Below are positions 1-64,000 of a DNA stretch of 64,000 nucleotides, piece by piece (position 1 is the stretch's first letter; each line of letters begins with the position of its first letter). Source of the stretch: Lepidostoma basale (lineage: Eukaryota > Arthropoda > Insecta > Trichoptera > Lepidostomatidae); contig JAHDVF020000903.1 in NCBI GenBank assembly GCA_022606425.2, positions 620,001-684,000 on the forward strand, written 5' to 3'. Below the pieces are notes generated by a model. It did not search any database and was not told the DNA's origin. It saw only the letters and a program-made list of their open reading frames with translations. The position numbers and the translations under genes are program-made.

Positions 1-170
1 GTATATTAATATACTAGTATACTCGCTACCATCTTCAGCTGCCGAAACCGGTCGAAGGCATAAAAATTAGTGGATTTTAACTATATAACCTTTTTATTTA
101 TTTTTTTATATTTTTTATATATTTTCATTATTTACAGTGAACTTCTACCATGAAATTTCAAATAACAAAA
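1..170 (+). repeat. HHR-family element, 3' part, with hammerhead relic
   Basis: At 39-56 the string CTGCC, GAA, ACCGGT, C matches the 3' half of the hammerhead seen at 5.6 kb, but the left strand of stem II and a clean core are lost. It continues to a TGAACTTCTACCATGAAATT terminus near 140-160 that recurs with small changes at about 5.71, 6.84, 16.57 and 17.55 kb. Truncated relic. Confidence 0.5.
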
Positions 171-179
171 ATATTTTTT

Positions 180-266
180 TTATATTTTACGTATTCTCAA
201 CCTTAAGCTTAAATTTTATTTGCAATGTCTTTTGAGAAAATAAACTGATTTGATTTGATTGAATGG
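180..266 (+). mobile_element. LINE 3' end with TTGAT-repeat tail
   Basis: The stretch ends in a TTTGAGAAAATAAACTGATT-like motif followed by GATTT repeats. The same end, with longer tails, occurs near 20.6 and 25.1 kb. Simple pentamer tails of this kind are usual for non-LTR retrotransposons. No coding part remains. Confidence 0.45.
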
Positions 267-483
267 TCCTTTCATTATTTTGTTCATAACACTAATTCAA
301 GTACTTTATGATTCTTTATTACGAATCTTCCAGTTGAACATGTTGATAAGGAATGAATTAGGGTTAGAATCATACATCGAACTTCAATAATCGTGCGGAT
401 TATACGCCAGGCCTCTCCTCCGTTTAATTGTGTCTCAAAATACTCCATCTTGATTCGGAGTCCCCATTGTTTACCAAACATTA

Positions 484-900
484 AGCAGATAACAGTCTTA
501 CCTACCGAAGGATAATATCCCGGTTTTGGCGAGGATTAGTCTAACCCTAAAACAAGACTTCGTCCTTCCGAAGCAACGGCTAATCCCGTCGACCATCTTT
601 CTTCAGCACTACCCACAAAATGGCGCCACATACAGATGTTTGCACTCCCAACTTGAGACTATCAAAACTTTGCAATACGAATTAGGATAATAGTGAATAT
701 ACTATTTTAAACTTTTGCACAGTAATCCGATGTACACAAAAATCTAGGACAGGGATCTACGCACATGCCACTTTCCGCAAACCAAATTTTAAAAATTCCA
801 TTCACCTACATTTTCTACATAATGTATATTTCTAAAACTTTATTATTTAAATGCCCGATGGAATCTAGACAAAAAATCATCTTCTTCTTATTATTGTAAA
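484..900. other. Moderate-GC unique stretch, no gene seen
   Basis: The 484-680 part is GC-richer than its surroundings and matches no repeat found elsewhere in the window. No ORF of note and no RNA gene is visible. Confidence 0.3.
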
Positions 901-1004
901 TATCAACTTTCTTTCTATGATGAAGACGACTAGCCTTCTCTCCATATTTTTGGTCTTCGTCCTGGTGGATGACGGCCCTCTTTTATATAGTTGTCTTTAA
1001 AAGT

Positions 1005-1225
1005 TTCTTATTATTACGAATGAAAATGTCTGTTGTCTTAAAGTTTTGTTTCATTGTATGGAAATGACATGTTTTACTTTGCTAAAGCATTAACAAAAGA
1101 TAACATATTTGATTATCAAATATGTTAATTCAATTGATAATACATATGATAATGCCTTAGGAAAACGAAAAATGTCATTCCCAAGAAATAAAATAAAACT
1201 TCTAGAATACGGACTTTGGGATTTT
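1005..1225. repeat. F1-family palindromic repeat
   Basis: This is an inverted pair of the commonest hairpin repeat in the window. The outward right arm (about 1140-1215) carries GATAATGCCTTAGG, a GAAAAATGTC variant and TAAAACTTCTAGAA. The left arm (about 1008-1085) is its reverse complement. F1 consensus pieces are TTTGATAATGCCTTAG, GCGAAACATGTCATTCC and AAAACTTCTAGAAAACAGAC. The GAAACATGTC part resembles a hammerhead 3' half, but the core reads TTGATAA. Confidence 0.6.
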
Positions 1226-1323
1226 ACACATTTGTTAAAGAAACGAAAAAACTCAAATATTTCACTTAGGTTTTGGAATGAGTTACAACTCACAAATAAA
1301 ACAATTTAAAATATGTATTACAG

Positions 1324-1486
1324 TCTTCGTGACAGAGTGGCAACAGCTATGACTGGCACACCGAAGGTCCCGGGTTCGATTCCCGGCGATGACAGTTAGA
1401 AAAAAAGTACGCTGTCTTTACCCTGGCAGAATCACATGTCATGAGTATCAATGGTTAAAAATTGGGTTCAAATAACTTGTTTTAAC
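1324..1486 (+). mobile_element. tRNA-derived SINE (family S), copy 1
   Basis: A tRNA-like head has a pol III A box (TGACAGAGTGG, 1330-1340) and a B box (GGTTCGATTCC, 1373-1383). A non-tRNA body then ends in TTGGGTTCAAATAAC. At least six other copies in the window share head and body, so this is a SINE and not a tRNA gene. Confidence 0.8.
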
Positions 1487-1539
1487 AATTGTGGAACGCA
1501 ACGGAAAACTATCACATTAGTAGGCCCAACTGGCATAAG

Positions 1540-2112
1540 AAAAAGTATTGAACGCTAAGGCATTAACACTGTGGAATTCCATAGTAATATACTTAGGAAA
1601 TTGAAAATAACTTTGTTTAATCCATAAAATATTTAAAAATACACCACATGTTTCGGAGGATACCTCCATCTTCAGGTGTAAAAATATAATGTTATTTATT
1701 ACATTTTTACACCTGAAAATGGAAATGGAAATTAACAAAATTATGAAAGGATCGCTGCGTTGGTTCGGACATATGGAGCGCATGGGTGAAGAAAGAATGT
1801 TTAAAAAAGTATACGTTAACGACCTAAATGAAATACGAGTCGAGATAGACCGAGGAAAACATGGCATTACCAAATTAATCAAATTTTAAAGATCGGTCAT
1901 GTCAGAAGCCGGAAGAATCGACGTGCCTGTATGACTCGCTGTATGAATGTGGAGGAAGCTAGAGAGGTATGTCAGTTTCTCTGCCTACCCCTGCGTCGAC
2001 GCGGCGCGATGGTTTGTTGTTGTTGTTGTTGAAAATGGAGGTATTCTCCTAAACATGTCGTGTTTTTTGAATATTTTGTGGATTAAACAAAGTTATTTTT
2101 AATTTCATAATC
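1540..2112. repeat. Hammerhead family A inverted repeat, split by an RTE insertion
   Basis: The left arm (about 1545-1680) is a minus-strand family A copy. Its hammerhead at 1641-1679 has CTGAAGA, stem II GGAGG/CCTCC and GAA, but the cleavage nucleotide is G instead of A, C or T, so it should not cut. The right arm (2030-2112) is the plus-strand copy, also mutated. An RTE fragment with a 10-bp duplication separates them. The hairpin was therefore in place before the LINE. Confidence 0.75.
1724..2029 (+). mobile_element. RTE-type LINE, 3' end, with GTT tail
   Basis: The translated piece carries the C-terminal reverse transcriptase tail typical of insect RTE elements (KGSLRWFGHMERMGEERM) and later the RRACMTRCMNVEEAREVC region after a frame change. 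It ends in GATGG plus GTT repeats. The flanks TGAAAATGGA at 1714-1723 and 2030-2039 are a perfect 10-bp target duplication. Strongly 5'-truncated and non-functional. Confidence 0.85.
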
Positions 2113-2329
2113 AAAAGTTGTTAGACTGCAAACCAATACCTAAGATAGAAATTTTTAAAAAATATGTACAATATATTATGTAATATTTCAATATATTATT
2201 ATATATAAGAGTTTGTGTTTGCAATCAATTTACAAAATGACAATATCAAAACTCATCCACTTGTGAAATTATAGATTGTATACGAACGAATACAGGAACA
2301 GAGCGACAGAACTGCGAGTGGTCTGATTT

Positions 2330-2800
2330 CATTAAAACTTCCGAATGAATGCGCAACCGCGCTTTGTGACAAATGTTTGAAATGAAAATATAATTGGATC
2401 AATCCGGAGTATGGCCGTTACGAATTTTAATCCAAACGTCCCGCGCACCTGGCGTCCCGCACAAAACGTTGTCACAAAACTTATGATGACAAAAAAGTAA
2501 AACCTAATCCATTCGAATTACAATGCAGTCGAAATAAAATACGACCAGAATTGAGCCAGGCTTTTATCTTTCTGCTGAACATGCAAAATGGAGCTGGTGT
2601 ATCGGGGCGTATAATATTGGAGAACGGGTACAAATTCAATTTAAATTTACTTTTATATTCAGCTTTTTCCTCACTACAGTTGTATTTTTGCGCTTCGATC
2701 GATTTTTTTTGTACCGCCGCTTTTCGATTTGCAGAAAAAAATGCGCTCTCTTTTAATACTACCATTTTGCAATTCTATGACGTTTTGCATGTTTGAGCTT
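2330..2800. other. GC-richer unique island
   Basis: No repeat seen elsewhere in the window is recognisable here. The ORFs on both strands are short and mutually antisense, with no domain I recognise. This may be conserved non-coding DNA; only alignment could show it. Confidence 0.3.
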
Positions 2801-2840
2801 TTGTTTTATTGCTGCCTGTCAATGCTTTAAATATTCTTAA

Positions 2841-3543
2841 ACTAACTAACTAACTAACCATCACGCCGTCTCCCCGAAGGGGTAGGCAGAAAGAATAGAC
2901 TGCCACACCTTTCTTTCCTGACATATTTCTCTCGTTTCCTCAACATTCATACATCGTGTCATGCACGCGCGTCGATATCTCTGACTCCTCACATGGCCGA
3001 CATTCAATATTTGATTTATTTGATCGTGCCACGTTTTCCTCGGTCTTCCTCTATTTCTGGTTCCATTTACATCATTAACCTACAATTTTTTTACCATTCT
3101 TTCTTCATTCATTCTTTCCATATGTCCAAACTATCTTAATGATCCATTCATTATTTTGTTCATGACACCATCATTCGTACCGCATTCACTTCTTATATTT
3201 TCATTCGACACTCTATCATACACAGAGTATCCACACATTCGTCTAAGAGATCTCATTTCTACTGCATTTATTCTACTTTCATCCTTTTTTTGCCAGTTCC
3301 GTGCTTCGCTTCCATACATAAGGGTCGGTAGAAGAACACCATTGTGCATTGCCATTCTAGCTTTTTGGATAGGTTTTTGTTTGCGATGACAACTTTAAGT
3401 GCACCATTCACTTTGTTGCCTCCCCCAACCCTTCTTTCAATATCCCTCTCCACTCTCCCATCTCTTGTAAACATACTACCTAAATAAACGAACTCAACTA
3501 CTTGCTCCAAATTTTCACCATTCACGCTAATGTTGCAGACAAT
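2841..3543 (-). mobile_element. RTE-type LINE, 0.7-kb 3' fragment
   Basis: Read on the minus strand this gives VEFVYLGSMFTRDGRVERDI, then NGVLLPTLMYGSEARNWQKK with ESRINAVEMRSLRRMCG, in two overlapping frames. This is the C-terminal third of an RTE reverse transcriptase. The tail is GTTA repeats (CTAA at 2841-2858 on the plus strand). TTCTTAA at 2834-2840 and 3544-3550 is a plausible 7-bp target duplication. Frameshifts make it a pseudogene. Confidence 0.85.
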
Positions 3544-3599
3544 TTCTTAATTTAAAAATAACCTAAACACACCATTTTAAGTTGTGATTGTATATAATA

Positions 3600-4190
3600 C
3601 TTTGTCTCTACTGTATTGTATTTATAGTGTATGTCTTCATTCATTTTGAATCAATTATAATAATGTAATTAATAACAGTTATTTTTTACAGATTTTATAT
3701 AAATAGCATTTACTATACTGTATTGTAATTATATTATAGTATGTCTTCATTTATTTTAAATCATTAAAAGTAATGTAATTATTAACAGTAATTTTAAATA
3801 GATTTTATATAAATAGCATTTACTCTACTGTATTGTATTTGTGGTATGTCTTCATTTATTTTGAATCAATTATAATAATGTAATTAATAACAGTTATTTT
3901 TTACAGATTTTATATAAATAGGATTTACTCTACTGTATTGTATTTATGGTATGTCATCATTCATTTTAAATCATTAAGAGTAATGTATTCCATTATTTCT
4001 GCCTACTGTTAGTTAGTTAGTTTAAGAGTAATGTAATTAATAAGAGTTATTTTTTGCAGATTTTATATAAATAGCATTTACTTTACTGTATTGCATTTAT
4101 GATATGTCTTCATTCATTTTAAATCATTAATAGTAATGTAATTAATAACAGTTATTTTTTACAGATTTAATATAAATAGCATTTACAATA
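3600..4190 (+). repeat. Tandem repeat, about 107-bp unit, five copies
   Basis: The motif ACTGTATTG recurs at about 3609, 3717, 3827, 3932 and 4085, giving spacings of 108, 110, 105 and 153. The last is 105 once a 36-bp insertion and its 12-bp duplication are removed. Each unit also holds ATGTCTTCATT or a close variant and ATATAAATAG. No coding content. Confidence 0.85.
3988..4023 (+). mobile_element. 36-bp RTE insertion with 12-bp target duplication
   Basis: Only the last bases of an RTE element are present: a TTTCTGCCTAC coding end followed by GTTA repeats. The flanks AAGAGTAATGTA at 3976-3987 and 4024-4035 are identical. This is a genuine but extremely 5'-truncated retrotransposition event inside the tandem repeat. 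Confidence 0.85.
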
Positions 4191-4207
4191 ATTTGCATGT
4201 TTTCAAT

Positions 4208-4396
4208 AGATGGTATAACCAAACTAATCAATTACTAAAAATGGGCACATTTGAAGTCAAAAACATCGATGATCGTGCGTGTTACGATGTACGAATGTAG
4301 AGGAATCTAGACAAATATGTCAAGATAAAGTAGTTTGGCAGTCTATGCTCTCTGCTTACTCTTCCGGAAAACGGTGTAATGGTTAGCTGATTAGTT
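4208..4396 (+). mobile_element. RTE-type LINE 3' relic
   Basis: The nucleotide sequence follows the RTE end seen at 46.6-46.8 kb: a region matching GTATGACTCGATGTATGAA, then TGTCAAGATAAAGTAGT, TGGCAGTC and GTAATGGTTAGC. It has many substitutions and no open frame. Older than the copies with clear duplications. Confidence 0.65.
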
Positions 4397-4399
4397 TTA

Positions 4400-5480
4400 T
4401 TATAACATAGGGTTACTCATTTTAATAACTTCATAAATTAAAAATATAATAAAAAAAAACAAAAACGTATATATACAATACATATTGTACATTGTTTAGT
4501 TAAATTTCTTTATTGTAAAAAACTGTTTCGTTTATCAGCTGCAATGTTATTCTCCTTACAAAGTTTTACAGTGAGCAAAACCGGTTAGCCTTACAATACA
4601 AAAATCTGTTGCGTAATATAAATAAATAATCGGCTTTATTATGTAAACCGCAAAACTATAGTATTTTTTCAAAATTACAATAATGTAAAACTAATTCCTT
4701 TCGCATAGAATCTAAGTATTCCTCTCTCGCTATCTTGTATTCAAAATATTATCGTACTCTTTCTTGACGACATGCTGGTTTTTTTCCTATTTATATTATA
4801 ATTTATTTGTTAAAGATAAAGATTTGAGAAAGCTTATGATTGTATAAGTTTTCATTTACCGCTATTTCACTTATCTCCATTATTTACGTATTACCGTGGC
4901 CTCGTTTAACACTATTTTGTTTACCAAACCAATATTTTTTATTTATTTTATATTTCCTGAAATATAATATTTTTTTACAGCTCAAAAATATTGCGGTTGG
5001 CCTGTGATGATCAATAGAGCTTGACACTATGGTACACTTGGTACCATTAAAGAAAGCGGAATAATGGAGCGGTGCTATTTTACACCATATCGGTACCTCT
5101 ACAAAGGGAAAGGATTACGCGATCAATAGATCTATAGCTGACCCTATGTGTAAGGGACGCGAATAACTACTCCTTTTAAAATAATTCTTCTTTTAAAATA
5201 TCAATTTATCTCATATTATGAATTATTAATTTATTGTTTAACACCTTTTAAAAAATGGCAACTTTGCTCTTAATGTGTTAATAATTTTCTTGAACTATTA
5301 TGAAAATGCGATTATCTTATCGATTGTATAAAGATTTTGAATTATTTTCATTTTTTTATACAATTTAATATGGGAGTATCGTGAGAGGACTCTCATTACT
5401 GATACCCCACTATTTTTGGCATGAGTTATTTGCCTGACACTATTTATGACATGAGTTCTTTTTAACACAATTTGTGACAT
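4400..5480. other. AT-rich DNA, no gene seen
   Basis: This is mostly low-complexity A/T. A GC-richer unique patch lies at about 4980-5165. I see no gene, RNA or recognisable element. Confidence 0.35.
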
Positions 5481-5499
5481 GGGTTTTATATAAATAGCA

Positions 5500-5735
5500 A
5501 CTGAAATTAATTGAAACAAAAAATATATACAAAAATTTCTTTTTTATTATGTATTTAGTGTGCTTCCACTTATGTTTATGTTCGACCGGTTTCGGCAGCT
5601 TGCTGCCATCTTCCGCCTAACAACTGCCAACATAAACATAAGTGGAAGCACACTAAATACATAATAATAAAGAAATTGCGTATAATTTTTTTTTGTTTTC
5701 ATTATTTCAAATGAACTTCTACCAAGAAAGTTAAA
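5500..5735. repeat. Hammerhead-family inverted repeat with GGCAG/CTGCC stem
   Basis: Inverted arms at about 5540-5582 and 5632-5680 share ACATAAACATAAGTGGAAGC and flanks. The left arm holds a minus-strand hammerhead-like motif (5584-5615): core CGGAAGA (U4 replaced by G), stem II GGCAG/CTGCC with loop CAAG, GAA, ACCGGT, C. Stem I does not pair. The right arm ends in the shared TGAACTTCTACCAAGAAA terminus. Confidence 0.6.
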
Positions 5736-5739
5736 TTTA

Positions 5740-6680
5740 AAACATTAATTGTATAAATTCTTGTTACAAGTTTGTTTCGCCATACTATGGTACTCTCAAA
5801 CTAAACTAATTATTAATAGAAAATAAAAACCACAACCATAATTTTTTGTAATTTTTTTTAATAATTCTCGTCACATCACTTTATTTCGTATTTTACTAGA
5901 GTAAATTTAAGGTGAGAAAACAAACTTACTCACGCGCGCAAGAGCAAAAATAGTTGATAGTATAAAAAATATATTAAATTAACACTTAAAATATAAATGT
6001 TTTATTTATACTGTGTATAATTGAATAAAAATATTATAATGCTTTAAATTTATCAATCAAAATATTGATAGACACTCTCGCAAGTCCAAAAATGTATTCG
6101 TGCTGCCAGCATTCATGCAACTCTAATATATTTCAATGAGAAAATATCTACCAATAAGCTTTCAATGTAACATTTTAAATTCCTGTATTAATTAAAATGA
6201 ATGATACACCCATTCCGCCTCACAAATAAACAGTCAGTTGGGCGGGGCGATCGATTGGAAACATGATGGAAAAAACATAGTTTTTGTCAATACAATCAGA
6301 TACAATTTTTTTCGTTCGTCAAGTATTTAATTCTGCGATAACGAATCAATCCCTTTATATTACTTCCCTACCTGTAATTTAAATTTCAAGTAATTATATT
6401 AAGTTTTAATCACTTCGAGCCTCTGAACTTGAGTTTTGAGTTCATTGTTGAAGGAGATAATAAGATTTTAAATTTTCGATAAAATTATAAGATTTCTCTG
6501 TAAAACGTTGGAAATGATGCAAATTAAAAATAATATTAATTGATTTTTAAGATATTTAGTTTTATTTTACTTGTTATTTAGTTTATACTTTATACTCGTT
6601 TTTTATCTACTGAGAGATTATGGCATCAAATAAAACTAAATATGAATATTTATTGTCTCTTGAACAAAGATAAAAATAAT
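5740..6680. other. AT-rich DNA, no gene seen
   Basis: A small GC-richer patch lies at 6200-6260. Nothing else is recognised on either strand. Confidence 0.3.
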
Positions 6681-6689
6681 TAATATGAA

Positions 6690-6862
6690 TGAAAAGGCCT
6701 GTCTTCTAGGAGTTTTATTATATTTAAGATAGAATGACACGTTTCGCCCTTCTACGTGTACATTTGATCATTCCTTAGAAGGGCGAAACATGTCGTTCCA
6801 TCTTAAATATAATAAGACTCCTAGAAGCCAGTCATTTATAATGAACTTCTACATAGAAGTTG
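6690..6862. repeat. F1-family palindromic repeat
   Basis: The arms are inverted: TAGGAGTTTTATTATATTTA on the left and its complement on the right, each with a GAAACATGTC or GAAACGTGTC block and AGAAGGGCG. The spacer is short. It ends in the TGAACTTCTACATAGAA terminus shared with the 5.6-kb and 17.5-kb elements, which links F1 to the hammerhead families. Confidence 0.7.
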
Positions 6863-7049
6863 CAATTTACACTGTAAAAAAAAGTATAAAACGTTTTATA
6901 TTATAAACTTTTCCATTGTATACATAACAGATTACTAATCCAAACACATTTATATGTTGATTTGCATTGAAATCATGAGAAATTTTTATCTTATTAGTTT
7001 TCTTTTGAGAGAAGTCGAATATTGATTTCAGTGGCGTGCACCTATAAGT

Positions 7050-8195
7050 CACGTTTAGTCCTCGTTTAGGCTACCGTATCAATGCAGCTTGTAGCGTGTA
7101 TACGCAACATCTATGACATTTTAGTTTTAACAATATATTTTAATCGTTTTAAGTATTGCATCATCCAGAAAAAGAGATACCAATCTTTAAAAAATGTTTA
7201 ATAAAAGGGAAGAAATATACAGAAATGAATAATATTGACATTAAATTGTATTTGGCTTGTGTATACATATTACATAAGTGAAAATTGTAAAATAAGCCAA
7301 AAAAAGTTTAAGAAATCTCTAATGATTAAATCAATCAATTACAATAATTATAAAAGGCTGCCATGTTAATAGCCGATAATAATGAACGAGCAAGCTTGGC
7401 ACGATGTATGAAAATGTTCAAAGGTTTGTCAGAATACGACTTTTTGATCTATTGTATCTGCACACCCCCACAGAAATGCGACGTAATAGATTAGATAGTT
7501 AATTAAACAATACATTGTCACTAACAAAAAATAAATAGTATCAATGATGTTCTAAATTCAGTATTTTGTCTTCTCACAAAGCTTTAAGCTCTGAGCAACC
7601 AGATTAATCCCGAGCTTTTCTGAATATGTCATTTGATGCAGCATTATTCTGGCCAACAATTATAACAGTTGAGGTGTCAATTACTCGGCCGGGCGATCCG
7701 CTCTATTCAATGGCCACCCCTAGCCACGTGTCCCGTAACCCTAAACATTCCCTTCTCTCTTCCAAAATCTCCCACATAATTCACAACAGTGTGTCTTGTA
7801 TTGTTCACTATTAATACTTGCTAAAAATACCATATTCAGGCAGCCTTAATGAAATACCAGACAAATAAATAAAAAATTATGGAAAAAAAAACTTATGCGA
7901 AGTCGGATTTATCATACAAAATTCAACTGACCTATGAAATAAAAGCAAAATAATGGTGAATTCGTTGAATATTTTTCTATTTCATAAAAATATAATCCAC
8001 CATTAGAAATGTACTTACATTAGTACTTAAAATTTTTGTCATTTTATAAAGGTTTGTTTGTTGAATTGACCCAACAATTTCTAAATTAAATAAATTTATT
8101 TTATATTGACCATTACTTTGTGCAGTTTTGACAGATGTTACATTCATAATAACATTTGTTTAAATATTTATTTTGTATATATAATACATAATAAT
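7050..8195. other. AT-rich DNA with an RTE relic and a GC-richer patch
   Basis: Positions 7375-7505 weakly follow an RTE 3' end (GCACGATGTATGAAAATGTT, then GTTTGTCAG). Positions 7640-7790 are GC-richer and unique. I see no credible gene. Confidence 0.3.
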
Positions 8196-8201
8196 ATTTA
8201 A

Positions 8202-8245
8202 ACTACACTGATGAAGGGCTTCTGTGTCCCGAAACACGTTTAGGT
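8202..8245 (+). ncRNA. Hammerhead ribozyme motif, GGG/CCC stem II
   Basis: The core CTGATGA (8208-8214) is followed by A, then GGG (8216-8218) and CCC (8228-8230) as a 3-bp stem II, then GAA (8231-8233). Stem III would be ACACGT, a one-base variant of the ACATGT palindrome, and the cleavage nucleotide is T8240. Stem I pairs poorly unless two bases bulge. The core is intact, but activity is doubtful. Related to the broken pair at 62.6-62.75 kb. Confidence 0.6.
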
Positions 8246-8289
8246 TAATGTGTATTTTTTTTATATTTTAAAAATAAAGTGTTGTGTTA

Positions 8290-9460
8290 CAAAGAAAGAA
8301 AAATATTATTCAATTAGAAAAATTATTTTGAATACCGATCATGATCTAATAAATTTCGTTAATAAGGAACAAAAATAAATAATTTCACATAAAAATATCA
8401 TTGGTATATATATTTGTATATTTTTTTAAAATTTTATCATTAATAAATAAATAAATAATTGACCTTTAATTTAATTAAAGAATATTTTTTATACAGAAAT
8501 TATAATAAAGGTCAATTATCAAATAAATAGAATATAAAGTATTATATAATTTTTTTTATAATATAAATTTTTAAATAACATTTTTTTTTAATAATATCCG
8601 AATATGAAAAAAAGTGTTATTTAAAGGATAAGAAATGAAATGCACTATGGGAACTTGTAGTATAAAAGCTTACAGAAACTTCTTCTCACTCATTTTCACC
8701 ATGTTCTTTATTTTTTTCTAAAACTATATTCCGTCTGAGAATGGGTGATATTAAATTTGTTTTCACCAATACAGGTATTTATAATAATATTTCTGTAAAT
8801 ATTTTATGGTCCTTCCACAGACAAGAGAGATGCGAATAACTACAAATATTTACAACAAAAATAACAATTAAATGAAAGGTGGTAAAAATAGTAGAGATAC
8901 AATTCATTTAAATTTAAATTTGCGAACGTTTGATTTGTACCTTTTGACTACGGATGCGTAGGGGGTTTAATGTGCACTTCGAATCCAACACCCGGAAACA
9001 ATATGACAGATGTCAGGCAAACAGCGATATTTACGCCCATGCACCCGCAACCCTATCAGATTCACCCCGTGCACATTATATTATTAGACACTCTGTATCG
9101 ACAGCGCAGCGTTGTTCCGAATAGTTTTATACCAAGGGATTGTATTGTGCAGAATACAAAAATGGGAATTGATGTAGTAGTGTATTATCTAAATGTATAA
9201 TGCACTTTTCCCGGTATCAACATACATACGTATATAGAATAATGATTCCTCATTTAAAGTATTAAGTATCCACAACGTTCTCCAATAAGAAAAAATAGTA
9301 AACAGTCGTTTTTTATTAATTTTTTGTATACTGAAATGAATTTTAGAGACCAACTTGTTTAATTTATCCTATCCTGAATTTTAGATAAAATTAAGGTCGA
9401 ACTGTCGAATTCCATAATGACGAATTTTTTTATGAATTAAACACTGTTTTTTTTTTCATT
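8290..9460. other. AT-rich DNA, with a moderate-GC patch at 8930-9140
   Basis: No gene is recognised. The 8930-9140 patch has one ORF of 76 codons without any family signature and is probably non-coding. Confidence 0.3.
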
Positions 9461-9473
9461 TTTGTGTTTATTT

Positions 9474-9518
9474 TTCTCGACATGTTTCAAAGTCCTTATA
9501 CCTTCATCATCGGAAGAA
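9474..9518 (-). ncRNA. Hammerhead-like motif with one core change
   Basis: On the minus strand stem I pairs over five bases (TTCTT at 9514-9518 with GAGAA at 9474-9478). The core reads CCGATGA, so U4 has become C. A weak stem II AAG/CTT follows, then GAA, ACATGT and cleavage base C (position 9479). Stem I and stem III are well kept, so this is a recent relic of another hammerhead family. It is likely inactive. Confidence 0.6.
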
Positions 9519-9605
9519 CGATATATAAAGGTTTATATCGTTTTCCGAATTAAATTATTTCATTTAAATATAATTGAATTTCTTCATACATTATTCTTCT
9601 TATAT

Positions 9606-9722
9606 ATGTGTGCATGACACGATGTATGAACGTTGAGGAAGCGAGAAAAGTATCAAAGGAAAGAACTGTGTAGCGGTCAATTTTTCTGCTGTGATAGTGA
9701 CGAGTAGTTAGTTAATTAGTTA
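9606..9722 (+). mobile_element. RTE-type LINE 3' relic
   Basis: GCATGACACGATGTATGAA, GTTGAGGAAGCGAGA and a degenerate GTTA tail match the terminal region of other RTE copies here. No open frame remains. Confidence 0.65.
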
Positions 9723-9729
9723 AATTTAA

Positions 9730-10555
9730 TGGAGAGAAAATAATATTCACTTCTTAATGTTCATATGTTTTTAAGTGACTCAATTGTAATAATATTAATT
9801 TTATTTTTACACTTTGATTCTCTTCATAGTATAGTTGGCAAAGAATTCTGTTTTCTTCAGAAATGAAGGATGTAAACAGAACATACGAGACATGACTAGC
9901 AGAAGCCGAGTGGAGTAATGTATTCTCTTTGACCCTAGCATTGGTTTTCAGTTATGGATACCCCACTTAAAATCTGCGGATTAATGTCACTGGTAACTAG
10001 ATTGGATACCTACAACCATTTAAATTTAGTATTATAAAGTTTTAGATAAATTATGTAATTTGGTAAAATAAAGATAGTAAAGGGTTATGGTTATTTTACA
10101 GCAACGCAAAGTGAAGATGGTAAATAATTCTAACGAAAAAGAAATTCCTTCGTTTTTGAATATCCCACCAAATTTTGAGAATTTGATAGCAAATACTCGT
10201 ATATACGAGTATTTGTATGTTTTTTAAAGTAAATAGAAATGAAAATCTTTTATTAGTATATAGTTTCTTATCATCTTTAACCATCACAATAATGCATGTT
10301 GTTTATTGTTTCTTGAATAATAATATAAAGCTGAATATTAATTGATAAATATAAATGAAAACGCATATTATCTACAAGTTTAATTTTATGGCAAAGTATT
10401 ATCAAATATTTAATTATGCCGTAATATTAATTATCCTTCATGTTACATTAATATTAAATCTGTCATATATAAATACATTTTTAACAATTATATAAAACTC
10501 GTCTGAAATTAAAAGATTTAAAAAAAAACGTTTTCTAGAATTGTTATCATGTAAT
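9730..10555. other. AT-rich DNA, no gene seen
   Basis: The sequence is low complexity. A short palindrome, ACTCGTATATACGAGT, lies near 10195. Nothing else stands out. Confidence 0.3.
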
Positions 10556-10559
10556 ATTT

Positions 10560-10760
10560 TCTATGTTTCGATTTTATAGTGTATTTGTTTAGAATTTAAA
10601 ACAAATGAAAACATCTATTTTCTAGAATTTTTATAGTATGATATTAATGGGAATGACACTTTTTTTTTAAATTACATTTTTTATAATGCAAGGCAAAACA
10701 CATCATTCCCTTAAAATATAATGAAATTAATAGAAAATATACGTTTTCATTCGTATTAAT
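10560..10760. repeat. F1-family palindromic repeat, degraded
   Basis: The left arm ends GGGAATGACA. The right arm has GCAAGGCAAAACACATCATT, then ATATAATGAAATT and ACGTTTTCATTCGTATTAAT. The arms have diverged, so this copy is older. Confidence 0.55.
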
Positions 10761-10939
10761 TATTTAATAGAGTTTTACATAGATTAAGAAATAATACATA
10801 TTTATTTGAGTGTCGTAGCGAGGCGAGATATTTTACAACCATAAAATATGACTTATAACTTCTATAAAACATACGTTTTCATCAATATCAAGTTGTTAAT
10901 ACTCGTACATTGATTTCATCAAAAATGTATCAATAGAAA

Positions 10940-11330
10940 TAATTTAGAGCAAAAGCAGGGTTGAACCGCACATACGTTTAGTAAATATTGGCCAAGATGG
11001 CTCCAGTCGCCCGCGCCGTGCCCCTGTGCTGTTTACTCTTGCGGCCCGGCGCCGGGCAAACACCACAGCCACACTTACGGAATTTCAAATTTCTATTAGA
11101 TATTCATAAGCTACGATACGGGCCACGTTCAGGCCGGTCTGTTTGGCCAAATGGCTGATTGGGCATCACGGATTACCGGAGCGAAACTATCCTACCTGCC
11201 GCCGGCCGGGCTCGACAAACAGCGAACAATGGCTAATTGCACGCAAATATTTTGCGCCAAGTCTTCACAAAGGGAAGATTGTGTTACCCTGCGGGAATGT
11301 TTGTGCTACTGGATTACTTATGACTTGTTT
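10940..11330. other. GC-rich unique island
   Basis: This compact GC-rich block has CCGCGCC, GCGGCCCGGCGCCGGGC and GCCGCCGGCC strings in an AT-rich surround. The ORFs overlap in two frames without a domain signature. Candidate conserved non-coding DNA. Confidence 0.35.
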
Positions 11331-11444
11331 GTTTGAATCTGATGAATCTACCGACACAAATGTTTTGAACGTCACAAAAATGTCCCGGACGGCCTCATAT
11401 ATATTTTTTTCAAATTATATGGATTAGATAAACCATTGTTTTGG

Positions 11445-11665
11445 CGGAAACATTTCATTAATGCGAATAAAAACGTCTGTTTCCCAGAAACTTTATTGTA
11501 TTTTTGGACATATTTTACCTTTCTAAGGCATTATCAAAATTTTAAATGAATTATCAAAGAGACGTGAAACAGGTCATTCCCATAAAAAAAATATTATGAT
11601 TCGTAATAATTATTTAATATGGAGTTTGACATAATTTTTCAAGAAACAGTAAATTCAATATTATT
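11445..11665. repeat. F1-family palindromic repeat
   Basis: The left arm has ACGTCTGTTTCCCAGAAACT and TTTCTAAGGCATTATC. The right arm has ATTATCAAAGAGACGTGAAA, GGTCATTCCC and TAATTATTTAATATGGAGTT. The outer end resembles the TTTACACAATTGTTTAAGAA terminus of the 28.5-kb copy. Confidence 0.65.
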
Positions 11666-11949
11666 GACGGTTTAATTTGGAATGATGTTACATCACAAAT
11701 AATGTATTTAATTTTTATAAAATTGTCGCTACAGCTCTTTAGAGCATTGGTTTGCTAACAATATTATCTAGAGATTAAAACTTAAAAAGATAGAGTAATT
11801 TCATAATGTAACATCAAAAATTTCTTTAATAAAAAGCTAAATTATTAAATTTTTAAACATCGCTTTTATTTTCCCGTAAAATTGTGAGATATAGGTGAGT
11901 TTTAATAATATATTACCTGCACAATACACTACCGTACATAACTTTACAA

Positions 11950-12165
11950 CCTTCGTGGCCGAAGGTTCCGGGTTCGATTCCCGGCAACGGAAGTGTGATT
12001 GTGATACGGTCTTTAGTCTGGTGCAGAACTCACGTGACAATAAAATTCCAAAAGAATAGCTAACCTATCACATGTCATGAGAATCAATATGATATCTATT
12101 ACCCTTTACATCGATTTGACTCGCGCTGAAATGATGTAAAGAGCGACTTAAGAGAATAATAATAA
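11950..12165 (+). mobile_element. SINE family S, copy 2, with 3' hairpin tail
   Basis: The front of the tRNA-like head is deleted. The B box GGTTCGATTCC is at 11971-11981. The body matches the other copies (AAGTGTGATTGTGATACGG, TCACGTGACAATAAAAT, ATCACATGTCATGAG). The tail has a hairpin: CTTTACATC at 12104-12112 pairs with GATGTAAAG at 12133-12141. A TAA-rich tail follows. Confidence 0.75.
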
Positions 12166-12294
12166 AAATAATAATATTAAGTATTAAACATATTTTTTCA
12201 AAATCATTAATAAGTAACGTAGTTTATGGGACATAAGATTTTTTATTTTTTTGTTTAAAAATTTTAAGTAGAAACATTTTTTTAAATGCCGTGT

Positions 12295-12540
12295 TCTACG
12301 ATAAATAGGCGATTAAATTAAAATACCATAAATCACCGCGTGTTAAAATTAAACGAAAGGGAAATATTTGTAATTGGTGCCCGCTCTTTCATCTCAGCAA
12401 TAAAAGAATGAAGTGATAAAGCAAGGAGCATCGCAGCGTCCTTATTGGAAGCGGCTGTAATGCAGATGTAACAGGCAATTGTTTTCGCAGCTAGCCACAT
12501 AAATCACACGGAGAGCCGCCGTATTTCGACAGTACAAAGT
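12295..12540. other. GC-richer unique island
   Basis: This balanced-composition DNA carries GGCTGTAATGCAGATGTAAC and CACGGAGAGCCGCCG and matches no repeat seen here. Candidate regulatory DNA. There is no ORF of note. Confidence 0.35.
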
Positions 12541-12889
12541 AAATTTTTCTCCTTTATTTATTTCTCTGGCCGTTAATCACAAAGGGCTTTAATAACTTTT
12601 AAAAACAGACATTCCTTGAATTTCGTTTGAATCGCGACATTTGTTTTAGAGGAGTTTCAAAGTACATAAATAAAGTGTAATTATTTCCTCAATGTTCGTA
12701 TCGGAATAAGGCGTCCCGCGCTAAGAATAAATTTATCGTTGACCAAATAAAACGAATGCTTTTATAGCATGGTAATTGAGCAAGCCTTTGTAGCTGTTAT
12801 TCCAAACTTATAAACACTTCTCAAAGTATTTTCATTTATTAAAAATAGTGTATTAAATACTGTTAAAAATGATAATATTTGGAGAATTA

Positions 12890-13130
12890 TCATATTTATT
12901 TTTTACTTATTTATTTATATACACCATGAAAACTTTTACAAAAAGCTATGTACCTACACTAATTTGAAGGAATGCAATATTGGAAACAATGTAAAAAAAA
13001 CAAAAAGTTTTTCAGAAATATTAAATAAGTCGTGTATAAGAATCGCAAAGAAACAACATAAAAGAAATTAACAAAAATTAGAAAAATAAAAATGAATGCT
13101 TTAAATAAATTTAAAAAAAACAACATATAC
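12890..13130 (-). repeat. A-rich repeat preceded by TTTA tail
   Basis: TTATTTATTTATATACACCA is followed by A-rich DNA. The same TTTATTTATTTA-then-A-rich order occurs at 29.04 and 60.28 kb, suggesting minus-oriented 3' ends of one LINE family with TAAA tails. The coding part is not recognised. Confidence 0.35.
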
Positions 13131-13271
13131 TTAAAAACTCAAATAACCCATTTCATTTATGAACATTACTGCCATCTACAGATTTTAAAATAAGGGAATG
13201 TTTAGAAAAGTTCCCGTATTATAATATTCACAAATTACCTAAAAGAAACAATCGAAAAATATTATTATAAC

Positions 13272-13905
13272 TAACTTACTAACAAATCACTACGTGGTTT
13301 TTCCGGAGGAATTAGCAGAACCAGGTAAGCCACACAACTCTATCCTGACATATCTTTTGAACTTACTTTATATGATTTATAATCGTACCACGCATGCACG
13401 TCGATTTTTCGAACATTCGATGTGGCCGTCTTTTAGTAATTGATTAATTTGAACATGCCACGCTTTTTTTGGATATTTTTTTCCATTTAAACTGCTTGTA
13501 TACAACACTTTATCCATAAGTGATTATTTTCCTATTTTACTTAGGATGCAATAATCTCTCTTAAATTCCTTCCTTATTTCGTCGTTTAGTATTCTATTAA
13601 AAAACTTGCAAAATATAGAACACGATTCGGTGGAATAGATCCAGAAGAAGACACTGGAGGGACCATGTAGCCCAAATGGCGAGTGGCAGACTGCATATAC
13701 TATCGGTTACGAAATCCCCTCCGGACACCGTCCACCTGGAAGACCGTATAAGAGATAAAGGGACAGTCAACTTGGGAAGATTTCGTTATCACAGATCGTC
13801 AGATCTAAAAAAAAAGAAGAATAAGGTATTCTACCATACATCAATTTCCTACACATTCTCCTCAGTGATCTAATTTCTCCTATATTCATCCTTCTTCTCT
13901 CAAGT
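13272..13905 (-). mobile_element. RTE-type LINE 3' fragment, interrupted
   Basis: The minus strand carries the RTE C-terminal region from the RRMC block down to a CTAA-repeat tail at about 13272-13285. A GAA-tailed LINE sits inside it at 13597-13825, flanked by GTATTCTA on both sides. No frame is open. It meets another RTE copy of opposite orientation at about 13905. Confidence 0.8.
13597..13825 (+). mobile_element. LINE family 2 (GAA-tailed) 3' end inserted in RTE
   Basis: It shares GATCCAGAAGAAGA, GACCATGTAGCCCAAATGG, CCACCTGGAAGACCG and CAGATCGTCAGATCTA with the copies at 21.7 and 60.6-60.85 kb. It ends in an AAGAAGAATA tail. GTATTCTA at 13589-13596 and 13826-13833 is a perfect 8-bp target duplication. 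Confidence 0.85.
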
Positions 13906-14325
13906 ATAGCTACGAATGTGTGGTAAATCTGTATACTCGTATGATAGAGTGTCAAATGCAAGTATAAGAAGTGAATGCGGTGCGAATAAAAATGTTATGA
14001 ACAACATAATGAAAGCGTCGTTAAGATGGTTTGGATACATGAAAAGAATGAGTGAAGACAGAATGGTAAAGAAGGTATAATTTAAACGACGTGAACGGAG
14101 CTAGAAATACAGGAAAACAGAGGAAAACGGGGCACGATCAAATCAATCAATAAATGTCGGTCACGTGAGGAGTCGGAGAAATCGACGTGCATGCATGACA
14201 AGATGTATGAATTTAGAGGAACGAAAGAAGTATATCAGGACAGAACAGTGTGGCGTTCTATTATTTCTACCTACCCCTCCGGGGGGACGGCGTGATGGTT
14301 AGTTAGTTAGTTAGTTAATTACATA
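13906..14325 (+). mobile_element. RTE-type LINE 3' fragment, head-to-head with its neighbour
   Basis: The translation follows the CGKSVYSYDRVSNASIRSEC-like region, MKASLRWFGYMKRMSEDRMV, then frameshifts. The end reads GGGACGGCGTGATGG with GTTA repeats to about 14322. With the 13272-13905 copy it forms an inverted pair, each with its own 3' tail outward. Confidence 0.8.
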
Positions 14326-14394
14326 ATATTATTTTTAAGTAAAAAATTCTAGTAAATAATGTAGAAAGACCCTACAAAATAAGGCATAACTAAA

Positions 14395-14650
14395 ATTACT
14401 CCTCCGGCGTTCTTCTTGTCATCCGTGTTGCTTACATCAACGTCGGTATTAATTAAGAAAATTTTCCTTGTTTACGAATTTTCCTCAGGGCGATGGGCCA
14501 AGAATGACTTGCATATTTTATGTGTTGCCATTACGTGAAATAATTTAATCCGCCATTATCATCAGCGTCGGGGGGCGGGGGGAAATTTCCGTGAAAGGGG
14601 GCCGGACAACCCTTTCTCAGGTTTTTGCACAATTACGTAATAAGCCGTGA
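14395..14650. other. GC-richer unique island
   Basis: The stretch holds CGCCATTATCATCAGCGTCG, then GGGGGCGGGGGGAAATTTCC and GGGGGCCGGACAACCC. No gene or repeat is recognised. Candidate regulatory DNA. Confidence 0.35.
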
Positions 14651-14979
14651 CTAAACGTTTTCTCGCAGACTTTCTCTCAGAAAAGTTTTGGAGTAATTAT
14701 ATTAAGATATTTTAATTGCAGATTCTTGGGAGAGATGTTATTATTAATGGGTTTGAACCCTCCGGATGCCCCCTTCGTCGTAAATAATTAAATAATACCT
14801 CAATTTTACATTAAATTCAGAATACGATTTTTATCTACATTTTTGTACATTTTCGTTTCGTCAAATTTTATCAAAAAAATTTCTAGTTTCGTTTATACAT
14901 TTTTAATTGCTAGCAAATAAAATTGACATTTTTACAATCCTTACATTACATTTTTAGTCTTAAACTAAATATTTAATGT

Positions 14980-15235
14980 ATTAGATTTATTGTTTCTTGA
15001 ACAATGATGTAAAGTTATATATTGAATAATGAAAACAAATAAACACTTCTGTTTTCTATAAGTTTATATTTTAAGTTTCGCCTTGCTAAGACATTATCAA
15101 GTGTTTGGTGTTTAAGCATGGCGAAATGGGTCATTTTATTTCAATATAATAAAACTTCTAGAAAACAGACGTTTTCATTCGTTCATTAGAATTTATTTAA
15201 CAATTCTCGAACTTAGCAGAAATTTATTCTTAATC
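14980..15235. repeat. F1-family palindromic repeat, near full length
   Basis: It starts TTTATTGTTTCTTGAACAAT and ends TTAACAATTCTCGAACTTAG. The inner arms carry GTTTCGCCTTGCTAAG and GGCGAAATGGGTCATTTT, then TAAAACTTCTAGAAAACAGA. This shows the outer terminus of F1: a TTGTTTCTTGAACAAT inverted end. Confidence 0.7.
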
Positions 15236-15311
15236 GGGTCTTGTCCAGGCCTGAAATTAAGACCTCTGGATCAGGAGGTATGCGTTATACCCCTTAAACC
15301 ACCACCCGGCA
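15232..15311 (-). mobile_element. tRNA-derived SINE (family T), head fragment
   Basis: On the minus strand it reads GGGTGGTGGTTTAAGGGG, then TCCTGATCCAGAGGTC and a B-box-like region. It matches heads at 26.3, 32.8 and 36.3 kb. Only the head is present. Confidence 0.6.
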
Positions 15312-15439
15312 CCTTTAAATTAACATCTTAAGTGATAACATCTTTGATTCAAAACTAAAAATACGACGAAGACAAGATAGATGAGATTGTGAAAATAATC
15401 GGGAGAAAATACACGATCAAAATACACAAGAAGATTGTT

Positions 15440-15640
15440 ATAAGAAGATAATCGTTCGTTTTCTGGAAGATAAATTATATTTTAAGGAGTGACATGTTTC
15501 ACCTTGCTAAGACTTTATCATGTGTATTTAGAATTGATAAAACTTATTGTTGAAATATATTAAATTCTTTGTTTTGCAATGACGTAAAACTACATATTTA
15601 ATATATTTAAAATATATGAAGACATCTGATTTCTATGTTT
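15440..15640. repeat. F1-family copy, degraded
   Basis: It contains TCGTTTTCTGGAAGATAAAT, GAGTGACATGTTTCACCTTG and CTAAGACTTTATCA, then a diverged second half with TTGTTTTGCAATGACGTAAA. The palindromic form is partly lost. Confidence 0.5.
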
Positions 15641-15654
15641 CTAGTTTGCAGAAT

Positions 15655-15738
15655 CTGAGAGCTATGTCAAAATAAAGTAGTTTGGCGGTCCATTTACCAC
15701 CACTTACCTCTCCGGGAACGGCTTGTGGTTTATGTATA
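15655..15738 (+). mobile_element. RTE-type LINE 3' relic
   Basis: AGCTATGTCAAAATAAAGTA, TTGGCGGTCCATTTA and CTTACCTCTCCGGGAACGG match the last codons of RTE. The tail is degraded. Confidence 0.6.
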
Positions 15739-15874
15739 TTTTTTTACATTTTTAAACTCCTATATATCGACACACGTTATGAAACAATATTATTAAATTT
15801 GTACTCCACCCTAAAGCATAAAATGTCTAGCTATTCGTACATCAACTTGTGTGACAAATCATGACAGAAGGTCA

Positions 15875-16140
15875 AATCAGGGTCGCTTTAATTGCCCCCT
15901 GCCAATATCTGGGGAGGGGGCCAGCGATTGCTTGGGGGCCGACCCCATAAATATGCGCCTTATCCACTATGAATGGCTCAAATATACTGGCAATACTGAC
16001 GATGAAAAAAAAACGTCCCCTGTTTAGGAAGTTACTTGCATTTTTACGCTGAATTATTCCGTACAAAGTGTTTGAATACGTCACCCTGTCAAAATGTTGA
16101 CATATTTTTGCGAAATGAAAGCATTCTGTTGTCACATTAA
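15875..16140. other. GC-richer unique island
   Basis: It includes CTGCCAATATCTGGGGAGGG, GGGGGCCGACCCC and TATGAATGGCTCAAATATAC. One minus-strand ORF of 87 codons spans it, but I see no domain and the composition fits non-coding conserved DNA better. Confidence 0.35.
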
Positions 16141-17325
16141 AATGGTATGTAAGTGAACAGATTATATCATTGCTGTTTTTAATTCAGATAAAATGTTTAA
16201 AAATTGTTATCGCAATATAATAAATGTCATAAAATACATCATATGGTTAATTTGTTTTTATATAATATTTTACTTCATATTGTTATAATTAATAATCAAT
16301 TTTGTTTGTTTTAAATGGGGATCTAATACGCACTGTTTTAGAAATAATATTGTATTAAGCGATATGTTGTTTTCCATGACACCTATGATTTTTGAATAAT
16401 GGAAATATTATATATAAAATGTACAAATTTTTTTTTAAATTATATTTAGATAAAATCTAATAATGCTAACCAGTCAAAGACACAAACATTTGTGGATTTT
16501 AACTTTATGAACATTGTACAATGAACTTTATGAACATTGTAAAATACACCTTTTTAAATTTTATTATTAACAAATAACTTCTACCATGAAATTTCAAGTA
16601 TAATAACAAAATTAATATATTTTAAGTTACACATATATATTGTATATGACGTAGTAACTGATACTTATTTTTAATGACTTAAGTAATATTTTAGGTAGGT
16701 ATATCAGAAATAGGTTTTCACGAAATCCTAAGAAATTTGCTTTTGTCAAAATTATTTTTAATAAATGATGTCATTAATATTCATTATCATTCTAAGTGGA
16801 ATTTTATGTTTGGGTATCTAATGAAGGTGTTTTTTTTACTGTTGATGTTAATTGTAACTGAAAAAAATTTATTTAAAATGTTTTTTTTTAATTATTATTT
16901 CTATAGCTTTCTAGAAACAGTCGTTTTCTTTCATTATTCTCGTAAGAGCATGTCATAAGAATAGTGTATATAACATATTATATTGTGTAATATACACTTT
17001 TAAAAATATGCATATAATTTTTTTTTCTTATAAAAGCAGTATTCAAAAATATCTTTATTTTGGATATACTATAATTCTACTTAAAAATAATCTAATTGTA
17101 ATCTGTGTCATTATAAGATGGCAGTAAGCTGCCATAACTGGTGATGACTAAAGAATAAAATAGAATGAAACTGAATACTTATTCAGATTATTTAATTATA
17201 CACTTTTTTAAGACGATTAAAATACTTTAAATTATTAAAAAATAATAATAAAATATTTTGTATGTTCATAAATTTATAGTATATTATATAAAAGTATATA
17301 TTTCGATAATATTAATTTAAATGTT
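16140..17325. other. AT-rich DNA with HHR-family relics
   Basis: Positions 16485-16610 carry TGTGGATTTTAACTTTATGA and AACTTCTACCATGAAATTTC, matching the element at position 1-160. Positions 17115-17155 hold GATGGCAGTAAGCTGCCA followed by TAACTGGTGATGAC, a decayed copy of the GGCAG/CTGCC hammerhead. No gene. Confidence 0.45.
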
Positions 17326-17385
17326 TACATAATAATTAAATAAAACGATGTTTTTTAACTACTTCCACTTTTGTCTTTATTTAGA

Positions 17386-17426
17386 CAGCGACCGGTTTCG
17401 CCAGGCTCGCTGGCATCGACAGACTG
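17386..17426 (-). ncRNA. Hammerhead-like motif J, left arm
   Basis: On the minus strand stem I is CAGT with GCTG. The core is CTGTCGA, with A6 changed to T. A linker T follows, then stem II GCCAG/CTGGC with loop CGAGC, GAA, stem III palindrome ACCGGT, and cleavage base C (17390). All helices form; the A6 change should disable catalysis. Confidence 0.65.
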
Positions 17427-17445
17427 GTGATGTCTGTCTGTGTAC

Positions 17446-17486
17446 CAGTCTGTCGATGCCAGCGAGCCTGGCGAAACCGGTCGCTG
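17446..17486 (+). ncRNA. Hammerhead-like motif J, right arm
   Basis: Stem I is CAGT (17446-17449) with GCTG (17483-17486). The core CTGTCGA is at 17450-17456. Stem II is GCCAG (17458-17462) with CTGGC (17468-17472). GAA is 17473-17475, ACCGGT 17476-17481 and the cleavage base C17482. It shares the A6-to-T change with the left arm and the 23.6-kb copy, so the change predates the spread of the family. Confidence 0.65.
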
Positions 17487-17579
17487 TCTAAATAAAGACA
17501 AAAGTGGAAGTAGTTAAAAAACATCGTTTTATTTAATTATTATTTAAAATGAACTTCCATCAAGAGATTTCAGTAAAAT

Positions 17580-18040
17580 CATTTGATTATCTTCAATGTT
17601 AACGTATTTATGTATCGTTTCCTTAAGAATAGTCCTAATTAAATATTTAATTAGAATGTATTATTATTAATATTTTACATTTAATATTTTATTATATTAA
17701 CTGACATGTTTACCGAGCTATGGAATTATCAGCTAAACAAAACAACAAATGAATATAATAATAAAAAAATTCAGAATAACAGATGTTTTCATCAATATTA
17801 AATACTTAAATACATAATTATATATACAATACATAATAATACTCTCCTAGATACAAATATTGAATACAAAATAAAATTAGGTTATTTATTTGTTAATTTT
17901 TCTAGTCCCACATCTTGTTAAATATGCGCATGTTCTTAATTCAAAACAAACAAAATTCGTTATGTATGAAACCGCCCATAAAGTAAAAATGTATATATAA
18001 ACGTTAAAACATATTTAGGGAATGAGTATTAGTAATAGTT
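17580..18040. other. AT-rich DNA, no gene seen
   Basis: Low-complexity sequence. Nothing is recognised. Confidence 0.3.
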
Positions 18041-18345
18041 ACTTCGGCCCCATTTAATATGGCCGTAATGTAGCGGGTAGGTATAAAGCACAGCGATACA
18101 AAGCACATCCGACTATTAGCAGAGAGTCGGACAGATTCTCCTCGTCATCATTTTCTTCAGCCATACTGGAAGTAGGTAATAAAATTTGCATACTTTTAAT
18201 CAACGGCCGTGTCACGGGAAAGTTTGCCAATAACGTTCCGGCTCAGCGTCATAACGGACTAACCGCCCCACCCCGTGTTATGCCCAGACCAGGGCAGCCG
18301 CAGTACCGGCTCATCTACATAGGGCAATACCGCGCCGGTTCTTGA
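18040..18345. other. GC-richer unique island
   Basis: It includes GGCCCCATTTAATATGGCCG, GGCCGTGTCACGGG and CCGGTTCTTGAATAA. No repeat partner in the window. Candidate conserved non-coding DNA. Confidence 0.35.
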
Positions 18346-18489
18346 ATAAATTATTTTCGTAATTTAAACTTTCTGTCGTCAAATTTAAATTATCACTGCT
18401 AAAAATACACTTTGATTTTTATTGCAACATTGAAGTTACTTTATATTGTATTATAGACGTGGGACTGTGATTTACATGTTTTTACTCTC

Positions 18490-18562
18490 TTCTTCTTCGT
18501 CACAATAGCTTGGCCTTCTACCTTTCACTTGCCATTGTGGTGGAAGGCTCGGAATTACTTTT
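18490..18562 (-). mobile_element. LINE relic matching the 24.9-kb copy
   Basis: On the minus strand CCTTCCACCACAATGGCAAG matches the 24.92-kb element, which carries a LINE-type 3' end downstream. Short and non-coding. Confidence 0.4.
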
Positions 18563-18574
18563 TTTTTTGTATAC

Positions 18575-18780
18575 AATTTAAAGCCAATTACTGTATAAAT
18601 TTTATTTTAGCTGATATGTATATTGATTCTCATGACACATTAATTCTAATAGGTTACATATTAGATTCCTGGTAAGCTAGTCTATCGCCATTTAATTGTC
18701 ACGTGAGATCTCCACGAGACCAAGTGTGATAATCATACTGCAGCCGCCGAGAATCGAACCCGCGACCTTCGGTATGGCAA
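18575..18780 (-). mobile_element. SINE family S, copy 3
   Basis: The B box reads GGTTCGATTCTC (minus), near 18749-18760. The body has GATAGACTAGC, TCATGAGAATCAATATACAT and CAGTAATTGGC. The A-box part of the head is lost where the homology stops at about 18780. Confidence 0.7.
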
Positions 18781-18929
18781 TTATTTATTTATTTTTCTTT
18801 TACAGAAATGAGACATATCAAACGAAAAACATTTGGACTCAAAACGGTAAACAAAAATGCAATATCGATATAAAACTAAGAGATAATATACGATTGTCTC
18901 AGAAGGATCCCAAATATTATATAATATGT

Positions 18930-19265
18930 CGATGTCAGTGAGGCAGTACTCTTTCTGGAATTGGTAATATATTTTATATGAACATCGCCTTACTGACGCT
19001 AATAATGTCCAGATCCGAGACGATTAAATTCAACGTTCGAAATCCCCTTCCTACTGGCATTACCAAAGGCAGGTTGGTTCTGAGTGACGGAGCAAAAAAC
19101 AATTGATGTCAGTGCTGTCGCAGAAATACCTATTTGTTCCAGAACATAGGGGTTCTCAATACAGCCACAAATAAGCTTGATAAAATGCGATGCAATCAGA
19201 GCTCTTGAAACTTTGCCACGATGGTGGTCATGTATCGTTTCCAGGGACACCAGAAGTTATATCTT
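18930..19265 (-). pseudogene. Possible LINE ORF relic
   Basis: A minus-strand frame of 83 codons at 18999-19250 begins ETIHDHHRGKVSRALIASHF and continues with NPYVLEQIG and RLGSGHY. It loosely resembles the post-RT region of L2/CR1-like LINEs, where a short HH/RR segment precedes a linker. I see no catalytic motif and do not assign it firmly. No host family is recognised. Confidence 0.25.
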
Positions 19266-19439
19266 AAGTAGCACAGCACGTGGAGACACCTTTCTTGCCC
19301 CCTTTTTAATTTTTCTTTAAAACTAACAGACTTTGTTTAAAATTTACAAGTACAATAGAATATCATAATATACAGCTAGATTGAAGCAATGTAATAAAAT
19401 AAAAATGAAGTTCTAAAACATTATTTCCTATACTCGTAT

Positions 19440-19612
19440 ACTAAGTTCTTTTTTTTCTCGGCGCTATATCCTATATGTGTTATATGGCCCCCTCCATACC
19501 AGTCTTCCAATTGGTTTTATCCCTGGCCATCTCTCTCAACTTCCTAAGTGATTGTGTTGGTGTTTATAATCATGTGATCTTTTTACCAAGCACAATGATG
19601 AACCATTTTCGT
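19440..19612 (-). pseudogene. LINE reverse transcriptase C-terminal relic
   Basis: On the minus strand the sequence reads RKLREMARDKTNWKTGMEGA before a stop. This resembles the DR.xW block that ends many LINE reverse transcriptases. It is short; the assignment is tentative. Confidence 0.4.
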
Positions 19613-19636
19613 TTATCTACACATAGTCAACTGTAA

Positions 19637-19841
19637 AAAAAAAAAAAAAAACGTGGCACGATCAAATAAATCAAATATTGAATGTCGGCCATGTGAGGAG
19701 TCAGAGAAATCGACGCGCGTGCATGACACGATGTATGAATGTTGAGGAATCGAGAGAAATATGTCAGGAAAGAAAGGTGTGGCAGTCCATTCTTTCTGCC
19801 TACCCCTTCGGGGAAACGGCGTGATGCTTAGTTAGTTAGTT
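19637..19841 (+). mobile_element. RTE-type LINE 3' end with 12-bp target duplication
   Basis: It starts with an A-run, then ACGTGGCACGATCAAATAAA, and ends CGGCGTGATGC with GTTA repeats. AGTCAACTGTAA at 19625-19636 and 19842-19853 is a perfect duplication. The A-run at the 5' junction may partly be extra A added on insertion. Confidence 0.88.
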
Positions 19842-19995
19842 AGTCAACTGTAATGATGCCAGTGTCAAGTTGTGGAACTAACTAACGATAATCATCAATA
19901 GAATAATATTTAATATTGTTAAACGCATTTATTATGTTTTTTGTATAATAAACGGAATAAGAATGAAATATGCACTTGTTGTTCATATTATATTC

Positions 19996-20160
19996 GTGTG
20001 GTGGTCTATAGAACGCGTGGCTTCTGATCTAGGGGACATCGGTCCAAGTCTGTACATGATCAGATTCCTTCTTCATAATAATGAACTATTTTCAGCCCAT
20101 ATTGAAGATTGTAAAATACATTCTAATATACTTAATTTAAATCTTTGGTGTTAGTTTTTT
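19996..20160 (+). mobile_element. tRNA-derived SINE family T, copy
   Basis: The head GTGGTGGTCTATAGAACGCG is followed by GGCTTCTGATCTAGGG, GTACATGATCAGATTCCTTC and TTTCAGCCCATATTGAAGA. It aligns with minus copies at 26.2 and 32.7 kb. The B box is degraded. Confidence 0.65.
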
Positions 20161-20279
20161 AAAATATATAAAGCATTATCGAATATATCATAAATTTCAT
20201 ATTGCCCTAGCATTGTGAAATACGTCACTCTTACGAAATACTCTATTGAAAATATTTCGAGATATTTGAGAACTCGGCC

Positions 20280-20650
20280 GTGCTAGAGGGTGTTGGTCTT
20301 TTTATCCCTGATAGATTTCTCCGATAGCGACAGCACAGATTGTTTTACCAACCGGCCACCAGAACCAATCTGCCTCTGGTGACACCGGTGGGAAGAGCAA
20401 TTAGTTTGCTGAACGCGGTCTCCTTGGAGATCGACGTCTTTTATATTAGTGAAGGTACGTTCAGGGGACAAATACTCTTTACTTTAGAAAGTATCTTGTC
20501 TTCCTAATGTCGAACCATCTCTATTGCGTTCCTGGTAATATGCTGTATTTTTATATTATTTTACCTGTACTCAATAGATGCCTTAAACATTTTCCTGTTT
20601 GTAATATCTTTTGAGTTAATAAACTAATTTGATTTGATTTGATTTGAAAA
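20280..20650 (+). mobile_element. LINE 3' region with TTGAT tail
   Basis: It shares ACACCGGTGGGAAGAGCAAT, GTCGAACCATCTCT and GCGTTCCTGGTA with the 24.9-25.1 kb copy. It ends TTGAGTTAATAAACTAATTT plus GATTT repeats. No frame is intact. The clade is not assigned. Confidence 0.6.
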
Positions 20651-20689
20651 TATTGTTTTCTTCGTGAACCCTTTTTTTAAATTTCAGCC

Positions 20690-20990
20690 CTGGACTGCCG
20701 CCGCCCTCCGCTCTCCCCGTCCATCTCTTCCTGCAGGATATTAGCATGAAAATGATCGCAGCGGGCGACTTGAGGCCAGGCCTGGGCGGCTTACGTAATG
20801 AGCCAGAGATGATATACGGCCATTGTCATCCCCGCCGCCCCCGCCTAGGAATATATTACCCCCCCGCCCCGCCTATAGTTTGATGATGATTAATAATTGA
20901 GGGATTCCGGGGTGATCGTGGTTTCCAGCGCGGGGCTTAATGGAAATTTGTCAACTTACCCCGATGACGCAATATCAATCTAAGCCATCG
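20690..20990. other. GC-rich unique island
   Basis: It contains CTGCAGGATATTAGCATGAA, CGTAATGAGCCAGAGATG, CCCCGCCGCCCCCGCC and ATGATGATTAATAATTGAGG. Homeodomain-type TAAT cores sit in a GC-rich block, as often in developmental enhancers (inference). No gene. Confidence 0.4.
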
Positions 20991-21244
20991 TGAATATATT
21001 TACATAAGTTAAATGATACCAGCTTGACATTTTTCTAAGAAAAAAACCTACATAGGCTCGCTAATATACGAGTAAGTGTACACCCAAATCAATGTCAGAT
21101 GCTAAATATACCTAATAATAATGTAAACTAGGCTTTGGCATAAGATATTTTATGTAGTGATTTATTTAAAGTTGCATTATACATAAAAATGACTTTTAAA
21201 CATAAAATATAAATAAGAATAATTAATTTCTCTTTTCCTTCTTT

Positions 21245-21440
21245 AATACTTAAAATACAACACTAACATTAAAAAAAATATTACATAGACATGTTTCGGA
21301 CAACCAGTCCTTCTTCATTGATACATATTATAAAGATGTTATCTGTCAGATGTATCTTTGTATGTATCACTGAAGAAGGACTGGTTGTCCGAAATATGTC
21401 TATGTAATTTTTTTTAATGTTAGTGATGTATATACAAAGT
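21245..21440. repeat. Hammerhead family F head-to-head inverted repeat
   Basis: The arms at about 21245-21335 and 21360-21440 mirror each other: CATTAAAAAAAATATTACAT against TATGTAATTTTTTTTAATGT, with GGACAACCAGTCC against GGACTGGTTGTCC. The left (minus) hammerhead has core ATGAAGA, so C3 is lost. The right one is intact. Confidence 0.8.
21370..21404 (+). ncRNA. Hammerhead ribozyme motif, family F
   Basis: The core CTGAAGA is at 21370-21376. After A, stem II is GGAC (21378-21381) with GTCC (21387-21390) and loop TGGTT. GAA is 21391-21393. Stem III is ATATGT (21394-21399), a one-base variant of the ACATGT palindrome. The cleavage base is C21400. Stem I pairs less well than in the 33.3-kb copy because TGG is missing after the cleavage site. 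Confidence 0.7.
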
Positions 21441-21714
21441 ATATAAAAAAGAAAAAGATAATGAAAGCATACGAGTATACAACACAAAGTATGGCGAACA
21501 TAGAAGAAAGATTAATTAAGTTTAAGCTAAAAAATAAACTTCCGGAATATACTTCTTTTGTTTTTATTTTTTAATTAGTTTCTGTTTACAATTTACAATT
21601 TGTCGATAATATGTTGAAATAATCTGTTTTTAACTAATGAAACCATTTAAGCATTTTATAAGATAAGATTAAAAGGGATTTTTTTCGTGATTTCTAATGA
21701 TTTTATTTATCATT

Positions 21715-21952
21715 ATCCAGTAATAGATCCAGAAGAAGATAATGTATAGACCATGTAGCCCGAATGGATGGTGACAGACTTGCATATAGGTACATCCGCT
21801 TATGAAATCTCCTCCGGACACCGCCCACCTGGAAGACCGCCTAAGAGATGGAGGGACAGCTGAATTTCATCATCCGACGAGATATGATTTCTGTGTCACA
21901 GATCGTCAGATCTATTAAAAGAAGAAGAATAATAATAATAATAATAAATTGA
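21715..21952 (+). mobile_element. LINE family 2 3' end, GAA/AAT-tailed
   Basis: It has GATCCAGAAGAAGA, GACCATGTAGCCCGAATGG, CTCCTCCGGACACCG, CCACCTGGAAGACCG and GATCGTCAGATCTATTAAAA. The AAGAAGAAT tail runs into AAT repeats. It is collinear with the end of the 60.6-61.9 kb copy. No open frame. Confidence 0.8.
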
Positions 21953-22094
21953 ACGATTTATAAGGCACATATTTGTGAATTTTAAATGTAGGTAAATAAT
22001 GAATTTACTTACATCAACATTTTTTTTCATTAACTGTTTACTAAAATATGCCGTAGACAAACAAAAAGAGATGCATATTTTTTTATGTTTAAAG

Positions 22095-22380
22095 AAAAAT
22101 TATGCATTTTTCAATTGGTACAGAATGTACGCAAGTCTTTCCATTCGCGTTAGTACCTGCATTCCAATGCGCCTGTTTGCCGCCACATGTAGTGCCGAGC
22201 TGTCAGACGTGCTGCCGACAGGAGGCGCGCGCCCAAACACGGCAAAGTTTTTCTGGCGGTCAAACGTCATCCGCGCGACGTTTCGGTCAGATTGGATTCC
22301 AATCAACCCCCGCCCGCCCGCTGCCGGGCATAAGAACATCCCGGATCCCGTGTGAGTGACTGACACTCTAATAAACTATT
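22095..22380. other. GC-rich unique island
   Basis: It includes GCCGACAGGAGGCGCGCGCC, GTCATCCGCGCGACG and CCCGCCCGCCCGCTGCCGG. Four overlapping ORFs on both strands span it, each 70-118 codons and without a domain. This is the expected result of high GC without stops and not evidence of a gene. Candidate conserved non-coding DNA. Confidence 0.35.
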
Positions 22381-22599
22381 TAAAACGCGCCGAGCTAATG
22401 TATCATTCTTATAAAATGATGACTGTAGAAACACGACTACGGAATACCATTTCGGACGGTGTTCGAGTCTGTACAGCTAAAGTTTTTGTAAAACATTATT
22501 TTGGAGTGTGGGAAATAATTTTGTATTGTATTCTTTTATCCAGAAGAATATCGAATCCGTTATTTTGAAATGGTATTCAATTTCAATGTTTTAACAAGC

Positions 22600-22810
22600 A
22601 AGACGTTGGAACTTTCGAACTATTATGAAATTTATGTATCGCAACTTTTTTAAGTGGAATTGAGAGAACGATATTAACATTTGTTTTGCCATTTGATAAT
22701 GCCTTAGACAGACGAAACATGCCTTTCACATAAAATATAATAAAACAAAACACATTTGTTTCCGTTCTCTCGTAACTTAAGGTACACTGCTTTCGAAACA
22801 TGTCATTGTA
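22600..22810. repeat. F1-family copy
   Basis: TTTGATAATGCCTTAGACAG, GACGAAACATGCCTTTCAC and AATATAATAAAACAAAACAC are present. The left arm is poorly kept. Confidence 0.55.
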
Positions 22811-22984
22811 AATAAAATTATATAAGTTAAAAAAACTGTTTTATAAATAATAATAAATTTTGTTAATGTCTTAAGATAATCAATAAATAATTTTAAAATA
22901 TTTTGTGAAGATCACCGTCATCCACATTATACATTTGAGTAATATTTTTGGGTCCCGAAATTCCATTAGTTCAGAAGGGTGAAA

Positions 22985-23112
22985 GAATCGTCCACTCAAC
23001 CCTTATTTTAAAACATACTCCTTCCTCAACATTCATACATCGTTTCTAGCATGTTCATTAATTTCTCTGGCTCCTCGAATGGTTAAAAATAATTTTTGAT
23101 TGATTTGATAAA
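22985..23112 (-). mobile_element. RTE-type LINE relic
   Basis: CCTTCCTCAACATTCATACA and CTCTGGCTCCTCGAATGG on the plus strand are the complement of the RTE VEEAR and RSRKN regions. Strongly diverged. Confidence 0.55.
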
Positions 23113-23306
23113 GAAAATGGGTTTTGTATGTAAAATATTACTAAGAGAATTGTAATTTTAAATCTGTTTAGTTCATAATATATAAATATAAATCACATTT
23201 CCAAGAGACATAAAGGAATAAATAAGACTGAACCTCTATAAGCCTGAAGATCCAAGTCCAAATCATTATATAATTAATATGATAGCAGTAATATTTATTA
23301 TAAACA

Positions 23307-23722
23307 CATAATTGAGGACCGTTTTCACAAAGCGAAATATCTACAAAATGTAAATTTTTCAGGAGAAGGTTTTTTCATGTTAAAAATAATACATTTTGTA
23401 TGAAATTGCGATATTTGAACCGCTACAACTTTGCACATATACCGTTTTGTTAAAATTTATTTCACCAATCGATAGAGCTCACATGGAAGAAAAAAATTCC
23501 ATAAAAAAAACTTTTTTTTTTTTGATAATCAAATGATTTTACTGAAATCTCTTGATGGAAGTTCATTTTAAATAATAATTAAATAAAACGATGTTTTATA
23601 ACTAATTCCACTTTTGTCTTTATTAAGACAGCGACCGGTTTCGCCAGGCTCGCTGGCATCGACAGACTGGTATTTTTTTTTTTTGTAGAAATTTCACTTT
23701 GTGAAAACGGTCCTCAATTATG
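23307..23722. mobile_element. MITE with about 41-bp terminal inverted repeats
   Basis: The left end CATAATTGAGGACCGTTTTC is matched in inverse by the right end, and complementarity continues to CTACAAAA with about two mismatches. A piece of hammerhead family J lies inside at 23522-23671. No transposase is seen and the target duplication is unclear. Confidence 0.7.
23522..23671 (-). repeat. Hammerhead family J, single copy inside the MITE
   Basis: It runs from GATAATCAAATGATTTTACT to GGCATCGACAGACTGGT and is collinear with the right arm at 17.45-17.58 kb. The motif has CTGTCGA, stem II GCCAG/CTGGC, GAA, ACCGGT and C. It ends just at the 5' edge of the hammerhead (stem I), which suggests that copies begin there. 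Confidence 0.75.
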
Positions 23723-23809
23723 ATTGTGTGTTTAAAAGAGTACAGGTTAAATACAGTTTTTTAATGCAATGGCAAATATGCGATATTTGTTTTTACTAGA
23801 GGCACTAAA

Positions 23810-24180
23810 ATGTTCTATATAAAATGTCGCGAGTGGCGCAAATTCAGCCGGTTACGATTTAATAACATTTTCCATGTACAAAAGTTGGCTTCGGCATTCG
23901 CAGCTCGGCCGGGGGGTCTGCCCAACATAAGCAAAAAGGCATCGCCCGTCCCCCCACGGCTCGCCAGCGGCCGGGAGACAGATTTTTCTTTTTCCATTCC
24001 ATTTTCATTTGATTGCATTCGAATTTCCGTCGCCAATATCCGCTAACTAAACACAATTAATACCTTCTGCATGCCGGTCCCATTTCCCGCCTGAAGACAG
24101 AGCGGCGCGGGCCGCTGCAGTCGGGAACGAGGGAGACGGGACGAATCATATAACGGCGCTGCATAGATTATATCGGACGT
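23810..24180. other. GC-rich unique island
   Basis: It includes GCTCGGCCGGGGGGTCTGCC, CCCGTCCCCCCACGGCTCGC and GCGGCGCGGGCCGCTGCAG. The overlapping ORFs on both strands are likely spurious. Candidate conserved non-coding DNA. Confidence 0.35.
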
Positions 24181-24284
24181 TTTGTCGTTTTATATTAGAT
24201 GGTGGCTAATTTATTGCAAACTGAGTTTCGTGAGCGAAATTCTAAGTAAAACAAGATTTAAAGTGTGTACTTTTTTCTCTATGG

Positions 24285-24620
24285 ATATCCCTCCCAAAGA
24301 TGGGAGCGCTTTAACATTTTTTACTCTTCCCCCCCTAGCTTCCCTTCGCTGTTTTATGTTCGAAATTTGAATAAATTGTCGCCCTCCCCGCGTGCGCGCA
24401 AATTCGATAGTATCGTTGAAATGTCGAATTTATCGACTGATTAATAACACTGCTCCGCCTTTATGCGAAATGCTTCGTGATTGGAATTCCAATGCAGTTG
24501 GTGTAATTCAAAGAAACGAATTTCGCCAAACCTTAAACATTTTCTCCAGCGACTCAAATCAAATCGCTGCACTAATCTATATTTATTACCAACGTGTATC
24601 AAGGTTTACTTTTTATTTTT
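24285..24620. other. Moderate-GC unique DNA
   Basis: No repeat is recognised. A 91-codon ORF overlaps a 60-codon ORF in another frame; neither shows a family signature. Confidence 0.25.
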
Positions 24621-24665
24621 GTTCATATTCAATTTTATTGAATTTATATCATATGCATTATGATT

Positions 24666-24792
24666 AAAAGTTTTATGAACAAAATAATGAAAGGAACATC
24701 AAAATGGTATGAACACGTGGAAATATTAAATGAAGGAATACACTGTATAACGTTAACGAAATTCATCCAAAAATTTAAGATTCCATCTACGC
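24666..24792 (+). mobile_element. RTE-type LINE relic
   Basis: TTTTATGAACAAAATAATGA then AAGGAACATCAAAATGGTAT corresponds to the MNKIMNGSLRWFGH region of RTE. The rest is decayed. Confidence 0.55.
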
Positions 24793-24839
24793 TATTAGGT
24801 AAACTATTTCTTTCAAAGCTGCTTATAATTTAAGACAAT

Positions 24840-25182
24840 GTCAAGAAAGGTGCCTTCACGTGTGATGTTACTATTGTATCCGGCACTCCTACAAACGGTA
24901 CAAGCTGGCAAAACCTTCCACCACAATGGCAAGAGAATCAGGTGATACCGGTGGGTAGAACAATCAATTTGCTAAACATGATATCCTCGGACATGGACGT
25001 AATTTATATGAGTGAAAGTTCAGAAAGCAAATACTCTTGATATTGGAGAGTACCATGTCTTTTAAAGTCGAACCATCTCTCATGCGTTCCTAGTATTAAG
25101 ATTACACTTTACCTGTTAATAAAATATGTCTTAACGATTTTATTGTAATGTATATCGATAAATAAATTTGAATTTGAGAAGA
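24840..25182 (+). mobile_element. LINE 3' region with TTGAA/TTGAT-type tail
   Basis: It parallels 20.3-20.6 kb: ATACCGGTGGGTAGAACAAT, GTCGAACCATCTCTCATGCG, TTCCTAGTATTAAG, then ATAAATTTGAATTTGA. The preceding sequence is unclear. Confidence 0.55.
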
Positions 25183-25334
25183 GTTGAGATATGGTCCTTT
25201 TAAGGGTCATCCTCACAAAACATATGACATTTGGAAAGTACATAATAATCTTTATTTTATAAAATGATCCTGAAGAATGTTTTGGTCATCCAATTATTTT
25301 GGCAAATTTTTAAATTTATAATTCAAACGCTTTT

Positions 25335-25625
25335 GTATTGACAACACAGGTGAATCTCCCGCGACATGCTACTCCATTAGACCCGAGTAAAGCGCCGCCC
25401 GGCGATGATCGAGCGCACTAGAGGGGCCCGGTAAGTGGGCAAGTGGCGGATTTATTTATGAAACAAGATCACGCTCGATGGATCCGACATGTGGAGTGGT
25501 CCGGGCCAATCATAGATGGCGTGACGGTAGTCAATTTGCGTTATTAAGCGTTGTCAGAAACGATTCCTGTCACGGCACGCGGCGTACCTGTCATTTAACA
25601 GGTTGGCATTAGGAAGATGAGGACT
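25335..25625. other. GC-richer unique island
   Basis: It includes CGCCGCCCGGCGATGATCG, GGATTTATTTATGAAACAAG, GATGGCGTGACGG and CCTGTCATTTAACAGG (a short inverted repeat). Composition and lack of repeats suggest conserved regulatory DNA. No gene or known RNA is recognised. Confidence 0.4.
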
Positions 25626-25792
25626 TGAGATTATTTCATTTATTTTTTTTTAATATCGAAACATGATCACGAAAAGAACACTAACGCTGTCAAGTCATAA
25701 ATATTACAATTATAAGTGTGTATTGAATTATATATCTTTGGATCTATTTAATATATTAATTATTTTATGCATAATTATTTTTACCGGCAGAT

Positions 25793-25962
25793 ATTATATT
25801 GCACTAATAATCTGCCTCCTGGGACTCGTCCTCGTGGAAGATCTCCTAAAAGATAAAAGGAAACCTAGGAATACACCTCACAGAAAAAGGAATGCCCCTA
25901 GGGGACAGACCACATAACTTTAGATCTATAGAATGGAAGAATAATAATAATATTACATTATT
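25793..25962 (+). mobile_element. LINE family 2 variant, 3' end
   Basis: The translated core LGLVLVEDLLKDKRKPRNTP matches the minus-strand element at 30.2-30.65 kb (LVLVEDLLKDGRTAGILP). It ends GAATGGAAGAATAATAATAA. An ORF covers it but contains only the LINE tail. Confidence 0.7.
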
Positions 25963-26142
25963 TCAGTACTCTCGTAAACGAGTTTTAATTTTGTTGTTAC
26001 AATTTGATATATTTCCCCCTCTGTCAACAGTATTTTTGGGTCTTTATTATTCATTTGTTGATTTACAGACAACACAATATCCTTGTATATAGAGTTTATA
26101 GTGTAACAAATTATTGTTCTTACCTTTTGCATTTTTTTAAGA

Positions 26143-26310
26143 CTGATACCACGGATTTAAATCAATGGGCTTAAAAAATACTGTATAATCTTCAATATGA
26201 GCAGAAAATAACTCATTATTATAGCAAAGGAATCTGGTCATGTCCTGGTTTGAATCCTGTCTCCAGGATCAGAAGCCAAGCGTTCTGTCTCCTAGACCAC
26301 CACCCGATTT
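26143..26310 (-). mobile_element. tRNA-derived SINE family T, near full length
   Basis: On the minus strand GGGTGGTGGTCTAGGAGACA is the head. GGATTCAAACCAGGACATGA is the B-box region, and ATCTTCAATATGAGCAGAAA (plus strand) lies in the body. It aligns with 32.64-32.81 kb across its length. Confidence 0.75.
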
Positions 26311-26559
26311 TTTTGCTCACAGGTTATTTAAAGTAATAGTTCATTATTACATTACCTAAAATATCGTTGCAAATATCAAACAAACGTTTAAATATAATTA
26401 ATTTATAATTAATACAATTAATTTATTAATACACTTTTACAAACGACACACACTGTGTCTTTTGTAACCCCTGGACGAAGCTGCGGTGGGAGTGAAACCG
26501 GTTGGTTGGTTAAAAAATAAAGCTGTGTAAAAGCAAATTATAAGTGTATTCATATTACA

Positions 26560-26812
26560 TATACCTACTTAGTTTAATCCACAAAATACTTTAAAAAAAA
26601 CACGCCATGTTTCTAAGGATACCTTATTTCTTCAGGTGTAAAAATATAAAAGTGTAAAAATGTAAAAATATTATACACCTGAAGAGGTATGACCCTGAAC
26701 ATGTTTTGTTTTTTTTTTTTTAATATTTTGTAGATTTCCTAAGTATATTACTATGGAATTCCACAGTGTTAATGTCTTAGCGTTCAATAATTTAATATTA
26801 TGTATAATAATG
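26560..26812. repeat. Hammerhead family A head-to-head inverted repeat
   Basis: The left arm has TTTAATCCACAAAATACTTT. The right arm has ATATTTTGTAGATTTCCTAA, then ATTACTATGGAATTCCACAG and AATGTCTTAGCGTTCAATAA. The right-arm hammerhead (26676-26710) is degraded; it lost part of stem II and one A of GAAA. Confidence 0.7.
26600..26639 (-). ncRNA. Hammerhead family A variant with compensated stem II
   Basis: On the minus strand stem I ACAC pairs with GTGT. The core is CTGAAGA, the linker AA, stem II TAAGG/CCTTA with loop TAT, then GAA. Stem III reads ACATGG in place of ACATGT, so U16.1 is lost and cleavage is unlikely. Both sides of stem II differ from the family GGAGG/CCTCC yet still pair, a compensatory change that supports the fold. 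Confidence 0.7.
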
Positions 26813-26934
26813 TCACACCTCAAATTAAGTTCTTCATACGAAAGTATTTAAAAGTTTCATTAAAATACATTTGGTTTGTGGGTAAATTTAAAACAAAGAA
26901 TAAAAGTAATGTCGCAATTTTTAAATAGTGAAAA

Positions 26935-27195
26935 TATTGCGGCCCTGGGCAACCATCCCGTAAAGCAGAAGCGGAAACATCGTGCAAGCAATTCACCCCT
27001 AAAATAATTACAGATGGATATCAATATTCAGTGACTTCTTGCGGAGCTCGGGGGGCGCGGGCTCTCACGTAATATTGTGGTATTATAACCAATCGACTTA
27101 CACAACACCAATTTCATCGTTAGCTCCCGCACTTACCTCGGCACTGACTAATCTACCCCGTATCTCGGGGGGAATAATTGCCTGTGTGAAGAATA
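26935..27195. other. GC-richer unique island
   Basis: It includes GGGCAACCATCCCG, GCGGAGCTCGGGGGGCGCGG and ATCTCGGGGGGAATAATTGC. A 70-codon ORF over it lacks any signature. Candidate conserved non-coding DNA. Confidence 0.35.
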
Positions 27196-27395
27196 TTGGT
27201 TTCATTGCACACCCTATTCAAAAATTAATTCATATTATGCTTGATGTCTAGATAGATTACACGTGAGTTTTCTTATCTTCATTGCTATGTTCAATCCAAG
27301 GGATTGATTTGCAGCAAAATGTACAATAAAATTATAATTCTTGGGATACCACTTGTGGTAGTTTCTCGTTGCTTTCGACATTTGTATATGGCAGG

Positions 27396-27575
27396 TTATT
27401 TGAACCCAATTGCTGTATACAACTTTTAACTATTGATTCTCATGACATGTCAATGGTTGCTAATCTATCGCCATTTTATCGTCACGCGAATTCTACACCA
27501 CACTCAAGACAGTGTGACCAACCCGGAACCTTCGGTGTGGCAGTCATAATTCCTGCCAATCTGCCACAGGCCAGA
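27396..27575 (-). mobile_element. SINE family S, copy 4
   Basis: The body matches (TTTGAACCCAATTGCTGTAT, ATTGATTCTCATGACATGTC, TCTATCGCCATTTTATCGTC, GAATTCTACACCA). Part of the B-box region is deleted, and the head reads GGCAGATTGGCAGG (minus). Confidence 0.7.
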
Positions 27576-27607
27576 GTTTGATAACCTGTATTCAATCACG
27601 TTATTGA

Positions 27608-27868
27608 AGGTAAAGGCGTTAACACTGTAGAATTCAATTTGGAATAGAATTATTAACACTGTTTAATCCACATTCACTTATTAAACATTTTTACAGAATT
27701 AAAATATTATACACAACATGTTTCAGAGGTGACCTCCATCCTCAGGTTTAAATATTTACACCTGGAGATGGAAGAGGTCACCTCCGAAACATGATGTCTT
27801 ATAATTCTGTAAAAATATTAAATAAATAAAAGTAAATTAAACAGTTTTAATAATTTTATTCTTTATTT
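27608..27868. repeat. Hammerhead family A head-to-head inverted repeat
   Basis: The arms at about 27645-27750 and 27758-27860 mirror each other: TTTTTACAGAATTAAAATAT on the left, ATAATTCTGTAAAAATATTA on the right. The left (minus) hammerhead keeps all core bases. The right one has CTGGAGA, losing A6. Confidence 0.75.
27711..27749 (-). ncRNA. Hammerhead ribozyme motif, family A
   Basis: On the minus strand the core is CTGAGGA, the linker T, stem II GGAGG/CCTCT (one G-U) with loop TCA, GAA, the palindrome ACATGT and cleavage base U (27715). Stem I pairs 3 of 4 bases. Position 7 of the core is G, which is allowed. A UH site with U is usually slower than UC. Confidence 0.7.
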
Positions 27869-27889
27869 AATCAATTAGAGTTGGATATA

Positions 27890-28012
27890 TTATACTACCA
27901 GGAAGGCCACCAAAGAGATGAAGGGAAGGCTTGACGCCATTATTCTAGGACAATTCACCATCACAAACAGGTTATATGACCAAGATGAAAAAGAAAAAAG
28001 ATAAAGGTTTTC
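27890..28012 (+). mobile_element. LINE family 2 3' tail relic
   Basis: GGAAGGCCACCAAAGAGATG, then GCTTGACGCCATTATTCTAG and an AAAAAGAAAAAAG tail. Same order as 33.08-33.18 kb. Short. Confidence 0.55.
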
Positions 28013-28334
28013 ATATATTTCGTCTTTATCAAGTTTATTATACTTAAAAAAAGGCGTAATACGTAAAGCAGTAATATATAAGATGAGGCTAAATGACATT
28101 TGATAATGCCCTGGTAATGCAATAAATTCATGTTAATACCATACATTTTAGTAACACTCACAAATACCTACGGTTTTAACGTCTTTGCTCATACAAAAAT
28201 AAGGGAATATTTTTTTTTTAATAAACGAATTCAAAAGTGTATTTTCTTAAGAAAATTTGTGTCACGGTCTTCATTTCCGTAACTTCTCAAAACCAAAATT
28301 CGCTAAAAATCAATATTGAGTTCTTATAAATGAT

Positions 28335-28580
28335 ATTCACAATTATTTATAACGAATACGAATGCAAATATTTGTTTTTTAGAAGTTTTATTTTTGGGAG
28401 AATGACATGTTTCACCTTGCTAAGGCATTATCAAATATCTATAAACATTTGCCTTAGAGATGCGAAACATGCCATTCCCATAAAATATAATAAAACTTCT
28501 AAAAAACATACGTTTTATTTCGTTAATTATTTAATATGGAGTTTTACACAATTGTTTAAGAAACAATAGATAAAATTATT
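28335..28580. repeat. F1-family palindromic repeat, best copy
   Basis: Left and right arms mirror each other: TTTTTTAGAAGTTTTATTTT with AATAAAACTTCTAAAAAACA, and GAATGACATGTTTCACCTTG with GATGCGAAACATGCCATTCC. The right end reads TAATTATTTAATATGGAGTT, then TTTACACAATTGTTTAAGAA. The GCCTTAG...AAGG(T/C) hairpin plus GAAACATGYC resembles a hammerhead stem II and GAAA, but the core is TTGATAA or worse. Confidence 0.7.
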
Positions 28581-28729
28581 TATATTTTAGCAGGCGTGAT
28601 TAAAATTGAAGTAAATCCGTTTTCACTTTAACCAATTTAAAATATCCTCATTCTTTGCTTTCGCTCGTAACTGATTTTTGGTCAATAAATCAAGTGTATT
28701 AAAAAATAACTGTAGATTTTAAAATATAA

Positions 28730-29010
28730 AATGTCAGCCAACGCAGCAGTTCACATCAATCGCATCGATCAGAATATTTGTTCCCATGATTTCATATTTA
28801 ATCGTATTTTTATGTAGAATCGAAATGATTGGTTCCAAAATTAAAAGCTCCGCTGTCAATCTGCGACACGCGCCAGCTATCAGGCCGGGGATGATTATTG
28901 CTCCCGGACATGCAAATGTGAGGTCAAGTACTGATTGCCGGGTATAGCCGCCTGTCGCGTGCACTTCTAAATGACCGTCAATCGGGCTTTTGACCGAATG
29001 ATTTCAATAG
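28730..29010. other. GC-richer unique island
   Basis: It includes CAATCGCATCGATCAGAATA, CGACACGCGCCAGCTATCAG and CCGCCTGTCGCGTGCACTTC. A 76-codon minus ORF is not recognisable. Candidate conserved non-coding DNA. Confidence 0.35.
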
Positions 29011-29039
29011 TCAAATTTAGAATACTGTCATTTTTGGCG

Positions 29040-29745
29040 GACTCTTACTTATTTATTTATTTATTGTTGGTACACAAACAAAGCATCTAATATACAGTAG
29101 TGATAAGTAATAAAAATATATACTAAAACAGATTAGATGCCTCAGTTAGATGTGCACACCAAGAACATAACATTGGAAGTTCAACTATCTTATACCACCC
29201 TTCGGTGTAAAGAATCGTCAGGCAAAACAAGACATCAATTTAAGATAAAGAGACGTACAAATTCAGTTAAACAAGGTAATAGCAAAGGACAAAGAACAAA
29301 CATACCAATCAGGTATAATAAAACAATAGCACGAGACAAAGAAAAAACAAACAAACAAATCAAAGTATGATAAAAAAAGAGATATACAAATCAGATAAAA
29401 CGATACAATAGTATTACATTAAGAAAAAACAATTTACAATTCAATTCAAATAGGTATAATAAGGCAGGGTATACAAAGACAATAGCACGAGACAAATAAA
29501 AAACAAAAAAACAAACCAAGTATGATTAAAAAGATATATGCAAATCGGATAAAACGATATAATAGCATTACATAAAGAAAAAATAATTCACAAATTAGAC
29601 AAAACAAGACAATATCTCAGGACAAGAAAAAATAAACAAATCAGGTAAAACAAGGCAGTTTACCCAAGATAGGGAAAAAATACACAAATAAAAAAATAAG
29701 AAAAATTCACAAATTAAAATCAAGGCCTTAACCAAGCTGTTAAAT
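29040..29745. repeat. A-rich imperfect tandem repeat
   Basis: After TTTATTTATTTATTTATTG at 29050-29070, the plus strand is strongly A-rich. CAATAGCACGAGACAAA recurs at 29324 and 29480 (156-bp spacing), and a short motif near CAAATCAGRTAAAACRA recurs about six times. Frames are closed apart from low-complexity ORFs. Possibly the 3' untranslated repeats of a minus-oriented LINE. Confidence 0.6.
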
Positions 29746-29832
29746 TTTAGATAATTTATATCGTTCTCCCAAATACAAATTATAGCGACCATATTTAAAT
29801 TCGATATTTGAAAACGAAATACAGCATTATTA

Positions 29833-30212
29833 CTAACTAACTAACTGACCATCACGCCGTTTCTCCGGACGGGTAGGCAGAGAGGATAGATCGCCACAAT
29901 GCTCTGTCCTGGCATACCTATCGGGCTTCCTCTACATTCATACATCGTACCATGCACGCACGTCGATTATTCCGACTTCGAATGTGGCCGCCTTTTAGTA
30001 ATCGATTTAATTTGGTCATACCATGTTTTCCTCGGTCGTCCTCGGCTTCTTTTTCCACTCACGCTGCTTGTGTACAACTTTTTAACCATTCTACTCTCAT
30101 CCATTCGTTCCATATATCCAAACCATATCAGGGATCCTTTTTTAATTTTATCCATGGTGCAGTCATCTGCCTTACATTTCTTTCTTATTTCATCGTACGG
30201 TATTCTAAAATA
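29833..30212 (-). mobile_element. RTE-type LINE 3' fragment
   Basis: The CTAA tail is at 29833-29846. The minus strand reads MDKIKKGSLIWFGYMERMDE, then MVKKLYTSSVSGKRSRGRPRK with TWYDQIKSITKR. This is the C-terminal RTE region in one open piece. It stops at GGTATTCTA, where a LINE family 2 tail begins. The same junction sequence marks the nested insertion at 13.6 kb. Confidence 0.85.
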
Positions 30213-30652
30213 TAAATATTTTTTTTTCTTCTTCTTCTTTCTTCTTCCTTTTTGTAGACCTATGTGGTCTATTCTCCAGAGTGTTGCTCCTTCTGTGAGG
30301 TAGAATCCCAGCTGTCCTTCCATCTTTTAGGAGGTCTTCCACGAGGACGAGTCCCATGAGGTTGATTATGTAGTGCAATATGTAGGGAAGTCTAATGGTG
30401 TCCATTCTTTGAAAATGGCCGTACCAGTTCCTTTTTCGCTGTCTGCTCCATCTTATAATATCCTCAACCTCACATATCTCTCTTAATCTGGCGTTCTTCA
30501 CGCGATCTCTCAGCGTCTTGCCTGCTATCGTCCTGAGTGTCTTATTCTCGGAAGTCCTCAAAACTTGTTTGGTCCTTACTGTGTCTGCCCTTGCTTCGAC
30601 GCCATATGTTATTATTGGTCTTACGAATGCTTTATATATTCTCATCTTACTC
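30213..30652 (-). pseudogene. LINE family 2 reverse transcriptase C-terminal fragment
   Basis: A minus-strand frame of 146 codons reads IYKAFVRPIITYGVEARADT, then VRTKQVLRTSENKTLRTIAG, KTLRDRVKNARLREICEV and WSRQRKRNWYGHFQRMD. This is the region after the reverse transcriptase fingers and palm of a GAA-tailed LINE, the same part seen at 60.9-61.2 kb in another copy. The tail is a GAA/A-run at 30213-30250. It lacks the catalytic YADD motif because it is 5'-truncated. Confidence 0.85.
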
Positions 30653-30689
30653 TTATTTTATTTATTTTTTTAATTTTATTATTTTCATT

Positions 30690-30780
30690 TATTTTTATTA
30701 TTATTATTATTATTATTATATTATTATTATTATTATTATTATTATAGTTATTTTTATTATTATTATTATGATTATTTTAT
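30690..30780. repeat. TTA/ATT microsatellite
   Basis: Nearly continuous TTA repeats with few interruptions. It adjoins the 5' end of the LINE family 2 fragment. Confidence 0.9.
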
Positions 30781-30787
30781 ATTTTAA

Positions 30788-31008
30788 ATCGCTATTTACA
30801 TCAATTTAGATTAGGCTGTAATGATGTAAATAGCGATATGAAATAAATAGCTTTCATATTGATTATCGTGATATGTGATAATTAGTTAATCTATCGCCAT
30901 TTTTAGCGATAAAAGACAGAGTGACAATCACACTGCCATCGCCGGGAATCGAACCCGGGACCTTCGGGGTGGCAGTCAAGGCACTTACCACTCTGCCACG
31001 AACGTCAT
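30788..31008 (-). mobile_element. SINE family S, copy 5, with a 16-bp tail hairpin
   Basis: A box TGGCAGAGTGG (minus) at 30988-30998 and B box GGTTCGATTCC at 30945-30955 are both perfect. The tail hairpin pairs ATCGCTATTTACATCA (30788-30803) with its complement at 30822-30837, a perfect 16-bp stem. The loop is inverted relative to copies at 12.1 and 51.2 kb. Confidence 0.85.
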
Positions 31009-31589
31009 CATATATGGCGTGTAAATGGCGTTATATATGTAAACATAGCTTTCTGTTTTCGTTATTCATTAAATAATAACATTTATGACGATTTATTTTT
31101 AATTGCGTCGTTTTGTAAACCATACACCAAGGGCGCCCTAGTAAAAGATTGCCCGAACTGTGGAGTCTTCATGAGTCTCTTAAATTTATTCATTGCTGGT
31201 CTTTAAAATCATGCATCAAAACATCAAAAAAGACGTGTAATCTCAAGGTGCTTTGGGCTATTTGACCAATGAAAAATTTTCTATCATATCGATTTGATTT
31301 TTTTCCCGTTTCATATTGGGTAAATCTTCATTTACTTCTCTCTCGTGTTTTGCTGATTGGTTTATAGTATTTGCATTTTTTGTTTGGGTTTAGTTCTACT
31401 AAAACTTTGTCACAGAAACAGAATAAAATTTTAACGGAATAGTAAAAAGATGTATAAAATTAAATATAAATCAAAAAGATTTTGCTTATGTACATAAATT
31501 ATTGAAATTGGTAATTTGGAGCAAATTTCAAAATCTCATCAAAATTGAGATGAGAAGGAAATATTTGGTGTAACCTCAGTGGGCCTAAT

Positions 31590-32320
31590 AAATGATAAAA
31601 GGTGCTCCAGGCTCTCGGATCCCCCTCCCCGGGCGCATATCATAGCTGCCCCACCGACAACTCCTCCGTGCTTGTAAAACAAACTTAGTATAACCGACGG
31701 CAACCGGATAATTCCCATTTAACTTCCGCCTCTAACTTATCGAATAATTTAACTTCACATTTATTCCACTCGACTCATCAATCAAGCGATTCATTTATAC
31801 AAAACAAGCGGCGCCCACTTCCCGCCCTGCTCTGGCGGCGGCGCCCCCAGCGAGCGCGAGCGGGACGGAGAGCCTTTCCGAACTTCTGGCGGAAAAATGA
31901 CTCGGCATTACATAAATCCCCTCGGATGATGAAAAGTGAAGTCTTACAGATAAGACCGGCAAAAACTTACGATGAGAAATGAATCGCGATTTATATTCCG
32001 GCACCCCGCCCCCGAGCGCCGTCCCGCTCGCTCCCGCCCGCAGGCCGCGGGGAAAAAAGATATAAAATATCCTTTCACAGCGGAACATAAATCACCGCCT
32101 TATACTTTTATATGAAATCGCAAAAACTTTTCTGGCGAAGTGAAACGAGATGATGCGTCAGCGGGAAGCGGAGAGGGACGGAAAGCCGAGATGAAATCGG
32201 AAGGAGAAAAGCTTGACATTTATAACTAACCTCATCCGTCTTGGTGCCACCAACATCTATACCCGGCGAGGGCGGGGGCGCGCGGGGCGAGCGGGACGGG
32301 ATCTAGCGAACAATTTTTAT
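31590..32320. other. GC-rich unique island
   Basis: It includes CGGCGGCGGCGCCCCCAGCG, GAGCGCCGTCCCGCTCGCTC and GGCGAGGGCGGGGGCGCGCG. A 97-codon minus ORF and a 79-codon plus ORF look like by-products of GC content. Candidate conserved non-coding DNA. One of the larger islands. Confidence 0.4.
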
Positions 32321-32639
32321 ATTTATGTCCTGACATGGCAGCTCCAAACATTCGCTACCCAAAAGCGCGTGATATCCCGATTTATTGGACTCGCCATTCA
32401 CAAAATATACCTAAGATTGGGTAACATTTTCCATCGAAACATTTTCACATAACACATTTGATTTAAGTTTTTATTATAGTTCATGAATTTATCTGACTGA
32501 TAGTAAGTATAATAATTAAAATAGTACGAATTAAAAAAAAAATATTTATAAAGACTTCATGTAAGTGGATGTGTAATGAATGTTTATTTTAAAATGCCTT
32601 TCAAAAGCATCTATAACTTTTTTGTTTTATGAAAAATAA

Positions 32640-32815
32640 AAACTAACACCAAGGGTTTATATCAATGATAGTAGAATTTATTTTACAATCTTCAATATGA
32701 GCAGAAAATAGCTCATTGTAATGAAGAAGGAATCTGGTCGTGTGCAGGCTTGAACCCAAGTCCACTGGATCAGGTGCCAAGCTTTCTATCCCCTAATCCA
32801 CCACCCGAACAACAC
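32640..32815 (-). mobile_element. tRNA-derived SINE family T
   Basis: On the plus strand ACAATCTTCAATATGAGCAG, then GAATCTGGTCGTGTGCAGGC, TTGAACCCAAGTCCACTGGA and CTAATCCACCACCCGA, in the same order as 26.14-26.31 kb. The B box is partly degenerate. Confidence 0.75.
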
Positions 32816-33083
32816 CATCAATTAACATTTTTTTTTAAATGTAATATCATAAAAAAAAACATATGTTTACGTTTTAAAATCGGTTTTTGATCCATTCATT
32901 CAAAGATATTAAATATTTATTTATTTTATACGTATTAGTAATTAAATAAAGTTTTCTCATATACGTATTTACCTAAATAAACTTTGAATCGTATTATTTA
33001 ATTGTGTGATTTTGTGCATGTTCTGAAAAAAATATAAGTAAATCAACAAAGAAATAAAAAAATTAAAAAAACTAACAGGCAAA

Positions 33084-33176
33084 ACTAACGATATCCAGGA
33101 GGACCACCCAAAAGATGGAGAAACAGTTGGACGCCAGTCTTAGATAATACAGAAGAAGAAAAAATAAAATAAAATA
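33084..33176 (+). mobile_element. LINE family 2 3' tail relic
   Basis: ATATCCAGGAGGACCACCCA, then GGACGCCAGTCTTAGATAAT and an AGAAGAAGAAAAAATA tail. Non-coding. Confidence 0.6.
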
Positions 33177-33189
33177 GATTTATTTGTCA

Positions 33190-33310
33190 TTTTCTTTTTT
33201 ATATACTTTATATATACAACACTAACATTTAAAAAAATTACATACCAGACATGTTTCGGACAACCGGTCCTTCTTCAGTGATACATATTATAAAGATACA
33301 TATTTAAATA
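33190..33310 (-). repeat. Hammerhead family F element, single copy
   Basis: This is a minus-oriented element collinear with the right arm at 21.36-21.44 kb: TATATACAACACTAACATTT on the plus strand beyond the ribozyme. There is no second arm here. Confidence 0.75.
33241..33289 (-). ncRNA. Hammerhead ribozyme motif, family F, with 9-bp stem I
   Basis: On the minus strand stem I pairs nine consecutive positions (33281-33289 with 33241-33249), three of them G-U. The core CTGAAGA is 33274-33280. After A, stem II is GGAC/GTCC with loop CGGTT. GAA is 33257-33259, ACATGT 33251-33256 and the cleavage base C at 33250. This is one of the best supported hammerheads in the window, since stem I is long and not part of any generic motif. 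Confidence 0.85.
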
Positions 33311-33410
33311 TAGAAGAAAATAGATTTATTTTTATTTTTGTGAAATGTATACCTACATCTGTATACGAATCCTGGATTTTCACCTGTGGGTGGTTAATTT
33401 AAATTTTTAA

Positions 33411-33804
33411 TTATATCTCAATAGAGACGAAGAAACAAACTGGAAACTGACTATGGATGATCAAGGTGTTTACAGGACTTATGACCTGTCATTGGTTGGG
33501 TTAAGCGCACGCTTTATGTAATTACAACATTCCCCATTCCACCATTGTTATGATCATGTATGATACATTTTTTGGAAGTTGTATATATACTCCAAATCCA
33601 TACTTATTTTCACGTGGCAGTTCCAGTTAGCCATCTATGTAGATTTGATTGTACTAATTAATCATAACAATGGTGGAATGGGGAATGTTGTAATTACATA
33701 AAGCGTACGCTTAACCCAACCAATGACAGGTCATAAGTCCTGTAAACACCTTGATCATCCATAGTCAGTTTCCAGTTTGTTTCTTCGTCTCTATTGAGAT
33801 ATAA
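33411..33804. mobile_element. TTAA-flanked palindromic MITE, 144-bp arms
   Basis: The left arm 33411-33554 and right arm 33661-33804 are inverted repeats that differ at about one base (GCGCACGC against GCGTACGC). TTAA lies on both sides (33407-33410, 33805-33808). The ends read TTATATCTCAATAGAGACG. The arms relate to 35.97-36.24 kb and 43.96-44.24 kb. No coding capacity. Confidence 0.85.
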
Positions 33805-34029
33805 TTAAAAATGAAAATAGATTTTTTAATATGTGAGAAGGTTTAAATTTGAAATGCATTTTACATAAATATAGTAATCATTCACGCTTTTTTAAACGAA
33901 TAACAATCTTAAAATTTATTCGTCAGTATATAAATTAATATGATTTAAAACCGCCATAAATCTAAATCGATTCACGTCAATGAACAAAGGTGAATGTACC
34001 CGCAATACCTTTATCTGAACAAACAGTGT

Positions 34030-34455
34030 AATTTAAAAAATACACCCCTATCAGTTGGGATGTATACGGCTGTACGTGAGAGAGGAAGGGGCACGGCACA
34101 AAAAAATGTATAACACAATCTTCCCCTCGCACCTGAAAACTGAAAGAAAAGCTATAAACCTTTCCATTCCCTAACATATCTCCTCGCACGTACCGCGGGG
34201 GAGGTGTAACGACTCCGGCAATCTGCGGTCCATATTTTCCACTTTATGTGTGACAGTTGAGGTAATATCGGGGTTCCTTCTGCACTCTGATTGGACGAAA
34301 AATAAACATTAAAGAAAGGAACAGCCTGGCGGGAGATGGCGCTGAGATATGGTTCGCCCCCGCCATATTGCCGTGGAAAATTCCACAGATATTGTATGAA
34401 GGTGTGGCGAGAGCAAGGGACGGCACCATTGAAACTTTCGTATAATATCATCCTT
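34030..34455. other. GC-richer unique island
   Basis: It includes CTCGCACGTACCGCGGGGGA, GCGGGAGATGGCGCTGAG and CCGCCATATTGCCGTGG. Overlapping minus ORFs (99 and 61 codons) lack a signature. Candidate conserved non-coding DNA. Confidence 0.35.
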
Positions 34456-34984
34456 TAGCCTTTTCTTTTGTGGGTGTTTTCACGAGTCCATATTATTATT
34501 TTCATGTCTTACATGGAATCGAAGGAAAACACACCATTTGAGATCAAGATAAGTCAAAAAGGTGTCTTCTCGATACCGTAATTATTATGTTTTTTCCTGA
34601 TTCTTCAAGTTACGTAAATCTCATTGCTATCAGTCTAAGTTTATTTTCAGATAAAATTAAAGTGTTATAGAAATCACATTTTAAAACTCATGTATTCTTC
34701 TGTATTGTCCTGTTAGGCTATTCCATTTTGCCGAATATCCGTGCATCTGGTAACATTGATAAAAAGAGCTTAGAAACTGCTGAACATGATTCCTAAGTTC
34801 GGATATAAATATTAATTTATTAAGCATTGATTAATTTAAATAAATAATTTCAATTTAAATAAGCTCACATTATGATTATTACCATAGACTATTAAAGCAA
34901 ATATAACCTTCATATTTTATACATGTCATAATTAATTTTTAAAATAAAAAATTTTTTTTTGGCTCTTGCGTAGGTATATCCGTG

Positions 34985-35120
34985 TAACTTGTCTTCCTCA
35001 ACCGAAGTTTCGGAGATCATTATAGTTTTCATCTTCAGAGTAGTATATGAACTACCCTATAACTACCCTGAGGATGGATAGTGCAACGATCTCCTTAACA
35101 TCGGTCGAAATAAAAAGATG
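34985..35120. repeat. Hammerhead-like inverted pair with UUCG stem III
   Basis: On the minus strand (about 34995-35040) the core CTGAAGA is followed by a partly paired stem II ending GATCTCC, GAA, then AC-TTCG-GT. This would close stem III with a C(UUCG)G tetraloop. On the plus strand (35069-35106) the core is CTGAGGA with GGA/TCC stem II, but GAA has become TTA. Stem I is weak in both. Probably relics of a further family. Confidence 0.45.
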
Positions 35121-35309
35121 ACAAAAATGTATTGCTGATTGAAAATCTACACATTTTTCAACTATATTTGAATTAACATGCTTGGCGTAATGGGTTATCT
35201 GATTGATTTAAGTTTTATTTTATTAATAGAAGTTGTTATTTATAGATACAGACAAAACATAAAACACACACATTAAAATGCGTTACTTGCTGTCCAAAAG
35301 CATTACAGA

Positions 35310-35655
35310 TTCAACAGGGGGACCGAACAGGCCATAAACGATACCAAAATCAGAGAGCGCCATCTGTCACGGGGCGCTTAAACTGCTCATCCCGAATAAA
35401 ATCTTTTATCTCCATAGACAAAAAATAAGACAAATTGGCGCGAGTGTGAATAATTTCCTTACAAATTTATTAGAGATGATTTTGCGGGCGACGCGGCCCC
35501 CTCGCGAGGGGAGACTGCGAGTGGGTATCACTTTCACCAATTTCACGCTACGGAGATATTTACCGTTACCCCTCTGAAGGTTATGAACGGATTTTCTTAT
35601 TAATTTTATTCACTGGGCGTTTGTGCTGCATTTGTTTCCTATAAGGGGCACCTAT
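35310..35655. other. GC-richer unique island
   Basis: It includes GAGAGCGCCATCTGTCACGG, GCGGGCGACGCGGCCCCCTC and TTTATTCACTGGGCG. No gene is recognised. Candidate conserved non-coding DNA. Confidence 0.35.
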
Positions 35656-35829
35656 TTATTTTCATGTAAATATGAATGGGTACGACATGCATTTATCCAC
35701 AGATAAAACCACATTTTAAATATAACATATTTATGGTTTCTTGGACTATCATTTAAAACTTCATAATAATCGTTTGATCACGCTGCGTGGGAAGACGGTG
35801 GAATCGTTGGTTGGATTGTCGGATAAAAG

Positions 35830-35966
35830 GATCTGTAATTGTTGGATGTTGGACCTGAGGTGTTAAAGTCCAGGCCTAAGGATTGGCTCAGCTGGAAAAA
35901 CTCTTTGGAGGCGGCCGAGGTCTACCCAGGATTGTACAGCCAGAGAGAAGAAGAAAGATTACACCT
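35830..35966 (+). pseudogene. LINE reverse transcriptase terminal relic
   Basis: One frame gives WKNSLEAAEVYPGL then a frame with stops and an AGAGAAGAAGAAAG tail. A W...A...PGL ending followed by a stop is common at the C-terminus of Jockey/L2-type LINEs. Short and tentative. Confidence 0.4.
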
Positions 35967-36238
35967 ATTCTTACACCTATTCTTAACAGATGGCGTTAGT
36001 GTAGATTGAACTAATAACATGTTAAGTGTGGTGCAACGTAGTAGCATATATACAACTTCCAAAAAATTGTCAGACGTGGTGTGTTCGTAAGAAAGGCGGT
36101 ATGGAGAATGTTGTTAACATAAAGCGATCGCTTAACCCAACCAATTACAGGTCATAAATCCTGTAACGCTTCGACCACCATATTATGTTTCCAAAAAAGA
36201 AATTTACATCTTCGTCTCTATTGAGATACAATCAATCC
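35967..36238 (-). mobile_element. TTAA MITE, asymmetric copy
   Basis: It matches 43.96-44.24 kb in reverse: CATCTTCGTCTCTATTGAGA and AATCAATCC at the right end, with TTAA at 36239-36242. The left end has ACAGATGGCGTTAGTGTAGA. The left terminus is unclear because a LINE tail abuts it. Confidence 0.7.
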
Positions 36239-36292
36239 TTAAAGAAAGATTAAAGTTTAACAATTAATAATTTTATTTTATTAATATTTAAA

Positions 36293-36412
36293 TGGTGGTC
36301 TAGGGGAGAGAACGCTCGGTTTCTGACCATGGGTACTTAGGTTCAATCCTAGACCTAGTTCTTTCTTCATAATAATGATCTATTATTTTTAACCAAATTA
36401 GGTATTTTATAA
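36293..36412 (+). mobile_element. tRNA-derived SINE family T
   Basis: The A box TGGTCTAGGGG is at 36296-36306 and the B box GGTTCAATCCT at 36340-36350. TTCTTTCTTCATAATAATGA follows. This copy has the clearest pol III boxes of family T. Confidence 0.75.
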
Positions 36413-36719
36413 CAATTCTTGTACTATTGATAGTAGTATTTGTTTATTTTCATTACAACAGTATTCTTGAAGATTTATTACATTGCATACAAGTAACTAG
36501 TTTAGACATTTGAGAATGCCCCAGTAAGATAAAACATTATATTATTAATTTAGTAATCAAATCTGAGTTTTGATATATATCTAGGCTTCTCATAAACTGA
36601 TAAAAAAAATATTGTGATAAAAAAGTTATTCACAATAAAATAAATTAGGTTATATGGTAAAAACAACAAATGCTGGGTGAGTTTAAAAATCAGTATTATA
36701 ATCCTCCCAAAATTTTAAC

Positions 36720-37070
36720 GTAGATTCTGTCACTCTTTTATCTCACCAAAACATTGAGCAACAGAAAATCCTGATCGATTAGCGCGAAAGAAAATGAAAT
36801 TTCCTTCTGAGCACATATTTTAAATCCTGAATAAATTTGATCACCAACCCCCGCGGAGCCAGAGGGTGTTTTGCGACACCAAGAAAAAAATTAAACGCGC
36901 GTTTACCCCCGACACTGTTTCCCTAAGCAAATAAGGGGATGGTTATGAACCGAAAAATGTCCCGAACGGATCCATCAAAGGACTTAGGACCCTCCTCCGC
37001 TTCAATCTGGCACTTAGTCCTTTCATTTATTAGGGACGATGTATGATAGTACAGACCGGTTCATAAATAA
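36720..37070. other. Moderate-GC unique island
   Basis: It includes CCCCGCGGAGCCAGAGGGTG, CGCGCGTTTACCCCCG and GGACTTAGGACCCTCCTCCG. No ORF of note. Candidate conserved non-coding DNA. Confidence 0.35.
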
Positions 37071-37079
37071 AGCAGAATA

Positions 37080-38095
37080 TGGTAAATAAAATAGTGAACA
37101 TGAGTATTCGTTTTAGGGCTGCCTGGTGGATGGACACTCTTTTATATTCATGTAAGAGTACCTATCATTTATTTATTTAAACATTCCTTTTAGACTCGAA
37201 TCTACGGAATATATTTTATTTTATTTTGTAATTATTTAAATATCTATTTTAAATACTTTTAGTGCCTAATTATATAACAATGAAAAGTTAATATTAGTGA
37301 AATCAAAGTTTTCATGTTATCACATATAGCATTATACTCAAAAGTTAGAATAATAAAAAAAAACTAATAACTGTTTAGTTCCGTCAAAAGCAATCATTTT
37401 AAGTTATAAATTATACATTTTTAAACGTTTATTGAACATGATTTTGAGGTTAGCGACTGGTTTTTCATTGTAAGCGAGTGCAAGCAAAGTTAGTGCCTCT
37501 TGACAAAGTTCGATGGCACGTGAAAACGGTCAACATTTTTTATAAATAAAAATGTAATAATTTTTACACCTGAAAAAATAATAATTCAAAAATATTACAA
37601 CGGGATTTCAATACTTTTAATACAAATTTATGGCAATATTTTTTTTATTCTTAAACAGGAAATAATAGCATTAAAAGTGTAGTTAACATAACCTTTTAAA
37701 AAATATATAAAATTGTTAACTATTTTATTTTATTGCCACCAAGAATATATTGGTATTAAATCGAAAAATTGTTAATTTGGGTGTTGAACAGTTTTGCAAG
37801 AACATTTATTTTACTTCCTTATGAAGTATTTAATTTGTGGTGTGGTATTATTGAAAATCATTTAAATATACTTTCTATTGGGTTTTTTCGCCATTTTACT
37901 TTAATGTTATCAAACCAACCGGTTTTGCTTCGGTCAGAGCGTTGTATTCTACAGTTATTAATTTCTACGAAGGCATTGAAAATAATTAAATGTGAAAATA
38001 ACGAATATGGGTACACACAAGTATAGCCACATGTGCTGTAAAATTTATTGCGAAAAACGTTAAAAAATAAGATAAAATGAAACAATCACATTTCA
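37080..38095. other. AT-rich DNA, no gene seen
   Basis: An 85-codon plus ORF at 37769-38026 is antisense to a 75-codon one, and neither shows a signature. I see no repeat match except low-complexity A/T. Confidence 0.3.
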
Positions 38096-38097
38096 GA

Positions 38098-38402
38098 GTA
38101 ATAAAATTTCCATTTTTCGACAGTTTTTCAACGCTGTTCCCTCAGATGAGCGCTAATGCGGACAACCCTAGCTACGCTCCCTTTTTTGCAGATCTCCGCT
38201 CGGTCCTCCAGCGCTGCTCACCGTATTATAGGGGTGGGCGGCCGGTATTATGACACGGGAAGTGATTAATAGTGAACGGGTCCCCCATAATGCTTTTAGT
38301 GGCGCGGGTCACTGCCTATTGCCGGTGTCTTTGTTCTCCGTTACATTAGCATGCCACTTGTTTTCATCGAATGGGAGAAGACGATTTATTACGCCAATAA
38401 TG
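38098..38402. other. GC-richer unique island
   Basis: It includes AGATGAGCGCTAATGCGGAC, GGGCGGCCGGTATTATGAC and ACTGCCTATTGCCGGTGTC. Candidate conserved non-coding DNA. Confidence 0.35.
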
Positions 38403-38419
38403 CCAAATGTTTTCTATTC

Positions 38420-38625
38420 GAAATTTTTGGAAAAATTTGAATTAAATACAAAATTAAAATTTTATGTTTTTTTTTTTGTTTCAATCCTAGGAATGAGTTT
38501 ACTAATAGATATTTATGTATTAAATTTGATAATGCCTTAGAAGGGCGAAACATGTCTTTCCATCTAAAATATAATAAAACTCCTAGAAGAAAGACGTTTT
38601 CATTCATATTAATTAGAGAATATAT
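38420..38625. repeat. F1-family copy
   Basis: The right arm TTTGATAATGCCTTAGAAGG, GCGAAACATGTCTTTCCATC and CTCCTAGAAGAAAGACG is well kept. The left arm is absent or decayed. Confidence 0.6.
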
Positions 38626-38929
38626 AATATAAAAGAAAAAATATTAACACAAAACCCATGAAAACCAAAACTTAAATTTTTATAAACTATTTTATTCGTC
38701 TGTGTCAACAAGTGCACCATCTAAAATGAACATTATGTGTTAATATATTTTTATTTTGTTATTTTATTTTATTTTATATCATTGTATTTTATATGATTTG
38801 TTTTAGATTATTTTGTGGATGTTGGATGATCGAAGTGTGCGTGAGAGATGCCTATTGGTGGCGATGAGGTTCGCAACCCATCTCACCTCGTCTCCCGCGG
38901 AGCGAAAAGAGAAGGATGGAGTGCCACAT

Positions 38930-39001
38930 CGGTTAAAATGTGACAGTCCATTATTTCTGCCTACCGTTTCGGGGAGACGGCGGGATGGTTAGTTAGTTTT
39001 T
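38930..39001 (+). mobile_element. RTE-type LINE 3' end
   Basis: TGACAGTCCATTATTTCTGC, CTACCGTTTCGGGGAGACGG and GTTAGTTAG tail. The DNA before it (38820-38930) is GC-richer, has no RTE match and is not assigned. Confidence 0.7.
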
Positions 39002-39109
39002 TTTTTAATCTTTATTTGGCAGGAATTTTTTTATTTGCGTTTTCAAAATGCACAAATAAATGCGTATTTTAAGTTCAAATTTACGGGTTTTTCACAACTT
39101 CAAGTACCG

Positions 39110-39385
39110 ACATTATTAGCATGTTAATCAATCCGTCGGCAGTACAGCTTCATTTGCCATTACAAAGACGTCCAATCCCATTATAGTGCGCCGTTAATAA
39201 CAAAGCGCACTCAAAGGCCTGACCGCTTACACCCAGCATGGGCTCACGGCGGCGGGCGCCGGGACGCGCTCGCACGGTTGGAAATCTACGTGATCCATAG
39301 TGGTTGTAGATTACGTTTGAGCGGAGATCAGTGCACCGGGCGCTGCAGACGCAGAACCAAACTGGACTCTCTTCCAAATAACAGA
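39110..39385. other. GC-richer unique island
   Basis: It includes ACGGCGGCGGGCGCCGGGAC and AGCGGAGATCAGTGCACCGG. A 75-codon minus ORF is unsupported. Candidate conserved non-coding DNA. Confidence 0.35.
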
Positions 39386-39828
39386 ATTAATAAAATATAT
39401 AATACATGAGAGTATTAGTTGCAAACCTGGCAAACTCCATCATTAGATGTTTTGAGTAAATCGCAAAAAAACTGATACGCTAATAAAATGCGCTTTTTTA
39501 CGTTATTTATTTTTTTCATCTCAACCAGTTAGTATTTTAAAAGTAATCAGCCATGAAATAATCATCATTATGTTGATAATTAAAGTAAAATAATGATTTC
39601 ATTTTGGAGTTTGCCAGCTTTGCAACACTCAAGTGGAGGTTGCTATGTTTACAACAAACCCTATATTTTAATAGCAAAATTCTTCAGAATGAAGCCGAAT
39701 TCGAAACTGAAAATCAATCAAAGTTGTGTGCAAATGTATTATGAATAAGAGCCAATTCATATTACACTTTTGATTGTTGGTGGAGTTTGCCGTGTTTGCA
39801 AATAATACCCTCACATATTGGAGATGAC

Positions 39829-40249
39829 GTTCATACAATGTATGTGAACGTCATTTGCTATGCATACGATGCCGCATTAATAACGGAGTCTGAAAATGAC
39901 TTGCAAAGAATGTTGTACAAATTCCACACAGTATCGCAAAGACAAATATGGCTGTATCAGTCAACAAAACAAAAAGTCTTACTATTTCTAGGCAACCTCC
40001 AAGATGTAAGCTGACTGTTGATGATACATATATCTGTGGAGCAAGTAATAAATTTCAGATATTTGGGAGTAGAGATCTGCAGCCATAATGACATTTTAAC
40101 CGAAGTACGAGAACAAGTCAGTTAAGCCTCTGCCGCGTCAGGATGTCTGAAGAATCTGGTCTGGAAGAACAAGCACATGCGTATCGACAGCAAGATCAGA
40201 ATTTATAAAACATGCGTGAGACATATCATGACGTACTCTGTAGAGACGT
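39829..40249 (+). pseudogene. LINE family 2 reverse transcriptase fragment
   Basis: The plus strand reads NVICYAYDAALITESENDLQ, then RMLYKFHTVSQRQIW and later KNKHMRIDSKIRIYKTCVRH with frame breaks. It is collinear with 60.95-61.4 kb. The catalytic YADD is YAYD here, so the polymerase would be dead. It ends abruptly at 40249 after GTAGAGACG, where the hammerhead element begins. Confidence 0.8.
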
Positions 40250-40406
40250 GACCGTGTAACACCTGATGATGTCAACATGGGTTGATGAAACAGCTATCGT
40301 GTAAAATAAAATACAATTGTGATACAAAAACAAAGTTATTTAATTTAACCGTTTAAAATGTAAAGGTATCATAGTGTTTCGGCCAAAACAATGGACTATT
40401 TAATGA
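40250..40406 (+). repeat. Hammerhead family G element
   Basis: From the hammerhead, the copy runs through ACAATTGTGATACAAAAACA, GTATCATAGTGTTTCGGCCA and ACAATGGACTATTTAAT. The same 3' stretch follows the 48.5-kb hammerhead and ends at the same place, so both copies begin at the ribozyme and end near GGACTATTTAAT. Confidence 0.75.
40259..40302 (+). ncRNA. Hammerhead ribozyme motif, family G
   Basis: Stem I ACAC (40259-40262) pairs with GTGT (40299-40302). The core CTGATGA is 40263-40269. Stem II GTCAAC (40271-40276) pairs with GTTGAT (40281-40286), one G-U, loop ATGG. GAA is 40287-40289. Stem III ACAGCTAT (40290-40297) is a one-base variant of the ACAGCTGT palindrome. The cleavage base is C40298. 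All conserved core positions are present. Confidence 0.85.
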
Positions 40407-40439
40407 ATACATTTCATCAACCTTTTGAACATTTTTTCA

Positions 40440-40770
40440 TCAATACGAAAAAGCGATCACGCTCAGAAGTTTGTTTGCCCTCCCCACCAATCACTTAACA
40501 CCAGCCTTCAATTGTTTAACGTGTATTTATTTAAATTGAACCAATAACTAATGTTAGTTAAAGCAGTTTCACAGCGCGCTTCACTAGCCTCATCCAGCCC
40601 GCGTGTCGCCGATACAGTACCATCAATACCGACGACACGCCCAAATGGCATTCAATTATGACACAGGAGCGAGTGGCCGGCCTTAATGCTCATTAGAATT
40701 ACATGGGCAGCGGTCGGCTGGGACCACCGACCGGCCGCCTGCGCCTGCAGACTGCGGTACAGGTGCCATC
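40440..40770. other. GC-richer unique island
   Basis: It includes CCAGCCCGCGTGTCGCCGAT, CCGACCGGCCGCCTGCGCCT and TGACACAGGAGCGAGTGG. Candidate conserved non-coding DNA. Confidence 0.35.
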
Positions 40771-40991
40771 TCATTCGCTGCGAATCTCCACCTATTTCGG
40801 TTTCCAATAACATATAATAAATCTAAAGGGAAACTAAAAAGCAAAGTAAATCTACCAAATTCATAATACTTCATTGCTAATACTATATGAATTCTTAACG
40901 ACTTAAAACGTTTCGATCTGCATCAAAATTGGTTTGAGGGTGGTAAAAAATTTTCCTATTCTTAACCCTTAATTTAGCGCTAGAAAACTGA

Positions 40992-41062
40992 TAAACTAAC
41001 TAACTAACTAACATCACACCGAAGGTGTAGGCAGAACGAATGGACTGCCACACTTTATTGTT
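40992..41062 (-). mobile_element. RTE-type LINE 3' end
   Basis: CTAA repeats, then CATCACACCGAAGGTGTAGG and GAATGGACTGCCACACT. Only about 70 bp is present. Confidence 0.7.
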
Positions 41063-41349
41063 AAATGATATTGTTTTCAATGGAGAAGTGGAAAAATATA
41101 CACTAATTTATAATATACACACATCTATTACCAATTACTGAATTGTTATTATATTATTTTTATTCCATTGGCTAATATGTTCATTTGATTTATTACCTAA
41201 CTAATATAATATCAAGTGGAAAATATTTTCCTTAGGTCTAATTCATACAATATTTTTAATTATAATATAATTGAATTACACTGAACATACTTGTGATGAA
41301 TAAAAAGAACCTTATTTGCATAAAGGAAAAACTCAACATTATTTTTAAA

Positions 41350-41466
41350 CTAACTAGCAAAATAACCATCATCCCCGAAGGGGTAGGCAGAAGGAATGGA
41401 CTGCCATACTTTTCTTTCCAAACATACTTCTCTCGCTTTTTCAACATTCATACATCGTGTCATGCT
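41350..41466 (-). mobile_element. RTE-type LINE 3' end
   Basis: ACCATCATCCCCGAAGGGGT, GGAATGGACTGCCATACTTT and CAACATTCATACATCGTGTC. The tail of CTAA units is short. Confidence 0.7.
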
Positions 41467-41473
41467 TTAATGG

Positions 41474-41537
41474 ATAAACATAATGTAAATAGAGTGCAGT
41501 TACAAGAGATGTCTTCCTCTATTTACATTATGTTTAT
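41474..41537. other. 21-bp perfect hairpin
   Basis: 41474-41494 and 41517-41537 are perfect reverse complements (ATAAACATAATGTAAATAGA plus G against its complement), with a 22-nt loop. It begins 8 bp after an RTE 5' junction. The size is miRNA-like, but perfect pairing and A/T richness are also compatible with a young inverted duplication. Confidence 0.75.
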
Positions 41538-41559
41538 TCCACTTAAAATAGTTAATCAA

Positions 41560-42170
41560 TGTGCTTTTAATATATTATGACCTGATTCATTTTATTCAAT
41601 TCATTTTAAAAATAATATTTCCGTTTAAAAATATCCATCAAACATTTTTTTCTAATCGTACATCTCTTGGAGCCTTTCTATCGAACCTTTCTTTGACATT
41701 TTAAAGCAAAATTTAATACTTCACTCTGTTATATTATACTTCGCTCGATTATAATTAAAATCGCAGTGTAAATTATGATGTGTTCGGCAATACTAGCGAT
41801 GAAACTGCACTATTGGTCATTATTCCATTTTCAGTGATAATTTACTCTCAACCACAAAAATGATACATATGTTGTACGTGATAGAAATAGAAAAACATTT
41901 AAGTAAATAATATTATATTACGTCAGATAATGTAACCTCATGAATTCTTTCATCTCCACTCTTAAATAGAAACGAAAATAAAATGTTTTAGGTTTGCAAT
42001 AGAAATCGTAATATATCTAGATTATTGGAGAAACGTATAGAACTGATTTAGTCAGAATGAGAATAACACTAATGAATATACGTTACCTTTTTCCTTTTAC
42101 TCCAGCTTAAATCCCTTTCTATTCATTTCGTGTTTTCTCACAACTGGGCGAATATAATTTTATCACTTCA
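41560..42170. other. AT-rich DNA, no gene seen
   Basis: Nothing is recognised on either strand. Confidence 0.3.
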
Positions 42171-42435
42171 ATTCCATTTGATAGGTTTCCGATGATTTGA
42201 TTTACTACAAACAGCGATTGGGGCTTGTGTAAGCAATCTATTCCAGATAAGTTGGTCCAGTAGGTATTGCGGAGCCTGGGGCATTAGTACGGAGCGAGAT
42301 TACTTAGACCGCAGCACCCATCATAAGCCTGGACCAAAAACGACCAGTTCTCCATTAACAGATCTACGAAACTAGATTCCGCGTTCTGCCGGATAATACA
42401 ATTACTGTTTACTTGCGCTGTGTTTGTTTCTCGTA
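42170..42435. other. Moderate-GC unique island
   Basis: It includes GTAGGTATTGCGGAGCCTGG and CCGCAGCACCCATCATAAGC. Candidate conserved non-coding DNA. Confidence 0.35.
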
Positions 42436-42771
42436 TTACATTTTTTTAAAGTAAATAATATTACATCACGTCAGATAATTTGCTAAGATATTCAATGATA
42501 GAATGTATTCCAAAATTAATATTATACTCAAGCACTCTTTAGTTATCTTAGTCTTAAATATTTAATATAATAGTGAAGTGTAAAGCTTGTAAAAGAAAAT
42601 GAAAAATCTTTTATTGTTGGATTTTTATAACAAATTTTCTGTGAAAATAATACGAATTTTTATGAATTAATATTACTGTTTTTTTTAGAAGCCAAAAGCA
42701 CAGTGATTTTGGTTACTTTTAAAATAGCACAATTAAAACGTTAGTTAATTTATTTATATAAAACATAATAC

Positions 42772-43125
42772 TAACTAACTAAATATCCATCACACCGTTT
42801 AATTTGGGGTGTATGCAAAGAGGATGGACCGCCACGCTGTTTTTTTCTTGTATACAACATGTTGTTTGAACCCAATTACTGTGTATAATTTATTTTAACT
42901 ATTATATTGATTATTATGACATGTGATAGGTAGCCAATCTATCGTCATTTTATTGTCACGAGAATTCTACACCAGATCAAAGACAGTGTGACAATCACAC
43001 TGTAATCGCCGGGAATCGAACCCGGGACCTTCGGTTTGGAAGTTAGAGTTTTACCACTCTGCCACGAAGGTCGACAATATCCTTACATAACTCTCGCAAC
43101 TTTTGAACATTCATATAACATGATG
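42772..43125 (-). mobile_element. RTE-type LINE 3' end split by a SINE
   Basis: Positions 42772-42840 carry the CTAA tail and CATCACACCGTTTAATTTGG, ending GGACCGCCACGC. After the SINE, 43075-43125 continues with ACAATATCCTTACATAACTC and AACATTCATATAACATGATG. The two parts join in RTE order, so the SINE entered the RTE copy. Confidence 0.7.
42847..43073 (-). mobile_element. SINE family S, copy 6, most complete
   Basis: The A box (TGGCAGAGTGG, minus, 43054-43064) and B box (GGTTCGATTCC, 43012-43022) are both perfect. The head begins GACCTTCGTGGCAGAG. The body has CAGTGTGATTGTCACACTG, itself a hairpin, and ends in TTGGGTTCAAACAAC. About 225 bp. Confidence 0.85.
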
Positions 43126-43129
43126 TGAT

Positions 43130-43620
43130 TGTTTATTGAAATTTCTGGTAGAATTTGAATAGATTTGCACTTTGTATTTGACAATACTATATTTGAATTC
43201 TGATTTTATTTTATTATACTGCTAATATTTGAGCATCAAAAAATATTATGTAATAACGGAAACATGTCTGCAAAACGAAAAATAAATTTTAGTGAAAATA
43301 CAAAGTGCAATTCTATTTAATTAAATGTGAATCCATAACGCAAAGGAAAAACGAATACAGAAGAAATTCTTGATATAAGCTCATTGTAACCATTAAAAAA
43401 CAATAACTATTTTATAATGTGTATTAAGTTTTATATAACATGTCTCAACTAAAATCAGGGTTATAACTGACATAAGTACCAATGTACTTATGTAAGATAT
43501 CACATACGGTATATGTGTGAAGTGTAAAACTAGTTCCTGAATAATGTACTCACATTCTTCGAGTGAAACATTTCCAATATAATACACACACATAGCGAAC
43601 AACTCTTTCAAATGTTAGCG
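43130..43620. other. AT-rich DNA, no gene seen
   Basis: A 72-codon minus ORF (43393-43611) has no signature. A short inverted segment flanks GTACCAATGTACTTATGTA. Nothing else is recognised. Confidence 0.3.
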
Positions 43621-43800
43621 AGCAATATAACGGTTCCCGAAAACTCGTGTAAATATTCTATGAATTTCTAGAACAAGTGGCCACTGGGCGGCGCAGGTGT
43701 GTGTTCACACACACCCCGCCACTCGCCGCCCGCGTCCACCCGCCCTCCGCTGGCGCTGCTCGCACCCCAGCCCCCAGCGAGCGGACAAGAACATAAAACA
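43620..43800. other. GC-rich unique island
   Basis: It includes GTGTGTTCACACACACCCCG, CGCCACTCGCCGCCCGCGTC and CTGGCGCTGCTCGCACCCC. Small and dense. Candidate conserved non-coding DNA. Confidence 0.35.
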
Positions 43801-43959
43801 AAACACAGTTACATCGGTAATATCATCGTATTACATGATAAATATTTTAGTTAGCCAACAGACATTTTGTTTTCTACATAAACAAATTTATGTTTGTTTA
43901 AATCTGATATATGTTTAGTATACGAGTATATTGATAAATACAAAATGAACTATTTTTAA

Positions 43960-44242
43960 GGATTAATTGTATCTCAATTGAGACGAAGATGTTAATTGTT
44001 TTTTGGAAACAGAATATGGTAGTCGAGGCGTTTACAGGACTTATGACCTGTCATTGATTGGGTTAAGCAATCGCTTTATGTTAACAACATTCCCCATTCC
44101 GCCCTTCTTACGACTACCACGTCTGACAAATTTTTGAAAGATGTATATATGCTACTATGTTAAGAAACACTTCACATTTTTAGGTCAATCTACACTAGCG
44201 CCATCTATTAAGATTATATGTAAGGTTATATATAATTAATCC
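43960..44242 (+). mobile_element. TTAA MITE, 283 bp
   Basis: Terminal inverted repeat GGATTAATT with TTAA on both sides (43956-43959, 44243-44246). It contains ATCTCAATTGAGACGAAGAT and TTACAGGACTTATGACCTGT, the latter a small hairpin. TTAA target sites are typical of piggyBac-type transposition, but the end bases are not classical piggyBac. Confidence 0.8.
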
Positions 44243-44504
44243 TTAAAAATGATTAACCCGCAATGGGTAAATTCCAGTATTTGTCTACAAGTATTTGTAT
44301 ACATTCAAAAAACAAAATGAACAATATATTATATCAAATATATAATTATATCAAATAAGCATATGTTATTTTATTACTACATACATAAATTAAAAAATAC
44401 TTTGTATATTAATCACGGAATTGTTGAATACAATGGCATAATAGTAAACATCTTAATATCTTAGTAAATATAGAAATTAAACACTGTACTTAAAACTGAA
44501 TAAA

Positions 44505-45240
44505 ATAATTAATATATACTTGTTGTTTCTTGAACAGTCAGGTAAAACTTGGACAAAGCTGGGCAGCTTTCGGAAACATGAGTTACATCCTTAAAAACTG
44601 GAAAATACCGATCAACCTTAAACGAAAGGTCTATGAAGCCTGCGTTCTGCCAGTTGGTACTCATGATCTTGAAACTGTTACATTGTCCAAACAAAGTGCC
44701 GAGAGACTGCGAGTGGGCCCAAAGAGCCATGGAAAGAGCCATGTTAGGAATAAGCCTAAGAGACAGAGTCAGAAACGATACGGTGAGAGAAAAAACATAG
44801 GTCACTGGCGTCATCCACAGGGAGGCGACTCTAAAATGACAATGGGCAGGTCACGTAGCCAGAAGCACAGATAAAAAGTGAACAAAAAGACTGCTGACTT
44901 GGAGACCATGGAGGGCGAAAAGAAGTGCAAGAAGTGCAACCGCAACTACGGTGGAAGGATGATCTGAACAGACACGTCGGAATAACCTGGATGCAGTCTG
45001 CACAGAACAGAATGACATGGAAGCAAATGGAGGAGGCCTTTGTCCATGAGTGGACGGGAATAGGCTGAGGAAGAAGAAGAAGATGTATAACTATATATTA
45101 TTTAGATAATACGAATAAAAACGTCAACATTTGAGAGTGCCTTAGAAAGGCGAAACATAATTTCCATAAACTATAACAAAACTCCTAGAAAACACGTTTT
45201 CATTCGTATTAATGTTGTAAAATGAAATTTCTTGTTTGAA
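44505..45240. repeat. F1-family copy interrupted by a LINE
   Basis: The left part TTGTTTCTTGAACAGTCAGG lies at 44523-44543. The right part, CAACATTTGAGAGTGCCTTA, AAAGGCGAAACATAATTTCC and ACACGTTTTCATTCGTATTA, is at 45122-45212. The LINE at 44538-45085 separates them. Confidence 0.6.
44538..45085 (+). pseudogene. LINE family 3 reverse transcriptase C-terminal fragment
   Basis: The plus strand reads LGQSWAAFGNMSYILKNWKI, PINLKRKVYEACVLPVGTHD and LETVTLSKQSAERLRV, then frameshifts, and ends LSMSGRE before an AAGAAGAAGA tail. The WAAF...KVYEACVLPV...LETLTL pattern is the post-palm region of a different insect LINE from families 1 and 2. Several frameshifts and stops are present. Confidence 0.8.
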
Positions 45241-45854
45241 GTTCATCTATATATATAAAACAAAGTCAAAAATCGTGTTAGTTACACCATTTATAACTCG
45301 AGAACGGCTGGACCAATTTTGAAGATCTTATATTTGCTGGATTTGTCTCCGTTCCGGATAACAGAATAATTATTAAAACATTTGAAAAAATCACTTAAAT
45401 GATTTAAAATTAATTATATTTGTCGTACGTTTGACTAAATTTGACTTAATAAACGACGTATAAAATCAAAATGGCGTGTATTTTAGTTTCGGTATCGCCC
45501 GTAGGTGGTGTATTGTTGATGCCAGATGTCAATACACAATGTGAAAGATTTGAGTTGAGGTTATTTTTTAATCGTCGCCGGGATTTTTGGTTTTCTTTAT
45601 TAATTTTAGATTAACAATGCCCAAAGTTATAAAAATCAGTATAAGAGAGACTATTCTAAAAGTTAAACCCCTTTTGTGAAGGAGAGCAGAGAATATTTGC
45701 GCCATTAATACCATTCGAAAAAGATGACAGATGAGTGTTCCGTGGAGATTAAATAACCGATTTATGATTAGTGAATAATAATAAAAATACGTATTGTATA
45801 TTTTGTATTGATTTTATAGGTGTATCTGTGTACATTCGGTCCAGAGAATTGTTA

Positions 45855-46010
45855 CCATAGGAAATTCAGCCGCGAGTACTTAATAAACGAAATATTTGGC
45901 TAGATGAAGACGAGGAATTTCTTTTTTCAATTGATAGGGACACTGAATCATCAAACTCTTCAGATGATGAATATGATGATGCTAATGATGAAAACGGAGT
46001 TCATTGATGG
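45855..46010 (+). pseudogene. Short acidic ORF remnant inside the Helitron
   Basis: The frame reads WLDEDEEFLFSIDRDTESSN then SSDDEYDDANDENGVH and a stop. Acidic N-terminal stretches of this type occur in several transposases, including piggyBac-like ones, but no catalytic region is present. Assignment open. Confidence 0.3.
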
Positions 46011-46060
46011 ATCACACTTATTCAAAATTATGTTGTCTGCTATTTAATTGTTTTAACGTG

Positions 46061-46822
46061 TTTTGATGAATGTCGGAAAGTCAAAGGTGTTAGTTTTTGA
46101 AAGGGAAGAGCAAATGACAGTTTGTAATATAAGTGTAAATGAAGAGAACTTGGAACAGGTGAGGGAATTTGTGTATTTAGGTAGCATGTTCACAGCGGAT
46201 GGCCGAACGGACAGTGATGTTGAAAAAAGGGTTGGTGCGGGTAACAAAGTGAATGGAGCTTTAAAAGTAGTTATTGGAAACAAGAATTTATCAATGAAAG
46301 CGAAAATGGCCGTTCACAATGGAGTTCTGGTCCCAACTCCTATGTATGGAAGCGAAGCATGGAACTGACAGAACAAAGATGAGAGCAGAATAAATGCGGT
46401 AGAGATGAGGTCCCTAAGACGTATGTGTGGTAGAACGATGTATGACAGAATCTCAAATGCTGATATTAGGAAGGAATGTAAAGCGAAAGAAGGTATTATG
46501 AACAAAATTATGAATGGTTCGTTGCGTTGGTTCGGACATATGGAGCGCATGGGTGAAGAAAGAATGGTTAAAAAAGTATACGTTAACGATGTAAATGGAG
46601 TAAGGAGTCGAGGTAGACCGAGAAAAACATGGCATGTCCAAATTAATCAAATATTAAAGGTTGGTCATGTCAGAAGCCGGAAGAATCGACGTGCGTGTAT
46701 GACTCGATGTATGAATGTGGAGGAAGCTAGAGAGGTGTGCCAGGATAGAGTAGTGTGGCGGTCCATTCTCTCTGCCTACCCCTGCGGAGAAACGGCGTGA
46801 TGGTTTGTTGTTGTTGTTGTAT
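46061..46822 (+). pseudogene. RTE-type LINE reverse transcriptase, C-terminal ~245 codons
   Basis: This is the most intact RTE copy here. One frame from 46063 to 46800 contains EFVYLGSMFTADGRTDSDVE, RINAVEMRSLRRMCG, GSLRWFGHMERMGEERMVKK, RSRGRPRKTW and RRACMTRCMNVEEAREVC, ending SAYPCGETA. The only in-frame stop is TGA at 46366-46368, where related elements have Trp. The stop codon overlaps the tail, which is GATGG plus GTT repeats. The catalytic YADD lies upstream and is absent. It was inserted in, or carried by, the Helitron. Confidence 0.88.
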
Positions 46823-46829
46823 TAAATTC

Positions 46830-47430
46830 ATTTATTTATAATAATAAAATAATAAGAATGATAATAATCATAATAATAATTCAAACAGTAATTAGAAGGA
46901 ACAATCATACATAATATAGAGTCAAAAACGATGAATCCTAATATATTAAAGACGATAAACATTATAAGGAAGCAGATTACATTAGTAAGAAAGGGACAAA
47001 AATGGAAGGTAGTATTAATATTTTTTTGGTAGATTGTATAAAGGAAAAGTTTTTAATGTACTACATATATACTAAGGGGGAATAAGCTGGAATTTGGTTA
47101 TTTATAACATTCAATTCACGTGCCTTTGCTTTAAAAATTTTTTTCTAATTTATCAATTTTTTTTTAAATTGTTTGCTATATGCAAAAAAAATGTGTTTTT
47201 GGAATTGAAATGATGGTCAAAATTCACACAATGATTCTGTTTTTGTATTAAATGTTGTGTTCATATAACCTCTTCAAAATGATCGACCCGTCTTTCCAAT
47301 ATACACGGCATCACAATCCTCACAATTAATCTGGTAGATTCCACTTTGGTTGAATATATTGTCGCGAAAAAATAAAAAACACAATTGTGATACATAAAAC
47401 AAAGTTTTTAATTAACAATTTATAATTCAT
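46830..47430 (-). pseudogene. Penelope-like element fragment with GIY-YIG endonuclease
   Basis: On the minus strand, 47245-47355 reads SGIYQINCEDCDAV, then YIGKTGRSF, a stop, RGYMNT. GIY followed by a Cys-rich loop and YIGxTGR is the signature of the C-terminal GIY-YIG endonuclease of Penelope-like elements. Downstream, KQFKK and KAKARELNVI fit the end of that domain after frame breaks. On the plus strand, from 47352, TTGTCGCGAAAAAATAAAA and ACAATTGTGATACATAAAAC match the flank that follows family G hammerheads. The reverse transcriptase is missing. Confidence 0.75.
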
Positions 47431-47689
47431 TTTAAGTATTAATGCAGGCTTCCACGTGAATTATATTCCATTGTAATTAATATTTTTAATTTTGACATTT
47501 GCACATTTCATGAACTTAATTCATTTTAAGTATTAATTGTAATTCAATAAAAAGGTGAATTAAATTTAGCTAATAAGTTAACACAACATTTATTGATTCT
47601 GAGGCGGTACGAAGTTCGTCAGGTCAGCTAGTTGTAAATAAAGAAAACAATACAAAAATATTTTATTATATATATTTAGTTTAATTTTA

Positions 47690-47765
47690 CGAGTACTTGG
47701 GTAATATCTTAAACCGGTTTCTTCAGCTCGCTTCGCTACCAAATTTCGTTATCATTGAAAATATT
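47690..47765 (-). repeat. Decayed ACCGGT-type hammerhead relic
   Basis: On the minus strand GGTAGCGAAGCGAGCTGAAG is followed by AAACCGGTTTAAGATATTAC. The stem III palindrome remains but the core is scrambled. Another such relic lies at 49690-49735 (minus), with GAAACCGGTCGGC. Confidence 0.4.
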
Positions 47766-47894
47766 TAATTATTGAATATAAAAAAATGGGTCATTAAGTA
47801 AATTTTATAATATCTTTAGAAAGCGATATATATTTCAATAATGATATTAAATATTTCAATTTATTTGTAAATATAGAAATCAACAATTTAAATA

Positions 47895-48205
47895 AATTAA
47901 TGCATACGTCTTCCTCTCCGGTCTCAATCTAAAGATTGGTCTGCAGCAAGGCGATGCATCTCCTCTTCCACTCCGCTTGGTCCTGGGCAACTCTCTTCAA
48001 CTTCGCATAGAAGGTGCAGCCCATATCTCGGCAAATCTAGTATAGGTACTCCTGGCGAGGTCGTTTTCTGACAATCGATCCCTCGACTATTCCCTCCAAT
48101 ACATCATGCAGGAAACATTCGTGTCGCAATATTCTTGACCAATCCATCTCGCGCGTCTCTCCGCTATGGTGTTCAATGTGTGCCTGTTCTCTTCAACTCA
48201 ACATG
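47895..48205 (-). pseudogene. LINE family 3-type reverse transcriptase terminal relic
   Basis: The minus strand gives HIEHHSGETREMDWSRILRH, then RPRQEYLY after a break, and FYAKLKRVAQDQAEWKRRCI with ALLQTNL. The LKRxAQDxxxWR block marks the C-terminus of a LINE reverse transcriptase. Frame breaks are present. Confidence 0.6.
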
Positions 48206-48345
48206 TTTAATTATTTAAGTAACAATTTTTTTAATAATAAATGAATTAAAATCTTAAATTAAATAACTTTGTTTTGTGTATCACAATTTGACTCTATATT
48301 ATGTGTAATTGTTCCCTCTAATTACTGTTATTATTATTATTATTT
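48205..48345 (-). repeat. Family G flank in inverse orientation
   Basis: AAATAACTTTGTTTTGTGTA and TCACAATTTG are the complement of the sequence after the family G hammerheads. They are followed by GACTCTATATTATGTGTAAT, TGTTCCCTCTAATTACTG, which matches 46.88-46.93 kb in inverse. The inverse copy lies 200 bp upstream of the 48.5-kb hammerhead. Confidence 0.65.
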
Positions 48346-48484
48346 TAATTATTATATTTTCCATATTTAATATTTTCTCCGATAAATAGTAACTAATCGT
48401 TCTTTTAATTAAAATATTTAGGTACCTAAATCAACTCCAGCAAGAACTTACGAAAAATCACGAAAATTTGACATTTGATATATC

Positions 48485-48640
48485 ATTCTCACACCTGATG
48501 ATGTCAACATAGGTTGACGAAACAGCTGTTGCGTAAAATAAAATACCATTGTGATACATAAAACAAAGTTATTTAATTTTACAGTTAAAAATGTTAAGGT
48601 ATCATAGTGTTACGGCCAAAACAATGGACTATTTAATAAT
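48485..48640 (+). repeat. Hammerhead family G element
   Basis: Collinear with 40.25-40.41 kb through CCATTGTGATACATAAAACA, AAGGTATCATAGTGTTACGG and ACAATGGACTATTTAATA. Upstream flanks of the two copies differ right before ACACCTGATGA, so the element starts at the ribozyme. Confidence 0.75.
48491..48534 (+). ncRNA. Hammerhead ribozyme motif, family G
   Basis: Stem I ACAC (48491-48494) pairs with GCGT (48531-48534) at 3 of 4 positions. The core CTGATGA is 48495-48501. Stem II GTCAAC (48503-48508) pairs perfectly with GTTGAC (48513-48518), loop ATAG. GAA is 48519-48521, the ACAGCTGT palindrome 48522-48529 and the cleavage base T48530. Against the 40.3-kb copy, stem II changes only G-U to G-C. 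Confidence 0.83.
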
Positions 48641-48839
48641 AAATGTCGATTCCTCTTTAAATCTTCTGTTACCATGGGATAGTTAAAATTTATAGGAGAC
48701 AGCAATTTTTATTCCAATTTGTTTAATTTCTACAATTTGAAAGTCATTCTAATATAAACCAGGAAGAAAATTAAGGAAATGTTAGTATAAAATAGTTAAT
48801 AAATTTCATTCAGTAGTCACATTTAACATTCACTAATAA

Positions 48840-49260
48840 TTGAGTACGGGATCGATAATTAGTTATGGTCCTGACCCCCCTTTCCATTAAGGATCTAGCG
48901 TAGGTATGTGGCGGGGAGGAGGGGCGCAGGTGGGGGAGAAGGGTAGGGGAGCTTCATTCTCACTCAGACTAATCAAATAACCCCATGTGTCCATCGGGTC
49001 CGGCGGCAAAGGGTTCCTTCCTTGTGTGTCCGCCGGCCATATAATTGATTTTGCGTATTGAAATGCGCTTATAACCGTCTCGTAGGATATGTTTCAAATT
49101 TCGAACAATTTCCATCCGCTGTACCGATCCACGGAATAAGCTCCTTTACCCCTCCGTGCATAAAGACGAATCTTGATGAAATCTGATTTTGCTTATGCTT
49201 CGTTTTGAAATGCGAACGTGTTGTTTGAAGTGTTGTTCGTGTTATGTGTGGTCAAATAGT
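48840..49260. other. GC-rich unique island
   Basis: It includes GGCGGGGAGGAGGGGCGCAG, CATCGGGTCCGGCGGCAAAG and ATTTTGCGTATTGAAATGCG. No gene or repeat is recognised. Candidate conserved non-coding DNA. Confidence 0.4.
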
Positions 49261-49750
49261 ATTCCCGGATCACTCGTATAGAGGACATTTGTTTAGTGAA
49301 TCATTAAATTAATGTAATATACTAGTACTATCCGTTCATATTCGTATATTTATAGTCTCAATATAACTGTAATACGGTAATAATCTGGCATTGAAACAAA
49401 TGCTACGAATATTAAATACTTTTATATAAATCAGTAAAAGATCTTTATCATCAAACTTTATTTATTTTTTTAATGTAGTTTATTATGTAATTTTCCTTAT
49501 TGTTTATTTTCAAATGAATGGCTCATTTTTGTATCAATTTCACTTTTAGGAGATTTTTTAATTTCGAAACGGTGATTATTGATGAAACCATGTGATAAAA
49601 ATACATCAAAGTATCAAAAAAAAATCCTGCCACCCGGAATAATTTTACTTTGACTTTTAGTTAATTTTGATCCAATTACTTATCATATTTAGTGCCGACC
49701 GGTTTCGAGATTTTCCATATTTTTGCACCTTTAATAAAAATCAACTAATA
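49260..49750. other. AT-rich DNA with a hammerhead relic
   Basis: The minus strand at 49690-49735 has AAAATCTCGAAACCGGTCGGC-like remains of an ACCGGT hammerhead; the core is lost. Otherwise low complexity. Confidence 0.35.
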
Positions 49751-49769
49751 ACTACAGAAGTCTCCCTGA

Positions 49770-50250
49770 TGGCATTCTGCATTCTAGAAGTTTTATTACA
49801 TTTGTTAAATGTTTTTTATTGCTAAAGCATTATCAAATGTTGGCATTTGATTGTTCCTTAGCAAACGGACACATCGCACGCTTAATAGTAAACTGACCGA
49901 TTATGGTTTAGGTCATAATTGAGTTAACATTAGACAAAGACTTGTGTTAACGCTATCCATCTATTTTTCACAATGTTAACGCTATCCATTTGTACGTGTT
50001 TTTCGACTGTTTTTGTTAAAACACCGACTCATGTCAGATTGAGCAAAACTTGCTATTTTCGAGTTAAGCCAGTGTACGTTTTTTTCGACTGTTTTTGTTA
50101 AAACACCGACTCATGTCAGATTGAGCAAAACTTGCTATTTTTGAGTTAAGCCAGTGTTCTATTAAGCGTGCGATATGTCATTCCTATGAAATATACTACA
50201 ACTTTCAAATTCTTATAAATTAATTATAAATAAGTGTTAGTTCATTGTTC
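49770..50250. repeat. F1-family copy split by a TIR element
   Basis: The left part TAGAAGTTTTATTACATTTG, GCTAAAGCATTATCAAATGT and TTTGATTGTTCCTTAGCAAA ends before 49874. The right part TATGTCATTCCTATGAAATA begins after 50173. Joined, they restore the F1 order. Confidence 0.7.
49874..50173. mobile_element. About 300-bp TIR element with internal tandem duplication
   Basis: Perfect 15-bp terminal repeats: TCGCACGCTTAATAG at 49874-49888 and its complement at about 50159-50173. Inside, an ~82-bp unit holding TTTTTCGACTGTTTTTGTTA and CCGACTCATGTCAGATTGAG occurs twice, at about 49992-50073 and 50074-50156, with few differences. GTTAACGCTATCC also occurs twice. No transposase. The target duplication is unclear (ACAT/ATAT). 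Confidence 0.8.
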
Positions 50251-50399
50251 AATAAGCAATAAATATGTTAGTTGTTGATATACATTTTTAAATTAAACCA
50301 CTGTTTTTATACATTTAAGTAAATTTATTAATTTTGGCATGTTTCTAATGTTGTATATCCTTAATTACCGCTCATGGAAATTGTAATTTAAAAAAATGA

Positions 50400-51010
50400 T
50401 TTATTTAATCAATCTCCAGATAGGCTAGGAAATTAATGTATGCGTCTCGCTTTCTATCGCATAAATCTTGTAAGCCAAGAATCAACCAACTCGCCAAACA
50501 AATTCCGATATCATATATTAAGGAGGACGTACCTCCATTGACGAAACGTTCAAACAACCGCATCTCCATCTTTACGAATAGCAATTACAATAGAGGTTGC
50601 TTCCCACACGATCGTTAACTGCGCCATATATCTCCCATCCACCTCCCGGCTGTGTGTCTGTGTATGACCACCGTCATAAATAAGAGAATTCTCCTAAACT
50701 CGCGCGCAGTTATACGGAGTTTAGAAATAATAACATGTCGATGCCGCTACATTAATTCGGACCTTACCTTATTTCATCCCCTGCAGGGGTGGCCAACCTT
50801 CCCCGAGGTGTGCGGGCCTTAATAGAGGCCAACAGGCCATTATCTTTAGTTTACTACCACCGCACATATAATGCGAGGGCCTCTCTATACGTTATGGCCA
50901 ATGGTGGATGCTCAGAGAAAGGTGATGCCAGGCATTTTGTAATTGACTATTTCTTCTATTTATTGAAAGTATCCCGGTATCGATCTTGTGTGTTGTCAGA
51001 AAATATAAAC
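50400..51010. other. Moderate-GC unique DNA
   Basis: It includes GCAATTACAATAGAGGTTGC, CGATCGTTAACTGCGCCATA and CCCTGCAGGGGTGGCCAACC. A 91-codon plus ORF at 50789-51064 (start ANLPRGVRALIEANRP) is not recognised and ends in AT-rich DNA. I do not call it a gene. Confidence 0.35.
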
Positions 51011-51170
51011 AAATTTTATGACATGTTTCTCATCGTTATTTGTTTTAAATTTAATTTCTTTTGATATTTGCGTAGACATGAGATTTTAGGTCATTATTTT
51101 AATTCTTCCCGACACATATCCAACAGAAAAGTTTTCAATGCAAATTATTTTTATTCGTTTTATTACTTTT

Positions 51171-51338
51171 TTTAAATCCCTTACATCATTACAGCGCGAG
51201 CCAAATCGATGTAAAGGGTATAGCTATCGCCATTTTGATGTCACGTGAATTCTACACGAGACCAAAGACAGTATGATAATCACACTTCCATTGATGGGAA
51301 TCGAACCTGGGACCTTCCGTATGGCAATTAAAGCAGAG
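51171..51338 (-). mobile_element. SINE family S, copy 7, with tail hairpin
   Basis: The B box GGTTCGATTCC (minus) is at 51297-51307. The body has TCTCGTGTAGAATTCACGTG (minus). The tail hairpin pairs CCCTTACATC (51178-51187) with GATGTAAAGGG (51208-51218), one bulge. The loop has the same orientation as the 12.1-kb copy. Confidence 0.78.
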
Positions 51339-51469
51339 CAGGCTTCACACGTGCTTTTAAGAAGACTAAATTAACGAAGGCGTATTTTTTATACCTACAT
51401 AATCAAGAACCAGGCATTTTAATTCTACATATTTAGTTGTATTAAATATATATAACGATTCCTATTAAT

Positions 51470-54280
51470 TATGTTTATGTTTGTTATAAAATGCTGTTCC
51501 GGAAATTCGCTTTAATTCTCCAGAAAGGAGTTGTTCTATTTCAGCGTGAAAGAAATAAATGCCCTTTTCCTCAGAAATTATGTGGACATGTAGAAAATAA
51601 AGAAAATGGACGTAAATAGAAGGAGATCTCACCTGTAATGCTGTACACGAATAAATGCCTCGCCGTACGGAATACCTCAGCTCCATATATAAGAGTGGCG
51701 AGAGAGGGAGACAATACTCCGGGTAGGTCCAGAGTAGAGACTTTACGACCGAGGGATTAACCCGAGTAACGAGATTCATTAATTTCTGTCGTTAAAATTT
51801 GTCGTTTGCGATTAATAAGAGACCCCCACCTCCGCGCTCGGGAGAAATGTACGGGAGAAAGTGTCCGGGAGAGGAATTATACACTAGTAATGCGGTAATT
51901 GTACAGATTGTTATAAGGTGGCCCAAAGTGGATGTTATCGCTTCGGTCCAACTAACTGTAAGTGTAATTTAAATCAGAGTGGAGGCGGCGGGCGGCCCGC
52001 CCCGGGCAGGCTTTGAGAAACTCGGTTATAAGTGTCGTGCGGTCCAAGTGTCCGCCTTTATTTACACTATCGAGTAAATTAAACTCGTGTTTAAGTAGGA
52101 GGCCGCCTGGAGAGTTACTTTGTAAGTAATAAGAAGTACAGCGCGAGTGCAACAACTAATGTTTGCGCACCGGCCGCCCTGATTGCGGGCCCAGCGACGC
52201 CGCCGGCCGGCCGCCGCGCCGAGCACCGGGCCCGTGGAAATTTATAATTAGTGTCGCGAGAGATCGGACCGCTCCCTGTTAACCTTTTCTTTAATGGGTA
52301 AGATACGGCCGCGGCCCGCCGATAAATTTACAATTTAGAAAGAGCTTTACCGAGAGAGCGTGAATCCCTCCCTTATTGTCCCCATAATAATAAAACATTG
52401 ATTAGCTACAGATCGCCCGGAGCGGCCACTAGCCGTGCCGGTGAATATTTCATGAATCTTTGTAAATAACAAAGACAAAAGCGCTGCACTAAAGGACTAT
52501 GTTCTACAGAGAAAGAAAACTTTTGTAAGTTATTAACGTCCATTTCCTCTTGCCACTAACTGTATCGCCGCTAATAATTAATGCGGGGTCAATCACAAAG
52601 ACGATATTGCCTCCCTGTCCTACCGCCCTGCCACCCTATGTCTGTCCCTGTTCCTCCCACACACAGTTGTTCAATAACAGCTACCAGATATACAAACACA
52701 ACCACTCACAATCTGGACACGAGATTGTCTATTACTACCACCGACTACCTCTCCTTCCCGTAATGTCTCCTTGTACCCACATGCAATATATTATACATAC
52801 GTCATTACCCAATACTTACTACAATACACTACTATTATAGACATGGCTGTGAACAAATACATTCGTAGATTATAGTTGTATATGTGAATTAAAGCAAAGC
52901 TTCAGGTTAACCTCCCTTGCCATAGAGTCATCATTCCAATCAAAAACTTATGCTACAGACCTTTCAATAGTAACAAAATCTTCGAAATAATTAATAATGT
53001 TACAATATTTTCCGACAATATAATTAACTAACCAAAATAAATTTCGTAGCTGAATTGCCCGAGTAGATGCATTGCACCACATGCATTATTTTAGACACAT
53101 AGCTGGCGACTAATGCAATGTAGCAGAAGTCTTATGTCGCAATTATGCATGTGAACAGTACGAGAATCAGTGGAGTCAAATAGTTGAATTTTCTAAGATC
53201 GCGTAAACATAAAATAGTTAGATCTTTAATTGTTATGGAATACAACTCGTTTGATGTTTAATTAATGTGGAATACAACACTTAGTGCGTTTTGTTTAGTC
53301 TACCACCTATAAGTATGTGTGTAATATCGTGTGTGAATTGTAAAATTAACCACTAAGAAATTCTTTGTAAAAAGAGGTAGGGGTCCGCCGCGCCCACATG
53401 CGATAGAAAATGTCTCTCGAATATTAAGAAGCTGTAAAAAGGCAGCGTCATATTGTATAAATTCCACTTGAATGTGGCAGGAATTGATAAGGCCGGGGAG
53501 AAGGTTTCTATTGGTTAAATTTATCGCTGTTTTGGGTTTTTATTGTTCGGTTTTATGGCTCCTGCATTGTATACGTGCGCGCCCAGCTCGTGTGCCGCTT
53601 CGTAAACAACCTGGGAAAGCTATTGAAACGCGAAAATGTAACACTACATTCGCCGAATTTATATCGAGATCGACCTCATTAATATTAACAAATGCCCTTA
53701 TGTGTCACTCCTCACTACCCGCGGCGCATTCTCCCGTAAAATACAATTCATTAAACTGTCTTCCTTTAAATTATATTAGAAAATTTTCCAAATGAATACC
53801 GAGTAACGAGGAGCAGGGCGCCGGCCATATCGCCCGTGTAGCGTATAAAATAATGTCCGAGGCTTCTTTTTCTCTTATTACATTCCTGGCAGGGAGAGCG
53901 GGACGGACATTATATGTGTTATATCGGCGGGGGCGAGGAGGTATGCTGACCCTTCCAGTCATAATGTACAGTCCGTTTATGTACACCCGACCCATCCACC
54001 GGCGGCCGCCGCCCGCCCGGCCCGGCCGCCCGGCTCGGGAAAGTTGATGCCGCTAATGTACGTCCATGCATGAAATGCTTATTATACACCGCACGTTCTA
54101 TGGTTTTCCATTTCCAGGCAGAGTGCGAGATGGCCAATATCCTTTTCTCTCGCCGTGGGGCCGCGCGGGAGGAAAAGAGAAAGAGGCGACCGCATAACGG
54201 AAAATTGTAGCGCGCTCTGTCCGGCGTAGGTCGGTCGGTTTAATATATGGCCGGGGTATTTCCAAGTCATATATTATAGC
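51470..54280. other. 3-kb GC-rich, repeat-poor tract
   Basis: This is the longest stretch without a recognisable TE. GC-rich blocks (51950-52060, 52160-52460, 53990-54040, 54130-54250) alternate with A/T runs carrying TAAT and TTTAT cores. Many ORFs of 60-107 codons overlap on both strands, as expected from GC without coding constraint; none has a domain, signal peptide or codon pattern I can defend. Candidate cluster of conserved regulatory elements. Confidence 0.4.
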
Positions 54281-54281
54281 G

Positions 54282-54660
54282 GTGTATGCTTCATACATAT
54301 TGCGGAGATCTTGTCTGATGGGAACAAATGGGAAGGAAAATTTTGGCGGTGAAATTCATTCAAATGGAAGGAAAAAGCTTAAGAAAAATGGAATGCCATT
54401 TCTCGCAGCTGACAGTTTGCCCGATCGTGTGGAGATATATTTATCAGCCGGCCTCAACTACAGCGAGTGCATTGTTTACGAGAATCATTTGTTTATTAAA
54501 TACGAAAACCGTAACACCTACACATTTCACTATTCAAGATTTGACCTATTCTCACCACATATTTCAGAGTGCTTTTTTATTATAAATAAATTAAAAGTAA
54601 AGGAATTCGCCATCATAGTTTCAAGAAGATTAATTTGTAAATTAAAGCATTCGATGTAAA
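54282..54660. other. Unassigned ORF region
   Basis: A plus frame of 125 codons (start YASYILRRSCLMGTNGKE) overlaps an 85-codon frame. There is no recognisable motif and no repeat match. The second half is AT-rich. An unknown exon cannot be excluded, but no splice or start context supports one. Confidence 0.25.
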
Positions 54661-54689
54661 AATAAAATATTTAGAACACGAAACAAGGG

Positions 54690-55020
54690 AATGAATAATA
54701 CAAAGCCGCTCCGCATTCTTACGCTTTAACAAAGCTTTCATCTCCTCTTGTTAAGTTTTTCCTGCTCCATTTTTCCCCTCGTAACATTATATTGTGTGCT
54801 CCATACATTTTTGTTACAATGTCCGCGTTCGGTGCGGCACCATTTTACGTTATTTAGAAGGTATAATAACATCAAACTAACGGCCGGGCACATACCTCGC
54901 ACGTACTAACGCCCAGAAGCGAAAACAGGTGAAATTCTCTATCACTCGGGGATACGGGGCATCGGGCATAAAGGACGACGCAATGTATAACAAGATAACC
55001 CAACTCTGATGCGTCATTTG
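54690..55020. other. GC-richer unique island
   Basis: It includes GTCCGCGTTCGGTGCGGCAC, ACGGCCGGGCACATACCTCG and GCATCGGGCATAAAGGACG. Candidate conserved non-coding DNA. Confidence 0.35.
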
Positions 55021-55194
55021 AAGATAATCACTGAAACTCTTTTTCTTAGTCTTTTGGTACCTCTAAATTAAAATAACAATTAATAAATAGATAAAATAAA
55101 ATCAACACTTTGTATTTTAACCATGAAATTGTAAATAAGTATACTTGACGCTAACTGATTTCACTTTAACCCAAAAATTGAGACAATATAAAAA

Positions 55195-55440
55195 CTTATT
55201 GAAAGTTAAGGCATCAACACTGTGGAATTCTATAGTAATCTACTTTGGGAATTAAAAAAATATTGTTTAAGCCACTTTTAATAAAAACAAATATTAAAAT
55301 ACACGACATGTTTCGGAGGATACTTCCATTTTTACACCTGAAGATGGAGGTATCCTCCGAAACATGTCGTGTATTTTAATATTTTTATATTAAAATGTGG
55401 TTTAAGTAATGTTTTTTTAATTCCCAAAGTAAATATAAAA
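55195..55440. repeat. Hammerhead family A head-to-head inverted repeat
   Basis: The left arm (about 55205-55333) has AAGGCATCAACACTGTGGAA and TTAAAATACACGACATGTTT, but stops within the hammerhead before the core. The right arm (55334-55440) carries the complete ribozyme and GTGTATTTTAATATTTTTAT. The palindrome centre therefore lies at the 5' edge of the ribozyme. Confidence 0.8.
55334..55372 (+). ncRNA. Hammerhead ribozyme motif, family A, intact
   Basis: Stem I ACAC (55334-55337) pairs with GTGT (55369-55372). The core CTGAAGA is 55338-55344, followed by linker T. Stem II GGAGG (55346-55350) pairs with CCTCC (55354-55358), loop TAT. GAA is 55359-55361, stem III ACATGT 55362-55367 and the cleavage base C55368. 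Every conserved position is present (core position 7 may vary). Alone it would have a minimal stem III; two copies can pair through ACATGT. Confidence 0.88.
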
Positions 55441-55444
55441 ACTC

Positions 55445-56165
55445 TTGAATTTATTTTATATATTTATTAATTAAAAATGCCTTACCACAAAGTGAATCCT
55501 TCTTATAAAAAATATTAAATAAAATTACGATGTTTAATTGATAGATATTGGGAGTTGTAGACAAAAATTCAAATCATATGATTTCGAAAATGCTTATACT
55601 CGTATTTGTAAGAACAAAATGTCTTTGATTGCGTTTTCATCAACATAGCCATCGGAAGACAGTGATTTAAAGATATTTACGGATTATTTATTTAGAACAA
55701 CGTTTTTTTTTAATTTACACTGCTAGCATTATGTTTGTCGATCACGAAATATAATAATAACCGCATTTTTTTTAATAATGCAATATGTATATATTTTGTT
55801 AAAAATCTTACATTTAGAAAAGTGTTTTTTATCGATATTTAAAAAAGTGTGTGGTTATTATAAAGATAATCATTGCAATAAGATATTTTAGGTGTAATTA
55901 GCGATTTGCTTAAGTTGAGAAATAATTGCCTTTCAACTCTAATGTAGGAGTCCACAGTTTCTTAAACTTGTTAAAACTTGGACTAGGTGGGACTGACTCC
56001 GCGAGGTTTGCTGTACGTGTTCATTACAAATACATTGCACTTGCCGCATAACATCCATTCTAGAATTCACACCAAAGTTTTCTCTGAGAAATTAAATGAA
56101 TTGTTCACCCTAAATTGTTCGTGACAAATGCTACGGAATTTATTAATGAGATTACGTGATAATTT
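55445..56165. other. AT-rich DNA, no gene seen
   Basis: Nothing is recognised apart from low-complexity A/T and a moderate-GC patch at 55960-56060. Confidence 0.3.
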
Positions 56166-56536
56166 TTAAACTGAAAACTTAGCAAATCAACTTATTGAAC
56201 GCTAAGGCATTAACACTATGGAATTCCATAGTAATATACTTAAGAAATTGAAAATAACTTTGTTTAATCCAGCAAATATCAAAAAATATTAAAAAAAACA
56301 CGACATGTTGTTTATCAATATGTGAAAACATAATTAATAATCAGATTCCTCCTTATACTCCTTTCTACTTAAATACTTTGTTTACATTTAATCACCCAAG
56401 CTCCCATTCCCAATCAAATGCAAATTAATCATTTATTAATTTCTATATAAATTATGTCTTTTCAAGTGTGTGTTTTTTCTAAATAACATTTTTTAAATAT
56501 TAATATCATGTATTATTATTATTTAATATTATTTAT

Positions 56537-56839
56537 GAAAGGATCGCTGCGTTGGTTCGGACATATGGAACGCATGGGTGGAGAAAGAATGGTTAAGATA
56601 GTATACGTTAATGATGTAAATGGGGTACGAAGTCGAGGCAGACCGAGGAAAACGTGGCATGACCAAATTAATCAAATTTAAAGGTTGGTCATGTTAGAAG
56701 TCGGAGGAATCGACGTGCTTGTATGACTCGTTGTATGGATGTGGAGGAAGCTAGAGAGGTTTGCCAGGATAGAGTAGTGTGGCGGTCCATTCTCTCTGCC
56801 TACCCCTGCGGGGAAACGGCGTGATGGTTTGTTTGTTTG
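56537..56839 (+). mobile_element. RTE-type LINE 3' end with 14-bp target duplication
   Basis: It translates to KGSLRWFGHMERMGGERMVK, then VYVNDVNGVRSRGRPRKTWH and a stop; a 1-2 bp loss shifts the frame after NQI. The tail is GATGG plus GTTT repeats. TTAATATTATTTAT at 56523-56536 and 56840-56853 is a perfect duplication. It starts at the same codon as the 1.7-kb copy. Confidence 0.88.
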
Positions 56840-57005
56840 TTAATATTATTTATTAGTTCTTACAGATAAAAAAATATTATCATTATTATTATTATTAGTA
56901 CTGACAACAATTATCCCAGGTTAATTTTTAAACTTGTATTATTGTATCGAATTTTAAATGCGTGTTTATATTAATATTTCTTTGTTTAGTTTTTATTTTA
57001 TTTTT

Positions 57006-57044
57006 GCACCTGAAGATGGAGGTATCCTCCGAAACATGTCGTGT
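57006..57044 (+). ncRNA. Hammerhead ribozyme motif, family A, intact
   Basis: Stem I GCAC (57006-57009) pairs with GTGT (57041-57044), including one G-U. The core CTGAAGA is 57010-57016. Stem II GGAGG (57018-57022) pairs with CCTCC (57026-57030), loop TAT. GAA is 57031-57033, ACATGT 57034-57039 and the cleavage base C57040. All conserved positions are present. Confidence 0.87.
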
Positions 57045-57089
57045 TTTTTTTAATATTTTTTAATATTTTGTGGATTAAATTAGTATTAT

Positions 57090-58560
57090 TTAGTAAGGTA
57101 GACTCTATTAATATTGACATATAAAGTAATAAATAAATAACTAAAAATAGTGCCTAAAAATACATTACATACTTAATTACCAAATTTAGCTACGTGAATA
57201 GTGACTAAGATGTAGACCAAGAAAAAAAAGAACTTCAGTATCAGATGCATATTTTATAATTTTTTCTTTATTTAAAAAATAGACTTTACATATATAGTTA
57301 ATGAAATCATCAACTGAACTGAGATTAAACATATTAGCTTATTTAAAGAGACAGAATATTTGTAATTTCTTATTTCTAGACATTACTATTTAAAAAAATA
57401 AATCAAAGAAATAAATATTGTCATTATCAGGTGAAATATAATCAAACAATATTCACGAACATTTTAATTTGAAGATAAGTCGTCTTATTTTTTTTAAATG
57501 TAGAGATATATAAATTTTATTTTGAAAATCTCCACCAGACAATTATAAGTATTATATGGTGAAACCACTTCATTTTTATATTAAATCAGGAATCAGTGAT
57601 AAACTTTTATTCCAAATAGTGGAATATTGCATAAAACGCATAACTCACATAATTACTAATGGAACATTACGTAAGGATAGAATACGTCGATTCGAAGTCA
57701 TAAATTAGAAAATTCAAAAGGAATCTACTTTTCTTAAAATGTATTTGTTGTGTAGTGCCATCTAGCGCCGTAAAATGTAAGCTCAAGAAAAAAGACGCTA
57801 AAATATCTCGCCCCCTAATTGTATCATGCATTATATACATTAACTCTTGGGTTTAATATTATTGGTTGAAATATATTATGTGAACAATTAAGGTATACGC
57901 TTGTAGAAGGATGTGATTGGTTTTGAAATTAATGCCTTTTTAAAAGTATGCTAAATATTTGATGTGTGTTGTTAAATTGGTTTAAAGCATTGCACAAAGT
58001 TAGATATATACACACCTTAAGTCTTTATCAACTGTAGATGAATTCCGTATCTATTTGAAGTAAGCACGCATGCCATTTTTGTCGATATTGAGATATTAAT
58101 ACAAATATTTCATTAAATACCATCTACATATTGTGTCAAAAGATCGTGTTTCTAAAACTAATAGATTTCGCATAAGAACCATTGGAAAAATTAAACATGT
58201 CATAAAATATCGAACTCAATTATGTGTAAAACTTAAATGATTTGACAAAAGTCTAACAAAACCCTAAATGCCTTAAATAGCTCAAAAACTCTACAAATTA
58301 TTTTATTATGCTTTTCTTAAAAATGTGTAAAATATACATTTTTTTAATTAAAAAAAATATAGCACTATCCTATTTTAATATACGGATTTGTGGAACGTCT
58401 TTAAACATTTAAAAGATTCTATTGTAAAATGCGAAAATATACATTTGTGCTTTTGCCAAATAGGTACGGAATTAATAAAATTAATAATAATCAATTATTT
58501 GGCTTTGTATAATATTTTTACATATTCTCAAAAAAATATATATTTTACAGGTAGGTTCAT
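57090..58560. other. AT-rich DNA, no gene seen
   Basis: A patch at 57750-57830 has GTGCCATCTAGCGCCG and TCGCCCCCTAATTG. Nothing else is recognised. Confidence 0.3.
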
Positions 58561-58865
58561 TTAATCAATTTGTGGAGGTAGGTACCTATCGTATTCAAAA
58601 TTCGGAATTCTGCGTACGCCAGTGGAGAATAAAATATGAAGGCGGTATTCCGGGACGAGATCGCTCCCGCTACCGCGCCCTTAATCCCCCCAGAATGACG
58701 GACGAGCCTGTCCATCCATCATTTCGGATCCACCACTGCTAAGCATCCTTCATGTTTCGTTCGCCCCGCCGTGCGTCTCTCCAGCCATGTCGCCATGATG
58801 GAAATTGAGGGCTCACTTGGAAGTCCATCGCTCAATGCACCGATTATTTACGTCACTTAGTCGCT
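58560..58865. other. GC-rich unique island
   Basis: It includes CGGGACGAGATCGCTCCCGC, GAATGACGGACGAGCCTG and GCCATGTCGCCATGATGG. Candidate conserved non-coding DNA. Confidence 0.4.
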
Positions 58866-58924
58866 ATTTGTCTTCATCTTTTCCCTGAAAAAAAATTTCA
58901 AAATTTTAAAATATATCGGTTGAT

Positions 58925-59090
58925 TGTAACACGTGATAATGACAACATCGATTGGCGAAACAGCTGTCGCGACAAATCTATAAAGATAAAATATGTAAAT
59001 TGTGATATTATAAAAGTGTTTGAAATTAAACAGTTTAAGATACATTAAAACGTACCTTAAATATAGTTTTAAATTCCACAACGCGGTTAG
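58925..59090 (+). repeat. Hammerhead family G element, decayed
   Basis: AACACGTGATAATGACAACA corresponds to ACACCTGATGA plus stem II of family G. GAA, ACAGCTGT, C and GCG follow intact at 58957-58971. The core has lost the CTGATGA pattern. The flank continues with AAATTGTGATATTATAAAAG. Confidence 0.65.
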
Positions 59091-59099
59091 TCACTTGTA

Positions 59100-59930
59100 G
59101 AAAATACAGATTTAAAATTGATAATAATTCATAGAGAAATTTTTCCATTTCATCACTCAACGAATATAATAACAATACAAAAAATGAAGTTCAAAATCGT
59201 TTTAATTTTTTCTACTCTTATTTATTATAATAAATCACGTAACATTTTATTGATTTGACGATTTTTATGATTTTTATTGATTAACCGAAGTAAGAAGAAT
59301 AGCCACTAGAGCTGATCTTCTGGCTGTCAGAAGATCCAAGTCCATGTCCTGTCATTTATGGTTGATCTGTGCAGATTTTGTGTAATCTTTAAGTTGTTTA
59401 CGAATATAAAAGATTTATATATTAAAAATTACTGTAAATGTGTGTATTGTTAAAAAAACATGCAAATTTTATAATAATTATCGAAAATGTATAGTATTAC
59501 TACAGTTTATTTAAAGAAAATAATTGTTTAAGAACATAACAATTTAATAAAACGATGTTTAATAACATGTTGTAGTTTTTAAGTTAATCTAAAAACTTAG
59601 CTAAAACCTTTGATATAAATTCATTTGAAATAATAATTAAATAAAACGATGTTTTTAACAACAACTGGTCTAATTTGTCGGTTATAGTCAGCCTGGCGAA
59701 ACCTCTCACCGTTGAAATAAAGAGGCAAGTGGAAGTTTTTATAATTACATAGTTTTACAATGTTGTTTTCCTTGAATGCAAGTTATTTTTAATATAAACG
59801 TAATAAATCTTAAAAATGACAATATTCACTTTTATTTTGAATTTTTTAAATGACAAACGAATTGCATTATTTGCCCCTCTTCTTTCCACAATCAAGTGAA
59901 ATTTATTATTTTCAAGTGATTTTTCCATGA
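59100..59930. other. AT-rich DNA with a family J relic
   Basis: Positions 59630-59735 contain AATAATAATTAAATAAAACG, ATGTTTTTAACAACAACTGG and GTCAGCCTGGCGAAACCTCT, a decayed family J copy; stem II keeps only one side. Nothing else is recognised. Confidence 0.4.
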
Positions 59931-60200
59931 AAACATAATGGGGGAGACCAAATTCTTAAGCCATGTCGCTTTATATAAGGTCGGGGTGGGGGTAGAGTAG
60001 ACTGGAGACTCCTTTTATGGCCAGCTCAGGATTAATCTTCAAGAAAAATGTGATATTTAAATGAACGACATTCTTACGGGGAGAAATGAAAGAGGGAACT
60101 AAGGTGGGGACTGGTGTTTCTGGGATATCATTTGAAAAAAATCTTTTGTGTAATGGGAACTTGAGGGGTGTATAATATTCTATAAACAAGTCACGTACAT
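59930..60200. other. Moderate-GC unique DNA
   Basis: A 72-codon minus ORF overlaps it without a signature. It includes GGTCGGGGTGGGGGTAGAGT. Unassigned. Confidence 0.25.
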
Positions 60201-60269
60201 AGTGCTGTAGTAAATACAGTATTTTTTAATAATTCTTCAGAACTATTTTTTTTTAAAACAGATAATTTA

Positions 60270-60560
60270 ACATAATTTATTTATTTGTTCAGTAAGAGCA
60301 GCATATAGCGATATCAATATATTAATAAAGAAACATTAAGGAAAATAATGAATAAAGCCAATTACATGCTACCACAAATACAATAAACAGTTAATTGAAT
60401 TTAAGCTAAGGCAAAATACGGTCAAACAAAATGATTGAGAGTCAAACATAATAATAGTAGTGGAAATAAGAACAAAATTAAAAGTATAAATAAAAGTAAA
60501 AATAAAAGTAACATATTATATAATAATATCATGTAACATTATGTTCTCATCCACGCCGAA
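60270..60560. repeat. TTTA tail followed by A-rich repeat
   Basis: TAATTTATTTATTTGTTCAG precedes A-rich sequence with AAAAGTA repeats near 60480-60515. Same layout as 12.9 and 29.04 kb. Confidence 0.4.
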
Positions 60561-60629
60561 AGGTTGCTCCTTTTCTTTTCATTTCTTCAACATTTGCCAT
60601 AACTTTGTGTTGCAAATTCATTACATAAT

Positions 60630-61863
60630 CTTCTTCTTCTTCTTCTTCTTTTAATAGATCTGACGATCTGTGACACAGAAATCATATTCGTCGGATGATG
60701 AGATCCAGCTGTCCCTCCATCTCTTAGGTGGTCTTCCAGGTGGGAGGTGTCCGGAGGGGATTTCATAAGCGGCTGTATATGCGAGTCTGTCACCATCCAT
60801 TCGGGCTACATGGTCCCTCCAGTATATTCTTCTGGATCTACTCTACTGAACGATATCCTCTATTTTGCAGGTTTTTCTTATGTCTATGGTACGTTGCGGA
60901 CACGATCTCGGAGGGTTTTTCCAGTAATTGATCTTAGGACCTTCATCTCCGATGTTCTTAGTAGTCCCTTGGTTCGCACAGTGTCAGCCCGCGTCTCTAC
61001 AGCGTACATCATGATAGGTCGCACGCATGTTTTATAGATTCTGATCTTGCTGTCGTTACGCATGTGCTTGTTCTTCAAGACTAGATTCTTCAGGCATCCT
61101 GACACGGCAGAGGCTTTACTGACTTGTTCACGTACTTCGGTATAAAGGTCACTTTGGCTGCAGTTCTCCACTCCCAAATACCTGAAACTCATTACTTACT
61201 CCACAGGTATATCATCAACAGTCAGCTTACATCTTGTAGGTTGCCTAGATATAGTGAGAATTTTTGTTTTGTTGACTGATATACCCATATTTAGCCTTTG
61301 TGATACTGTGTGGAATTTGTACAACATTCTTTGCATGTCATCTTTAGACTCTGCTATTAATGCGGCATCGTCTGCATAGCAAATGACGTTCACAGTTTTA
61401 CTGCCCATTTTTTAACCTAGTCCCAGGCCAGTTACCTCTTCTGTGATTTGGTCCATAATAAGATTGAACAGAAAGGGGCTCAAACTATCTCCCTGTCTTA
61501 TACCATTGCTTGCAGGAATTTCCCTAGACAGTTCATTGTCAACTTTAATTTTCGTTTTGCAATTGGTATATATATCTTGGACAGTCTTTATCAATGTATT
61601 GGATATTCCTCCTTCCTGTAATTTTCTTACAATATCCCTTAGCAACACCCTGTCAAATGCCGTAGTCAGATCGACAAAACATATATAGGCTACTTTATTA
61701 TATTCAATTGCTTTCTCTTTCAGTTGCCTCAGAATGAAGATTGCATCTGTTTTGGAGCGATTTCGTCGAAAACCCTGCTGTTCTTCCCTATTAGTAATCT
61801 TTTGCTCAAGTTTCGTTTTTAGAATACTTGTAAATAGCTTAAGCATTGTACATAATAAGGAGA
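60630..61863 (-). pseudogene. LINE family 2, 1.2-kb 5'-truncated copy with reverse transcriptase
   Basis: This is the most complete LINE. On the minus strand one frame from about 61863 contains QGFRRNRSKTDAIF, motif A FVDLTTAFDRV, the GIRQGDSLSPFLFNLIM block and, after a TAA at about 61409, the catalytic YADDAAL. A second TAA near 61193 precedes RYLGVENC, and then IRIYKTCVRPIMMYAVETRA. Both stops lie in the same frame and are probably point mutations. Later parts are shifted. The tail is GAA repeats (TTC at 60630-60650). TCATTACATAAT at 60618-60629 and 61864-61875 is a 12-bp target duplication. The endonuclease is missing. Confidence 0.92.
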
Positions 61864-61879
61864 TCATTACATAATGTTT

Positions 61880-62630
61880 AATTTTTTAAATTTAAGCAAC
61901 ACGAACTATAGAAATATGGCTATGTATATTATTTTTAGAGCAAGAAGCGAGACCTATAAAACTTTTTTTTTCTGTTATTGTGTTTAAATAAAAATCTACT
62001 GATCATTGCCGCAGGTATGTTTTTTTTTAATTGTCTAATGATCGTTGCAGTAGTATGATTGTAAAAAGGTGAGTGTTATTCTATATATATTATTTGTGAA
62101 ACTCTGGAAGATATAATTATTTGGGCTTGAATGTATCAATATACATACGTAAATAACTTTGAAATTGGAACAGTCGTCCTCAGTAAATTATTATATTTTA
62201 AGAAATTTTTATTTATGTACAAAATAATGTATAGTTTCTCTTCGAAATATGGACTGAGAAAACATTAGTGTAGGATAGTCTACAAATTTCTGGAAACTCT
62301 TACAGCTTTGATTCAATTATATGTGACTTCACGGGAACAAACGGATTTCCGTAGTTTCTCAAAGGTCTAATGCTCTTTTTGGTGTATTGTGTTATTTAAC
62401 TAAGAAAAATACATTTTATTTCATGAAGCGAAACTTTGGAAATTTTTGATTTATTAATTTATATACAAAAAACATAGATAAAGCATATAGATTTTAAAAG
62501 TTTTATACCTTCATTATCTGTGAAACGATATAAAGTAACCAAAATAAACATGAAAGTGCATAAAACTGTATTTATAATCATAAAAATATTTGAATAACTT
62601 TTTGAAAACATTTTATTTTCCATTGAAAAC
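61880..62630. other. AT-rich DNA, no gene seen
   Basis: No element or gene is recognised. Confidence 0.3.
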
Positions 62631-62830
62631 ATTAAACCTTTCACAAACATATTTCGGGACACAGGCTTCCCTTATTCAGTGAATGAATTTTAACAGTTAA
62701 AATTCATACAACAAAGAAGGGAAGTCTATGTCCCGAAACATGTTTGTGAAAGGTGCAAAAAAGTGTTTTGAAAATACTATGTTTTCAAAAAGTTATTCAT
62801 ATGTAAATCTAAAACACAAAGTGATGGCGA
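62560..62830. repeat. Hammerhead-family inverted pair with GGGA/TCCC stem
   Basis: Head-to-head arms at about 62565-62690 and 62695-62810 share CTTTTTGAAAACATTTTATT-like flanks and the ribozyme region. On the minus strand (62636-62682) the core is CTGAATA (G8 lost), stem II GGGA/TCCC, GAA, ATATGT. On the plus strand (62710-62757) the core is CAAAGAA, with GGGA/TCCC, GAA, ACATGT kept. Neither should cleave. Same family as 8.2 kb. Confidence 0.65.
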
Positions 62831-62879
62831 ATATACGTATAGAAGAAACAAAAATATTATCACCATATAATCCTACGGT

Positions 62880-63440
62880 GTTTACACCTTAAGTTTTTGT
62901 GTGTTTCTGGATTTATTACTCTCGCACATAATACTCTGGGAGATATTAAGGTCATTAGGCAGGTTTAAAGGAAAATATTATCATAAATGTTTGATTATTG
63001 TAGCGTTAAGAGAACCAACACATCGTTTTTTTCGATACTTTTTAAACGAAGCACTTGTGTGTTTGGCATATCTCAGCATTAGTACATTTTCTAACGGAAA
63101 GGAAAATTCGCAATTATCACTCCTCTCCCACTGAATAATCTTGATTTTATGCAAATTGTTTGGAGTTCCTGAGAAACGATTATTTCCTTTCTCTTCATTA
63201 TTGATTTATCTTCCGGGGAGATATAAAACACATAGATAAGGCAGTTGACACTCCGGAGTCGTAGATGTTTAATTACCACCTTCCTGGGCAAACTTTGCCC
63301 CTTAATTTTACTATCTAGTTAAGATGCATAAAAGTGACATTCTCCTGCGCCATTTTAATTTAAATCATCCCCCTTTCCCTCACCAGCGCCAGTTACCCCC
63401 ACTCTGTCCTAAACCCCACTTTCAGTGGCTGCTGTAAAAC
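62880..63440. other. Mixed-composition unique DNA
   Basis: The 63000-63430 part is GC-richer, with CCGGGGAGATATAAAACACA and CACCAGCGCCAGTTACCCCC. A 77-codon plus and a 66-codon minus ORF lack signatures. Candidate conserved non-coding DNA. Confidence 0.3.
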
Positions 63441-63870
63441 ATTTACAAAAACTTAACATATCTAATTTCAAATTGTAAAAATAATAACTAATGATTTATT
63501 CATAGAATCCACATTCATATTGTAGATTTAAAAACAAATCACTACTTTTAGTAAATCTATGTTCAATCATAAACTTCGTTTTATCGATTTTCATTTCTAC
63601 ACACAGGTTTAATACTCTTTTAACTTCTATTGTGCAATTTCTAATGAAACAATATATTCGTAAACATGTTTGTTTTATGAATCAATCAAATATAGTTAGA
63701 ACTGACAACAAAGTATGGCTACAGCAACAATAACTAAGCTTTTTTATGTTATGTTTTAGCTTTTACATTAATAAACAGTATCATTCTTGGCTGGATCAAA
63801 AAGTTACTAATTGACGGAAAAAATGCTTTTATTATAATTGTTACAATATTCATCTTTGATTCAACCTGGG
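63440..63870. other. AT-rich DNA, no gene seen
   Basis: Nothing is recognised. Confidence 0.3.
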
Positions 63871-63879
63871 TTGCAGCAG

Positions 63880-64000
63880 GAACTTGGAGGCTTAGGACCA
63901 ACCAAGAGATCCGTACGATGACCCAGCAGTCCCTTATAATGAGCACCGTAAGAGCCGGTCGCCTAGAATGGATTGGGCACGTATGCCGAGCCGAAGAGAC
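63880..64000 (+). pseudogene. LINE reverse transcriptase fragment at window edge
   Basis: The plus strand reads LRTNQEIRTMTQQSLIMSTV then RAGRLEWIGHVCRAEE up to the last base. The TNxEIR...LI...IKxxRLxWxGHVxR pattern is the C-terminal region of an insect LINE reverse transcriptase, different in wording from families 1-3. It is open here and continues beyond the window. Confidence 0.75.

Follow-up and report, generated by a model that had tools for sequence, protein, structure and literature searches.

Hammerhead-like motifs with an additional nucleotide in short solo and palindromic repeat units of Lepidostoma basale

The stretch of Lepidostoma basale DNA analysed here (contig JAHDVF020000903.1, positions 620,001 to 684,000; referred to below as the window, 64,000 nucleotides) carries many short motifs resembling hammerhead ribozymes, and the question arises whether these motifs are genuine and what kind of element contains them. 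The type of motif is already known from Penelope-like retroelements (PLEs). An earlier note on this DNA, made from the sequence alone, described a dense field of hammerheads belonging to several lineages of retroelements. The features found in the window are listed in Table 1.

The hammerhead-like sites are real and exceed the chance level, but they are not canonical. When only CTGANGA, a spacer of 10–24 nt and GAAA were required, with no further criterion, the window contained 16 sites, compared with a mean of 1.66 and a maximum of 6 in 200 dinucleotide-preserving shuffles. A stem II of at least 4 bp is formed in 9 of these 16 sites (families F1, F2 and F3) and in 14 of 331 shuffled sites, and a box palindrome of at least 6 nt occurs in 7 of 16 sites versus 50 of 330 in the shuffles; stem II is shorter than 4 bp in the other seven. 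Thus, stem II differs among families and yet pairs, as had been noticed earlier. This control is cleaner than the pairing found in 98.4% of stem II cells over 16 chosen rows, a level reached by none of 500 shuffles, because those rows were picked partly with a descriptor that requires pairing.

A strict descriptor permitting 0–2 extra nucleotides found three sites (55338+, 57010+ and 33278−) at which CUGANGA, GAAA and UH are all present and both stem I and stem II pair, and none in 100 shuffles. With a relaxed score, nine rows reached at least 20 (mean 0.2 and maximum 2 in 60 shuffles), 12 reached at least 19 (0.7 in shuffles) and 27, three of which represent one place, reached at least 17 (8.0 in shuffles); at low scores of 15–17, the matches are just two to three times as frequent as in shuffles. 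The canonical descriptor, which allows no extra nucleotide, found no site in the window. The comparison with Rfam models, to which the earlier note had looked for support, gave no hammerhead match in the window either at the gathering threshold or at E values up to 10, and 11 of the 14 sub-threshold matches (a bacterial sRNA, a snoRNA and microRNAs) fell on palindromes.

All eight sites that had been listed as full hammerheads do contain CTGANGA, a pairing stem II, GAAA and a UH dinucleotide. Three of them are the strict sites and another three (40263+, 27745− and 48495+) score 19.5–20, but 21370+ reaches only 17, and 8208+, with a stem II of 3 bp, remains below 17. The UH dinucleotide was correctly described, but the short stem III accompanying it was not, since a box takes its place. 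Further sites were found beyond that list, namely 1675−, with G at the cleavage position, 17450+, 17422− and 23665−, with the core CTGTCGA, and 9513−, with the core CCGATGA. The density of one per 3–4 kb proved too high, because 9–12 supported rows in 64 kb correspond to one per 5–7 kb. Support is good for four families (F1, F2, F3 and F5) and weaker for another three (F4, F6 and F7).

The same motif with other stems is present outside the window. The search of prokaryote-labelled contigs gave five pattern matches, of which L002 and L004 are good. Two others, L001 and L005, were rejected as stemless and coding-like, and L003 was set aside for its weak stem II. Viral contigs gave no matches at first and then three with a structure score below the threshold, apparently chance occurrences in coding DNA.

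The order of elements is the one known from minimal type I hammerheads, here with CUGANGA first, then a single additional A or U, stem II, GAAA, a short box, UH and stem I. The additional T or A followed by G was found in 16 of 16 aligned rows, although two of these, L002 and L004, had been fetched with a pattern that already required it. The box standing at the position of stem III is often self-complementary, over at least 6 nt in 9 of the 14 window sites (ACATGT, AACATGTT, AACAGCTGTT and ACCGGT); in the other five (21370, 26635, 40263, 8208 and 62679) it is broken and only 4 nt remain. The extra nucleotide, the absent stem III and the palindromes described below had not been noticed before. 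Together with the negative Rfam result, the first two of these features run counter to the idea of canonical hammerheads.

It seems that such a hammerhead is built for cleavage as a dimer, in which two RNAs would pair via the box. Only two of the seven monomers folded are notable for their stability, L004, equalled by 2 of 200 shuffles, and L002, equalled by 10 of 200; the F5 monomer is misfolded in the prediction. In the predicted folds of F1, F3, L002 and L004 the extra U pairs with the catalytic G12, and this pair would need to open. In rows of five of the seven families (F1, F3, F5, F6 and F7), the extra U also creates an AUG over A9-U10-G10.1, and the predicted cut in F1 is located 25 nt from it. 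No ORF was seen downstream of this AUG, except for 50 codons in the 1675 copy; a homologue of this frame was sought and not found, and a coding origin was dropped.

Table 1. Hammerhead-like sites, repeat units and related features of the window
Feature	Position	Strand	Remarks
F1 minimal hammerhead	55333..55373	+	all strict criteria; stem I 5 bp, CUGAAGA, extra U, GGAGG/CCUCC, GAAA, ACAUGU, UC cleavage site
F1 minimal hammerhead	57006..57044	+	all strict criteria
F2 minimal hammerhead	33239..33287	-	all strict criteria; extra A
F1 hammerhead	1640..1680	-	G at cleavage position; predicted inactive
F1 hammerhead	27711..27749	-	CUGAGGA; single stem I mismatch; UU site
F3 hammerhead	40259..40302	+	GUCAAC/GUUGAU; palindromic box decayed
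F3 hammerhead	48491..48534	+	10-nt palindrome AACAGCUGUU; single stem I mismatch
F2 hammerhead	21366..21410	+	damaged stem I; score 17
F4 hammerhead-like site	8204..8247	+	3-bp stem II, weak stem I; score <17
F5 hammerhead-like site	17446..17486	+	core CUGUCGA, palindrome ACCGGU; right palindrome arm
F5 hammerhead-like site	17386..17426	-	left arm of 17.3-kb palindrome
F5 hammerhead-like site	23629..23669	-	within solo unit bearing tail
F7 hammerhead-like site, weak	9471..9518	-	core CCGAUGA
F4 hammerhead-like site, weak	62637..62684	-	core CUGAAUA; inside palindrome 62588-62802
F6 hammerhead-like site, weak	5572-5620	-	inside palindrome 5502..5750
Complete solo F2 unit, 131 bp	33186..33316	-	15-bp target duplications 33171-33185, 33317-33331
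F1 head-to-head palindrome	55197..55431		left arm alone tailed; 12-bp target duplications 55185-55196, 55432-55443
F1 head-to-head palindrome	27602..27861		left arm alone tailed
F1 head-to-head palindrome	1546..2110		interrupted by RTE-type LINE fragment; left arm alone tailed
RTE-type LINE fragment in F1 palindrome	~1724-2029		10-bp duplication TGAAAATGGA
F1 head-to-head pair	26566..26795		both hammerheads decayed; right-arm tail; left arm end ambiguous
F2 head-to-head palindrome	21228..21461		hammerhead in both arms, left one decayed
F4 head-to-head palindrome	62588..62802
F5 head-to-head palindrome	17324..17603		right end approximate; arms 105 nt, 99% complementary; right arm alone tailed
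F6 head-to-head palindrome	5502..5750		right end approximate; one weak hammerhead-like site; right arm alone tailed
F8 head-to-head palindrome	6693..6870		right end approximate; GAAACAUGUC kept, CUGANGA absent; right arm alone tailed
F1 tail	55197..55237	-	conserved 3' segment, GGAATTCC hairpin
F5 tail	17550..17603	+	TGAACTTCCATCAAGA...; related motif at 138, 5712, 6842, 16574

In several families the motif occupies a fixed position within a repeat unit of about 130–160 bp, which it opens and which a hairpin "tail" closes. The unit starts approximately 5–40 nt upstream of the minimal hammerhead, and a short AT-rich stretch lies between the motif and the tail. The F7 unit is distantly related to F1 and its tail segment is similar. 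Units are found solo or as head-to-head palindromes with BLAST-defined arms, many of which, 140–280 bp in length, are present in the window. The tail is located on a single arm in all seven palindromes where it is recognisable, and the other arm ends no more than 7 nt from the tail in six of them, the seventh being ambiguous. Many copies in the window are decayed. In two cases, the 5′ end is close to a predicted cut, as the right arm of the 5.5-kb palindrome starts 1 nt after it and the 47369 copy within about 2 nt; these are too few for claiming cleavage in vivo.

Convincing target duplications flank 2 of the 17 insertions tested, the solo unit 33186..33316 (15 bp), whose score was reached by none of 300 random stretch pairs, and the palindrome 55197..55431 (12 bp). 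Most of the remaining ones are no better than random positions. Among the palindromes, the values against random positions were 0.015–0.017 at 21.2 kb, 0.09–0.16 at 27.7 kb, 0.12–0.72 at 62.6 kb and above 0.3 at 5.5, 6.7, 10.6, 17.3, 26.6, 28.4 and 1.1 kb; among the solo units, they were 0.03 for 57010, 0.07 for 8208, 0.18 for 9513 and 0.84 for both 40263 and 48495.

The 27 window ORFs of at least 100 aa yielded neither a PLE reverse transcriptase nor a GIY-YIG domain, and the single RVT_1 match among them lies within a LINE-like fragment. None of the tandem arrays of the window contains the motif, and direct tandem copies, even partial ones, were not found.

The closest likeness is with PLEs. 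Their minimal hammerheads (Cervera and De la Pena 2014; Lunse, Weinberg and Breaker 2017), as described in the available parts of PMC7761336 and PMC6155905, share with the window the type I order, the want of a real stem III and the dispersal in non-coding DNA; some are located in the pLTRs of PLEs, and they are thought to cut as dimers. The uniform extra A or U before stem II may set the window apart from them, and no PLE coding sequence was detected in the window. In PAc, a Poseidon PLE of Anolis, the ORF begins at the start of stem II, the cut lies 26 nt downstream, reverse transcription starts in a stem-loop 111–118 nt into the ORF, and both strands of AT-rich targets are cut and extended, according to the portion of PMC11167929 consulted. 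The AUG at the start of stem II, the predicted cut about 25 nt downstream, the putative AT-rich targets and a downstream stem-loop, possibly comparable to the reverse transcription start of PAc, may be the counterparts in the window. The full ORF and the tandem copies of PAc make it an autonomous element, whereas the window units are ORF-less and only about 130–160 bp long.

The Penelope elements of Adineta vaga have, in the part of PMC3846280 considered here, head-to-head inverted pLTRs, palindromic junctions, duplications of 8–10 bp and a tail that is optional on one inverted copy. The window palindromes bear this signature in their head-to-head arms, palindromic junction and single tail, and possibly in short target duplications. 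Most of the rotifer pairs enclose either an ORF or captured DNA, whereas the window palindrome is usually the whole insertion. The single extra nucleotide has a counterpart between A9 and G10.1 of the CChMVd (+) hammerhead, where, as stated in the section of PMC3705267 used, A is tolerated, U is better and C or G is harmful; the window rows likewise have A or U, but CChMVd is a viroid of a different origin.

The units of the window are probably short retroelements of several families, most of them decayed, which depended on PLEs; they are read as non-autonomous because no PLE protein was found among the ORFs of at least 100 aa. The suggestion of several lineages of hammerhead retroelements is supported by the differing paired stems II, the two target duplications and the PLE-type head-to-head anatomy with a single tail. 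A PLE protein would have recognised the segment from the hammerhead to the tail and cut AT-rich target DNA, and reverse transcription may have begun in or beside the tail hairpin. For the palindromes, both target strands would have primed cDNA synthesis, starting at the near and the far side of the hairpin, respectively; each cDNA would have extended as far as the 5′ end of the RNA, a little upstream of the hammerhead, and the two would have been joined head to head. Against this reading stand the lack of PLE domains in the ORFs of at least 100 aa, the convincing target duplications at just 2 of 17 insertions, the unremarkable stability of most folded monomers, the pairing of the extra U with G12, the box broken in five of 14 window sites, and F8, which has the palindromic anatomy and the tail but lacks CUGANGA.

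That the sites are chance hairpins in AT-rich repeats which happen to resemble hammerheads is hardly credible. The lowest scores, the lack of Rfam matches and the seven core-only sites without a 4-bp stem II agree with such an origin, but the excess of core-only sites and of paired stems II over shuffles, the nine rows scoring at least 20 and the consistent placement of the motif in units of several families do not. An origin as ordinary MITEs or fold-back DNA transposons, with hairpins arising by chance in the terminal inverted repeats, would suit the many palindromes of 140–280 bp and the lack of a demonstrated duplication at most insertions, but it is improbable: the ends are asymmetric, one arm being tailless, a 15-bp duplication surrounds a solo unit, the two good duplications are unequal in length (12 and 15 bp), and the motif pairs as a hammerhead across different families. 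Neither symmetric terminal inverted repeats nor a constant duplication length was found in the window. Retrozymes, in which tandem repeats carry hammerheads and give small circular RNAs, deserve consideration, as animal type I hammerheads are often located in retrozymes of about 170–400 nt; animal non-LTR retrozymes are, like the window units, small and non-autonomous, and PLEs are their suspected helper (the part of PMC7229834 consulted). These form tandem repeats and circular RNAs, and the invertebrate ones have a proper stem III, whereas in the window stem III is absent, no tandem array contains the motif, and the units are solo or inverted; therefore, the two cuts needed to release a circle would not occur in any one transcript. 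The circular retrozymes mentioned in the earlier note thus appear a very unlikely source.

The palindromes may possibly have been formed by self-priming, in which a cDNA or an antisense transcript folds back and copies itself; this is the mechanism favoured for the rotifer Penelope palindromes in the available part of PMC3846280, and it could produce near-identical arms, such as those at 17.3 kb (99% over 105 nt). However, a snap-back copy should reach the target, tail included, whereas in the six unambiguous cases out of seven the second arm comes to an end no more than 7 nt from the tail hairpin, as though reverse transcription had started at that point; moreover, extension of both target strands by a PLE protein occurs in vitro (PMC11167929, in part). 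Tentatively, and as a rather unlikely alternative, each palindrome may be a single insertion made from two RNA templates paired via the hammerhead box. The palindromic dimerisation box would bring the two templates to one double-strand cut, and the target strands would prime cDNA at start sites flanking the tail hairpin, leaving a palindrome with exactly one tail. A palindromic dimerisation box of this kind is familiar from retroviral genomes. It is conceivable, if doubtful, that under this two-template scheme the dimerising hammerhead has been conserved for pairing RNAs as much as for cutting them.

Since Rfam detects none of these sites, search tools should permit an extra A or U and an absent stem III. 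The palindrome ends allow a test of self-priming versus two-template insertion and hint at the mode of insertion. Miniature units reduced to little more than a hammerhead and a tail give an idea of the possible requirements of the machinery; if the two-template scheme is true, they would be the smallest parasites of the system, consisting of the segment from the hammerhead to the tail only.

In the least biased test, sites were selected by the core only (CTGANGA, 10–24 nt and GAAA, nothing else), and the window contained 16 of them versus 1.66 per shuffle (maximum 6) in 200 dinucleotide-preserving shuffles. A stem II of at least 4 bp was present in nine of the 16, compared with 14 of 331 shuffled sites, and a self-complementary box of at least 6 nt in seven of 16, compared with 50 of 330 in the shuffles. 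The canonical hammerhead descriptor, where stem II immediately follows CUGANGA, matched no site in the window (mean 0.025 in 200 shuffles). When 0–2 nucleotides were permitted before stem II, three sites passed strict rules (55338+, 57010+ and 33278-; signs denote the strand), and none did in 100 shuffles. By a relaxed score, nine rows reached at least 20, all nine with exactly one extra nucleotide, versus 0.2 expected (60 shuffles, maximum 2); 12 rows versus 0.7 reached at least 19, 15 versus 2.6 at least 18, and 27 versus 8.0 at least 17. On inspection, the eight sites listed in an earlier note carry the letters it gave. Judging by the core-only, strict and relaxed counts against shuffles, the hammerhead field it described exists, though at a lower density than it stated, and its many listed near-misses include both relics and chance matches. 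A repeat in three copies (13802, 21909 and 60660), comprising CTGACGA, TCTGTGACACA (or TCTGTGATAAC) and GAAA, resembles the hammerhead core and has no proper stem II.

The motif was aligned in 16 rows, 14 from the window and two from outside contigs. In all 16 rows the extra position is filled by T or A and followed by G, the rows of contigs L002 and L004 having been retrieved by a pattern requiring this; of the nine paired core-only sites, eight have a single extra nucleotide and the decayed site 26635- has two. Standard pairs fill 98.4% of the 64 stem II cells of the 16 rows (63.3% when shuffled, at most 57.8% in slid controls), a figure to be read with the fact that rows were partly selected by a descriptor requiring pairing and that related copies are counted repeatedly. 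The aligned rows include 23 two-sided stem II changes. Three independent stem II sequences, those of families F1, F2 and F3, are free of pairing selection; F5 provides a fourth, with score 20 and one core change (CUGUCGA), and F4, F6 and F7, scoring at most 17–19.5, are weaker families. No stem III follows GAAA; nine of the 14 window sites have a self-complementary box of at least 6 nt (ACATGT, AACATGTT, AACAGCTGTT or ACCGGT, depending on the family), reduced to 4 nt in five. In a chrysanthemum viroid, as reported in PMC3705267, activity tolerates an extra A or U at the same position, C and G being harmful. In five families (F1, F3, F5, F6 and F7) the extra U completes an AUG spanning A9-U10-G10.1, and in F1 the predicted cut is, by our count, 25 nt from it. 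Two folding results count against the motif: single-strand folding favoured it clearly in L004 alone, with a weak preference in L002, and the fold predicted for F1, F3, L002 and L004 has the extra U paired to the catalytic G12.

The outside matches (L002:6582-6615, L004:51-84 and L003:108-139) are in contigs filed as bacterial MAGs, presumably from termite guts. Those of L003 and L004 are less than 140 bases from the end of the examined stretch. Host DNA that became joined to the MAGs or mixed with them probably explains the animal motif in these contigs.

The motif stands at the head of short units. Copies start about 5 nt above CUGANGA in F3, about 8 nt in F5 and about 12–15 nt in F1, some F1 copies being shorter. 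Downstream, the units continue as AT-rich DNA and then a conserved end with a hairpin, which in F1 is the GGAATTCC hairpin segment. A related tail motif, TGAACTTCTACCAAGAA with at most three mismatches, occurs in F5, F6, F8 (a family of palindromes and solo units) and the copies at 138 and 16574; thus, the tail is common to families with different hammerheads. Two 5′ ends (5583-5640 and 47369-47413) are 1–2 nt from the predicted hammerhead cut, a possible trace of cut RNA serving as template. At 40.26 kb, an F3 hammerhead unit starts just a few bases past the end of a LINE copy.

Features of the window (coordinates in nucleotides unless kb is given)
Feature	Position	Strand	Remarks
Head-to-head palindromes	1.6-2.1, 5.5, 6.7, 17.3, 21.2, 26.6, 27.7, 55.2, 62.6 kb
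More decayed palindromes	1.1, 10.6, 28.4 kb
Weak palindrome	35.0 kb
Complete F2 unit	33186-33316	minus	131 bp; flanked by 15-bp duplications
Core-only sites without stem II of at least 4 bp	8208 (3 bp), 60660	plus
Core-only sites without stem II of at least 4 bp	35038, 13802, 13865, 14488, 21909	minus
LINE reverse transcriptase fragment	61412-61885	minus	RVT_1, E 3e-20
LINE copies	39843-40248 / 60992-61394
Dispersed repeat, tRNA-like head	30932-31006, 1325-1396, 11959-12094, 18559-18783, 27382-27518, 42840-43072, 51224-51335
Tandem repeats	3606-3987		105-bp units
Tandem repeats	49991-50157		82-bp units

Seven palindromes have a recognisable tail, in all seven confined to one arm. In six of them the other arm, as delimited by BLAST, ends no more than 7 nt from where the tail hairpin starts: the distance is 1 nt at 17.3 kb, 2 nt at 5.5 kb, 4 nt at 6.7 kb, 0–1 nt at 27.7 and 55.2 kb and 6–7 nt at 1.6 kb, the last three being read by eye from coordinates, with a range depending on the chosen hairpin start. 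The arm end of the seventh, the 26.6 kb pair, is ambiguous. A 12-bp duplication flanks the 55.2 kb palindrome (equally good random pairs, 1/300, and 1/200 in a second test); no convincing target duplication was found for 15 of the 17 insertions tested. An RTE-type LINE 3′ fragment (about 1724-2029; region 1714-2039) is located inside one arm of an F1 palindrome and comes with a duplication of 10 bp, TGAAAATGGA; rejoining its flanks recovered an inverted repeat of 203 columns with 86.7% identity. F8 palindromes and solo units (6693-6870, 10596-10759, 28373-28508, 38524-38613 and 45129-45213) lack CUGANGA, several carrying AAGGGCGAAACATGTC or its relic; the tail motif occurs at 6842 and, in opposite orientation, at 45245. 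Perhaps F8 represents hammerheads whose 5′ core was lost while they were still mobile. A 420-bp palindromic element (33397-33818), has related copies at 36043-36235 and 43955-44224; no hammerhead was noticed in them.

The RTE-type fragment has named relatives in the lepidopterans Plutella, Phthorimaea, Spodoptera, Tuta and Eumeta, and the reverse transcriptase fragment at 61.4-61.9 kb in the beetles Sitophilus and Zophobas. The repeat with the tRNA-like head is probably a SINE family; its Rfam tRNA match (29.0 bits, 30934-31005) is right at the cut-off and missing from the gathering search output.

The palindromes are a small-scale match to the signature described for rotifer Penelope and for PAc, the Poseidon Penelope-like element (PLE) of Anolis. 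In rotifer insertions, inverted pLTRs are reported to stand head to head with palindromic junctions, and one of the inverted copies may or may not carry a tail of 31 bp (PMC3846280); in PAc, reverse transcription has two start sites, and the tail lies between them (PMC11167929). In the monarch butterfly, PLEs belong to the TE groups that contribute most (PMC8848866). No PLE protein domain was found in the 27 window ORFs of at least 100 aa. The motif class was defined in two papers (2014 and 2017); among the papers listed by the literature searches, none has a title on miniature hammerhead palindromes, which argues weakly for their absence from the literature.

The motif, the pairing of its different stems, the unit ends, the palindrome anatomy and two duplications are seen directly; beyond them, a PLE protein probably mobilised the units, and the hammerhead would have cleaved, or would still cleave, as a dimer. 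The rotifer authors favour self-priming as the source of palindromes (PMC3846280), but the second arm stopping at the tail hairpin favours a second reverse transcription start there, and PAc protein is reported to have extended both target strands in vitro (PMC11167929). With two such starts, two cDNA strands begun at different sites would join head to head into a palindrome. A transcript across it would hide its hammerhead inside a long hairpin and, therefore, the palindromes are probably dead ends.
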